Part shown: positions 1 through 38,482 of the stretch, piece by piece
Layout of the letters: each line of letters opens with the position of its first letter
Position numbering within the stretch: position 1 is the stretch's first letter
Assembly (NCBI GenBank): GCA_021323755.1
Contig: JAJPKJ010000072.1
Span: forward strand, 1 to 38,482
From: Chitinophagales bacterium
GTDB taxonomy: Bacteria; Bacteroidota; Bacteroidia; Chitinophagales; Chitinophagaceae
DNA: 38,482 bases
Direction: 5' to 3'
Notes under the pieces: generated by a model
Database searches by the model: none
What the model was told of the DNA's origin: nothing
The model's input: only the letters and a program-made list of their open reading frames with translations
Translations under genes and position numbers: made by a program

Positions 1-1172
1 AAGAAGGGAAGATTATCAATTTCAACAATTATGCTGAAACACAGTTCGGTTTTACAAAAGATGAAGTAATGGGCAAAACCGTTGACATACTTGTTCCATC
101 AAACGTTTATAGAATGCATCACAAACATAGAGAAGATTTTTATAAACATCCTGAGCCGCGGCGAATGGGGGAAGGCAGAGATCTTTTTGCACAACGTAAA
201 GACGGAACTGAATTTCCGGTTGAAATTAGTTTAAGCAATTATGATATTAATGGCGAAATATTTGTCATTGCCTTTGTGATAGACATTTCTGTTCGAAAGA
301 AAAGTGAAGCGCTCGTACTTGAACAAAAAGACGAACTTGAAAGAGTTACTGTTGAAGTAAAAAAATTAAATGGCGAGCTCGAACAAAAAGTGGATTACCG
401 TACAAGGATGTTGCGCGAAACATTATCGGAACTTGAAAAATCAAAAGAGGAATTAAATCAGGCGCTGGAAAAAGAAAAAGAACTGAACGAACTTAAGTCA
501 AGGTTCGTCACCACTGCTTCGCATGAATTCCGTACACCACTCAGCACAATTCTTTCTTCATCATTCCTTTTGGAAAAATACAATGATATCAATGAGCCTG
601 CCAAAAGAGAAAAGCATATTGAGCGGATCAAAGCAGCCGTTGGGGATATGAAGGAAATTCTCGAAGATTTTCTTTCTCTGGGCAAGCTGGAAGAAGGTAT
701 TTTGAAAGCGGATATGCAGGCTATTCCTCCCGGAGAACTGCTAAATGAAATCTCAAAAATCATCGCTGATTTGAAGTTAATGCTCAAGCAAGGCCAAAAA
801 TTAAAATTTGAAGAGAAGATCAGCGATGAAGTTTTTGTTGATAGGCAATTATTGAAGCATATCTTGATCAATCTTATCAATAACGCAATAAAATTTAGCG
901 GGGAAAATGGAACGATCTCCGTACGATATGAAACATCAGGTGAGGGGTTAATGATTACTGTGAAAGACAATGGCATTGGTATTTCCGAAGAAGATCAGCA
1001 GCATTTGTTTGAACGATTCTTTCGAGCAAAAAACGCAACCAATATACAAGGAACCGGACTAGGACTGCATATAGTAGCAAAATACCTAGAACTAATGAAT
1101 GGGAATATTACCTTGGAAAGCAAATTGAACGAAGGCTCTTTGTTTACGATTACTATACCTCAAAAAAATTAA
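1..1172 (+). CDS. PAS-domain sensor histidine kinase, 5'-truncated by window edge
   Basis: This kinase autophosphorylates on histidine and should pass the phosphate to the receiver protein encoded immediately downstream. The frame is open to the window edge: codons before the ATG at 69 read as PAS sequence (EGKIINFNNYAETQFGF), so that ATG is internal and the true start is outside. The order is PAS domain (to about base 300), a charged coiled coil (about 300-490), HisKA with the phosphoacceptor in SHEFRTP (His codon 522-524), then HATPase with an N-box (NLINNAIKFS), G1 (DNGIGI), F-box (LFERFF) and G2 (GTGLGL). No membrane segment is visible, so this part is cytosolic. The PAS has a FixL-like pattern, including a His at codon 117-119 and Arg in GEGR, but it also resembles a large PAS subfamily not known to bind haem. 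The stop is 1 bp from the next ATG, so the two genes are co-transcribed. Family call is firm; the signal is unknown. Confidence 0.95.
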   Translation, partial: EGKIINFNNYAETQFGFTKDEVMGKTVDILVPSNVYRMHHKHREDFYKHPEPRRMGEGRDLFAQRKDGTEFPVEISLSNYDINGEIFVIAFVIDISVRKKSEALVLEQKDELERVTVEVKKLNGELEQKVDYRTRMLRETLSELEKSKEELNQALEKEKELNELKSRFVTTASHEFRTPLSTILSSSFLLEKYNDINEPAKREKHIERIKAAVGDMKEILEDFLSLGKLEEGILKADMQAIPPGELLNEISKIIADLKLMLKQGQKLKFEEKISDEVFVDRQLLKHILINLINNAIKFSGENGTISVRYETSGEGLMITVKDNGIGISEEDQQHLFERFFRAKNATNIQGTGLGLHIVAKYLELMNGNITLESKLNEGSLFTITIPQKN

Positions 1173-1173
1173 A

Positions 1174-2232
1174 ATGAAAAAAATCTTAGTGATTGAAGAC
1201 AATACAGACGTAAGAGAAAATATCGTTGAAATTCTCGAGCTTTCCGAATACACCGTTTTGCAGGCTCCCGATGGCAAAGCCGGTGTTGAACTGGCAATTA
1301 AAGAAAGCCCCGATTTGATCATCTGTGACATCATGATGCCTGTTTTGGATGGTTATGGCGTCCTTCATTTATTAAATAAACATAAAGAAACCTATGGTGT
1401 GCCTTTTATTTTTCTCACAGCAAAATCAGAAAAGTCTGATTTCAGAAAAGGGATGGAACTCGGGGCTGACGATTACATCACAAAACCATTCGATGGAATT
1501 GAATTATTAAATGCGGTGGAAATAAGATTAAAGAAAACAGAATTGCTCAGAAAAGCTTCAGGCGAAGCAAGCGATAAGATTAAGGAGTTTATCAGCTCGG
1601 CAAAACAATCCGCAAGCATTTCACTTGTTTCGGATGAAAGAGAAGTCTACGATTTCAGGAAAAAGCAAATGGTGTACACAGAAGGACAAAAACCCAAAGC
1701 AGTGTACCATGTCATCAGCGGCAAAATAAAAATTTACAAGTCAAGCAAAGAAGGAAAAGAACTGATCACAGACATTAAAAGCGCTGGAGATTTCTTCGGT
1801 TATACCTACATATTGGAGGAAACCAATTATGCAGAAACTGCACAGGTACTTGAAGATGCACAATTGATGCTCATTCCAAGAGAAGATTTTCTAACGCTTG
1901 TAACAAATGATCAGCAGATTTCAAAACAGTTCATTAAAATCATAACCAAGAACATTCTGGAAAAAGAGGAGAGTCTTGTAAATCTTGCCTATAATTCATT
2001 GCGCAGAAAAGTAGCTTACGGTTTGGTACAAGTGCTGGACAAATATAAAATCGAGCATACAAAAAACATAATCCCTGAATTGTCAAGAGAGAACCTGGCC
2101 CAGATAACAGGCGTAGCCACCGAATCACTCATCAGAACACTGGCAGACTTTAAATCAGAAAAATTAATTGAAATTGAACCCGGGAAAATTATCATTGTTA
2201 ATGAAAAAAAACTAAGAGACCTTCCCTATTGA
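1174..2232 (+). CDS. Response regulator: receiver domain fused to Crp/Fnr-type DNA-binding protein
   Basis: A two-component output protein of 352 aa. Residues 1-125 form a CheY-like receiver with acidic pocket D9, phospho-acceptor D52 (CDIMMP), T82 and K104 (TKPF). Residues about 150-275 form a cyclic-nucleotide-binding-like beta-roll (ISGKIKIY, GDFFGYTYILEE). Residues about 285-345 form a Crp-type winged helix. The recognition helix TESLIRTL keeps E317 and R321, equivalent to the Glu and Arg that read the TGA half-site in CRP and FNR. The effector region has no cysteines, so an FNR-type Fe-S cluster is excluded; regulation should come through D52 phosphorylation. It starts right after the kinase stop codon. 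By context it is the likely activator of hemN and the cbb3 operon and the best candidate to bind the TGA-N6-TCA boxes in this window. That assignment is inference; domain calls are firm. Confidence 0.95.
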   Translation: MKKILVIEDNTDVRENIVEILELSEYTVLQAPDGKAGVELAIKESPDLIICDIMMPVLDGYGVLHLLNKHKETYGVPFIFLTAKSEKSDFRKGMELGADDYITKPFDGIELLNAVEIRLKKTELLRKASGEASDKIKEFISSAKQSASISLVSDEREVYDFRKKQMVYTEGQKPKAVYHVISGKIKIYKSSKEGKELITDIKSAGDFFGYTYILEETNYAETAQVLEDAQLMLIPREDFLTLVTNDQQISKQFIKIITKNILEKEESLVNLAYNSLRRKVAYGLVQVLDKYKIEHTKNIIPELSRENLAQITGVATESLIRTLADFKSEKLIEIEPGKIIIVNEKKLRDLPY

Positions 2233-2266
2233 CTTTCTTACTCACGCATTACATCAAAAAATCTGC

Positions 2267-2278
2267 TGATAAAAATCA
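2267..2278 (+). promoter_or_regulatory. Crp/Fnr-type box upstream of hemN
   Basis: The palindrome TGATAAAAATCA fits TGA-N6-TCA. Its centre is 63.5 bp before the ATG at 2336. A degenerate copy keeping only the TCA half lies 22 bp upstream (2245-2256) and another with one mismatch (TGTGGATGATCA) lies 22 bp downstream (2289-2300). A -7 element 33 bp on (2302-2309) is poor, so this is the weakest promoter of the set in that respect. Confidence 0.6.
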
Positions 2279-2335
2279 TATCCGTCTGTGTGGATGATCA
2301 TATCCATTGAAATGAAAAACCCGGATTTTCGTATC

Positions 2336-3709
2336 ATGCATACTGACATTTCCAGAAGGCTTATTGAGAAATACAATATTGCCGTTCCGAGATACACCAG
2401 CTATCCAACAGTTCCGTTTTGGGAAGATGATTTGGATAAAATTGAATGGAAGGAAAATTTCAAAAAACAATTCAACCTGAATAATAAAAATAGGGGCATT
2501 AGCCTTTATATACACCTTCCTTTTTGCGAATCGCTCTGCACCTATTGCGGATGCAATAAAAAGATAACAAAAGACCATCGTCAGGAAGACAAGTACCTGG
2601 ATGCGGTGATCGGCGAATGGAAATTGTATCTGGCTCTCATGCCGGAAAAACCACTCATAAGAGAGCTTCATCTTGGTGGCGGCACGCCAACTTTTTTTTC
2701 TCCAAAAAATCTGGAACGACTATTAAAGACAATCTATGCGGATTCGATCATAGATCCAGAACACGAATTTAGTGTGGAAGGCCATCCCAATAATACGACG
2801 AGCGAACATCTGCAAACCTTAGCGGATTTGGGTTTTAAAAGGATCAGTTATGGGGTTCAGGATAATGACCCTGAAGTGCAGCGCATCATAAATCGGGTTC
2901 AGCCACTGGAAAATGTTAAAAATGCCACGCGGTTGGCAAGAGCAAAAGGATTCAGATCTGTTAATTTCGATTTGATTTATGGTTTGCCAAGACAAACATT
3001 GCAGAGCATGGAAAAAACCATACACCAAACACTGGAACTAAAACCTGACCGCATCGCATTTTACAGTTATGCGCATGTGCCCTGGACTAGTCGCGGACAA
3101 AGATTATTCAATGAAAAGGATCTGCCTGCTGCTGATTTAAAAATGCAATTGTATCTGTTGGCAAAGAAGATTTTTACAGACAATGGTTACATTGATATTG
3201 GCATGGATCATTTTGCATTGGCTTCAGATGATCTATACAAAGCGAAAATAAATGGATCGCTGCATCGAAACTTTATGGGCTACACCACCCAGCAAACTTC
3301 GATGTTACTTGGCCTGGGAGTATCGGCTATAAGCGATACCGGGACCGCATTTGCACAAAATCACAAGACCCTTCATGACTATTATGACAGCATCGCTCAC
3401 CATGAAATTGCGGTTACCAAAGGATTTTTTTTGAGCGAAGAAGACATTTCTTTCAAACATTATATTCTTGACATCAGTTGCACTGGAAATACAAAATTCA
3501 ACGAGGAAGATGTATTTGCCTTAAATCAATTCACTTTTAAAGAACTGAAAAAAATGGAGATCGATGGCTTGGTGAAATGGAACAAAAAAATGGTGAGTGT
3601 AACAGATGTCGGTCGTCATTTTATAAGGAATATCTGCAGCGCCTTTGACTTGCACATGTTAAGAAATACCGGATCATTTACAAAACCAATATATAGTAAG
3701 TCTGTTTAG
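2336..3709 (+). CDS. hemN: Oxygen-independent coproporphyrinogen III dehydrogenase
   Basis: This radical-SAM enzyme decarboxylates coproporphyrinogen III to protoporphyrinogen IX without oxygen, feeding haem to the cbb3 oxidase when oxygen is scarce. The cluster motif CxxxCxxC is C64/C68/C71 with the extra C73 typical of HemN (CESLCTYCGC). Other HemN hallmarks are PRYTSYPT at the N-terminus, LGGGTPTF, and the C-terminal HemN domain. Upstream in-frame starts exist (GTG 2288, ATG 2294, ATG 2312). ATG 2336 is preferred because it puts the start just before the conserved N-terminus, gives 457 aa like E. coli HemN, and leaves a 20-odd nt leader from the predicted TSS near 2314. The gene ends 8 bp from the convergent TauE/SafE-like gene. 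The function call is secure; the exact start is moderately sure. Confidence 0.95.
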   Translation: MHTDISRRLIEKYNIAVPRYTSYPTVPFWEDDLDKIEWKENFKKQFNLNNKNRGISLYIHLPFCESLCTYCGCNKKITKDHRQEDKYLDAVIGEWKLYLALMPEKPLIRELHLGGGTPTFFSPKNLERLLKTIYADSIIDPEHEFSVEGHPNNTTSEHLQTLADLGFKRISYGVQDNDPEVQRIINRVQPLENVKNATRLARAKGFRSVNFDLIYGLPRQTLQSMEKTIHQTLELKPDRIAFYSYAHVPWTSRGQRLFNEKDLPAADLKMQLYLLAKKIFTDNGYIDIGMDHFALASDDLYKAKINGSLHRNFMGYTTQQTSMLLGLGVSAISDTGTAFAQNHKTLHDYYDSIAHHEIAVTKGFFLSEEDISFKHYILDISCTGNTKFNEEDVFALNQFTFKELKKMEIDGLVKWNKKMVSVTDVGRHFIRNICSAFDLHMLRNTGSFTKPIYSKSV

Positions 3710-3717
3710 ACCGGAAT

Positions 3718-4443
3718 TCATTTTTTCAATTTGGTGTCCACGATACAGTGATAAACTGTTTTCTTCGCTGCATCAACTTTGGGGCTCAGATAAGGTATTC
3801 CCAATCCCATACCGCGAACGATTAGCATACACGCCATTACCATCATGACATACGGATAGGCCTTCCTTACTCTTTGGCGGATGTCCATGGTAATGAAATT
3901 TCCAAAAAAAGCAATGCTCCACATTACTGGCAATGTGCCCAGACCAAAAAACGCCATGAATAAAGCCCCTTTAAAGACATCACCTGTAGCTGTGGCGCCT
4001 GCCGTTGCCATGTATACAAATCCACAAGGCAGTAATCCATTTAATAAACCGATTGAAAATAAAGATGAATAATTCCGCTGAGAAAAAAGTCTTCCCAATC
4101 TTTCACGCAGCCTTCTCAACTGAATCAGCAGAAAATCGTTGCTTTTGAAAATGGTGATCTTTTTTGGCATGGTGATGAATACGATAATTAAAATACCAAG
4201 AATGATTGAAAGCCATTGCTGGTAACCAAAGAAAGCAACCGTTTTTCCAATACTGCCAAATACAAGTCCGAAAGCAGAATAGGTAACAATTCTGCCTAAA
4301 TTATACAAAAATGCCCCTGAGAATTTTCCCCAATAACTATCCTTTCTGAGTGGTAATGATAATGCCAATGGCCCACACATGCCTATGCAATGAAAGCTTC
4401 CAATGAAGCCCATAGCAATGGCGGTTAATAAGACAGGCATCAT
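3718..4443 (-). CDS. TauE/SafE (DsbD_2-like) membrane protein of the cbb3 operon
   Basis: A 241 aa inner-membrane protein with about six hydrophobic segments and the N-terminal motif FHCIGMCGP (H18, C19, C23), plus a second cysteine in LLPCGF. This pattern defines the family annotated as sulfite exporter TauE/SafE or cytochrome-biogenesis transmembrane region (PF13386-like). In Bacteroidota these genes often sit directly after ccoH. The conserved His/Cys suggests metal, probably copper, or thiol handling during oxidase assembly, but the transported species is not established and 'sulfite exporter' should not be taken literally. It is the last gene of the operon; its ATG is 2 bp beyond the ccoH stop, implying translational coupling. 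It is convergent with hemN. Confidence 0.85.
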   Translation of the reverse strand: MMPVLLTAIAMGFIGSFHCIGMCGPLALSLPLRKDSYWGKFSGAFLYNLGRIVTYSAFGLVFGSIGKTVAFFGYQQWLSIILGILIIVFITMPKKITIFKSNDFLLIQLRRLRERLGRLFSQRNYSSLFSIGLLNGLLPCGFVYMATAGATATGDVFKGALFMAFFGLGTLPVMWSIAFFGNFITMDIRQRVRKAYPYVMMVMACMLIVRGMGLGIPYLSPKVDAAKKTVYHCIVDTKLKK

Positions 4444-4444
4444 A

Positions 4445-4876
4445 TCAAATAATTATTCTTTTTTCAAAATAATAGGTGATGCCGTCGACTTTCCAGAAGA
4501 TATGCAATTCATTAAGTCCTCTATTGGCTGGCGTAATTGGCATCTTTAATAAAGTATCCTGCAGCGAGATAATTTGATTTACGTCTTTGTTTTCATCAGC
4601 AGGGCAATATAGTTCTGCCGTGCCAGTAATTTTCTTTCCTGAGAAGTCTTTTGGGAATTTTATCAATATCTGGTCGCTCTTTATTTCGTACCGGATATTT
4701 TCAGACAATGCATCCGCACGTTTTGTTTCATCTATCTGCTGCTGAAATTTTAATTCTTTCCCGTAATAATCTGTTGTTACCAGATCCATTTTTTGTGAAG
4801 ATGATTTAAAGACCAGGAACAATATTCCTGCTACAAAAATTATGTAAACAACCAGTATCCGATATCCCCAGTTCAT
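4445..4876 (-). CDS. ccoH: FixH/CcoH-family cbb3 oxidase assembly protein
   Basis: A 143 aa protein with one N-terminal transmembrane helix (about residues 5-24, ILVVYIIFVAGILFLVF) followed by an extracytoplasmic FixH-like beta domain. Recognisable family features are the KxDLVTxDYYGKEL stretch just after the membrane segment and the C-terminal GLNELHIFW. In proteobacteria CcoH/FixH is needed for assembly or stability of the cbb3 complex. It lies 14 bp after ccoG and 1 bp before the TauE/SafE-like gene in the same operon. Sequence conservation in this family is low, so the call rests on the combined topology, motif and position. Confidence 0.85.
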   Translation of the reverse strand: MNWGYRILVVYIIFVAGILFLVFKSSSQKMDLVTTDYYGKELKFQQQIDETKRADALSENIRYEIKSDQILIKFPKDFSGKKITGTAELYCPADENKDVNQIISLQDTLLKMPITPANRGLNELHIFWKVDGITYYFEKRIII

Positions 4877-4890
4877 AAAAAAATGTTTTG

Positions 4891-6390
4891 TTAGTTATAA
4901 ATCTCAGGTCCAATAAAATTGGCAGTGAATGTCTTTATCTTTTTATTCTTTTCATACATGCCGATCTTCAGTTCGGTCTTCCATCCTTTTATATCATTGC
5001 GGTTGAGCTTTACAAAGAATTGCAGGTGAGAATAATCTTCCTTCTTTACCATCATATTGCTGTTTCCAATGTATTCGATCTCGCCTTTGATATTTTCCAA
5101 TCGTAAAGTAAATGGAATGTCTTTGTGTGTTTTATTGGTCAGCTTTAGGTTGTATAGGTTGCTGATCCTCCCATCCGACAAAGAAGTATAGGTCATGCCT
5201 GCTGTTCGCATCAACCTTGCATCCAGGTCAGTTCGGCTTATTAATAAGAAACCAAGAAGAGATAATAACAATGAAAGAACAGCAATATATCCTTTTATCC
5301 TCGTTGTAAGTCTTAGTCGCACCCCCTTGGTTATACTGTTCTCTGATGCATATCTTATTAATCCGGCAGGTTTGTGAATACTCGTCATGATAGCATCGCA
5401 GGCATCGATACATGCCGTACAATTGATGCATTCCAGTTGTGTGCCATTTCTTATATCAATTCCTGTTGGGCAAACTCTGACACAAGCCATGCAATCAATG
5501 CAATCACCCTGTGTAGCATATGCTTCAAATTTTGCAGCTAAATCTTTACAGCCCCCATTGCCTTTACAATCGGTGCATTTGCAATCATCATCATTTTGAG
5601 CTGTTTTTTTTGATTGTTTGGCAAGCTTTCCTCTTGGCTCCCCACGTTTATGATCATATGCAACTACGATAGAATTTTTATCGAGCAGCACTCCCTGCAA
5701 TCTTCCATATGGACACACCACCAGGCAGGCCTGTTCTCTAAACCACCAATACACAAAGAAAAATACGGAAGTAAATACGAGAAGTGAAACCAGTGTGGCA
5801 ATATGCGCTCCTGGGTTCTTGACATATCCCAGGACCTGATCCATGCTAATAAGATAGGCCAAAAAGAAATTGGCAATCACGAACGATATCAAAAAAAATA
5901 TAGTGAACTTGAAAACTCTTTTTATGATTTTTTTCCGATCCCAAGGCTGTGCTCTTAGTTTTTTTTGCTGAGCTGCATCACCATCTATCCAGTATTCGAT
6001 TTTGCGAAAAACCATTTCCATGAAAATAGTTTGAGGACAGGCCCATCCGCAAAAAATACGGCCAAACACTACCGTGAACAAGATAATAAATACAACAAAA
6101 GTAAGCATGGCAATGCCAAAAATGAAGAAATCCTGCGGCCAAAAAATCATTCCAAAAATGATGAACTTACGATCCAGTATATTCAGCATGAACAAAGGCT
6201 CATCATTGACTTTTATGAAGGGAAGTGTAAAAAAAACGAATAGATAAAAAATACTGAACCAGGTACGCAGATTATAAAGCCTGCCCTGAGGTTTTTTTGG
6301 ATTAATATAATTCCTTCGCCCTTCCTTTGAAATGGTGGCAACAGAATCCCGGTAGGTCCCTTTTTTATCCAGAGCAATAACATCTCCCAT
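4891..6390 (-). CDS. ccoG: Cytochrome c oxidase accessory protein CcoG (polyferredoxin)
   Basis: A 499 aa membrane iron-sulfur protein required for cbb3 biogenesis, proposed in the family to reduce copper (Cu2+ to Cu+) for delivery to the oxidase. It has an N-terminal cytosolic stretch, about four helices, the CGWACPQTIFMEM motif typical of CcoG/RdxA, and a ferredoxin region around residues 260-350 containing CIDCMACVRVCP and CINCTACIDACD, consistent with two [4Fe-4S] clusters. A further helix (about 380-400) precedes an IgG-like C-terminal domain (FixG_C). Length is normal. An extra Cys-rich insertion (CKCTDCKGNGGCKD) precedes the first ferredoxin motif; this is seen in Bacteroidota homologues as far as I recall, but I cannot verify it here. 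It lies between ccoP and ccoH. Confidence 0.95.
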   Translation of the reverse strand: MGDVIALDKKGTYRDSVATISKEGRRNYINPKKPQGRLYNLRTWFSIFYLFVFFTLPFIKVNDEPLFMLNILDRKFIIFGMIFWPQDFFIFGIAMLTFVVFIILFTVVFGRIFCGWACPQTIFMEMVFRKIEYWIDGDAAQQKKLRAQPWDRKKIIKRVFKFTIFFLISFVIANFFLAYLISMDQVLGYVKNPGAHIATLVSLLVFTSVFFFVYWWFREQACLVVCPYGRLQGVLLDKNSIVVAYDHKRGEPRGKLAKQSKKTAQNDDDCKCTDCKGNGGCKDLAAKFEAYATQGDCIDCMACVRVCPTGIDIRNGTQLECINCTACIDACDAIMTSIHKPAGLIRYASENSITKGVRLRLTTRIKGYIAVLSLLLSLLGFLLISRTDLDARLMRTAGMTYTSLSDGRISNLYNLKLTNKTHKDIPFTLRLENIKGEIEYIGNSNMMVKKEDYSHLQFFVKLNRNDIKGWKTELKIGMYEKNKKIKTFTANFIGPEIYN

Positions 6391-6410
6391 AATATAATTT
6401 TCTTGAGGTA

Positions 6411-7640
6411 CTAATTTTTGAAATCTTCTTTGTTCAGATCTTTTCTGTTGTCGATCATTGCCGTTTTCGTATTTGCTGAAGAACCTGGTTTAACCAATTT
6501 GGAAGAATCTCCCACTGCAGATGCTGAAGTTGAATCTTTATAAAGGTCTCCCTGTGGTGCTTTCGCATTGGGAGGATTGGTTCCGTGCAATGATTTTACA
6601 TAGTTGGCGAGATAACTCATTTCTTTCGGACTATAAACGCTCGCCCATGCCTGCATCCCTTTATCTGAGTAACCAAATTTGATGGTGCGATAGATATCAT
6701 TTAATGAGCCTTTATGCAACCAGTAATCGTCGGTAAGATTGGGTCCTGCTCCCCCCTCTCCCGATTTGCCGTGGCAAGCCCAACATACATTGCCAAAAAT
6801 CTCTTTCCCTTTTGCGATCCCTGCCGCGTCGGCCACAGGGACATTATTCTCATCAATCTGGTCCTTATTTTTAGCTTCATAGATCTGTTTTTCAATTCTG
6901 GCCTTTTCCATTTCAGCGGCATATTCCTGCGTAGGATTCTTACCAGTTCCCAATACATGAAAATTCAAAAGATAGATTATTGCAACAACAATGGTGATGT
7001 AAAATCCATATTTCCACCAGGGCGGTAAGGCATTATCCAATTCCTGAATACCATCGTAATTATGATCTAATAAATAATCGGACTCTCTTTCAAGAGGAAC
7101 TGCCCTGGTCAGTATCTTTTTATCTATTTTCGACCACCACAATTTCAACCTCGATACCCGGGGAGCAGCTCCTATTTCCTGTTCCAGTTCCTTATATACA
7201 TTTCGGATACTGAAATAAAGAAAGAAGATGGCAATTACTTCAACAAAAATCACTGCAGTAAAAAAATAAAATGCGGTTGGAGACAGTCCGCCATAATTTG
7301 AAATTACTTTTGTCGCTTCTGCAGTAGTACTGCTTTGTGCAGATGAATTTTGTGATGCTAATAACAGCGCTATTACTATGATCGTCCCCGCAACTTTAGT
7401 AGCCTCTTTTCCTTTTTTTAGTAATTGTCTGCTCAACACCAGCAACACCTGTCCAAGCCCCCAAATTACAAAGGCAAGAACAAGCATTGCTAAGAGCAGC
7501 AGCATTTCTAATAGATTATTGCCTGATGTAACCGTCTTCTCTGCAGACGCTGTATCGCTTTGTGCCATTGTCGTTAATACAATCAATAGTACAATTGAGC
7601 AAAGAATAAATTTTTTCTTTATTGAATTAATGAGATTCAT
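6411..7640 (-). CDS. ccoP: cbb3 oxidase subunit CcoP, single haem-c form with N-terminal membrane extension
   Basis: A 409 aa electron-entry subunit. The canonical CcoP/FixP N-terminal block (LDHNYDGIQELDNALPPWW, then a helix) is at about residues 192-230, and a cytochrome c domain with CWACH (C286, C289, H290) follows, with a candidate axial Met in SDKGMQAW. Only one CxxCH is present, whereas proteobacterial CcoP has two. The first 150 residues are extra: a signal-like segment (about 8-26) and hydrophobic segments near 42-70, 84-100 and 120-145. The C-terminal 50 residues are low-complexity, Ser/Thr/Lys-rich. It sits 11 bp from ccoQ and 20 bp from ccoG. The subunit call is firm. Whether the N-terminal helices are cleaved or stay as an integral part is not clear from sequence. 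Confidence 0.93.
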   Translation of the reverse strand: MNLINSIKKKFILCSIVLLIVLTTMAQSDTASAEKTVTSGNNLLEMLLLLAMLVLAFVIWGLGQVLLVLSRQLLKKGKEATKVAGTIIVIALLLASQNSSAQSSTTAEATKVISNYGGLSPTAFYFFTAVIFVEVIAIFFLYFSIRNVYKELEQEIGAAPRVSRLKLWWSKIDKKILTRAVPLERESDYLLDHNYDGIQELDNALPPWWKYGFYITIVVAIIYLLNFHVLGTGKNPTQEYAAEMEKARIEKQIYEAKNKDQIDENNVPVADAAGIAKGKEIFGNVCWACHGKSGEGGAGPNLTDDYWLHKGSLNDIYRTIKFGYSDKGMQAWASVYSPKEMSYLANYVKSLHGTNPPNAKAPQGDLYKDSTSASAVGDSSKLVKPGSSANTKTAMIDNRKDLNKEDFKN

Positions 7641-7651
7641 ACTGATTTGAT

Positions 7652-7843
7652 TTATAATGATGAGTTAGTTGGTTCGTCATTATGAAGGGGAATGTTCGAT
7701 AATTCCACTACCCTTTCTTTGGCCATTTTTTTTACAAAAACCAAGAGCACAACAAAAAAAAGAAAGAAAATGAACAACGATATAAGGGGATATATATCCG
7801 CATTCTTCATTGTTTCGGCATATTGCTTTATGAATTTGAACAT
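7652..7843 (-). CDS. ccoQ: CcoQ-like small cbb3 subunit
   Basis: A 63 aa protein with one strong hydrophobic helix (about residues 18-39, IYPLISLFIFFLFFVVLLVF), followed by a basic KKMAKER stretch, which is the typical CcoQ/FixQ layout. It lies between ccoNO and ccoP, 3 bp after the ccoNO stop. In other bacteria CcoQ stabilises the complex, in part through CcoP. Sequence identity alone would be too weak at this length; topology and position carry the call. Confidence 0.85.
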   Translation of the reverse strand: MFKFIKQYAETMKNADIYPLISLFIFFLFFVVLLVFVKKMAKERVVELSNIPLHNDEPTNSSL

Positions 7844-7846
7844 GAT

Positions 7847-9982
7847 TTATCTATTTATGGTTGCGGTTTTATTTTTTCCAATATCGACTCCCAGGCGTTG
7901 TATGTAAGCGATCAGGGCAATCACCTCTTTTTTGGGTGACACACGAATGCTGTCATTTAACAGGTTATCCGAAATTTGTTTTGCCTGATCATTCAAATCA
8001 TCCAATGCCCGGTTTTCATACCCCTTTTCATAAGGCACGCCTAATTTTCTCATCGCATTGATTTTCGCAGCCATCGTAGAAACATCAAGATCCTGCTCAA
8101 GCATGAAAGAATAAGAAGGCATGATTGACCCCTCACTCATCGAAGAGGGCTCGCGAAAATGACGGAAATGCCATCCATTGGTTTTTTTAAGATTGCCGGT
8201 TCCTTCTCTTGCCAAATCAGGGCCGATGCGTTTGCTTCCCCATTGGAAAGGATGATCATAGACGAATTCCCCTGCTTTGGAATATTCACCATAACGTTCT
8301 GTTTCGCTTCTGAAAGGACGAATCATTTGAGAATGGCAGGTATAACATCCTTCGCGAACATAAATATCGCGCCCTTCCAGTTCCAGTGGCGTGTATGGTT
8401 TTACACTGCTGATGGTTGGAATATTTGATTTGATCAAAAATGTCGGCACCAATTCAATAATGCCGCCAATCAGGATCACCACAAGGCTAATGATCATAAA
8501 TTTTACCGGACGCCTTTCAATCCAGCGATGCCAGTGTTCTCCCGGATGTTTCACGTAATTCTTTTCCAGCGGTGCGGCTTCTGCTTCCTCGTTGGGAACT
8601 AATTTTCCTGCTTTCGCCGTCTTGTAAATATTATATACCATGAATATTACACCGACCAAATACAATGTGCCGCCCAATGAGCGCATGGCATAAAATGGTT
8701 TCATGTAGGTGACCGTTTCAAGAAAGGTATATTTCAACTGACCTGATTCAGTAAATTGTTTCCACATGGAACTTTCCTGAAACCCTGCCCAGTACATCGG
8801 TATCGCATAAAACAAAATCCCCAGTGTTCCTAACCAGAAATGGACATTCGCCAATTTCTTTGAATACAAATCCGTTTTATAAATGCGGGGAATAAGCCAG
8901 TATAACACACCAAATGTCAGCATGCCATTCCAGCCTAAAGCGCCAATATGAACGTGTGCAATAATCCAATCTGTGTAATGACTAATCGCGCTCACACTTT
9001 TTAATGAAAGCATCGGTCCCTCGAATGTTGCCATACCATAAGCAGTTACGGCCACCACCATGAATTTTAGGATCACATCATCTCTTACTCTGTCCCAGGC
9101 ACCACGCAGCGTCAGTAATCCATTGATCATGCCCCCCCAACTTGGAAAAATGAGCATGAATGAAAAAACAATTCCCAATGATTGAGCCCAGTTAGGCAGC
9201 GCAGTATATAACAAATGATGCGGCCCGGCCCAGATGTATAAAAAGATCAGGGCCCAAAAATGAATGATAGAAAGACGATAAGAATATATCGGGCGGTTAG
9301 CAGCTTTGGGAAGAAAATAATACATCAATCCCAAGTATGGTGTGGTCAGAAAAAAAGCTACGGCATTATGACCGTACCACCATTGCACCAATGCATCCTG
9401 AACACCGGAATAAATGCTGTAACTCTTTAGCCATGTATAGGGCAATTCACCAGAACGTACGATGTGCAGGACGGCTACGGTAACAAATGTTGCTATATAG
9501 AACCAGATGGCAACGTACAAATGTTTTTCTCTTCTCTTGATGATCGTTCCGAACATATTCCATCCAAAAACAACCCAAATGATGGTAATTGCAATATCGA
9601 TTGGCCAAATCAATTCGGCATATTCTGCTCCCTGCGAAAGTCCAAGAGGAAGGGTAATAGCAGCGCCAACAATGATCAACTGCCAACCCCAGAAATGAAT
9701 CTTACTTAATGTATCACTGAACATTCTTGCCTTGCAAAGACGTTGCAAAGAATAATATACACCCATAAAAATACCATTGCCTACAAAGGCAAAAATCACG
9801 GCATTGGTATGCAATGGGCGTAATCTTCCAAAAGATCCATATTGGGTAATGTTCAGAGAAGGAAAAACCAATTGCAAGGCCACGAACAATCCGGCGAGCA
9901 TACCAACGACTCCCCAAACAATAGTAGCCACTGCAAAATTTTTTACTATTCTGTTGTCGTAATAGAATTTTTCTACCTGCAT
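7847..9982 (-). CDS. ccoNO: cbb3-type cytochrome c oxidase, fused subunits I and II (CcoN-CcoO)
   Basis: A 711 aa catalytic core. Residues 1-470 are CcoN with about 12 helices. Ligands are visible: H58 (RPLHTN, low-spin haem b), H205 in WWYGHN and H255/H256 in AGPHH (Cu_B), and H343/H345 in AHVHIG (haem b3 and b). Y203 just before H205 matches the position discussed for the active-site Tyr-His region, though in cbb3 enzymes the cross-linked Tyr comes from another helix. After a charged linker, residues about 500-711 are CcoO: one membrane anchor and a mono-haem cytochrome c with CYTCH (C546, C549, H550) and the CcoO signature SQMIRPFRSE. The N-O fusion is common in Bacteroidota. It reduces O2 to water with high affinity and conserves energy. 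It lies 7 bp after ccoS. Confidence 0.97.
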   Translation of the reverse strand: MQVEKFYYDNRIVKNFAVATIVWGVVGMLAGLFVALQLVFPSLNITQYGSFGRLRPLHTNAVIFAFVGNGIFMGVYYSLQRLCKARMFSDTLSKIHFWGWQLIIVGAAITLPLGLSQGAEYAELIWPIDIAITIIWVVFGWNMFGTIIKRREKHLYVAIWFYIATFVTVAVLHIVRSGELPYTWLKSYSIYSGVQDALVQWWYGHNAVAFFLTTPYLGLMYYFLPKAANRPIYSYRLSIIHFWALIFLYIWAGPHHLLYTALPNWAQSLGIVFSFMLIFPSWGGMINGLLTLRGAWDRVRDDVILKFMVVAVTAYGMATFEGPMLSLKSVSAISHYTDWIIAHVHIGALGWNGMLTFGVLYWLIPRIYKTDLYSKKLANVHFWLGTLGILFYAIPMYWAGFQESSMWKQFTESGQLKYTFLETVTYMKPFYAMRSLGGTLYLVGVIFMVYNIYKTAKAGKLVPNEEAEAAPLEKNYVKHPGEHWHRWIERRPVKFMIISLVVILIGGIIELVPTFLIKSNIPTISSVKPYTPLELEGRDIYVREGCYTCHSQMIRPFRSETERYGEYSKAGEFVYDHPFQWGSKRIGPDLAREGTGNLKKTNGWHFRHFREPSSMSEGSIMPSYSFMLEQDLDVSTMAAKINAMRKLGVPYEKGYENRALDDLNDQAKQISDNLLNDSIRVSPKKEVIALIAYIQRLGVDIGKNKTATINR

Positions 9983-9989
9983 TTTTTTA

Positions 9990-10178
9990 TTATTTGATTT
10001 TGGTTAAAGTTTTAGAAGCAGAAGCAGTATCTGAAGGCTCCGTGTCATCAAACAACATTCTTATGGAAGGTGTATAATCATCGTCAAATTGACCTGATCT
10101 TACGCTGATTAAAAAGGCAACTAAAAATCCGCCGGCTACAAGTATGCTAACACAGATCAAAAGAAAAAATACACTCAT
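9990..10178 (-). CDS. ccoS: cbb3 oxidase maturation protein CcoS
   Basis: A 62 aa protein with an N-terminal transmembrane helix (about residues 3-24) followed by the CcoS signature of a short acidic tail, here SGQFDDDYTPSIRMLFDD. CcoS is required for cofactor insertion into the cbb3 enzyme in proteobacteria. It is the first gene of the leftward operon ccoS-NO-Q-P-G-H-TauE/SafE; the tandem Crp/Fnr boxes are directly upstream and the predicted TSS (about 10196) leaves an 18 nt leader without a Shine-Dalgarno sequence. Confidence 0.9.
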   Translation of the reverse strand: MSVFFLLICVSILVAGGFLVAFLISVRSGQFDDDYTPSIRMLFDDTEPSDTASASKTLTKIK

Positions 10179-10200
10179 TAATTTTGTTTTTAATCGGATT

Positions 10201-10208
10201 TAAAAGTA
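10201..10208 (-). promoter_or_regulatory. -7 element of the ccoS operon promoter
   Basis: On the minus strand this reads TACTTTTA, one base from the Bacteroidota consensus TAnnTTTG. Its centre is exactly 33 bp downstream of the proximal Crp/Fnr box centre, which would place that box at -41.5. No good -33 element is visible, as expected for an activator-dependent promoter. Confidence 0.5.
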
Positions 10209-10231
10209 GCAGAAGAATTTTTTTTTGATAA

Positions 10232-10243
10232 TGATGTGCATCA
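10232..10243 (-). promoter_or_regulatory. Crp/Fnr-type box, proximal, ccoS operon
   Basis: TGATGTGCATCA is a perfect TGAT-N4-ATCA palindrome whose centre is 59.5 bp before the ccoS ATG. A second palindrome (10254-10265) lies exactly 22 bp further upstream. Position and form match an FNR/FixK-type class II activator site. Confidence 0.7.
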
Positions 10244-10251
10244 AATAAAAA

Positions 10252-10267
10252 GCTGATTGTAATCAGC
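10252..10267 (-). terminator. ccoI terminator hairpin that is also the distal Crp/Fnr-type box
   Basis: The inverted repeat GCTGATTGTAATCAGC, read on the minus strand after the ccoI stop, is followed by five T residues, like a short intrinsic terminator. Its core TGATTGTAATCA (10254-10265) is also a perfect TGA-N6-TCA box exactly 22 bp from the proximal ccoS box. Either or both roles are possible; the 22 bp spacing recurring elsewhere favours an operator role. Confidence 0.5.
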
Positions 10268-10272
10268 CGAAA

Positions 10273-12693
10273 TTATAAGCCTTTGAAACGTGCACTGGCA
10301 GATGATAATACTGACACGAGTAATACAATACTGATGCTGCTTGCAGGCATCAGTATTGCGGCTACCATGGGTGAAAGAATTCCCTGCACCGCAAATGACA
10401 GCCCAACCACATTGTACAGGATCGATAAGACAAAACTTGCAGTAACAATTTTCTTACCTGATTTTGCAAATGCCAGGAATTTGTCTAAGAGCCGGACATT
10501 TTTTCCATCCAATATAGCATCACAGGCAGGGGAAAATCGCGATGTATTATCACTCACGGCAACACCAACATTACTTTGCATCAAAGCGCCTGCATCGTTC
10601 AAACCATCACCAAGCATCAATACATTTTTATGATCTTGTTGAAGCTTTGCAATAAAATCTAGTTTTTGTTGTGGCGACTGTTCGAATTTTAAATTGGCAG
10701 AATCGCCAAATATTTTTCTGAGGTTTCCATTTTCTGAATCATTGTCTCCGGACAGAACCTGCAGTTCGAAATTATTTTTTTGAAGCGCCTTTACTAATTG
10801 CTTTAATCCGTCCCGATATTGATTGGTCACATTAAATTTTCCCATGTACACGTTGTTCATCAGCACGTTTACCTGGGAGCCATTGCCGAACGGAGCCGAG
10901 CCGGGATTCGATTGATTGATAAAACCGGACGACCCCAATTTGATATTCAGATTGTTTGCGCGCGCCTCCAGGCCCTTGCCGGCATATTCCTTGAATTCCT
11001 CAACCGCAATGTCATTTTGCCCATCAATCAATATGGATGAAGCGACCATTTTACTTAACGGATGCGACGATTGCTTGACAACACTTTTTACAGCGATCAA
11101 TTCACGCTCGGTAAGCGGGGTACCCTCGTAGCTCATATTCGACATATTATGTTGGGTGAGGGTTCCTGTTTTATCAAAAACAATGGTGTCAATTTTTGAT
11201 AATGATTCAATAACGTTCGCATTTTTCAAGTACATTTTATTTTTTCCAAAAATGCGGAGCATGTTCCCATAAGTGAATGTGGCGGAAAGTAAGAGCGAGC
11301 ACGGGCAGGCAATAATTAAAACGGAGGAGACAGCCGGCAATATTTTTGCCGGATTCTCAATCCACCAAAATATTAAGGTTGCAGCGGCAACAGTGAATAA
11401 TGCCAAAGTAAAATACCTGCTCCATGGATGAATGAAAGATTTATCTTCATTCTTTTTTTGATGAAAAATATCGTTATTCCAAAGCTGTGTAATATAATTC
11501 TGTGAAACTTCACCGGCAACCTGTAGTTGTATTGCCCTACCCATTTGCTTGCCGCCAGCGTAAATGAGATCTCCGTTTTTTTTATGGACAGGCGTATTTT
11601 CACCGCTGACAAAACTGTAATCAACATTTGCATTACCACCGATCAAAATGGCATCGGCAGGGATCATTTCCTCATTTCGTATTACTATCGTATCCCCTTT
11701 TTTTAATTGGGTAACAGGAATGTTTTTTTCCGTCCCGTTATTGGTGACTGTAACACCAAGGGGGAAATAAGAACGGTAATTGCGATCAAAAGAAAATGAA
11801 TCATACGTTTTATCCTGAAACCATCTCCCAATCAGCATAAAAAAAACAATGCCCGCTCCCGAATCTAAATAACCTGCCCCATGACCGCTAATGATCTCAA
11901 CATAACTTCTGGCATAAGTGACCAATATGGCTATTGCAATCGGTGCGTCTATATTCAGATATTTTTGTTGCAAACCCTTCCATGCGGAAATAAAAAACCC
12001 GGATGCGCTGAAAAATAGAACAGGCAGCGACAAAACAAGATTTAACCAGGTAAAAGTTTCTTTTAATCCTGCTTGCTCAATCTTCCCTGAAGAAAAATAT
12101 TCAGGAAAACTGAGCATCATAATATTTGCAAAACAAAATCCCGCAACCCCGATCTTATAAATACGCTGATGATTGAAATTTGATTTTTTTTGAGTGGTAG
12201 TGCTTTCCAGATTGATATTCGGTTCATAGCCAATGAATGAAAGCAGCTCCACCACCTTACGTAAAGAAATCTTTTGCGGATCGAAAATGATAAATACTTC
12301 TCTACGCTGAAAATTGGTTTGCGATTTAATGATACCCGGATCAATCCGATGCAGATTCTCCAGTAAGTAAACGCATGAGGAGCAATGCATCTGCGGCAGC
12401 GAAAAAGTGACGTTGACCTGCGAATCGCTATTGAATTGCACCAACTTTGCCATTATGGAGACATCATCGAGATAAGCAAAACGCGCGCTGATAAATTTGC
12501 CCTTTGTTTTGATCCCAGGAGCTTTGTCGAATTCATAATAGATACAGAGATCATTTTCATTCAATAATAAGTAGACTTGTTTGCAACTTTCACAGCAAAA
12601 ATATTTCTCATCAACGCTTATATTGTCATCGTTACAAACTTCGCCACAATGAAAACACTTTATTCTTTCGTTCGCGGATTTTGTTTTTATCAT
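10273..12693 (-). CDS. ccoI: Copper-exporting P1B-type ATPase for cbb3 assembly
   Basis: An 806 aa ATPase moving Cu+ across the inner membrane, in this family to supply Cu_B of cbb3 oxidase. The N-terminus has a Cys-rich putative metal-binding region (CFHCGEVC ... CCESC, residues 13-37), typical of the FixI/CcoI group. A heavy-metal domain with MHCSSC (C104, C107) follows. The membrane metal site is CPC (C463-P-C465), the phosphorylated Asp is D507 in DKTGTLT, and the hinge is GDGLNDAGAL. Length and order match CcoI. It lies upstream of ccoS on the same strand but is separated from it by a terminator-like hairpin and the ccoS promoter, so it is probably a separate transcript starting at or before the DUF2892 gene. 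Confidence 0.95.
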   Translation of the reverse strand: MIKTKSANERIKCFHCGEVCNDDNISVDEKYFCCESCKQVYLLLNENDLCIYYEFDKAPGIKTKGKFISARFAYLDDVSIMAKLVQFNSDSQVNVTFSLPQMHCSSCVYLLENLHRIDPGIIKSQTNFQRREVFIIFDPQKISLRKVVELLSFIGYEPNINLESTTTQKKSNFNHQRIYKIGVAGFCFANIMMLSFPEYFSSGKIEQAGLKETFTWLNLVLSLPVLFFSASGFFISAWKGLQQKYLNIDAPIAIAILVTYARSYVEIISGHGAGYLDSGAGIVFFMLIGRWFQDKTYDSFSFDRNYRSYFPLGVTVTNNGTEKNIPVTQLKKGDTIVIRNEEMIPADAILIGGNANVDYSFVSGENTPVHKKNGDLIYAGGKQMGRAIQLQVAGEVSQNYITQLWNNDIFHQKKNEDKSFIHPWSRYFTLALFTVAAATLIFWWIENPAKILPAVSSVLIIACPCSLLLSATFTYGNMLRIFGKNKMYLKNANVIESLSKIDTIVFDKTGTLTQHNMSNMSYEGTPLTERELIAVKSVVKQSSHPLSKMVASSILIDGQNDIAVEEFKEYAGKGLEARANNLNIKLGSSGFINQSNPGSAPFGNGSQVNVLMNNVYMGKFNVTNQYRDGLKQLVKALQKNNFELQVLSGDNDSENGNLRKIFGDSANLKFEQSPQQKLDFIAKLQQDHKNVLMLGDGLNDAGALMQSNVGVAVSDNTSRFSPACDAILDGKNVRLLDKFLAFAKSGKKIVTASFVLSILYNVVGLSFAVQGILSPMVAAILMPASSISIVLLVSVLSSASARFKGL

Positions 12694-12708
12694 TGCGCTT
12701 GCTTAAAA

Positions 12709-12906
12709 TTAATTACTGGCAACTTTTTTTGAGCAGGTGCTTAATCCTATGATACTGTAAAGCGGACAAAACGATACGGATGCAGTGAGAAACGGCACTA
12801 TTGCCAAAAGGCCCCACCAGCTTTTATAGTGAATACCCATTACGGCAATTGCTATTGTTAGCATAAAGCGAATGAATTGATCTGCGGTCCCAACATTACT
12901 TTTCAT
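12709..12906 (-). CDS. DUF2892-type small membrane protein
   Basis: A 65 aa protein with two hydrophobic segments (about 10-22 and 30-50) and the family pattern NVGTADQFIRFMLTIAI ... CPLYSIIGLSTC. Such proteins (YgaP membrane-domain-like, PF11127) occur alone or fused to rhodanese and redox domains. The role is unknown. It ends 15 bp before ccoI, so the two are likely co-transcribed. The C-terminal cysteine pair invites a guess at thiol or metal handling, but nothing here proves it. Confidence 0.85.
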   Translation of the reverse strand: MKSNVGTADQFIRFMLTIAIAVMGIHYKSWWGLLAIVPFLTASVSFCPLYSIIGLSTCSKKVASN

Positions 12907-12927
12907 AAATTATTATTTTATTTTGGT

Positions 12928-13131
12928 TTATAGCGGATCGTTTTTCCTTCCTCGCAAATAACCTGTAGGCTCTTCAGGCATGATCCATTTTTTAAAATCA
13001 TTCTTATCGTTCACCATTCTTTTGGTTTTTCTTTCTCCCTCTCTACTCATGATATCATTTATGAGAAGATCAATTTTTCTATGCGATAATTTCGGCATTT
13101 CTCTATAGCCAATTTGTTTATGTATGATCAT
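12928..13131 (-). CDS. Hypothetical small basic protein
   Basis: A possible 67 aa product, strongly charged and basic, without membrane segment or recognised motif. A later ATG at 13098 (MPKLSHRKIDLL) would give 56 aa and may be the real start. It fills the gap between its neighbours on the same strand (21 bp before the DUF2892 gene), which supports it being real. I do not recognise it. Confidence 0.5.
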   Translation of the reverse strand: MIIHKQIGYREMPKLSHRKIDLLINDIMSREGERKTKRMVNDKNDFKKWIMPEEPTGYLRGRKNDPL

Positions 13132-13165
13132 ACAATGGCTTTTAAAAAATTTTCAAATTATTTTG

Positions 13166-13537
13166 CTAATTGAAATGGCTGCTTATTTGCTTTCCTTCTT
13201 CATTAGCCTCATCCAGGGACCATTCATTTGTTAGGGTAGTTTCTACCCAAACATTCCCTGATTTTCTAAACACGCGGGCTGTTAATCCCAATATTTTTTC
13301 AAGTTCTTTTTCCACTGCTGTAACTGATCTTTTCCTGCTTATATCAATCATTGCAATCCCGTCATAAAAACCTTCAAGGTATTTTCTTGACTCACTGATG
13401 GAATATGAGTCCGTTTTATACAAAAGATGATGAGATGGTATTTGCTTAAAGAATTCAATCTTCAAAAAAGGATAATAAGCATTAAAATCACTTTGAATAC
13501 TTTTTAGCGAACTACTCTGATCGATCTTCAATATCAT
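13166..13537 (-). CDS. Conserved hypothetical protein (123 aa)
   Basis: A soluble protein without signal peptide. The C-terminal half (TAVEKELEKILGLTARVFRKSGNVW, then TTLTNEWSLDEANEEGKQIS; residues about 75-120) looks like a compact alpha/beta domain I associate with small uncharacterised Bacteroidota proteins, but I cannot name it. It lies on the same strand as the DUF2892 and ccoI genes and downstream of the hsp20 terminator. No Crp/Fnr box or clear -7 element is seen in the short gap upstream, so its promoter is unresolved; read-through from hsp20 is possible. Confidence 0.7.
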   Translation of the reverse strand: MILKIDQSSSLKSIQSDFNAYYPFLKIEFFKQIPSHHLLYKTDSYSISESRKYLEGFYDGIAMIDISRKRSVTAVEKELEKILGLTARVFRKSGNVWVETTLTNEWSLDEANEEGKQISSHFN

Positions 13538-13561
13538 AAATAAATTTTACCAGCTGTTTTC

Positions 13562-13588
13562 AAAAAAGCCCGCCGCATTTGCGACGGG
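13562..13588 (-). terminator. Intrinsic terminator after hsp20
   Basis: An 8 bp GC-rich stem (13569-13576 with 13581-13588, one G-T wobble), loop of four, followed on the minus strand by C and six T residues. It lies 34 bp after the hsp20 stop. Confidence 0.85.
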
Positions 13589-13621
13589 TGTCCTCGGATA
13601 CGTTAACGAGATAAACATCCC

Positions 13622-14059
13622 TTACTTTACTGCAATGGTTTTTGCAGTTACCTTTTTAGTTTCTTCTTTTTTGGGCAGCGTCATTTTCAAAATACCATTA
13701 TCATAGGTTGCCTCAATCTTTTCTGCATTTACTCCGTCCGGCAAAGTGAATGTGCGGGAAAAAGAAGAATAGTTATATTCTCTTCTTGTGTAATGTTCAT
13801 CCTTTTCATTCTTGCTTTCTTCTTTTTCAGCACTAAGTGTCATCAGGTTTCCTTCAACATGGATCTTAAAATCATCCTTCTTTAATCCGGGGACAGCAAG
13901 CGCGATTTTATAATCTTCCTTATTTTCTGTTACGTTCACTGCGGGTACTGAAAATGTCCTTTCAAACCTGTCATCAAATACTTCATTCCACGGACTGAAA
14001 AAATTATTGAAAACAGATGGCAGGAATTCATTTTTTCTGCTCAATGATTTCGTTGACAT
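13622..14059 (-). CDS. Small heat-shock protein, Hsp20/alpha-crystallin family
   Basis: A 145 aa ATP-independent holdase. The N-terminus is short and Phe-rich (FLPSVFNNFFSPW), the alpha-crystallin domain spans about residues 40-130 with PGLKKDDFKIHVEGN and the late motif ATYDNGILKMTLPK, and the tail is Lys-rich. The frame stays open upstream to 14167, but the start at 14059 is chosen because it is preceded by a strong AGGAGG four bases away and because the predicted -7 element at 14105-14112 puts the TSS near 14100, which excludes the longer form. The strong Shine-Dalgarno sequence is unusual in this window. A tandem Crp/Fnr-type array lies upstream, suggesting low-oxygen rather than only heat control. 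Confidence 0.95.
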   Translation of the reverse strand: MSTKSLSRKNEFLPSVFNNFFSPWNEVFDDRFERTFSVPAVNVTENKEDYKIALAVPGLKKDDFKIHVEGNLMTLSAEKEESKNEKDEHYTRREYNYSSFSRTFTLPDGVNAEKIEATYDNGILKMTLPKKEETKKVTAKTIAVK

Positions 14060-14061
14060 AT

Positions 14062-14070
14062 AACCTCCTT
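14062..14070 (-). promoter_or_regulatory. Strong Shine-Dalgarno sequence of hsp20
   Basis: On the minus strand this reads AAGGAGGTT, with GGAGG ending four bases before the ATG at 14059. It decides the start codon and stands out because most genes here have none. Confidence 0.8.
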
Positions 14071-14104
14071 GTTTTTTATAATTATCTAAGTGTTTTTTAC
14101 GGTA

Positions 14105-14112
14105 CAAATGTA
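14105..14112 (-). promoter_or_regulatory. -7 element of the hsp20 promoter
   Basis: TACATTTG on the minus strand is an exact match to TAnnTTTG. Its centre is 33 bp from the centre of the degenerate proximal box at 14136-14147; TSS is predicted near 14100, giving a leader of about 41 nt. Confidence 0.6.
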
Positions 14113-14135
14113 TCCTGGGCGAACCGCCAAATAAA

Positions 14136-14169
14136 GAACGACGGTCATGCTGAAAGATGAGTTTCATCA
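14136..14169 (-). promoter_or_regulatory. Tandem Crp/Fnr-type boxes, hsp20 promoter
   Basis: The distal box 14158-14169 (TGAGTTTCATCA) is a full TGA-N6-TCA, located inside the end of the neighbouring usp gene. Exactly 22 bp closer to hsp20 is a degenerate copy, 14136-14147 (GAACGACGGTCA), retaining one half-site. The geometry is the same as in the other arrays. Confidence 0.5.
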
Positions 14170-15089
14170 GTATGCCTCATCTTCTTTTTGTCTTCGCCGT
14201 TTCCCTTGAATTTATTGGTTGAATCGGGGCGATCACCCATTTCAATGTGATTGCTGTTCTGCTTTGCATTAGTTGCAAAAACAGATAATACGGGGACTTG
14301 TGAATGAAGAATGATCTGTTTGGAATTACTTTTTCTGAATAATGATTCCAGAAAACCATGATTCTCCGGAATAACAATCAGTAAATCTGGTTTATTTTCT
14401 GCAATGAAACTGTTGATGCCTTCGTCCACTCCTTTTTCATACCTGAAATAAAACTTAGGTGAAAATTCTGCAAGGTTATCCTGTAAAGTCTTAATACCGC
14501 CTCCAATTTCACTTTGACCATTCTCCTCTTTTCTTACATGGATGATATCCGGCGAGACCCCAAAAGCGTTGAGCCATTCTTTTGTAAATAATAAGGATAT
14601 ATCTTTTTCTTCGCTATCCAGATCAGAAGCTATCGCAATACTTTTTATTTTTTTAAAAGATACATCTTCCGGAACGATCAGAACCGGGTATAATGAATGA
14701 TGAATGAGCTTTAGCATATTACTCCCCATAAAGAATCTTTTTGCGTTGTTGTTTTTAAAGCCCATGATAATAGCAAATGGTTTTTTCCGGTAACTTAATT
14801 TTTCTATTTCAAATTCAACTGTCCCGTATTGAATCTCTGAATGTATATTTATTTTATTTTTTGTTCTGGCTATCAGTTTTTTCTGCAAATCATCCATATT
14901 TGATCGTTCGATGCTTTCAATTTCATTATATTCAAATTCCGTCATTGGCACCTGAAATGGGGTTGCCGGGATCTCAATAACATGAACCAAAATAAGATCT
15001 GTTCTTAAGAACATGGCAATGTCTGCGGCATAATTTGCTGCATTCTGAGAGGCTGGTGAAAAATCTGTGGCGACAATTATCGGTTTCAT
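14145..15089 (-). CDS. Universal stress protein, two tandem Usp domains
   Basis: A 314 aa cytosolic protein. The first UspA domain (about 1-145) starts with MKPIIVATDFSPAS and ends with the family GSNMLKLIHHSLYPVLIV; the second (about 150-285) is more diverged and ends in KQIILHSQVPVLSV. The last 30 residues are a hydrophilic tail. The ORF can be extended to 15170, but that start lies upstream of the predicted TSS (about 15103) and before the family N-terminus, so ATG 15089 is used. The role is inferred from the family: survival under starvation or respiratory stress. It is divergent from the flavin-binding-like gene at 15268, each with its own Crp/Fnr pair. Confidence 0.9.
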   Translation of the reverse strand: MKPIIVATDFSPASQNAANYAADIAMFLRTDLILVHVIEIPATPFQVPMTEFEYNEIESIERSNMDDLQKKLIARTKNKINIHSEIQYGTVEFEIEKLSYRKKPFAIIMGFKNNNAKRFFMGSNMLKLIHHSLYPVLIVPEDVSFKKIKSIAIASDLDSEEKDISLLFTKEWLNAFGVSPDIIHVRKEENGQSEIGGGIKTLQDNLAEFSPKFYFRYEKGVDEGINSFIAENKPDLLIVIPENHGFLESLFRKSNSKQIILHSQVPVLSVFATNAKQNSNHIEMGDRPDSTNKFKGNGEDKKKMRHTDETHLSA

Positions 15090-15107
15090 AAAAATATTTT
15101 GATCTAT

Positions 15108-15115
15108 TGAAATTA
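15108..15115 (-). promoter_or_regulatory. -7-like element of the usp promoter
   Basis: TAATTTCA on the minus strand, a partial match to TAnnTTTG, centred exactly 33 bp from the proximal box centre at 15144.5. Predicted leader of 14 nt. Confidence 0.45.
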
Positions 15116-15138
15116 TATGCTCCAAATAGAGATAATGA

Positions 15139-15172
15139 TGATGCCGGTCAACCTCACTCATGATAATCATCA
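15139..15172 (-). promoter_or_regulatory. Tandem Crp/Fnr-type boxes, usp promoter
   Basis: Two full TGA-N6-TCA palindromes: 15139-15150 (TGATGCCGGTCA) and 15161-15172 (TGATAATCATCA), exactly 22 bp apart. The proximal centre is 55.5 bp from the ATG at 15089. Confidence 0.7.
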
Positions 15173-15186
15173 GTTAATTTGAGCGA

Positions 15187-15220
15187 TGATAAAAGTCATA
15201 ACTATAAATGAGCATTGTCA
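15187..15220 (+). promoter_or_regulatory. Tandem Crp/Fnr-type boxes, promoter of the 15268 operon
   Basis: Two full TGA-N6-TCA palindromes: 15187-15198 (TGATAAAAGTCA) and 15209-15220 (TGAGCATTGTCA), again exactly 22 bp apart. The proximal centre is 53.5 bp before the ATG. This pair is offset 26 bp from the divergent pair, so it appears to be a separate array. Confidence 0.7.
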
Positions 15221-15243
15221 GTAAAAGCAGATTCACTGACCTA

Positions 15244-15251
15244 TAGATTTA
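15244..15251 (+). promoter_or_regulatory. -7 element of the 15268 operon
   Basis: TAGATTTA, one base from TAnnTTTG, centred exactly 33 bp after the proximal box centre. Predicted TSS about 15256, a 12 nt leader. Confidence 0.5.
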
Positions 15252-15267
15252 CACGAAACAAAAAATT

Positions 15268-15750
15268 ATGTTTGGAAGCTTAACCAATAAAGAAATTGAG
15301 GAATTGCTAAAAAGACAATTCCTTGGACGCATCGGTTGTCATACAGATGATCTGACATATGTAGTGCCTATCAGCTATGCTTATGACGGTGAAAATATCT
15401 ATTGCCATACGCACGAAGGGATGAAGACAAAAATGATGAGGAAAAACCCCAACCTGTGTTTTGAGGTAGATTCGCTGGAAAATATGGCAACATGGAAAAG
15501 TGTCATCGCCTGGGGAAAATTTGAGGAAGTGACAGAGGAAGCCGAACGCGCAAAGGCATTAAGAGTCTTATTAAGTCGGGTATATCCTTTTATTAGTTCT
15601 AAAAAGATGCACCTGGGAGAACAATGGCCATTTGTGCCGGATGATCTGAATTCTATTAAAGGAATTGTGTTTAAGATCAAGTTGACAGAAAAAACAGGAC
15701 GATACGAAGTGAACGATGAACCCTGGTACTATAATAATATTAAAGGATGA
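15268..15750 (+). CDS. Pyridoxamine 5'-phosphate oxidase-like flavin-binding protein
   Basis: A 160 aa protein of the PNPOx-like split-barrel family, the branch that includes nitroimidazole-resistance (NimA-like) proteins. Supporting segments are FLGRIGCHTDDLTYVVPISYAY at the N-terminus, HTHEGMKTKMMRKNPNLCFEVD in the barrel, WKSVIAWGKFEEV, and a C-terminal GIVFKIKLTEKTGRYE. Members bind FMN, F420 or haem; the cofactor cannot be read from sequence alone. The product is cytosolic. It starts an operon with the SulP transporter (23 bp gap) and has a tandem Crp/Fnr promoter, so it is probably a low-oxygen or redox-stress gene. Confidence 0.9.
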   Translation: MFGSLTNKEIEELLKRQFLGRIGCHTDDLTYVVPISYAYDGENIYCHTHEGMKTKMMRKNPNLCFEVDSLENMATWKSVIAWGKFEEVTEEAERAKALRVLLSRVYPFISSKKMHLGEQWPFVPDDLNSIKGIVFKIKLTEKTGRYEVNDEPWYYNNIKG

Positions 15751-15773
15751 TTCTTAAATAAGCTTATTCAAAT

Positions 15774-17333
15774 ATGATCCTATCAAAAAGAAAAGCACGA
15801 TATTTCTTTTTATCTTTTATTAAATATGATTTCAGAGCCAGTATCACGGTTTTCTTTGTTGCCTTGCCACTTTGCCTGGGCGTCGCCCTGGCTTCCAATG
15901 CCCCCGTTTATTCCGGACTAATCGCCGGTATTATCGGTGGACTCCTTGTTTCAATAATAAGCAAATCAGAATTGAGTGTTAGTGGACCGGCTGCAGGTCT
16001 TACGGCAATATGCGCGGCTGCCATTGCGCATCTTGGTTCCCTGGAAGTATTTTTTTTATCCGTATCCGTCGCTGGTCTGCTGCAAATAATTTTAGGCGCT
16101 TTTCGCCTCGGCAGCTTCACGCATTTCATACCATCATCTGTTATTAAAGGGATGCTCGTGGCAATTGGTATAATCCTGATCTCAAAACAGATTCCGCCCT
16201 TAATTGGCTACGATAAGCCTGAGTTCTGGTCAAATGAATTATTCAACATCATTACCTTAAATCATGTCTTCAGCAATGTGCACAGCTTATCTGATCACCT
16301 CAGCTATGGTACTATAATTATCGCTTTGCTTTCTGTTTTTGTTTTAATGTTATGGAAAAGATTTTTTGCCCTCAAATTTAATTTTCTTCCTACATCCTTT
16401 ATTGTAGTGTTGTTTGGAGCCGCCCTCGCTATATTGTTCAATGCTTATTTTCCGGTTCTTGCTTTAAGACCCACACAATTTGTGAATATTCCGGCGCATG
16501 TTTTTTCACAGTTGAAATCCCCTGATTTTAAATCGCTGTTCAGCACCACTGAAATATGGAGAAATGGAGTTGTTATTTGCTTTGTAGCAACACTCGAAAC
16601 ATTATTAAGTATTACTGCCATTGACAAGCTCGATCCATATAATCGCATATCGCCACAAAACCGTGAGCTGGTTGCCCAGGGGACTGGAAATTTCTTGAGC
16701 GGCTTATTAGGTGGGCTTCCGATCACTGCAGTTATTGTTCGGAGCTCTGCCAATGCGGAGGCAGGAGCAAAAACAAAACTTTCAACTTTTACTCACGGGC
16801 TTTGGCTTTTGCTTTCTATTCTGTTTGCTGTTCCCTTAATCAACCATATTCCCTATTGCGTTCTTGCTGTTGTCCTTATCCGTACAGGTTATAATCTTGC
16901 GAAACCAAAAATGATCTTTGCCGTGTACAAACAAGGCAGAGAGCAATTTCTTCCCTTTATTGTAACGGTTGTAGCTATTTTGTTTACAGACCTGCTTATT
17001 GGTGTGCTCATTGGCATTGGATATGCTATCTATTTTTTGATAAAACATACCTACCGCGCAGGTTTTACCATCAAGGAAAAAGAGATCAGAGAAGTAAAAT
17101 ATGTTTGGATTGAACTTGCACTCAACGTAAGTTTTTTGAACAAGAAACGATTTATTGAAATGCTTGACAATCTACCCGAATATTCTGTTGTTGAGATCAA
17201 TGGCGCAGATAGTGTTTACATTGACCGGGATATCCTGGAAATATTTCACGATTATAAATCAAAAGCAAAACGAAAACACATTCAACTGATACTAAAAGAT
17301 ATTCCGGATGTAGAAACCATTGAACTGCATTAA
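15774..17333 (+). CDS. SulP-family inorganic anion transporter with STAS domain
   Basis: A 519 aa membrane protein. Family features include the N-terminal DFRASITVFFVALPLCLGVALA, the SVSGPAAGLTAI loop, and the domain-8 region ETLLSITAIDKLDP ... GGLPITAVIVRSSANAEAGA. About 12-14 helices end near residue 425 and a cytosolic STAS domain follows (about 440-515). Substrates in the family include sulfate, bicarbonate, chloride and other anions; no fused carbonic anhydrase is seen, so the substrate is open. It is the second gene of the operon begun at 15268 and therefore probably shares its Crp/Fnr-type control. Confidence 0.93.
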   Translation: MILSKRKARYFFLSFIKYDFRASITVFFVALPLCLGVALASNAPVYSGLIAGIIGGLLVSIISKSELSVSGPAAGLTAICAAAIAHLGSLEVFFLSVSVAGLLQIILGAFRLGSFTHFIPSSVIKGMLVAIGIILISKQIPPLIGYDKPEFWSNELFNIITLNHVFSNVHSLSDHLSYGTIIIALLSVFVLMLWKRFFALKFNFLPTSFIVVLFGAALAILFNAYFPVLALRPTQFVNIPAHVFSQLKSPDFKSLFSTTEIWRNGVVICFVATLETLLSITAIDKLDPYNRISPQNRELVAQGTGNFLSGLLGGLPITAVIVRSSANAEAGAKTKLSTFTHGLWLLLSILFAVPLINHIPYCVLAVVLIRTGYNLAKPKMIFAVYKQGREQFLPFIVTVVAILFTDLLIGVLIGIGYAIYFLIKHTYRAGFTIKEKEIREVKYVWIELALNVSFLNKKRFIEMLDNLPEYSVVEINGADSVYIDRDILEIFHDYKSKAKRKHIQLILKDIPDVETIELH

Positions 17334-17393
17334 TCAACCCCGCAGATGAAATTTCAAAATCTAAAATGGCTGCTTTTGTTTTAATTAATGGCG

Positions 17394-17427
17394 TGATATT
17401 AATCATACCTTACAGTAATCTCTGTCA
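17394..17427 (+). promoter_or_regulatory. Tandem Crp/Fnr-type boxes, alcohol dehydrogenase promoter
   Basis: The distal box 17394-17405 (TGATATTAATCA) is perfect. The proximal box 17416-17427 (TAATCTCTGTCA) has one mismatch. The spacing is exactly 22 bp and the proximal centre lies 54.5 bp before the ATG. Confidence 0.6.
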
Positions 17428-17450
17428 ATGAAAATGATTTCACAAGCAGA

Positions 17451-17458
17451 TATTTTGC
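17451..17458 (+). promoter_or_regulatory. -7-like element of the alcohol dehydrogenase promoter
   Basis: TATTTTGC, a partial match to TAnnTTTG, at exactly 33 bp from the proximal box centre. Predicted TSS about 17463, leader of 13 nt. Confidence 0.4.
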
Positions 17459-17475
17459 GCTCAAATTAAAACAAT

Positions 17476-18516
17476 ATGAAAGCATTAGTATATCACGGTC
17501 CGGGCAAGAAATCATGGGAAGAGAAACCGAAACCGACCATTCAGCAACCGACAGATGCATTGGTCCGCATTACCAAGACCACTATTTGCGGGACCGACCT
17601 GCATATTCTAAAAGGAGATGTGCCAGAAGTAATCGATGGGAGAATTCTTGGACATGAGGGAGTTGGCGTGATCGAAGAAACGGGAAACGCGGTGACCAGT
17701 TTTAAGAAAGGTGACCGGGTGATCATTTCCTGTATCACTTCTTGTGGCAAGTGTGATTACTGCAAGAAAGGGATGTACTCTCATTGTGAAAATGGCGGAT
17801 GGATATTAGGTCATTTGATCGATGGAACACAGGCAGAATATGTCAGGATTCCTCATGCAGATAATAGTTTGTATCACATTCCCCCAGGAAGTGATGAAGA
17901 GGCACTCGTAATGCTGAGCGATATTTTGCCTACGGGTTTTGAATGCGGAGTGCTTAACGGGAAAGTTCAACCGGGGAACACAGTTGCCATCGTTGGTTCC
18001 GGACCCATAGGGTTGGCATCCTTACTGACAGCACAATTTTATGCACCTGCTGAGATAATCATGATCGATCCGGATGATAATCGCCTGGAAGTTGCAAAAA
18101 AATTTGGCGCAACACAAACCATTAATAACAGTAAACAAAATGCAATAGAAAAAGTGAAACAACTCACCAGTGGGAAAGGGGTGGACACCGCCATTGAAGC
18201 GGTGGGGATTCCTGCAACATTTGAATTGTGTGAATTCATTGTTGCACCAGGCGGAGTTATTGCCAATATTGGTGTGCATGGAAAAAGCGCTGTACTTCAT
18301 TTGGAAACACTCTGGGCCCAAAATATTACCATCACTACAAGATTGGTCGACACCGTTACGACCCCGATGTTGCTCAAAACAATTCAATCCAAGAAATTGG
18401 ATTCAAAAAAACTCATTACACATAATTTCAAATTATCAGACATCATCAATGCGTATGAAACTTTCGGTAATGCTGCAAGAGAAAGAGCGTTGAAAGTTAT
18501 CCTGACCAATGAATAG
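17476..18516 (+). CDS. Zinc-dependent alcohol dehydrogenase (MDR superfamily)
   Basis: A 346 aa NAD(P)-dependent medium-chain dehydrogenase. Catalytic zinc ligands are C38 (TICGTD) and H60-E61 (GHEGVG). The structural zinc loop has four cysteines (CGKCDYCKKGMYSHC). The Rossmann motif is VGSGPIG, with an acidic end to beta-2 (MIDPDDNRL) that favours NAD over NADP. The closest overall type is the Tdh/ADH-like group (COG1063) acting on short alcohols or aldehydes; the substrate is not determined. A CoA-transferase gene follows 91 bp downstream, and the promoter carries tandem Crp/Fnr boxes. A fermentative role, recycling NADH when oxygen is limiting, is a reasonable inference. Confidence 0.93.
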   Translation: MKALVYHGPGKKSWEEKPKPTIQQPTDALVRITKTTICGTDLHILKGDVPEVIDGRILGHEGVGVIEETGNAVTSFKKGDRVIISCITSCGKCDYCKKGMYSHCENGGWILGHLIDGTQAEYVRIPHADNSLYHIPPGSDEEALVMLSDILPTGFECGVLNGKVQPGNTVAIVGSGPIGLASLLTAQFYAPAEIIMIDPDDNRLEVAKKFGATQTINNSKQNAIEKVKQLTSGKGVDTAIEAVGIPATFELCEFIVAPGGVIANIGVHGKSAVLHLETLWAQNITITTRLVDTVTTPMLLKTIQSKKLDSKKLITHNFKLSDIINAYETFGNAARERALKVILTNE

Positions 18517-18607
18517 AATTGATAGAAGAGAAATTTAATTTAGCATTTGCTGAAAAGAATCTCCATTAGATTGCGTGACTCTTTTCCCCTTTCATAAAAA
18601 GAAAACT

Positions 18608-19888
18608 ATGTATTCAACTATTGGCGATGCAGTAGGCATCATCGGATCAAATAGCAATATTTTTATACAAACCGCTGCTGCAGCACCACAGCGCCTCATT
18701 AATGCAATGACCAAAAGGGCCCGTGAATTGAATAATGTTACCATCTATGAGATGCATACAGAAGGCGATGCGCCTTATGCTGCCCGGGAATTTGAAGGTA
18801 TATTTAATGTCAATTGTTTTTTTATAGGCGCCAATCTCCGTAATGCAGTGCAAGAAGGAAGAGCACAATACATTCCTGTTTTTCTAAGTGAGATACCTTC
18901 GCTGTTCAGAAAAAAAGTTATTGAGATTGATTACGCGCTGATACATGTTTCCCCTCCGGATGCACATGGATATTGTTCACTTGGGGTATCTGTTGATATA
19001 GCGCCTGCTGTTTTGGAAACAGCAAAGCACATTATTGCACAAGTCAACCCCAATATGCCCAGAACCCATGGAAACGGATTTATTCATGTAAGTAAGATAG
19101 ATAGACTGGTAGAAGTGAATGATCCGATTCCCCAAGTGGAAATCGGGTCAGCCGATGAAGTTACCATCAAGATCGCAGAATATGTTGCCTCACTGATTGA
19201 GGATGGAGCAACGCTTCAAATGGGAATCGGCAATATTCCAAATGCAGTGCTAAGCATGCTTGGAGGACACAGAAAATTAGGGGTCCATACAGAGATGTTT
19301 TCCGACGGCGTGATCAATCTGATAGAACGCGGCGTGATTACCGGTGAATTGAAAAAGAAACATCCTCATAAAATTGTTTCCAGCTTCATGCTTGGCACAA
19401 AACGATTGTATGATTTTGTAAATGATAATCCGTTGATCGAAATGCTTGATATCGGGTATGTGAATGATACCCATGTGATCAGGCAAAATCCAAAAGTGAC
19501 CGCGATCAATAGCGCTATTGAAGTGGATATAACAGGTCAGATATGCGCAGATTCGATTGGTAATAAAATGTATTCAGGAGTCGGCGGCCAAATGGATTTC
19601 ATGCGCGGCGCTTCATTATCAGAAGGTGGCAAACCAATCATTGCGATGCCTTCAATAACTGCAAAAGGATTAAGCAAAATCGTGAGTTTTTTAAAGCCCG
19701 GCGCCGGCGTCACTACAACAAGAGCTCATGTTCATTATATCGTAACGGAATATGGTATCGCTTATTTATATGGAAAGAATTTGAAAGAACGTGCAGAATC
19801 GCTAATTAAAATAGCTCACCCCATTCACAGGGAAAAATTGGAAGAAGACGCATTTTCTCTTTTCAAAAAGAATGCTCCATTGATCTGA
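18608..19888 (+). CDS. Acetyl-CoA hydrolase / CoA-transferase (Cat1/Cat2 type)
   Basis: A 426 aa enzyme moving CoA between acyl-CoA and acetate or hydrolysing acetyl-CoA. Family motifs are SPPDAHGYCSLG, GATLQMGIGNIPNAV, the catalytic glutamate E229 in GVHTEMFSDGV, and GGQMDFMRGA plus VTEYGIAYL near the C-terminus. Length and motif set most resemble 4-hydroxybutyrate/acetate CoA-transferases, but the acyl substrate cannot be fixed from sequence. The reading frame also offers a GTG at 18575; ATG 18608 is chosen because MYSTIGDAV begins the family domain. It follows the alcohol dehydrogenase on the same strand. A weak box-like sequence (18551, one mismatch) has no matching -7, so it probably shares the upstream promoter. 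Confidence 0.9.
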   Translation: MYSTIGDAVGIIGSNSNIFIQTAAAAPQRLINAMTKRARELNNVTIYEMHTEGDAPYAAREFEGIFNVNCFFIGANLRNAVQEGRAQYIPVFLSEIPSLFRKKVIEIDYALIHVSPPDAHGYCSLGVSVDIAPAVLETAKHIIAQVNPNMPRTHGNGFIHVSKIDRLVEVNDPIPQVEIGSADEVTIKIAEYVASLIEDGATLQMGIGNIPNAVLSMLGGHRKLGVHTEMFSDGVINLIERGVITGELKKKHPHKIVSSFMLGTKRLYDFVNDNPLIEMLDIGYVNDTHVIRQNPKVTAINSAIEVDITGQICADSIGNKMYSGVGGQMDFMRGASLSEGGKPIIAMPSITAKGLSKIVSFLKPGAGVTTTRAHVHYIVTEYGIAYLYGKNLKERAESLIKIAHPIHREKLEEDAFSLFKKNAPLI

Positions 19889-19984
19889 GGCAGAAATTCC
19901 ATCCGTATTTCATTGCTGAATTTATAACACCGCAAAGTAATTTTTCTGATCAATCGCTGATCAACCACCAGAATAGTTGAATTT

Positions 19985-20014
19985 AAAAAAGCCGGAAGTG
20001 ATATCACTCCCGGC
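19985..20014 (-). terminator. Intrinsic terminator after the 20036 gene
   Basis: The hairpin 19991-20014 (GCCGG...CCGGC with an AGTGAT/ATCACT inner stem) is followed on the minus strand by six T residues. It is 22 bp after the stop of the leftward gene at 20036. It could also stop rightward read-through only weakly, as no T-run follows on the plus strand. Confidence 0.8.
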
Positions 20015-20035
20015 AATTGAACAGCAATCGCTATT

Positions 20036-20389
20036 TTATTTGATAATAAAACTCGCAACAACAACTGCAATATTTGTTAAGACGCCCAGAAAGAAAAACG
20101 GGATAGTATATTTTGTAGATAATGCAGCAAGATTAGTAATAACCACCAGTGCCAGAGATGCCATAGCAACAATGATGAGACCAAATGCTCCGCCATTTAT
20201 TAAGATAGCAGCCATCGTTAATGGGAAAAAAACGGCAGTCATCGATGTTACAGTGGCTCCCACCCATCCGATATGATGTTCCGCATCTTCTTTGGCAGCC
20301 CATTGAAAAAAGCGGGAAATAGCTGATTTCCTTCTGGCAGCCATGTGATACACATAAGCTGATTCCGGATTCCGGGTTATATATTCCAT
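20036..20389 (-). CDS. Small three-helix membrane protein, unknown function
   Basis: A 117 aa protein with a basic cytosolic N-terminus (YHMAARRKSAISRFF) and three hydrophobic segments, about residues 42-63, 67-87 and 94-117. ATG 20389 is preferred over 20410 because the predicted TSS is near 20403. I do not recognise a named family. It is divergent from a usp pair and has its own -7 at 33 bp from a Crp/Fnr box, so it should belong to the same response. Confidence 0.75.
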   Translation of the reverse strand: MEYITRNPESAYVYHMAARRKSAISRFFQWAAKEDAEHHIGWVGATVTSMTAVFFPLTMAAILINGGAFGLIIVAMASLALVVITNLAALSTKYTIPFFFLGVLTNIAVVVASFIIK

Positions 20390-20407
20390 AAAATTTATTT
20401 TAGGATA

Positions 20408-20415
20408 CAAAGATT
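20408..20415 (-). promoter_or_regulatory. -7-like element of the 20036 gene
   Basis: AATCTTTG on the minus strand, one base from TAnnTTTG, exactly 33 bp from the centre of the box at 20439-20450. Predicted leader of 14 nt. Confidence 0.45.
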
Positions 20416-20438
20416 GTGTTCAGGCAAAAAAAATTCTA

Positions 20439-20494
20439 TGATGGCAGTCACCGCAATAAATGATAATAATCATCACTGAATCAAACGTTGATCA
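20439..20494. promoter_or_regulatory. Crp/Fnr-type box array between divergent membrane-protein and usp genes
   Basis: Full palindromes lie at 20439-20450 (TGATGGCAGTCA) and 20461-20472 (TGATAATAATCA), 22 bp apart. A third, half-conserved copy lies at 20483-20494 (AAACGTTGATCA), again at 22 bp. The left box serves the leftward gene and the right, degenerate one is positioned for the rightward usp; the central box could act as distal site for both. Confidence 0.65.
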
Positions 20495-20517
20495 TTGATA
20501 AAGCTGAATTCATGAAA

Positions 20518-20525
20518 TACATTTG
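20518..20525 (+). promoter_or_regulatory. -7 element of the usp pair promoter
   Basis: TACATTTG, an exact TAnnTTTG match, centred exactly 33 bp after the degenerate box at 20483-20494. Predicted leader about 10 nt. Confidence 0.6.
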
Positions 20526-20539
20526 GCTAAATTATTCTT

Positions 20540-21358
20540 ATGCGAAAAATATTATTGGCAATCGATGCCCAGCATCTCAGCAATAAAACAATAGATTTTG
20601 CATGCTATGTTGCCGCATTAACAAAATCAAAACTCACCGGAATATTTCTCGAAAACTTATTAATCGAAGAAATGAGTGAGTTGGCGCAGGCTTCATCCTA
20701 CAATAATGATGTCCCACTTTCATACGAAAGAAATAAAATAACAGATGAGAATATCCGGTCCTTTCGGGAAGCATGCGAAAAAAGGGGAGTGAATACAAAT
20801 ATCCACCGCAAAAGAGGAGCACCTGCTCAAGAAATGATTGAAGAAAGCAGGTTCGCAGACCTGATCATTACAAATGCAGAAACATCTTTCAAGAAAAAAA
20901 TGGAAAACACGCCTTCTGAATTTGTGAAAGAAATACTGGAAAAGGCAGAATGCCCGGTCATTATTGCTCCCGGAAGCTTTGACGGTATTGACGAAATCAT
21001 ATTCTCCTATAACAAGAGCCGATCCTCAGTTTTAGCGATCAAACAATTCGTTTATCTATTTCCTGAATTTCAAAATAAGAAAATAACCCTGCTTGAAGTA
21101 AATAAAGAAAATGAAATTGGTGTCAGAGCAAAACCAAGAATATCCGAATGGTTAAAAACCTATTATGACGAAGTTGATTTCAAATTGCTTACTGGAGATT
21201 GTGAAGAAGAGCTTTTCAAATATCTTTTAAACAAAAAAAACCTTTTCCTGGTAATGGGAGCTTATGGCAGAAATGCGTTTTCTTCCCTGATCAAACCGAG
21301 CCGGGCGAGTTTAATTGTAAAAACAACTGATTTCCCCATTTTTATTGCTCATCATTAA
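20540..21358 (+). CDS. Universal stress protein-like, two diverged Usp domains (first of a pair)
   Basis: A 272 aa cytosolic protein beginning MRKILLAIDAQ, with a first Usp-like fold (about 1-145, ending ILEKAECPVIIAP) and a second diverged half (about 148-272) ending in TDFPIFIAHH. The canonical ATP-binding GxxGxxxxS/T pattern is reduced to GAYGRNAFSSL in the second half. The second gene of the pair, 37 bp downstream, has the same layout and nearly the same C-terminus, so the two are paralogues by tandem duplication. The promoter has Crp/Fnr-type boxes and an exact -7 element. Confidence 0.85.
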   Translation: MRKILLAIDAQHLSNKTIDFACYVAALTKSKLTGIFLENLLIEEMSELAQASSYNNDVPLSYERNKITDENIRSFREACEKRGVNTNIHRKRGAPAQEMIEESRFADLIITNAETSFKKKMENTPSEFVKEILEKAECPVIIAPGSFDGIDEIIFSYNKSRSSVLAIKQFVYLFPEFQNKKITLLEVNKENEIGVRAKPRISEWLKTYYDEVDFKLLTGDCEEELFKYLLNKKNLFLVMGAYGRNAFSSLIKPSRASLIVKTTDFPIFIAHH

Positions 21359-21395
21359 ACACAGATTTCAATTTAGAATTAGCTAAAAAAAAATT

Positions 21396-22220
21396 ATGAA
21401 AAAGATACTTTTTGTCTGCGATGGCGACAACTTCTCAATCGGTGCATTTGCATTAATAAAATTACTCCAGGAAAAAGAGCCGATATCCGTTAAGGGAATC
21501 TTCTTTACCCCTGTTGATTTTCAGGAACTCATTCCAATAAGTTATATACCAACAGCCGAACCCTATGTTAAATTGAAGAGTAAAGAAAGAATGATCGTTA
21601 AAAAAAGTAAAGAAAGCTTTATTAAGAACTGCGACTCATTAAACATCAGTTTTGACATCCATGATGAGAATGAAGAATGGACTGTTGAGTCTTTTGCAAA
21701 GGAAACGCGATTTGCTGATTTAGCGATTATTAGCGAAGAACTTTTCTGCGCCGATCTATCCCAGCATCAACCGAATATTTTTATGCAGGAAGCTTTACGT
21801 CATGCAGAATGCGCGGTGATATTAGTGCCGGAAAATTTCAAATCAATTGATCGCATCGTGGTTGCATACGATGGTAAAAAAGAATCCATGTTTGCCTTAA
21901 GACAGTTTTCACACCTATTATCTCAATTTACGGATATTCCCAGTGAATTTGTTTTCTTAAAAAATGAGGAAAATGATGAAATACCTGATGCCGATCTTTT
22001 AAAAGAATATGCCCGGCTTCATTTTAATAGTATTAGCATTACAAAATTGCACATTGATCCAAAAAAATATTTTGCCTCCTGGACAAACGACAAGAAAAAC
22101 ATCTTGCTGGTTGCAGGATCATTTAGCCGTTCGGTTGTTTCAGAGCTTTTTAAATCTAGTTTTAGTGCAGAGATAATCCATGGTCACCAACTGCCTGTGT
22201 TCATTGCACATCATTCGTAA
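21396..22220 (+). CDS. Universal stress protein-like, second of a tandem pair
   Basis: A 274 aa paralogue of the preceding gene: MKKILFVCDG start, first half ending LRHAECAVILVPENF, second half with VAGSFSRSVVSELF in place of the nucleotide-loop sequence, ending LPVFIAHHS. Divergence from its neighbour is high apart from these anchors, so the duplication is not recent. The 37 bp gap holds no clear promoter, which indicates co-transcription with 20540. Confidence 0.82.
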   Translation: MKKILFVCDGDNFSIGAFALIKLLQEKEPISVKGIFFTPVDFQELIPISYIPTAEPYVKLKSKERMIVKKSKESFIKNCDSLNISFDIHDENEEWTVESFAKETRFADLAIISEELFCADLSQHQPNIFMQEALRHAECAVILVPENFKSIDRIVVAYDGKKESMFALRQFSHLLSQFTDIPSEFVFLKNEENDEIPDADLLKEYARLHFNSISITKLHIDPKKYFASWTNDKKNILLVAGSFSRSVVSELFKSSFSAEIIHGHQLPVFIAHHS

Positions 22221-22284
22221 TTGCAGCATAAGCGATAAATGAGCAAATCAACGCGTAACAAGATGGTAAAGCCAAAAGTGTGAA

Positions 22285-22343
22285 TTATGTAAGAAAACAG
22301 TTTAATTGTGTAATGGTTAATCCGGGGTTCTCATTTATTTTTA
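22285..22343 (+). promoter_or_regulatory. Direct-repeat promoter upstream of the desaturase
   Basis: TTATGTAA (22285-22292) is repeated as TTGTGTAA (22306-22313), start-to-start 21 bp, and a -7-like TATTTTTA (22336-22343) follows 51 bp after the first repeat. The same layout occurs at 33634 and 36022. Direct repeats two helical turns apart resemble LytTR-type response-regulator sites; no such regulator is in the window. Confidence 0.5.
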
Positions 22344-22374
22344 TGAATCGGGTCAACTCATGTCCCAGAATTCC

Positions 22375-22474
22375 TGAACAGGCGAAGCGGTTCACAAAAC
22401 CAAGCTTCAAATTACAGATCTTAAACATAATACCAGGGGGCTGGTTGACGACCAGGTTTGTCGGCTCCTGTTCA
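22375..22474 (+). ncRNA. Candidate structured 5' leader of the desaturase mRNA
   Basis: In the 351 bp gap before the desaturase the RNA can form a three-way junction. P1 pairs TGAACAGG (22375-22382) with CCTGTTCA (22467-22474). P2 is a 9 bp stem with a two-base bulge (22384-22392 with 22398-22408). P3 pairs CTGGT (22441-22445) with ACCAG (22451-22455). CTGG of P3 can instead pair with CCAG at 22433-22436, giving mutually exclusive hairpins. This resembles a switch but matches no riboswitch class I know. The rest of the gap shows no gene. Confidence 0.4.
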
Positions 22475-22571
22475 AAAGGTTTTCTTATGTTTATTTTTAT
22501 CCAAATCACAGGTTCTCTTATTTTTAAGCGAACTTGTGTATTCGTAAAAATCCTAAATGTTATAAATAAGA

Positions 22572-23609
22572 ATGTCCTTTATTGATGAGGTGCTCCAACA
22601 ACCTGCATATGGCTGGAAAAATGAAAAAGGCGAACTCGTGAAGCCGACTCTGAGGGAATTATTCAGTGAAATGTTTTCCCGAATTAATATTTTCTCCACA
22701 CGAAAAAACTGGATCTCAGTAATGAGCCTGCTGATGTCTGTATGTTTGCTTCCATTTTTTATTCTTTTTATCTTCTATTTTTTTTCTATTAAATTACTCA
22801 TTGTCTTTATTATCTACAGTATGATCATTATGAGTACTCATGGTACAATTTGGTTCCACCGGTATTGCACGCATAAGGCTTACACTTTCAGTCACAGGAT
22901 CTGGCGTTTCTTAGTTCAGAATCTTGTAATCAAGACATTCCCCGAAGAGCTTTACGTCGTATCCCACCATGTTCATCACGTTAAATCCGATCAGCCCGGC
23001 GATCCTTATAATTCACAAGCTGGTCTTATGTATTGTATGCTGGCAGAAGTGAATCACCAGAGTATCGCAAGAGATCTTTCAGAAAAGGATTATAATAAAG
23101 CAGCTCATTTTATTCGCCACTCGGGTGTGCATATCAATTCCTACACTCAATATCTCAAATGGGGATCGATTGCTTCTCCGGCTTATACAATAATGTTATG
23201 GCTTACCAACTGGATTTTTTGGTATGGCATCTTTTATTTAATCGGGGGTAATGCCCTCGCCTGTACATTCTTTAGCGCAACGCTTTTCTGGACCGTTTTT
23301 GTGCGGGCTTTCAATTATACCGGGCATGGCAGCGGCAAAAAAAAACATGTTGATGGTATAGACTTTGATCGCAGCAATTTATCCATCAATCAAACGCGCC
23401 CAGGTTTATTTTCAGGTGAGTGGCATAATAATCATCATCTTTTTCCGGTAAGTGCGCGGGCGGGATTCTTACCCTATCAGCTCGATCTGGCCTGGATCTT
23501 CATTTACTGCATGTATAAGATAGGGGTAGTATCCTCCTACCACGATTCGAAAAAAGAATTCCTACGCAAATACCAGCACCATAAAACCATTTACAAGGTT
23601 AATCAATAG
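22572..23609 (+). CDS. Acyl-CoA/acyl-lipid delta-9-type fatty acid desaturase
   Basis: A 345 aa di-iron membrane desaturase. All three histidine boxes are present: HRYCTH (H96, H101), HHVHH (H132-H136) and HNNHH (H285, H288, H289). Two hydrophobic blocks (about 48-90 and 200-245) fit the usual four-helix hairpin topology. It introduces a cis double bond in saturated acyl chains and needs O2, so it affects membrane fluidity. The leader from the predicted promoter is long, about 220 nt, and structured. No Crp/Fnr box is seen, unlike the preceding stress genes. The regiospecificity is inferred from box sequences only. Confidence 0.93.
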   Translation: MSFIDEVLQQPAYGWKNEKGELVKPTLRELFSEMFSRINIFSTRKNWISVMSLLMSVCLLPFFILFIFYFFSIKLLIVFIIYSMIIMSTHGTIWFHRYCTHKAYTFSHRIWRFLVQNLVIKTFPEELYVVSHHVHHVKSDQPGDPYNSQAGLMYCMLAEVNHQSIARDLSEKDYNKAAHFIRHSGVHINSYTQYLKWGSIASPAYTIMLWLTNWIFWYGIFYLIGGNALACTFFSATLFWTVFVRAFNYTGHGSGKKKHVDGIDFDRSNLSINQTRPGLFSGEWHNNHHLFPVSARAGFLPYQLDLAWIFIYCMYKIGVVSSYHDSKKEFLRKYQHHKTIYKVNQ

Positions 23610-23670
23610 TTCCCTGCTGATTTACTGATCCGATGGATATTCCAACCCAACTGCATTGCATCTGCAATTG

Positions 23671-23766
23671 AATAATTTTCGCAGACAATATCCTTGAATC
23701 TTTTTCTTATTTATGACTTGTTGCATATCAGGAAAATTCGGGTAGCTGAAGTCCTGCGAAATTATT
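23671..23766. repeat. Long-range inverted repeat between convergent genes
   Basis: AATAATTTTCGCAG (23671-23684) is the reverse complement of CTGCGAAATTATT (23754-23766) apart from one missing A, enclosing about 69 bp. It lies between the convergent desaturase and glucan synthase genes. It could be a 3' UTR structure or a small palindromic element. No T-run marks it as a simple terminator. Confidence 0.45.
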
Positions 23767-23798
23767 TTAAGGCAATGGTCAAATTTCAAAACTCCCTA

Positions 23799-26700
23799 TC
23801 AAAACGAAATAATTGCCTGAACAAAATGTTCCCTATTATCATTTACAAGATGAATCACATTATCGGGTTGGTCATTACCATCAACACTCATTTTTGAGCC
23901 TTTATTTTCATCCGCATTTAAAATCGTAATGTGATATATCGTTTGTTCGTAACGATAATCAACATTAAAAGATCTCCATTGTGCAGGCACACAGGGTTCA
24001 ATACGCAAAATCTTTTCTTCCCGTTTCAATCCCAAAAAAGACTCAATGATCAGCTGATACATCCATCCGGCTGATCCGGTGTACCAGGTCCAGCCACCGC
24101 GACCAGCATGCTTTTCAGCGGCATATACATCTGCTGCAATAACATAAGGCTCCGCCTTGTAAACAACAGCTTCATTAATGGATTTGGAATGATTAACCGG
24201 GTTGATCATTGACACTAATTCCCATGTGCGATCATTCTTGCCCATAGCAGCAAATGCCATGGTCAACCAAACTGCTGCGTGCGTATATTGTCCACCATTT
24301 TCGCGCACGCCGGCAACATACCCTTTTATGTATCCCGGATTCAAATCTGATTTATCAAAAGCAGGATTTAATAATTGAATTAATGAAATGTCTTTTCTCA
24401 CCAGGTTTTTATAAGCAGACTCCATCGCGATTTCAGACCGCGTATTATTGCCTGCACCCGAAAGCACCGACCAGCTTTGCGAAATAGAATCTATCCGGCA
24501 TTCTTCATTAACATGCGAACCAAGCGGGCTACCGTCATCAAAATAAGCGCGCCTGTACCATTCGCCATCCCATCCATTTTCTTCGATATTAATTCGCAGT
24601 TTCTCCGCTTCGGCTTTACATTTTTCTGAAAAGCCGGGATCATTTTGTGTCGCTGAAATTTTTGAAAATTTCACTAACACATCATACAAGAAAAATGCAA
24701 GCCAGACACTTTCTCCTTTGCCATGAACGCCGACTTTATCCATTCCGTCATTCCAATCTCCCGAGCCCATCAATGGCAGACCATGAATACCAAAACGCAA
24801 ACAATTATCAATGGCACGAACGCAGTGATTATATAATGTATCGGATAGTCCGGAGTTTGAGGGCAGATCATAACAAGATTCTTCATCGGCATTTAATAAT
24901 CGCCCCTCCAAAAAACTTACCTGCTCTTTTAAAATTAAAATATCTCCTGTGTGATCGATATAGCGGTTAGTCACAAAGGGCAGCCACAAAAAATCATCGG
25001 AGCACTTTGTACGTACACCCCTTCCCAATGGAGGATGCCACCAATGCTGCACATCCCCCTCTTTAAATTGCCTCGATGCATGAAGAAGAATCTGCGAACG
25101 CACAAGTTCGGGTTGGGTATGAATAAGCGAAAGCACATCCTGCAGCTGATCGCGAAACCCAAATGCACCGCCGGACTGATAGTAACCACTCCTCGCCCAG
25201 ATGCGGCATGCAAGCGCCTGGTAATTCAACCATCCATTCGCAATGAAATTCAATGCACTGTCCGGGGTTTGTATGTGCACCGCTCCCAACACTTTGTTCC
25301 AATAAGCATATACCTTCTGAAGCGCCTCGTAAGCTGCACTGCTGCCACGAAATTTTCGCACAATTTCAACCGCTTCATGATGATCTTTTGCAGCACCAAC
25401 ACGAAAAACAATTTCATGTTCCTGCCTTCCCGCAATGTTAAAGGAAACCTGCAATGCCGTACATGCATCTAAACCTGCGCCGATTCTACCAGAGAGTCTT
25501 GCACGGCTCATTGCATCCGGATTTGCAAGCGTCCCGTTTCGACCGATAAATTCGGTGCGGTCCGTGGTGAAGGTTCGTGAAACATCATCGGTATCAAAAA
25601 ATGAAACATATTCGGAGAATTCAGCGCTGTAAGGATTGGTTGTGAAGACGGCGCCACTTTCAGCATCTAAATCTGAAATAAGATGCATTGCAGATTTTGA
25701 ACGCAGATCACCAAGCACCCATTCCATGTACCCGGTAAAAGATAATTTTCTGGCTCTCTCCGACTGATTTTTGATTTTCAACACAACAAATTTCACGGAT
25801 GCTTCCATATCAACAAATACTTTTACTTCAGATTCAATATTGTCTTCACTATATTCAAACACACTGTAGCCGAAGCCATGCCTTGTGATGTAAGCGTTTC
25901 TCCCTTTTGCATACGAGGGCATCGGTGTCCAAAAATGACCGCTCTCTTCGTCGCGCAAATAAAAAACTTCACCGCTGCAATCGCTAACGGGATCATTGCT
26001 CCATGGCGTCAATCTGAATTCGTGCGCATTTTCCAGCCATGTATATGCTTGCCCGCTTTCTGAGATAACCGTTCCGAAATTCGGGTTGGCAATAACATTC
26101 ACCCAGGGCAAAGGGGTGCTCTTTTTATTGTCAGTAGTGATAACATATTCCCTGCCATCATTGGTGAATCCCCCGAAACCATTTAAAAAAATAAGATCAT
26201 TACGGAGTTGTACAGATGTTGATACAGATGCATAAAATTTTTGCGGAGTGAAGGCGGGCATCAGCGTTTTTACCTTGCCTCTTTTGTTAACCTGTTCTTC
26301 CAGTGTGCCCCAACTATCGGTAATGATCATACGTGAAACTGCCTGGAACAAAATTCTGTCTTCGTTTGATATCTGATCAGAATTTCTAATAAAAATGCCA
26401 CCCGGCCTGTCTCTGAGGTCGGCAGCAATGCCGGGAGATAACAATGCAAGTATCTGGTTTTGTAAGATTTGCCTATAGCCTCCGTGATCCTCATTCCATA
26501 TGACAAGATCAACCATTAATCCTTTTAAACGCCAGTAAGCGTGGGCCTGTACCAGTTGTTTTACGAGTTCAATATTTGAAGGGTCTTCAATGCGCAATAA
26601 TACGATCGGCAGGTCTCCCGATATGGAGTAGCTCCATAATGCTGACTGCCCGCGATGATTTTTTATTATTATGGATGGATCTGCGCGTAATAAAGGATTA

Positions 26701-29700
26701 GCATATATTACCGAGCTGGCAAGCTTTCCGTAAAGTTGAGCATCGGATTCTGCAGCATTAATTTGCCGGAGCATCACTTGCCCGTGTGTCCATGATAATT
26801 CAAAAACACGATCGGTGAGCGCGCGGTCCTGGAACTTTTCAATAAGCCCGCTACAAATTTCTTTTGTTTCACTGATGCCGAAGACCATGTCAACGATTGC
26901 CGAGTGTTGCGGCTCAATTATTATTTTATATTTCATAGCAACGATCGGGTAAAGTACAGCCCCTTCCGTATCTGATAATACCGTGTTGTTATTAATGGCA
27001 TGGGGATTTGCAATGGTATTTCCTCTGCCGATAAATTGCATGCGGTCTGTTTCATAAGAAATATGTTTTATTTCTGCACCGTGCGCTTTCATCAAATGAA
27101 ACATCCACGGTGGCTGCTCATCTATTGATCTTGGTCTTCGCGTGCAAATGATCGCATTGCGTTGTTTCACGATTTCCGTTTCAACAAAAAGTTCGCTGAA
27201 TACCGGGTGCAGATCATCGGAAATAGCAGAAGCGAGCACTACTTCCGCATAGCTTGTAATCTCCAGCTGTCGCGGTTTTCGCGAGCGGTTGGTGAGATGC
27301 ACACGTCTTATCTCAATATCATCTTCGGGTGACACCACTATTTCCGTATGTGTTTCTATATCGTGATCACGTCGCCGGAATTCTGCTCGCCCTTGCGAAA
27401 AAACAACTTCATAATTTTTGCTTTGTTTTAAAGTTGGCTGAAATGCCGATGACCACAATGCATCGTTATCAAGATCCCGTATGAAACAAAAATTTCCCCA
27501 GTTATCGCAAGTGGGATCTTCCCGCCATCTGGTTATCGCTATATTATTCCATTTACTGTAGCCTCCGCCGGCATTGGTTATCATCACATGGTATCTTCCG
27601 TTTGACAATAGCTGCACCTCTGGTATTGGCGTGTTCGGCGTAGTAATAATGCGCATTTCAGGATTACCCGGAGCAACGCTCGCGTCAGCAGCATGTGTGT
27701 ATATGGTATAAGAAGGAATAGCCAGCGGTATCCTTTCCTGAAGTAATAATATAGTGGCCTGAAACTGTGCTTCTGCTTCAAATCTTTTTTGCATCGGCTG
27801 ATCCAGCAGTAAATAACTTATTGCAAGAAAACTCATTCCCTGATGATGTATCATGAATGATCTCACAACCGCTTCAGATTGTCCGCGAGGCAATCGTGAA
27901 GGTGAATAATCTATTGCTTCAAAAAATCCATACCTTCCTTCATAACCGTCTGCCGAAAGTTTCTCCAGATTTCTGCATGCCTCTTCCGGGGCAATCATGA
28001 GTGCCATGGCTGACGCATACGGTGCTACTACCAAATCCTCTCCCAGTCCACGTTTCAGTCCAAGTCCCGGCACGCCGAACGCACGATACTGATAATTAAG
28101 AAGCGAATCGAACATATTGTATCCCGACTCAGAAACACCCCATGCAACATCATGTTGTCTTCCATATTCAATTTGCTTTTGTACAGTTGATTTATAGGTT
28201 TGATCAAGTAAAGTATTTCTGTAAGTAGGCATCACCAGCAGGGGCATGAGGTATTCAAACATAGATCCGCTCCACGAAAGAAGAATGGGTGCGCCGGCTG
28301 TGTTGGTGAGTTGTCTTCCTAATGCGAACCAGCTTTCCTGCGGGATCTTTCCCTGCGCTATGGCAACAAAAACACCAAGCCGCTCTTCGGATGCCAACAG
28401 ATCGTAAAAACTTGCATCACGGCGATTCTCATCTACATTATATCCGATAGATAACAGATTCTGTGATTTATCAAAAAGGAAATCATAATCCATGTTTACT
28501 AATTCTGCACACTGCTCCGCCAGGCGCTTTGCTATTTCAATACGATTTCTTGCATTCTTACCCGCTTCAGCAATTTGCGTTATGAGGGTGCCGAGCCATT
28601 CATTTTCTTCTTTGCTGTTGTCATCGGAATAATGTTGTTTGATCACCGGCAATAAATTCATTTCCAGACTTGCAATATCTTCTATAGTCGGGATCCCCAG
28701 TATTCCCGGCAGATCATGAAATTTTGATGAGAGAAGGTTTTTTAATACCAGCCAGGGAGCAAAAAGAATCAGTTCATCATGCACATTGCGGCATTGGGTA
28801 ACAAGCGCCAGCGCCCATTTGTATGTCTCAATTGGCAAGTCATGATCTTTGAATTCTCTCAAAATATTTTCTGCATGCGATAAAAAGCGTACAACATACA
28901 GATAGTGCGTTTCGAGCGTTATGATCTGAAGTTCGTTTGCAGATTCAACATCCTTTTCAAATTGTTTTATTGTTTTATGGTCGCTGGTCTTGTCTGCCAG
29001 AATTCTTATGGTATCCGTTAATCCATGCAAAAATTCCGGGCTGATGATTTTTTGATTGGGTATTGCAACTAAACCCTGTCTTAAGGTGAGCAAATGCCCT
29101 GCAAGATTGCCACTGTCAACAGTTGAAACATATCTGGGGGTCAGCGGTCTCAAAGAATGTGTATCGTACCAGTTTAAAAAATGACCATTGTATTTTTCAA
29201 GAGCAGTCATTGTGCTGATGGTGTTTGCTGTTCGCTCCACCAGTTGTCCGTTTGTAATATATCCAAAATCGAATGCCGTAAGATTGGCAAGCAGAGCAAG
29301 CCCCATATTGGTAGGGGAAGTACGGTGAGCAATTCTTTCAACAGGATGTTCCTGGTAATTGTCCGGCGGCAACCAGTTATCTTCCAGTGAAACAAAATTT
29401 TCAAAATAAGCCCATGTTTTCCTGGCGATCCTGCGCAAAAAGATATTTTGCTTCTCCGATATTTTCGCTTCCTGCTTGGTCAGTGGTAAACTAAGCCACC
29501 ACGAAATCCCAGGCGATAGTATCCATGAAATTAAAAATGGCAAAGCCACAATTAGAGTGATGGAGGAATGGGTGACGAGGTAAAACAGAGTGATCAATGA
29601 TAACAGGATCGGAAACCACATGGAAAAATAAGTCGCCACCAAGCTTTTATTTTTATGGTTAGATCTTGCCAGTGAATGATCCCACTCGAGCAATTTCTTG

Positions 29701-32543
29701 TGCGAGAATAATATACGCCAGCCGGTACGAATGATAGCATCACAATTGACATATGCCTCGTAAGGAAGGCATATTAAGATAAAAATATTCTGAATGAACT
29801 GGTTTGCCACGGAGCGGATGGAAATAAACAGATGCTGCCGGAATTGCGCTTCCTCGGGTCTTTTCCAAATAATTTCCCAGCTGAAATTGATTAATGAAGG
29901 CAGAATAATGATTGCCGTAATGATTAACGACCACAGCCATGATGATTGTAATATCGTCCATCCAAAAATCAGTAGTGCAACCATTGCCGGCGGCACGAGG
30001 CTTCTGCGGAGGTTGTCAAATATTTTCCATTTCGACAATAATGATAAAGAATTGCGCTGTAGTTTCTTATTTCCACCTGGAACAAAAGGCAATATCCAGG
30101 TTGCGATTTGCCAATCACCGCGAATCCAGCGGTGGCGGCGTTTCATATCAGCGATATAACGTGTCGGATATTTTTCATATAGCTGCACATCACTTACTAA
30201 ACCTGATCGTGCATAACAACCTTCAAGCAGATCGTGGCTCAGTATCCGGTTTTCAGGGAAACGACCGCCAAGCACTTTTTCAAACATATCAATTTCATAA
30301 ATTCCTTTGCCGATAAATGAGCCTTCCTGAAAAAGATCCTGATATACATCGGAAGTGGTGCGTGTGTAAGGATCTATCCCCGGTTCATTGCCATGCATCT
30401 GCGCAAACATAGAGCCATCTTCATCGGGCAAACTAACGGAAACGCGTGGTTGAAGAATAGTGTAACCCTCTGTTACACGTTTCTTTTTTTCGTTGTACAA
30501 AGCGCTATTTAAGGGATGCGCCATAGAAGCAATCAATTTCCGTGCAGCATCACGCGGCAATTGCGTATCGGTATCCAGCGTGATCACATATTTTACCTGG
30601 TGAAGAATATTTTCCTCGCCAATGATCGCACTGAAAAAAAACTTTGCTCCCTCTTTATTTTTCAACAATGCATTCAGGTCACCAAGTTTCCCGCGCTTGC
30701 GCTCATACCCCATCCACCTTTTTTCCAACCCATTCCATTTTCGCGGACGATGGAAAAGAAAAAACTTGTCATTTCCCTCCCTCCTGTATTTTTTATTGAG
30801 GTCTTCGATTTTCGTTGTAGCCATTTCAAGAAGCCCTTCATCCTGTGGCAAGACTTCTTCGGCCGCATCTGCGAAATCAGTCAGCAATCCAAAGTGCAGG
30901 TTATCATCTTTATTGGCAAGAAAACGCACTTCAATGCCTTCAACCAATTTATCTAATTCTTCAAAACTTGTCAGCAATGTTGGAATCACTATCAATGTGC
31001 GGCAATTACCAGGTATCCCTTTTGAAAAATCCATGCGTGGCAGTGCGTCCGGTTTAACAATTAATGCAGAGAACCAATTGACAATCGTTACAGCCAGCTG
31101 ACTTGAACATATAAGAGAAAGAAATATCAGGGATAGTAAAAGCCAGTCGCGCAATCCGTCTGCATGTGCTTTAGCAATGATGAATCCTGCAAATACAAAT
31201 GTGATCAGTCCCATTGATATGAAATAAAAAGCAAACGAGAACCGGCTGAAAATTTTTTGAATGATATCTGCGACAGAAAATTTTAATCCTATTGATCTTT
31301 CTAATAGGGGCAGCCTTTTGTTAATAAGAAAATACCCCACATGAGATTTACGGTAGTCCTCACCCTCAGATGCATGATTTTTGATTGTTAGATCAAGTGC
31401 AATCTGAGCAACTTCTTTTTCTGATATTTCGGTTCTTGTCGCCAGCTTTTCAACCACGTGCCGGTAGTGATCGCGTGTAAAAAAATCCATTTTCGCATAA
31501 ACTTCTGCAGCATCCAGGCGAAGTGTTTGCTCAACAACACTTGTCGCTTCAACAAATTCGCGCCAGTCTGTTGTACCCAAGAAACGGAGACTTCCGATAC
31601 TGTTACTCATGGAAACCTGCTCTGCAGCCTGTTTCTGATTTTCGAGATGAACCAATTCATCCGTGGTCACCCCATTTTCAGAAAGACGCTGCTCTATCCA
31701 GTTGAGCGGTAAGGAAAGTGTAGAACCTTTGCCCTGCAAGCGACGTGTTAACTCCGCAACAAATGAACTTTCCAGAGGAGGCCCCGAACGCGCCATATCT
31801 GCGATCACCAGTATTAGACTTTTGGGATCCTTTTCCGCAGTCTCCGTCATTTCATCCGCCCAGTAATCTGCCATATTCTTATTAATGCGACTGATCGCGA
31901 TCTGCGCTGCAAGCCGACGGAGATTTTCTATCAATGCCAGGCGAAGCATGATCGGAATTGCCCACAGCTCGCCCAGTTTAAGATCATTGACTGTCTGGTA
32001 AGAGGTGATAAAATTACTCAGTCCTTTTATGTCAACCCGCCCATCACTGTGGGAAATAATTTCAAGCGCAATGTCATAAACGCGTGGCAATCCCATGGAT
32101 GGTCCTTCCGAAAGCTGCGGCAGATCTGAGCTGTAGCCTTTTGGTAAATGCCGTTTACCAGTTCGTATCTGTTCTTCAATCAAATAAAAATTATCCAACA
32201 GCCACTCGCCGGCCGGTGATATCCTGCTTGTTTCTTTCACTGATTCTGTCAGCAGGTTGTGCACTTCAATGAGCAATTCCTCATTGTCAGCAAGTCTTTT
32301 TAAGAGTTGCTCTGTTTTCTGCCCTGAAAATAAACTGTGACTTTTCGCAACCGTTTTTGCATATTGATCCATCTGCTCTGCACTGAAAAGCTCAGCCCGG
32401 ATGGGCGGTTTTTCGCCCGCATATTTTTTTACCAGGTTTTGTCCGGGAAAAGATACCCGCAAATGAGACAGCATTTCCTGTATCGGGTTATTCTTCAATA
32501 TATCTTGTATCGGGTTATTTTTCACGTGTAATTTTTTCCCCAA
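23799..32543 (-). CDS. Cyclic beta-1,2-glucan synthase (NdvB/Cgs type)
   Basis: A giant 2914 aa inner-membrane enzyme that initiates, elongates and cyclises beta-1,2-glucan. Order: an N-terminal soluble region (1-420); helices about 430-500; a GT84 glycosyltransferase (about 500-860) with TLDTDTQLP near 656 and RRHRWIRGDW near 806; more helices (about 825-1020); a glycoamylase-like domain (about 1070-1560, with WSGSMFEYLMP); then GH94-type phosphorylase modules, the catalytic one with GSGDWNDGMD near 2599. Length matches proteobacterial NdvB/Cgs (about 2830-2870 aa). The first 25 residues contain a duplicated NNPIQ(D/E)(I/M)L segment. The gene is monocistronic between convergent and divergent-like neighbours. 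In rhizobia and Brucella the product acts in osmoadaptation and host interaction; the role in a Bacteroidota cell is unknown. Confidence 0.95.
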   Translation of the reverse strand: MGKKLHVKNNPIQDILKNNPIQEMLSHLRVSFPGQNLVKKYAGEKPPIRAELFSAEQMDQYAKTVAKSHSLFSGQKTEQLLKRLADNEELLIEVHNLLTESVKETSRISPAGEWLLDNFYLIEEQIRTGKRHLPKGYSSDLPQLSEGPSMGLPRVYDIALEIISHSDGRVDIKGLSNFITSYQTVNDLKLGELWAIPIMLRLALIENLRRLAAQIAISRINKNMADYWADEMTETAEKDPKSLILVIADMARSGPPLESSFVAELTRRLQGKGSTLSLPLNWIEQRLSENGVTTDELVHLENQKQAAEQVSMSNSIGSLRFLGTTDWREFVEATSVVEQTLRLDAAEVYAKMDFFTRDHYRHVVEKLATRTEISEKEVAQIALDLTIKNHASEGEDYRKSHVGYFLINKRLPLLERSIGLKFSVADIIQKIFSRFSFAFYFISMGLITFVFAGFIIAKAHADGLRDWLLLSLIFLSLICSSQLAVTIVNWFSALIVKPDALPRMDFSKGIPGNCRTLIVIPTLLTSFEELDKLVEGIEVRFLANKDDNLHFGLLTDFADAAEEVLPQDEGLLEMATTKIEDLNKKYRREGNDKFFLFHRPRKWNGLEKRWMGYERKRGKLGDLNALLKNKEGAKFFFSAIIGEENILHQVKYVITLDTDTQLPRDAARKLIASMAHPLNSALYNEKKKRVTEGYTILQPRVSVSLPDEDGSMFAQMHGNEPGIDPYTRTTSDVYQDLFQEGSFIGKGIYEIDMFEKVLGGRFPENRILSHDLLEGCYARSGLVSDVQLYEKYPTRYIADMKRRHRWIRGDWQIATWILPFVPGGNKKLQRNSLSLLSKWKIFDNLRRSLVPPAMVALLIFGWTILQSSWLWSLIITAIIILPSLINFSWEIIWKRPEEAQFRQHLFISIRSVANQFIQNIFILICLPYEAYVNCDAIIRTGWRILFSHKKLLEWDHSLARSNHKNKSLVATYFSMWFPILLSLITLFYLVTHSSITLIVALPFLISWILSPGISWWLSLPLTKQEAKISEKQNIFLRRIARKTWAYFENFVSLEDNWLPPDNYQEHPVERIAHRTSPTNMGLALLANLTAFDFGYITNGQLVERTANTISTMTALEKYNGHFLNWYDTHSLRPLTPRYVSTVDSGNLAGHLLTLRQGLVAIPNQKIISPEFLHGLTDTIRILADKTSDHKTIKQFEKDVESANELQIITLETHYLYVVRFLSHAENILREFKDHDLPIETYKWALALVTQCRNVHDELILFAPWLVLKNLLSSKFHDLPGILGIPTIEDIASLEMNLLPVIKQHYSDDNSKEENEWLGTLITQIAEAGKNARNRIEIAKRLAEQCAELVNMDYDFLFDKSQNLLSIGYNVDENRRDASFYDLLASEERLGVFVAIAQGKIPQESWFALGRQLTNTAGAPILLSWSGSMFEYLMPLLVMPTYRNTLLDQTYKSTVQKQIEYGRQHDVAWGVSESGYNMFDSLLNYQYRAFGVPGLGLKRGLGEDLVVAPYASAMALMIAPEEACRNLEKLSADGYEGRYGFFEAIDYSPSRLPRGQSEAVVRSFMIHHQGMSFLAISYLLLDQPMQKRFEAEAQFQATILLLQERIPLAIPSYTIYTHAADASVAPGNPEMRIITTPNTPIPEVQLLSNGRYHVMITNAGGGYSKWNNIAITRWREDPTCDNWGNFCFIRDLDNDALWSSAFQPTLKQSKNYEVVFSQGRAEFRRRDHDIETHTEIVVSPEDDIEIRRVHLTNRSRKPRQLEITSYAEVVLASAISDDLHPVFSELFVETEIVKQRNAIICTRRPRSIDEQPPWMFHLMKAHGAEIKHISYETDRMQFIGRGNTIANPHAINNNTVLSDTEGAVLYPIVAMKYKIIIEPQHSAIVDMVFGISETKEICSGLIEKFQDRALTDRVFELSWTHGQVMLRQINAAESDAQLYGKLASSVIYANPLLRADPSIIIKNHRGQSALWSYSISGDLPIVLLRIEDPSNIELVKQLVQAHAYWRLKGLMVDLVIWNEDHGGYRQILQNQILALLSPGIAADLRDRPGGIFIRNSDQISNEDRILFQAVSRMIITDSWGTLEEQVNKRGKVKTLMPAFTPQKFYASVSTSVQLRNDLIFLNGFGGFTNDGREYVITTDNKKSTPLPWVNVIANPNFGTVISESGQAYTWLENAHEFRLTPWSNDPVSDCSGEVFYLRDEESGHFWTPMPSYAKGRNAYITRHGFGYSVFEYSEDNIESEVKVFVDMEASVKFVVLKIKNQSERARKLSFTGYMEWVLGDLRSKSAMHLISDLDAESGAVFTTNPYSAEFSEYVSFFDTDDVSRTFTTDRTEFIGRNGTLANPDAMSRARLSGRIGAGLDACTALQVSFNIAGRQEHEIVFRVGAAKDHHEAVEIVRKFRGSSAAYEALQKVYAYWNKVLGAVHIQTPDSALNFIANGWLNYQALACRIWARSGYYQSGGAFGFRDQLQDVLSLIHTQPELVRSQILLHASRQFKEGDVQHWWHPPLGRGVRTKCSDDFLWLPFVTNRYIDHTGDILILKEQVSFLEGRLLNADEESCYDLPSNSGLSDTLYNHCVRAIDNCLRFGIHGLPLMGSGDWNDGMDKVGVHGKGESVWLAFFLYDVLVKFSKISATQNDPGFSEKCKAEAEKLRINIEENGWDGEWYRRAYFDDGSPLGSHVNEECRIDSISQSWSVLSGAGNNTRSEIAMESAYKNLVRKDISLIQLLNPAFDKSDLNPGYIKGYVAGVRENGGQYTHAAVWLTMAFAAMGKNDRTWELVSMINPVNHSKSINEAVVYKAEPYVIAADVYAAEKHAGRGGWTWYTGSAGWMYQLIIESFLGLKREEKILRIEPCVPAQWRSFNVDYRYEQTIYHITILNADENKGSKMSVDGNDQPDNVIHLVNDNREHFVQAIISF

Positions 32544-32895
32544 AAATTATTTTCCGGAGCGTTTATTTTAAATACTGTGATTAATGCAAGATTCAAACCG
32601 AAGTTTTTTCAAGAAATTACGCCTTAATTAAATCCACTTCCATTGTCAAATTAAAATATAGAATCACTGGATTCATATGCTGAGTAAACGATGGTGCTGA
32701 CTAATAACCACAAAACGAGGTCATAACATTAATATGGTTAAAGGTAAACAAAGAATAAAGAAATGATAATATTAAAATCGTATCGAAAAAAACCTGAATA
32801 AAAATGGCATTTATTATAAACATAAATATTAATAAATCTAACAGTAATGACTAGACGAAGAATTAATCCCGGTTTTCTTTACTGATACGGCAAAT
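32544..32895. other. Intergenic region upstream of the glucan synthase
   Basis: About 350 bp, very AT-rich, with no ORF I would support. The glucan synthase promoter should lie here on the minus strand; the nearest -7-like sequence is TTAATTTG (32647-32654, minus), one base off TAnnTTTG and unsupported otherwise. No Crp/Fnr box or TTATGTAA repeat was found. Confidence 0.4.
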
Positions 32896-32927
32896 AAAAA
32901 ACCATCCCGGAAATATCCGGAATGGTT
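32896..32927 (-). terminator. Intrinsic terminator after the fasciclin gene
   Basis: An 11 bp stem (32900-32910 with 32917-32927, one G-T wobble), loop of six, and a T-run on the minus strand. It lies 22 bp beyond the stop. Confidence 0.85.
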
Positions 32928-32949
32928 GAATAATGATCTTACGATCCAA

Positions 32950-33360
32950 TTATTTTTTTATCATTACTTCTTCAAGCGAATGAATCACCCCATTGGATGC
33001 CTGCACATCACTATTTTGAATTTTAGCGCCTTCAATGGTTACTGTGCCATTTTTTTCATGTACATGTAACTCTTTACCACTAACTGTTTTCAATTTTTCG
33101 CCATCTTTCAAATCTTTGAAATTTATTTTCCCGGAAACAATGTGATAATTTAATAAATCCGCAAGTTTGACTTTATTTTCCGGTTTCAGCAAATCATCCA
33201 ACACGCCTTTTTCGAGTTTACTAAAAGCAAGATCAGAGGGTGCGAAAATGGTGAAAGGGCCTGTACCGCTCAGCGTCTGGTCCAAACCTGAAGCGATAAC
33301 ACCTTTCTTTAATGTTGTCATGTTTTTGTCGACGTTGACAACCTGTGTAATATTTGACAT
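32950..33360 (-). CDS. Single fasciclin (FAS1) domain protein, no signal peptide
   Basis: A 136 aa FAS1 domain. The H1 motif is TGPFTIFAPSDLAFSKL, followed by the YH motif (LLNYHIVSGKI) and the H2-like end (DVQASNGVIHSLEEVMIKK). FAS1 domains normally mediate adhesion outside the cell, yet ATG 33360 (MSNITQVVN) gives no export signal, and the longer frame to 33396 adds MLVILPVNKFQK, which is not a signal peptide either. The shorter start is chosen because the domain begins there. It has its own terminator. Possible explanations are a cytosolic FAS1 protein or non-classical export. Confidence 0.88.
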   Translation of the reverse strand: MSNITQVVNVDKNMTTLKKGVIASGLDQTLSGTGPFTIFAPSDLAFSKLEKGVLDDLLKPENKVKLADLLNYHIVSGKINFKDLKDGEKLKTVSGKELHVHEKNGTVTIEGAKIQNSDVQASNGVIHSLEEVMIKK

Positions 33361-33633
33361 TTTTTGAAATTTATTTACCGGTAGAATAACCAGCAACGGA
33401 TGTAAGGTAGACCTAATTAAAAGCTGCCGCTGTTAATGTTTAGCTTTTGCTTTTAATGTGCGTAAAAATATCATCCCCGACTGGAAATTATGGTCAGCTT
33501 AAGCCTGCTCTCGGGCCGTGTAAATGATAAGATTTGCAATTATCTGCGAAACGAAAGACATGTGCAGAACCTGTAAAATCCATCATAAAGATTGCAGCCT
33601 GCATTAGCAATTGCAAATAAGAAAATGTGTTAA

Positions 33634-33690
33634 TTATGTAATTTCTTCTGACATTTTGTAAGAATTACAAAGACCATGTTTTTAATTTTG
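33634..33690 (+). promoter_or_regulatory. Direct-repeat promoter with exact -7 element
   Basis: TTATGTAA (33634-33641), then TTGTAAGA (33656-33663) 22 bp later, then TAATTTTG (33683-33690), an exact TAnnTTTG, 49 bp after the first repeat. The region between the repeats also forms an imperfect hairpin (TGTAATT(T)CTT with AAGAATTACA). Predicted TSS about 33697. Confidence 0.5.
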
Positions 33691-33696
33691 AAACAG

Positions 33697-33770
33697 AAAC
33701 TGATTCGAAATAATCGTCACAGGAATAGTAGGTTTTGGTTAAGCCTCTTTTATTAAGGGGCTTTTTTATT
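33697..33770 (+). ncRNA. Candidate 74-nt small RNA or terminated leader
   Basis: Runs from the predicted TSS to the intrinsic terminator at 33741-33770. It has no start codon with a meaningful ORF. It may be an independent sRNA, or an attenuated leader of the gene at 33974. Both ends are sequence-based predictions. Confidence 0.4.
33741..33770 (+). terminator. Intrinsic terminator inside an intergenic region
   Basis: AAGCCTCTT (33741-33749) pairs with AAGGGGCTT (33755-33763), one wobble, followed by TTTTATT. It faces right but no coding gene ends before it. Confidence 0.75.
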
Positions 33771-33973
33771 GAGCTACTTTTTAATGAACAGATACATATA
33801 ATTTACTCCTGTCCATGATGCCGGATTTTATATATCATCAACAATTCGCACCTTGGGGTTTCTTTCGACATCATCAAGAATCTTGTAAGTTATTTTCGGA
33901 ATTATATAAGATCCCCAATCTGAATAAAATGAACTTTGCAGATTAATTATCCTTTTATCAATTCCGCAATACA

Positions 33974-34333
33974 ATGAATATAATCGAACCGGCTGCTCCG
34001 GTAATTCTTAGAAAGCATGATCATTTAAGAGAAACAAAAAATAGTTCTGCGGATCTACAAGGAAGATTCGCCAGTAATGATATTATTTTAAACGTAAGTA
34101 TTAAAGATGCGCTGATCCGCTTTGGTATCATGATCATCTTACCAATATTGGCACTCGTTTTTGACAAGCATTTGGTCATTTACACGGCACCCCCAATGAC
34201 TTATCTTTTTGTATCAGCGATAACTCATTTTTGTATTATTAAATATCTATGGCATCATTTTGTTAAGCACGAAGCTTCGCCAGCATTAAAAGGATATGGG
34301 CAAGATCCAAACTACCCCGAAGAATCCATTTGA
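33974..34333 (+). CDS. Small membrane protein, unknown function (119 aa)
   Basis: A hydrophilic N-terminus (about 1-45) is followed by two hydrophobic segments (about 48-66 and 72-90) and a polar tail. The core VSIKDALIRFGIMIILPILAL is reminiscent of small DUF2892-like membrane proteins but lacks enough features to name. It stands alone, convergent with the AI-2E-type permease gene. The upstream leader from the predicted promoter is about 277 nt and includes an intrinsic terminator. Confidence 0.7.
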   Translation: MNIIEPAAPVILRKHDHLRETKNSSADLQGRFASNDIILNVSIKDALIRFGIMIILPILALVFDKHLVIYTAPPMTYLFVSAITHFCIIKYLWHHFVKHEASPALKGYGQDPNYPEESI

Positions 34334-34461
34334 AAATAACTGACACTTAGATAAAAATGAAAATAATATTTTCAGCTTAAGCAAGTATGAACGATGCAAA
34401 TGTTGTAAACATTGATATCGCAAAAAAGAAACAATTAAGAGCTTACCGGAATCCTTTTAGA

Positions 34462-35553
34462 TCAAAGACCGGTTGTTTTTTTAAGCCTTTTTTTCAACAT
34501 CTCTCTTTTATGATAAACGGGTATTTCATTTCCCAGCAACTTGCCCCATGGTTTTAATTCTTCTATCCGGTCAAATATAATTTTTAATACCCCAACAAAA
34601 GGGATTGCCAAGAACATTCCGGCAATTCCCCATAAAACTCCACCTAATAAAACCACAATGATAGAAATCAATGCATTAATTTTTACTTTGGAAGAAACGA
34701 TAAAGGGAATTAAGACATGGTTATCGGTAAACTGTATCAGGATATATGCCGCTATAATCAATATCTGAGTCTGAATTCCATCTTTCGTGATAGTAGCAAT
34801 GATGATCGGAAAAATAAGGGCAAGTATTCCACCGATAAAAGGCAGCACATTAACGATTGCTCCGATTACGCCCAGCAATATGGCGTATTTTACTCCCAAT
34901 ATTAATAAAGCCACGCTGTTCAACGTGGCCACAATAATTCCTTCCAGTAATAAACCAACCATATAATTTTGTATAGCACCCTTCGTTTTCAAAAGCATCT
35001 CATTGATATTATTTGCGTTGGACTCCGAAAAAATTTCAAATAGAAAATTAAGAATGAGTTTTTTATAATAGAGAAGAAGGATAGTAAATATGGGCAACAA
35101 AATACCAACGCTTAAGATCCCGAAAAAATTTCCCATCAGTTTGCCGATTACCGGAGTAATATCCGATTGTGTTTCACTTAACCATTTATTTTGTTGTTTG
35201 AGCGAAATGCCTAGATGGTCTTGCAATCCTGTCTGCATACTGGTGAACAATGCAGAAAATTTCTCCTTTAATACAGGAAGATCCGATCCGAAATTGACTA
35301 TCTGGGATGCTAAAAAATAACCCAGCCCTAAAAAAATGATGGTAGCTATCAATATGGCACAAACAATGGCGAGTATTTGCGTCATGCCCCACCGTTGGAA
35401 TTTATTCACAAGCGGATTGAGTAAAATGGCAATCATGGATGACAGTGATAATGGAACTAAAATATCGCGAAGCTCAACTAAAATAAATGTTACCACCACC
35501 AACCCCAAAAGAGTTATAGTACTTCTTATGTAAAAGGGATATTTATTTGTCAT
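34462..35553 (-). CDS. AI-2E family transporter (PerM/UPF0118)
   Basis: A 363 aa inner-membrane protein with about eight helices. Family features: the paired N-terminal helices with LRDILVPLSLSSMIAILLNPLV, the central amphipathic region, and the C-terminal block PFIGGILALIFP ... DNHVLIPFIVSSKVKINALI ... GGVLWGIAGMFLAIPFVGVLKI. The family name comes from TqsA, but members include Na+/H+ antiporters and uncharacterised permeases, so AI-2 export should not be assumed. ATG 35553 (MTNKYPFY) is preferred to 35565. A perfect 17 bp palindrome lies just upstream. Confidence 0.9.
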   Translation of the reverse strand: MTNKYPFYIRSTITLLGLVVVTFILVELRDILVPLSLSSMIAILLNPLVNKFQRWGMTQILAIVCAILIATIIFLGLGYFLASQIVNFGSDLPVLKEKFSALFTSMQTGLQDHLGISLKQQNKWLSETQSDITPVIGKLMGNFFGILSVGILLPIFTILLLYYKKLILNFLFEIFSESNANNINEMLLKTKGAIQNYMVGLLLEGIIVATLNSVALLILGVKYAILLGVIGAIVNVLPFIGGILALIFPIIIATITKDGIQTQILIIAAYILIQFTDNHVLIPFIVSSKVKINALISIIVVLLGGVLWGIAGMFLAIPFVGVLKIIFDRIEELKPWGKLLGNEIPVYHKREMLKKRLKKTTGL

Positions 35554-35576
35554 TAAAAAACCCAATTGAAGGGTGA

Positions 35577-35593
35577 TTGAATATTATATTCAA
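35577..35593. promoter_or_regulatory. Perfect palindrome upstream of the AI-2E-type gene
   Basis: TTGAATATTATATTCAA is a perfect dyad with a central T, 24-40 bp before ATG 35553. It is a candidate operator; it does not fit the TGA-N6-TCA spacing. Confidence 0.4.
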
Positions 35594-35659
35594 GATACTC
35601 ATTAGATGACAGAAATAAAAAAACCATTTCTGGATGTAGTGGATCAAACTGAAATAAAT

Positions 35660-35688
35660 AAAAAAGGGCCAGGATGAAAATCCAGCCC
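35660..35688 (-). terminator. Orphan leftward terminator
   Basis: GGGC/GCCC (35666-35669 with 35685-35688) and GGAT/ATCC (35672-35675 with 35680-35683) form a two-part stem with a GAAA loop, followed on the minus strand by six T residues. No leftward gene lies to its right in the window, so it may end an unannotated RNA. Confidence 0.55.
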
Positions 35689-35693
35689 GTTTG

Positions 35694-36330
35694 AAATTCA
35701 TGAACCCTAACATCTATGTATGATAAAGTTAAATGGCTATTGCAGTTTCTGAACTACAAAATTTCAAATTCAATTTACATTATTCACACTTTTAGCTTCT
35801 CGAATCAATAAATGCCTGAGGTCTTTAGGTGCAAGGGAAGTTCTGATCACGATTTACATGTGAAATTTATATTGAGTTGGTCAAATTCCCGGTTGAAAAA
35901 AGGAAATATTTTATAGCACACACCAAAAATAAGTATCGCATAATCTCAAATATGCATTATTAAAGAATAAGACCTTCGCGATTTTGATAATGCTGAGATC
36001 GGCTTTCATTATATATGTGAATTATGTAATTCTTTTACAATGTTGTATAACAGTTTGGGCAAAAAGGAACTTAACTTTGATAAATAATTCCACGAGATGC
36101 TTTCTAAAATCAGTTTACAAGTCTTTGACTAAGAACTTTCGCTTGCAATAATTTATGCCGATCAGCTCCAATAAAGCCTTTAGTAAAAACCGAAATCAGT
36201 GCATTTGAAATAGTTATTTCAAATAATGCGGGACAGGGCGGGAGATTTGTATTAGCTAATATTTGTCCAAATCATTTATGCAAAATCTGTTATATCAACT
36301 TATCATTTTCTTAATAATCCCCACTTTCAG
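35694..36330. other. Long intergenic region and leader upstream of the sugar transferase
   Basis: No supported ORF. It contains the direct-repeat promoter (36022-36079) and a leader of about 244 nt with two foldable segments: the hairpin 36201-36229 (TTTGAAAT/ATTTCAAA plus GCA/TGC) and a GGACA/TGTCC stem closing over the palindrome TATTAGCTAATA. On the minus strand TATTTTTG (35924-35931) is a lone -7 match that could feed the orphan terminator. Confidence 0.45.
36022..36079 (+). promoter_or_regulatory. Direct-repeat promoter upstream of the sugar transferase
   Basis: TTATGTAA (36022-36029), TTGTATAA (36043-36050, period 21 bp) and an exact -7 TAACTTTG (36072-36079), 50 bp after the first repeat. 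The flanking TGTGAATTATGTAA is identical to the copy upstream of the desaturase. Confidence 0.55.
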
Positions 36331-37491
36331 ATGGAACTAACCTCTATACCAGAAAAGTCTTCTTCAAATAAAGTATTTGTTTGCGATGACACCGCACCTG
36401 AATTCACGATCAAAGAAAATAAAATAGAACAAAATGGCGGGTTCTATTATATCGGGAAAAACGAACGAATTGTCGAACATTTGACAAAGACATTTACGAC
36501 GGGATCCACATTCGATAGCCTCGCAAGTGCAAAATCTGCATTAATGCATTGCTTCAGCCACGATGATTTTAATATTCCCGCAGTTATTTTTTTTGACAGT
36601 GCACAGGAGATTATTCCCATAAAAGGCTTTCGCCAATTTCTGGCTAACAACTTATTGTCATCACCAATACCTTTTATTTTAAACGGATCCGGTCTGTCTG
36701 AACAAAAACTCAATTATTACAGAAAAAATAAACTTTCTGATGATATTGTCTGGTTGGATGATTTTGATGAAAAAAATATCACAGCAAAAGTCCTGTTTCT
36801 TAAAAAAGTGAAATCAAGATCAAATCAACTAAAAGACAATTCCAGAACAAATTACTCGACAGTAGTTCAAGATATTCTTAAAAGAATTTTTGATATTATC
36901 ATGTCTGCGATCATAATGATCCTTTTAACTCCGGTATTTCTTCTGATTGCCCTGGCAGTTAAGGCTGAATCCGGTGATCCGGTTTTCTATATTTCCAAAA
37001 GAGCAGGCAAAGGATATAAGATCTTTAATTTCTACAAATTCCGAACGATGTTTACTGGTGCGGACGAAAAGATAGGCGACCTTGCTCATCTTAATTTATA
37101 CAATACTGATCTAGAAAAAAAAGGTCCTGTGTTCATCAAGATCAACAATGATCCAAGAGTCACCAGGGTGGGGTCATTTTTAAGAAAGACAAGCCTCGAT
37201 GAATTGCCCCAGCTGGTTAATGTGTTGCGGGGTGATATGTCTTTTGTCGGTAATCGCCCTCTGCCCCTCTACGAGGCCGAAACCATGACAACCAACGAAT
37301 GGGCTTCTCGCTTTATGGCTCCAGCCGGTATAACCGGTCTATGGCAAATAAAAAAAAGAGGCAGGGAAGATATGTCTGCAGAAGAAAGAATTGAGCTTGA
37401 CATTGCCTATGCATCCAATTCCAATTTTGCCTACGATTTATGGATAATGGCAAAAACACCGTCAGCTCTTTTTCAAAAAATAAATTCTTAA
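36331..37491 (+). CDS. Sugar transferase with receiver-like N-terminal domain
   Basis: A 386 aa initiating phosphoglycosyl transferase of the bacterial sugar transferase family (PF02397). Residues about 185-386 carry the re-entrant membrane helix (IFDIIMSAIIMILLTPVFLL), ISKRAGKGYKIFNFYKFRTM, the catalytic Asp-Glu (D245, E246), LRKTSLDELPQLVNVLRGDMSFVGNRP and GITGLWQI. It transfers a sugar-phosphate to undecaprenyl phosphate to begin a polysaccharide. Residues about 35-160 look like a degenerate receiver (PAVIFFDSA, then IPFILNGSG, then DIVWLDDF), without the full phosphorylation pocket, so probably a protein-interaction or regulatory module. It is preceded by a long leader and followed by two small unknown genes, consistent with the start of an exopolysaccharide locus continuing outside the window. 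Confidence 0.92.
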   Translation: MELTSIPEKSSSNKVFVCDDTAPEFTIKENKIEQNGGFYYIGKNERIVEHLTKTFTTGSTFDSLASAKSALMHCFSHDDFNIPAVIFFDSAQEIIPIKGFRQFLANNLLSSPIPFILNGSGLSEQKLNYYRKNKLSDDIVWLDDFDEKNITAKVLFLKKVKSRSNQLKDNSRTNYSTVVQDILKRIFDIIMSAIIMILLTPVFLLIALAVKAESGDPVFYISKRAGKGYKIFNFYKFRTMFTGADEKIGDLAHLNLYNTDLEKKGPVFIKINNDPRVTRVGSFLRKTSLDELPQLVNVLRGDMSFVGNRPLPLYEAETMTTNEWASRFMAPAGITGLWQIKKRGREDMSAEERIELDIAYASNSNFAYDLWIMAKTPSALFQKINS

Positions 37492-37525
37492 AAATTCCCG
37501 GCGCAAAATCAAATCAGGTTTCGAG

Positions 37526-38008
37526 ATGCAGATCAAAATGAAATATTATTCAAAAAAAGATATGCAATTATTTAAATGGAAATCATATTTCAATTCTTCG
37601 CTAAAAATAATAAGCTGTATTTTATTTATCTCCTTTACGCTAATCGCACATTCACAAACTTCAAAAGATTATATTAAATTATTGACAGCTGAGCGGGAAC
37701 AACTTTGGAGGCTGGATAGCATCACCCTGAATAGCAATTATGCCGAATTAAAAAAAGAAATGGTCGTGTTATTCAAATTGAATAACAAGGCAATTGTATT
37801 TGATGGCGCTTCTCAAAAAAAAGATACGATTTCCTGGTACCTGACAAAAAAAGAAAGGTATGCCATACTTAGTTTAGGAGAGATCGGGCAATATGAAATT
37901 GATTTTTTGCGAAAGAATAATTTAAGATACATGCGATTACGGAATGAAATCACCATCCAAAAAAATATTAATATCACCGAATATTTTTTTACCCCTTCAA
38001 AATTGTAA
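37526..38008 (+). CDS. Hypothetical exported protein
   Basis: A 160 aa product with a long N-terminus and a hydrophobic segment (about 28-42, ISCILFISFTLIAHSQ) that reads like a signal peptide; ATG 37562 (MQLFKWKSYF) would give a more usual signal length and may be the real start. The mature part is polar with no motif I recognise. It lies 34 bp after the sugar transferase and 14 bp before the next gene, so it is probably in the same operon. Confidence 0.7.
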   Translation: MQIKMKYYSKKDMQLFKWKSYFNSSLKIISCILFISFTLIAHSQTSKDYIKLLTAEREQLWRLDSITLNSNYAELKKEMVVLFKLNNKAIVFDGASQKKDTISWYLTKKERYAILSLGEIGQYEIDFLRKNNLRYMRLRNEITIQKNINITEYFFTPSKL

Positions 38009-38022
38009 ACGCCTGCATAAGA

Positions 38023-38454
38023 ATGAAGAACGAAAAAATAATAAAGATAACCGCATTTTCCGTCATGGGAATGATCGCCATCAGCATGTGCATAGCATGG
38101 TTCATTAGCGAAAGAAAATTTCGCTTATCTGAAATGAACAAGCGTTCGACCTATAGCAGGCTAAGCAATTTGACTGAAAGGATCATTGGTGCTTATGGCA
38201 CTGATTCGCTTGCAAACTGGGATAGCGCCTTTAGTCATGAATTCTATGATGTGGGAACCATTCCCCCCGAAGATTCATCAACCTTACTGGCAATGAGAAG
38301 ATTCAAGTTCGAACTCCATGATAAATTAGATGGGATGATAAATATTCTGGATTCTGCAAAATTAAGTGAGGCAGGGCAGGATCTTATTTTCGCATGCCAG
38401 CTCCAGATCTTTAGGATTTCCAAAGCTCCAAAAGAAATTGCTGAAAATAATTAA
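38023..38454 (+). CDS. Hypothetical single-helix membrane protein
   Basis: A 143 aa product with one N-terminal membrane helix (about residues 8-27, ITAFSVMGMIAISMCIAWFI) and a helical, polar extracytoplasmic part rich in charged residues. No known family is recognised. It is downstream of the exported protein gene with a 14 bp gap, so likely co-transcribed, and ends 28 bp before the window edge. Confidence 0.7.
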   Translation: MKNEKIIKITAFSVMGMIAISMCIAWFISERKFRLSEMNKRSTYSRLSNLTERIIGAYGTDSLANWDSAFSHEFYDVGTIPPEDSSTLLAMRRFKFELHDKLDGMINILDSAKLSEAGQDLIFACQLQIFRISKAPKEIAENN

Positions 38455-38482
38455 CGCTGGTAGCAGCAACCGTTATTATTTA

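Follow-up and report, generated by a model that had tools for sequence, protein, structure and literature searches.

Promoters of the window

Eight promoters in a 38,482-nucleotide stretch of a Chitinophagales genome (assembly GCA_021323755.1, contig JAJPKJ010000072.1; here called the window) carry TGA-N6-TCA boxes that had been proposed to mark one regulon. This raises the question of whether the pattern is real, which protein reads it, and to which signal it answers. A precisely spaced pair of boxes recurs in relatives together with one two-component regulator, and it is therefore probably a shared switch for low-oxygen life.

We described the promoters by a full model of two boxes and a -7 element (18 specified bases) and counted sites with up to 3 mismatches. 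The genome holds 41 such sites (2, 8, 13, and 18 at 0, 1, 2, and 3 mismatches), compared with 5 for the reversed pattern, and all eight promoters named in the initial annotation match with no more than 3 mismatches. The -7 element, claimed at a fixed +33 bp from the proximal box, lies at exactly that distance in seven of the eight, with 4 to 6 of its 6 fixed bases. The claim failed for hemN, where no good -7 element was found at the expected distance (ATCCATTG or GATTTTCG).

Full pairs were present at four places. The ccoS/ccoNO promoter (10201-10265, minus strand; boxes 10254-10265 and 10232-10243; -7 TACTTTTA at 10201-10208) has 1 mismatch, and ccoNO encodes fused cbb3 oxidase subunits I/II (7847-9982, minus strand; Pfam COX1 and FixO; NCBIfam NF011053, ccoN, and ccoO over cut-off). 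The promoter of a universal stress protein gene (14145-15089, minus strand; Pfam Usp) has 2 (15108-15172, minus strand; boxes 15161-15172 and 15139-15150; -7 TAATTTCA at 15108-15115). The PNPOx/SulP promoter has 1 (15187-15251, plus strand; boxes 15187-15198 and 15209-15220; -7 TAGATTTA at 15244-15251), and the genes encode a PNPOx-like protein (15268-15750, plus strand; Pfam Pyridox_ox_2) and a SulP permease (15774-17333, plus strand; Pfam Sulfate_transp). The fourth full pair lies in the divergent region between the small 20036 ORF, which matched no Pfam family at an E value of ≤0.001, and a pair of Usp-like genes (20540-21358, plus strand, Pfam Usp over cut-off; and 21396-22220, plus strand, Pfam Usp at 22.9 bits, below the cut-off of 24). 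The 20036 promoter (20408-20472, minus strand; boxes 20461-20472 and 20439-20450; -7 AATCTTTG at 20408-20415) has 1 mismatch.

Second boxes were degenerate at three promoters. For the usp pair (20461-20525, plus strand; 2 mismatches), the full box at 20461-20472 is followed by a box at 20483-20494 (4/6), and this third box is the one correctly distanced from the -7 element TACATTTG at 20518-20525; the boxes at 20439, 20461, and 20483 thus form a triple array. At hsp20 (promoter 14105-14169, minus strand; 2 mismatches), the box at 14158-14169 is joined by a proximal one at 14136-14147 (4/6), with the -7 element TACATTTG at 14105-14112. Judging from the -7 position, a start near 14059 would fit the promoter better than the start at 14167 of the ORF (13622-14167, minus strand; Pfam HSP20). 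The alcohol dehydrogenase promoter (17394-17458, plus strand; box 17394-17405, proximal box 17416-17427 at 5/6, -7 TATTTTGC at 17451-17458) serves a zinc alcohol dehydrogenase gene (17476-18516, plus strand; Pfam), after which an acetyl-CoA hydrolase/transferase is read from 18608 to 19888 (plus strand; Pfam). This promoter and that of hemN (plus strand; full box 2267-2278, 5/6 box 2289-2300) stand at the 3-mismatch level, where chance matches are likeliest; hemN itself encodes oxygen-independent coproporphyrinogen III oxidase (2288-3709, plus strand; NCBIfam TIGR00538 over cut-off).

Spacing of the paired boxes

Over gaps 0 to 30, the window's genome contains 44 exact TGA-N6-TCA pairs, of which 17 have gap 10, the 22-bp period, and the other 30 gaps share 27 (0.9 per gap). 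The reversed pattern occurs once at the same period; it is a soft control, since over all gaps it gives 4 pairs versus 44, and the gap itself is the harder control. The pattern recurs in related genomes, with 780 pairs versus 20 reversed in 147 genomes of the family; the background in 186 genomes outside the class was 90 pairs, or 0.48 per genome. Among 125 distinct pairs examined, 10 fall within ORFs that are 150 aa or longer, possibly some by chance, and 9 of 20 flanks of such pairs reach a -7 score of at least 4/6. Single boxes show no enrichment in the window: 22 occur where 18.06 ± 4.08 would be expected, and 20 of 100 shuffled sequences have at least as many. The expected frequency is therefore about one box per 2 kb here, twice the rate of one per 4 kb first assumed, and the proposed enrichment holds for pairs and not for single boxes. 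An origin of the pairs by chance or base composition, which the unenriched single boxes and the soft reversed control might suggest, is ruled out by the excess at a single gap, the sharp and single spacing and -7 distance, and the scarcity of pairs in class genomes without the regulator, and its probability is practically nil. These controls confirm the two-box pattern at promoters as a real observation.

Candidate activator and its co-occurrence with the pairs

The protein encoded at 1174-2232 (plus strand, 352 aa) had been singled out in the initial annotation, and by co-occurrence and linkage it is the best candidate activator of the pairs. It has a receiver domain (Response_reg, PF00072, E = 1.4e-28) and the features of the Crp/Fnr superfamily (cNMP_binding, PF00027, E = 3.3e-19; HTH_Crp_2, PF13545, E = 5.1e-11), with the recognition helix ATESLIR. 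In the 41 regulators compared, the phospho-Asp and a helix A(T/K)ES-x-(I/V)R are invariably present, and 29 have no Cys after residue 120 (8 have one and 4 have two); the window's protein has none in residues 146 to 352. From its domains it qualifies as a two-component response regulator with predicted phosphotransfer. No NCBIfam model exceeded its cut-off for this receiver-Crp family among the matches listed (25 of 105). The gene is preceded by that of a PAS histidine kinase, the candidate sensor (3-1172, plus strand, 5' end cut by the contig start; Pfam PAS_9, HisKA, and HATPase_c); the protein is a response regulator and not a ligand-sensing FNR. A kinase motif is encoded in the gene upstream of the regulator in 32 of 40 cases, and kinase/regulator operons seldom have a pair of their own upstream (4/40).

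Within the family, 108 regulator-positive genomes hold 732 pairs and 39 negative genomes hold 48; outside it, in the same class, 33 positive genomes hold 103 and 20 negative ones hold 5, the P values for both comparisons being uncorrected for phylogeny. At least three pairs occur in 85 of the 108 positive versus 6 of the 39 negative family genomes, and only 3 of the 108 lack pairs altogether. Of the negative genomes, 18 contain one pair or more, and a full site of two boxes and -7 occurs at least once in 11; outside the family, the exact pair is absent from 10 of the 33 positive genomes despite a conserved E-x3-R helix. In ten genera with one genome of each kind, the positive genome has more pairs in eight, with one tie and one case of fewer, one negative genome (G120) being only 78% complete. 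In genus g108, the four positive genomes have 2, 2, 3, and 4 pairs, and nine of the ten negative genomes have none and the other has one. Around 40 regulator genes we found 37 pairs, compared with 1.09 expected.

Alternatively, the pairs might be bound by another Crp/Fnr protein from the same genome, of the stand-alone kind, the receiver-Crp gene being just the regulon's neighbor. Other Crp-type helix-turn-helix matches do exist on C64, C53, and C73 (weak), single boxes with a -7 element are more numerous than pairs, and seven of eight regulator-negative genomes tested that keep pairs encode a stand-alone Crp/Fnr protein with a nearly identical recognition helix. However, the C64 and C53 helices (SSRQTVTT and TARVVVSR) lack the E-x3-R pattern, the C64 type occurs in only 13 of 147 genomes (E ≤ 1e-40), and the pairs track the receiver-Crp regulator within genera and cluster near its gene, which makes this explanation improbable. 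Six of those seven stand-alone proteins carry an FNR-like cysteine cluster (4 or 5 Cys within the first 60 residues). We read the whole as a low-oxygen regulon whose operator would serve either input, the receiver-Crp regulator or a stand-alone Crp/Fnr protein, with binding and oxygen response both inferred.

Promoter geometry

The TAnnTTTG center lies 33 bp from the proximal box in 34 of 49 occurrences, a single preferred distance. Spacing was also counted in 135 loci, comprising the window and C10 (known pair holders), 12 other genome stretches, and 120 loci chosen for the regulator gene; there, a spacer of 23 occurs at 61 sites and each other spacer from 16 to 30 at 0 to 5. In Flavobacterium psychrophilum, TAnnTTTG is reported to span -12 to -5 (PMC9723704). 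If it does so here, the proximal box is centered at -41.5 and the distal one at -63.5. The distance from box to -7 element is exact, and the class II position is predicted from it. Known class II Crp/FNR promoters would share this activator box position; the promoters described here differ by a further dimer site exactly 22 bp upstream and by having the Bacteroidota -7 element where a -10 hexamer would otherwise stand.

Two exact boxes with a -7 element occur 193 times in the 147 family genomes (control, 0), and 177 of these sites are in the 108 regulator-positive ones. A single box with an exact -7 element occurs 802 times (control, 109), and because such sites outnumber full ones, the -41.5 position is probably used by further Crp/Fnr proteins as well. 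These many sites without a second exact box also suit the idea that the proximal box alone matters for activation, the distal one serving for fine-tuning or for another protein. Yet among 60 sites with a box and consensus -7 element in the 135 loci, most of them chosen for receiver-Crp genes, a second box (at least 5/6 letters) stands at exactly -22 in 50, and other offsets from -14 to -36 have 0 to 3 each; we regard a role for the proximal box alone as quite improbable.

Targets and signal

Among 96 proteins encoded downstream of pairs, 12 are ccoNO, 6 P-type ATPase, 5 Rrf2, 3 hemerythrin, 3 Usp, and 2 HypA proteins; nitroreductase, PfkB, Usp, and Hsp20 genes have pairs before them, and a PEP synthase gene also lies beside pairs. 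The Crp/Fnr type, class II spacing, tandem boxes, and mixture of respiration and stress genes proposed in the initial annotation are all supported. Two of the outcomes named there as refuting the proposal, a lack of enrichment and a failure to recur in relatives, were checked and did not occur. The PAS domain encoded at 3-1172 has FixL heme PAS chains as its best PDB matches (E = 1.8e-12) and contains the equivalents of the heme-ligand His and distal Arg of FixL-type PAS domains. Across kinases the best matches are FixL and DosP; the His is present in all 32 kinases, doubtfully so in the truncated L102, and the Arg is conserved in 20 of 31, with M, L, K, or Y in the other 11.

That the PAS kinase conveys a cue other than oxygen (redox or quinone state, NO, or starvation) we consider unlikely. 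The Usp, Hsp20, PEP synthase, and PfkB genes would suit stationary phase or general stress, hemerythrin/ScdA proteins would suit NO, and the distal Arg is not universal; against this, cbb3 oxidase is the commonest target, the PAS domains best match heme oxygen sensors, and most alternative regulators have FNR-like cysteines.

Proposed mechanism and relation to known systems

With a probability of about 0.8, the paired boxes are the dimer-of-dimers operator of a Crp-type activator, here the receiver-cNMP-Crp response regulator, driven by low oxygen through the PAS kinase. In this genome and most of the sampled family, the activator would be the fusion of receiver, cNMP fold, and Crp helix-turn-helix, usually encoded beside the PAS kinase. 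At low oxygen, the FixL-like heme PAS kinase would phosphorylate the receiver, and the regulator would then occupy the two adjacent sites, on the same helix face, centered at -41.5 and -63.5 where a promoter has TAnnTTTG as its -7 element. The promoter-proximal dimer would touch RNA polymerase as class II activators do, turning on genes for cbb3 oxidase, heme synthesis, fermentation, and stress responses. The operator grammar, the -7 geometry, and the way the pairs co-occur and are linked with the gene of the regulator were computed directly; binding, phosphorylation, heme, oxygen as the signal, and activation rather than repression are predicted, and cooperativity between the dimers is suggested by spacing only.

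FNR-type regulators are known for the roles of the TGA-N6-TCA core and the E-x3-R helix, both shared here. FNR proper has an N-terminal cysteine cluster and a central cysteine for [4Fe-4S]; the window's protein instead carries a receiver, its cNMP/HTH part lacks cysteines, and we rejected its assignment as FNR proper. FixJ is defined by a receiver with LuxR/GerE-type output, and the HTH_Crp_2 output excludes that assignment as well. FixK targets include hemN and the cco-linked ATPase, and FixK uses a single site near -40.5. In Alphaproteobacteria, FixLJ activates fixK, FixK lacks an Fe-S cluster, and cco is among the targets (PMC4999443). The system described here resembles this cascade in its FixL-like PAS kinase, its Crp/Fnr-type output without Fe-S cysteines, and its cco targets; by contrast, a single protein here combines the steps of FixJ and FixK, and the operator consists of paired boxes with a 22-bp period. 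DosR (DevR) of mycobacteria belongs to a two-component system with LuxR-type output. The proposed two-component control is alike, and so are the kinds of genes (Usp, Hsp20, nitroreductase, and PfkB here), with no homology claimed; the Crp-type output and the boxes differ, and membership in the DosR regulon was rejected, only the gene list being alike. DosR genes include those for Usp, alpha-crystallin, nitroreductases, and PfkB (PMC5309233).

A wider reading, to which we would give even odds, is that in Bacteroidota two oxygen inputs, exchanged for one another in evolution, act on a common operator of two Crp-core dimers (-41.5 and -63.5). One would be an FNR-like one-component protein and the other a receiver-Crp fusion (FixJ and FixK in one) with its heme-PAS kinase; the hypoxia/dormancy program would have converged with that of DosR. 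The 22-bp pairing would then stem from Crp-core contacts, because pairs persist where no receiver fusion was found. If true, these results would give a large environmental group a ready and testable oxygen-response regulon and assign a function to a receiver-Crp family so far without its own name. They would also exemplify how sensors can be exchanged while the operator stays fixed, and the exact geometry would make promoters and start sites predictable across many genomes.

Spacing of the paired boxes and the -7 element

The window, which is one complete contig (C9) of a genome of 4.08 Mb in 75 contigs, showed no enrichment of the single box TGA-N6-TCA: 22 copies were present versus 18.06 expected, and 20 of 100 shuffled sequences reached 22. 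What was remarkable was the pairing of boxes at a 22-bp period, with 17 exact pairs genome-wide compared with 1 for the reversed pattern (the motif read backwards). Allowing any gap of 0 to 30 bp between boxes, we counted 44 pairs, 17 at the gap of 10 that gives the 22-bp period and 27 spread across the remaining 30. The reversed pattern is a soft control, yielding 4 pairs over all gaps versus the 44 real ones, or 0.9 real pairs per off-target gap; the comparison between gaps (17 versus 0.9 per gap) is the more trustworthy. Contig C10 held six of the exact pairs in a stretch of 11 kb, the window contig held four, and the others were on contigs C8, C19, C20, C40, C46, and C62. Two boxes followed by a -7 element (TAnnTTTG), with up to three mismatches, occurred at 41 places in the genome versus 5 in the control. 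All eight promoters named in the initial annotation (hemN, ccoS/ccoNO, hsp20, the usp gene at 15089, PNPOx/SulP, the alcohol dehydrogenase, the 20036 open reading frame [ORF], and the usp pair) were among these 41 and thus fit the proposed architecture, although the hemN promoter had no convincing -7 element; the proximal box was degenerate in three of the eight (hsp20, alcohol dehydrogenase, and the usp pair). Arrays of three boxes at the 22-bp period were seen at 20439-20494 of the window, where the third box is degenerate, and in two other genomes (G024:C6:776-831 and G087:C5:324937-324992).

The proposed two-box scan of related genomes returned 780 pairs versus 20 reversed in 147 Chitinophagaceae genomes, with at least one pair in 123 of them. 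Outside the class, 90 pairs were found in 186 genomes (0.48 each), a level that we take as background. Within the 147 family genomes, two exact boxes with an exact -7 element gave 193 matches versus 0 in the control, and one box with an exact -7 element gave 802 versus 109; therefore, single-box promoters at the same -7 distance exist too and are probably served by other Crp/Fnr proteins.

The position of the -7 element was equally constrained. TAnnTTTG had 49 occurrences in 249 oriented flanks of 125 distinct pairs, and 34 of these shared a single position, 23 nucleotides after the proximal box, which places the center of the 8-mer 33 bp from the box center. Because TAnnTTTG spans -12 to -5 according to an excerpt of the Flavobacterium psychrophilum transcription-start map (PMC9723704), this distance would put the proximal box at -41.5 and the distal box at -63.5. 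At least four of the six fixed -7 bases were present on one side of 92 of 115 pairs lying outside long ORFs (at least 150 amino acids), and, counted by flank, such matches were seen in 98 of 171 that face a gene start, in 13 of 59 that do not, and in 9 of 20 belonging to pairs within ORFs; the 60 stretches holding pairs were drawn from 12 genomes. A further set of 135 loci (1.47 Mb) comprised the window and C10, both known to hold pairs, 12 other genome stretches, and 40 regions and 80 loci chosen for the regulator gene described below. It contained 60 sites with one box and a consensus -7 element, and a second box (at least five of six letters) lay at exactly -22 in 50 of the 60 and was perfect in 45, compared with 0 to 3 sites at each of the other offsets from -14 to -36. 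The spacer between box and -7 element was 23 at 61 sites in these loci and no other value from 16 to 30 had more than 5. Both the 22-bp and the 33-bp distance that had been claimed were strongly preferred, and the three spacing controls (box gap, second-box offset, and box-to-minus-7 spacer) rule out a chance origin of the pairs. The fixed 22-bp period suggests that two dimers may bind cooperatively.

Association of the pairs with a receiver-Crp regulator

A PAS histidine kinase gene, truncated by the contig end, is directly followed in the window by that of a protein with a receiver, a cNMP fold, and a Crp helix-turn-helix (1174-2232, plus strand), which had been suspected to be the activator. 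Relatives of this regulator were found at an E value of ≤1e-40 in 108 of the 147 family genomes, with close relatives in Limnovirga, Segetibacter, Ginsengibacter, and Ferruginibacter, among others. On this ground we take the window to come from an uncultured member of the Chitinophagaceae; culturable relatives whose genomes encode the regulator are Limnovirga soli, Segetibacter aerophilus, and Ginsengibacter hankyongi. The 108 positive genomes held 732 pairs versus 48 in the 39 negative genomes; at least three pairs were present in 85 of 108 versus 6 of 39, and two boxes with a -7 element numbered 177 versus 16. Since counts from genomes of one family are not independent, we also compared within genera: in ten genera with one positive and one negative genome, the positive genome had more pairs in eight, the same number in one, and fewer in one, with one of the negative genomes (G120) being only 78% complete. 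Within the class but outside the family, a survey of 247 genomes of the phylum gave 103 pairs in 33 positive genomes versus 5 in 20 negative ones. In one genus, four positive genomes had 2, 2, 3, and 4 pairs, and of ten negative genomes nine had 0 and one had 1. Ten of the 33 positive genomes outside the family (G196, G245, G249, G260, G271, G275, G322, G338, G366, and G374) had no exact pair despite a recognition helix that keeps E-x3-R; the operator in these genomes may have diverged or may consist of one box.

Additionally, the pairs were linked to the regulator gene. Forty regions of at most 20 kb surrounding this gene were taken from the top of the list of relatives, one per genome, with second copies, G141, and the genome of the window left out. 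They contained 37 pairs versus 1.09 expected from each genome's count, and 28 regions had at least one. Together with the co-occurrence across genomes, this linkage makes the protein at 1174-2232 the best candidate for the activator. A pair preceded the kinase/regulator operon itself in 4 of the 40 regions, which makes autoregulation weak as a general rule.

No paired 22-bp Crp/Fnr operator or receiver-Crp regulator in Bacteroidota was described among the matches listed from the open-access literature (titles and abstract starts), and this absence is not proof that none exists. An excerpt of PMC8547461, which had resembled a receiver-Crp case, describes c-di-GMP-binding CRP/FNR proteins having a cNMP domain and an HTH domain. 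An excerpt of PMC8510549 links MalR to the Crp homologues found in bins of Ignavibacteria, Flavobacteriales, and Saprospiraceae.

Sequence features of the regulator and kinase

All 41 aligned regulators had D at the phospho-acceptor position and the recognition helix A(T/K)ES-x-(I/V)R. The regulator is not an Fe-S FNR, since no cysteine was found in the cNMP/HTH part of the window protein. The upstream neighbor gene had a kinase motif in 32 of the 40 regions, and four more neighbors, unflagged, started with the same PAS-like sequence. Compared with the PDB, the PAS domain of the window kinase matched heme FixL chains best (E = 1.8e-12), with DosP next. The heme-ligand His of FixL had a counterpart in all 32 kinases compared, although the match in L102, which is cut, is doubtful, and the distal Arg had one in 20 of 31. 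The window's genome has a second receiver-cNMP-Crp protein (C10:36950-38017, minus strand; L017:16950-18017 in the extracted locus), 41% identical to the first, with the recognition helix SSENVFN compared with ATESLIR. Its branch in the tree is long, and it has perhaps lost binding to the paired operator or is a partner of it.

Genes beside the pairs

In the window, the set consists of the cbb3 oxidase, hemN, Usp, and Hsp20 genes together with an alcohol dehydrogenase gene accompanied by one for a CoA transferase. Neighbors of the pairs on C10 and C62 encode an Hsp20-like protein, Usp with a PLD protein, a nitroreductase, PEP synthase, a holin-like protein, PfkB, and a baeRF-family protein followed by Usp. 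The end of contig C62 (L021, C62:104000-117021) has several further sites, accompanied by PfkB, Usp, and a baeRF-family protein. A single island may have been split over C9, C10, and C62. The gene list of DosR, as far as an excerpt of PMC5309233 gives it, resembles the Usp, Hsp20, nitroreductase, and PfkB genes here, a likeness of function only.

Downstream proteins were kept when the promoter had at least four of six -7 matches and the pair lay outside a long ORF, and 96 of 97 entered the reference alignment (L021:8566-8865 was left out). These 96 came from the regulator regions, the window's genome, and 12 other genomes and are thus not a random sample; they included 12 ccoNO, 6 P-type ATPases, 5 Rrf2 regulators, and 3 hemerythrin-type proteins, as well as 2 with ScdA_N, 3 Usp, 3 baeRF, 2 HypA, 2 PEP-utilizing dikinases, and 2 PNPOx-like proteins. 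The window also carries, at 23799-32543 on the minus strand, a 2,914-amino-acid ORF that combines a glucoamylase domain with the supersandwich and catalytic domains of GH94, an architecture of the cyclic beta-glucan synthetase kind.

Other candidate regulators of the paired operator

Of two other Crp proteins of the genome, the one on C64 was rejected as binder of the pairs, as it occurs in 13 of the 147 family genomes, and the one on C53 is an unlikely binder, as its recognition helix differs. Eighteen of the 39 negative family genomes had at least one pair. A search for stand-alone Crp/Fnr proteins covered eight of these 18, each with at least one full site of two boxes and a -7 element. Seven of the eight had a stand-alone protein whose helix, GTATE(S/T)-x-IRLLSE, is nearly identical to that of the regulator, and the eighth genome is 60% complete. 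Within the first 60 residues, six of the seven proteins had four or five cysteines; the seventh, read from an internal start, showed one. A tree of 56 Crp cores placed the receiver fusions in one group (support, 90/72) and the stand-alone proteins in another (97/93). Three loci of 3.6 kb (L302, L305, and L307), from genomes that have no receiver-fusion match (G087, G080, and G066), each hold a 22-bp pair and the gene of a stand-alone Crp/Fnr protein with a cysteine-rich N terminus.

Since genomes with a stand-alone Crp/Fnr protein and no match to the receiver-Crp regulator at ≤1e-40 keep the pairs, bridging between receivers is disfavored as the source of the 22-bp period. That the same operator is apparently served by one-component FNR-like proteins argues that the pairing would depend on the Crp core rather than the receiver. 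The simplest reading of these sequences is that one operator would be served by either an FNR-like one-component protein or a kinase and receiver-Crp pair, and the FNR-like alternative regulators are the best hint that the signal may be oxygen.
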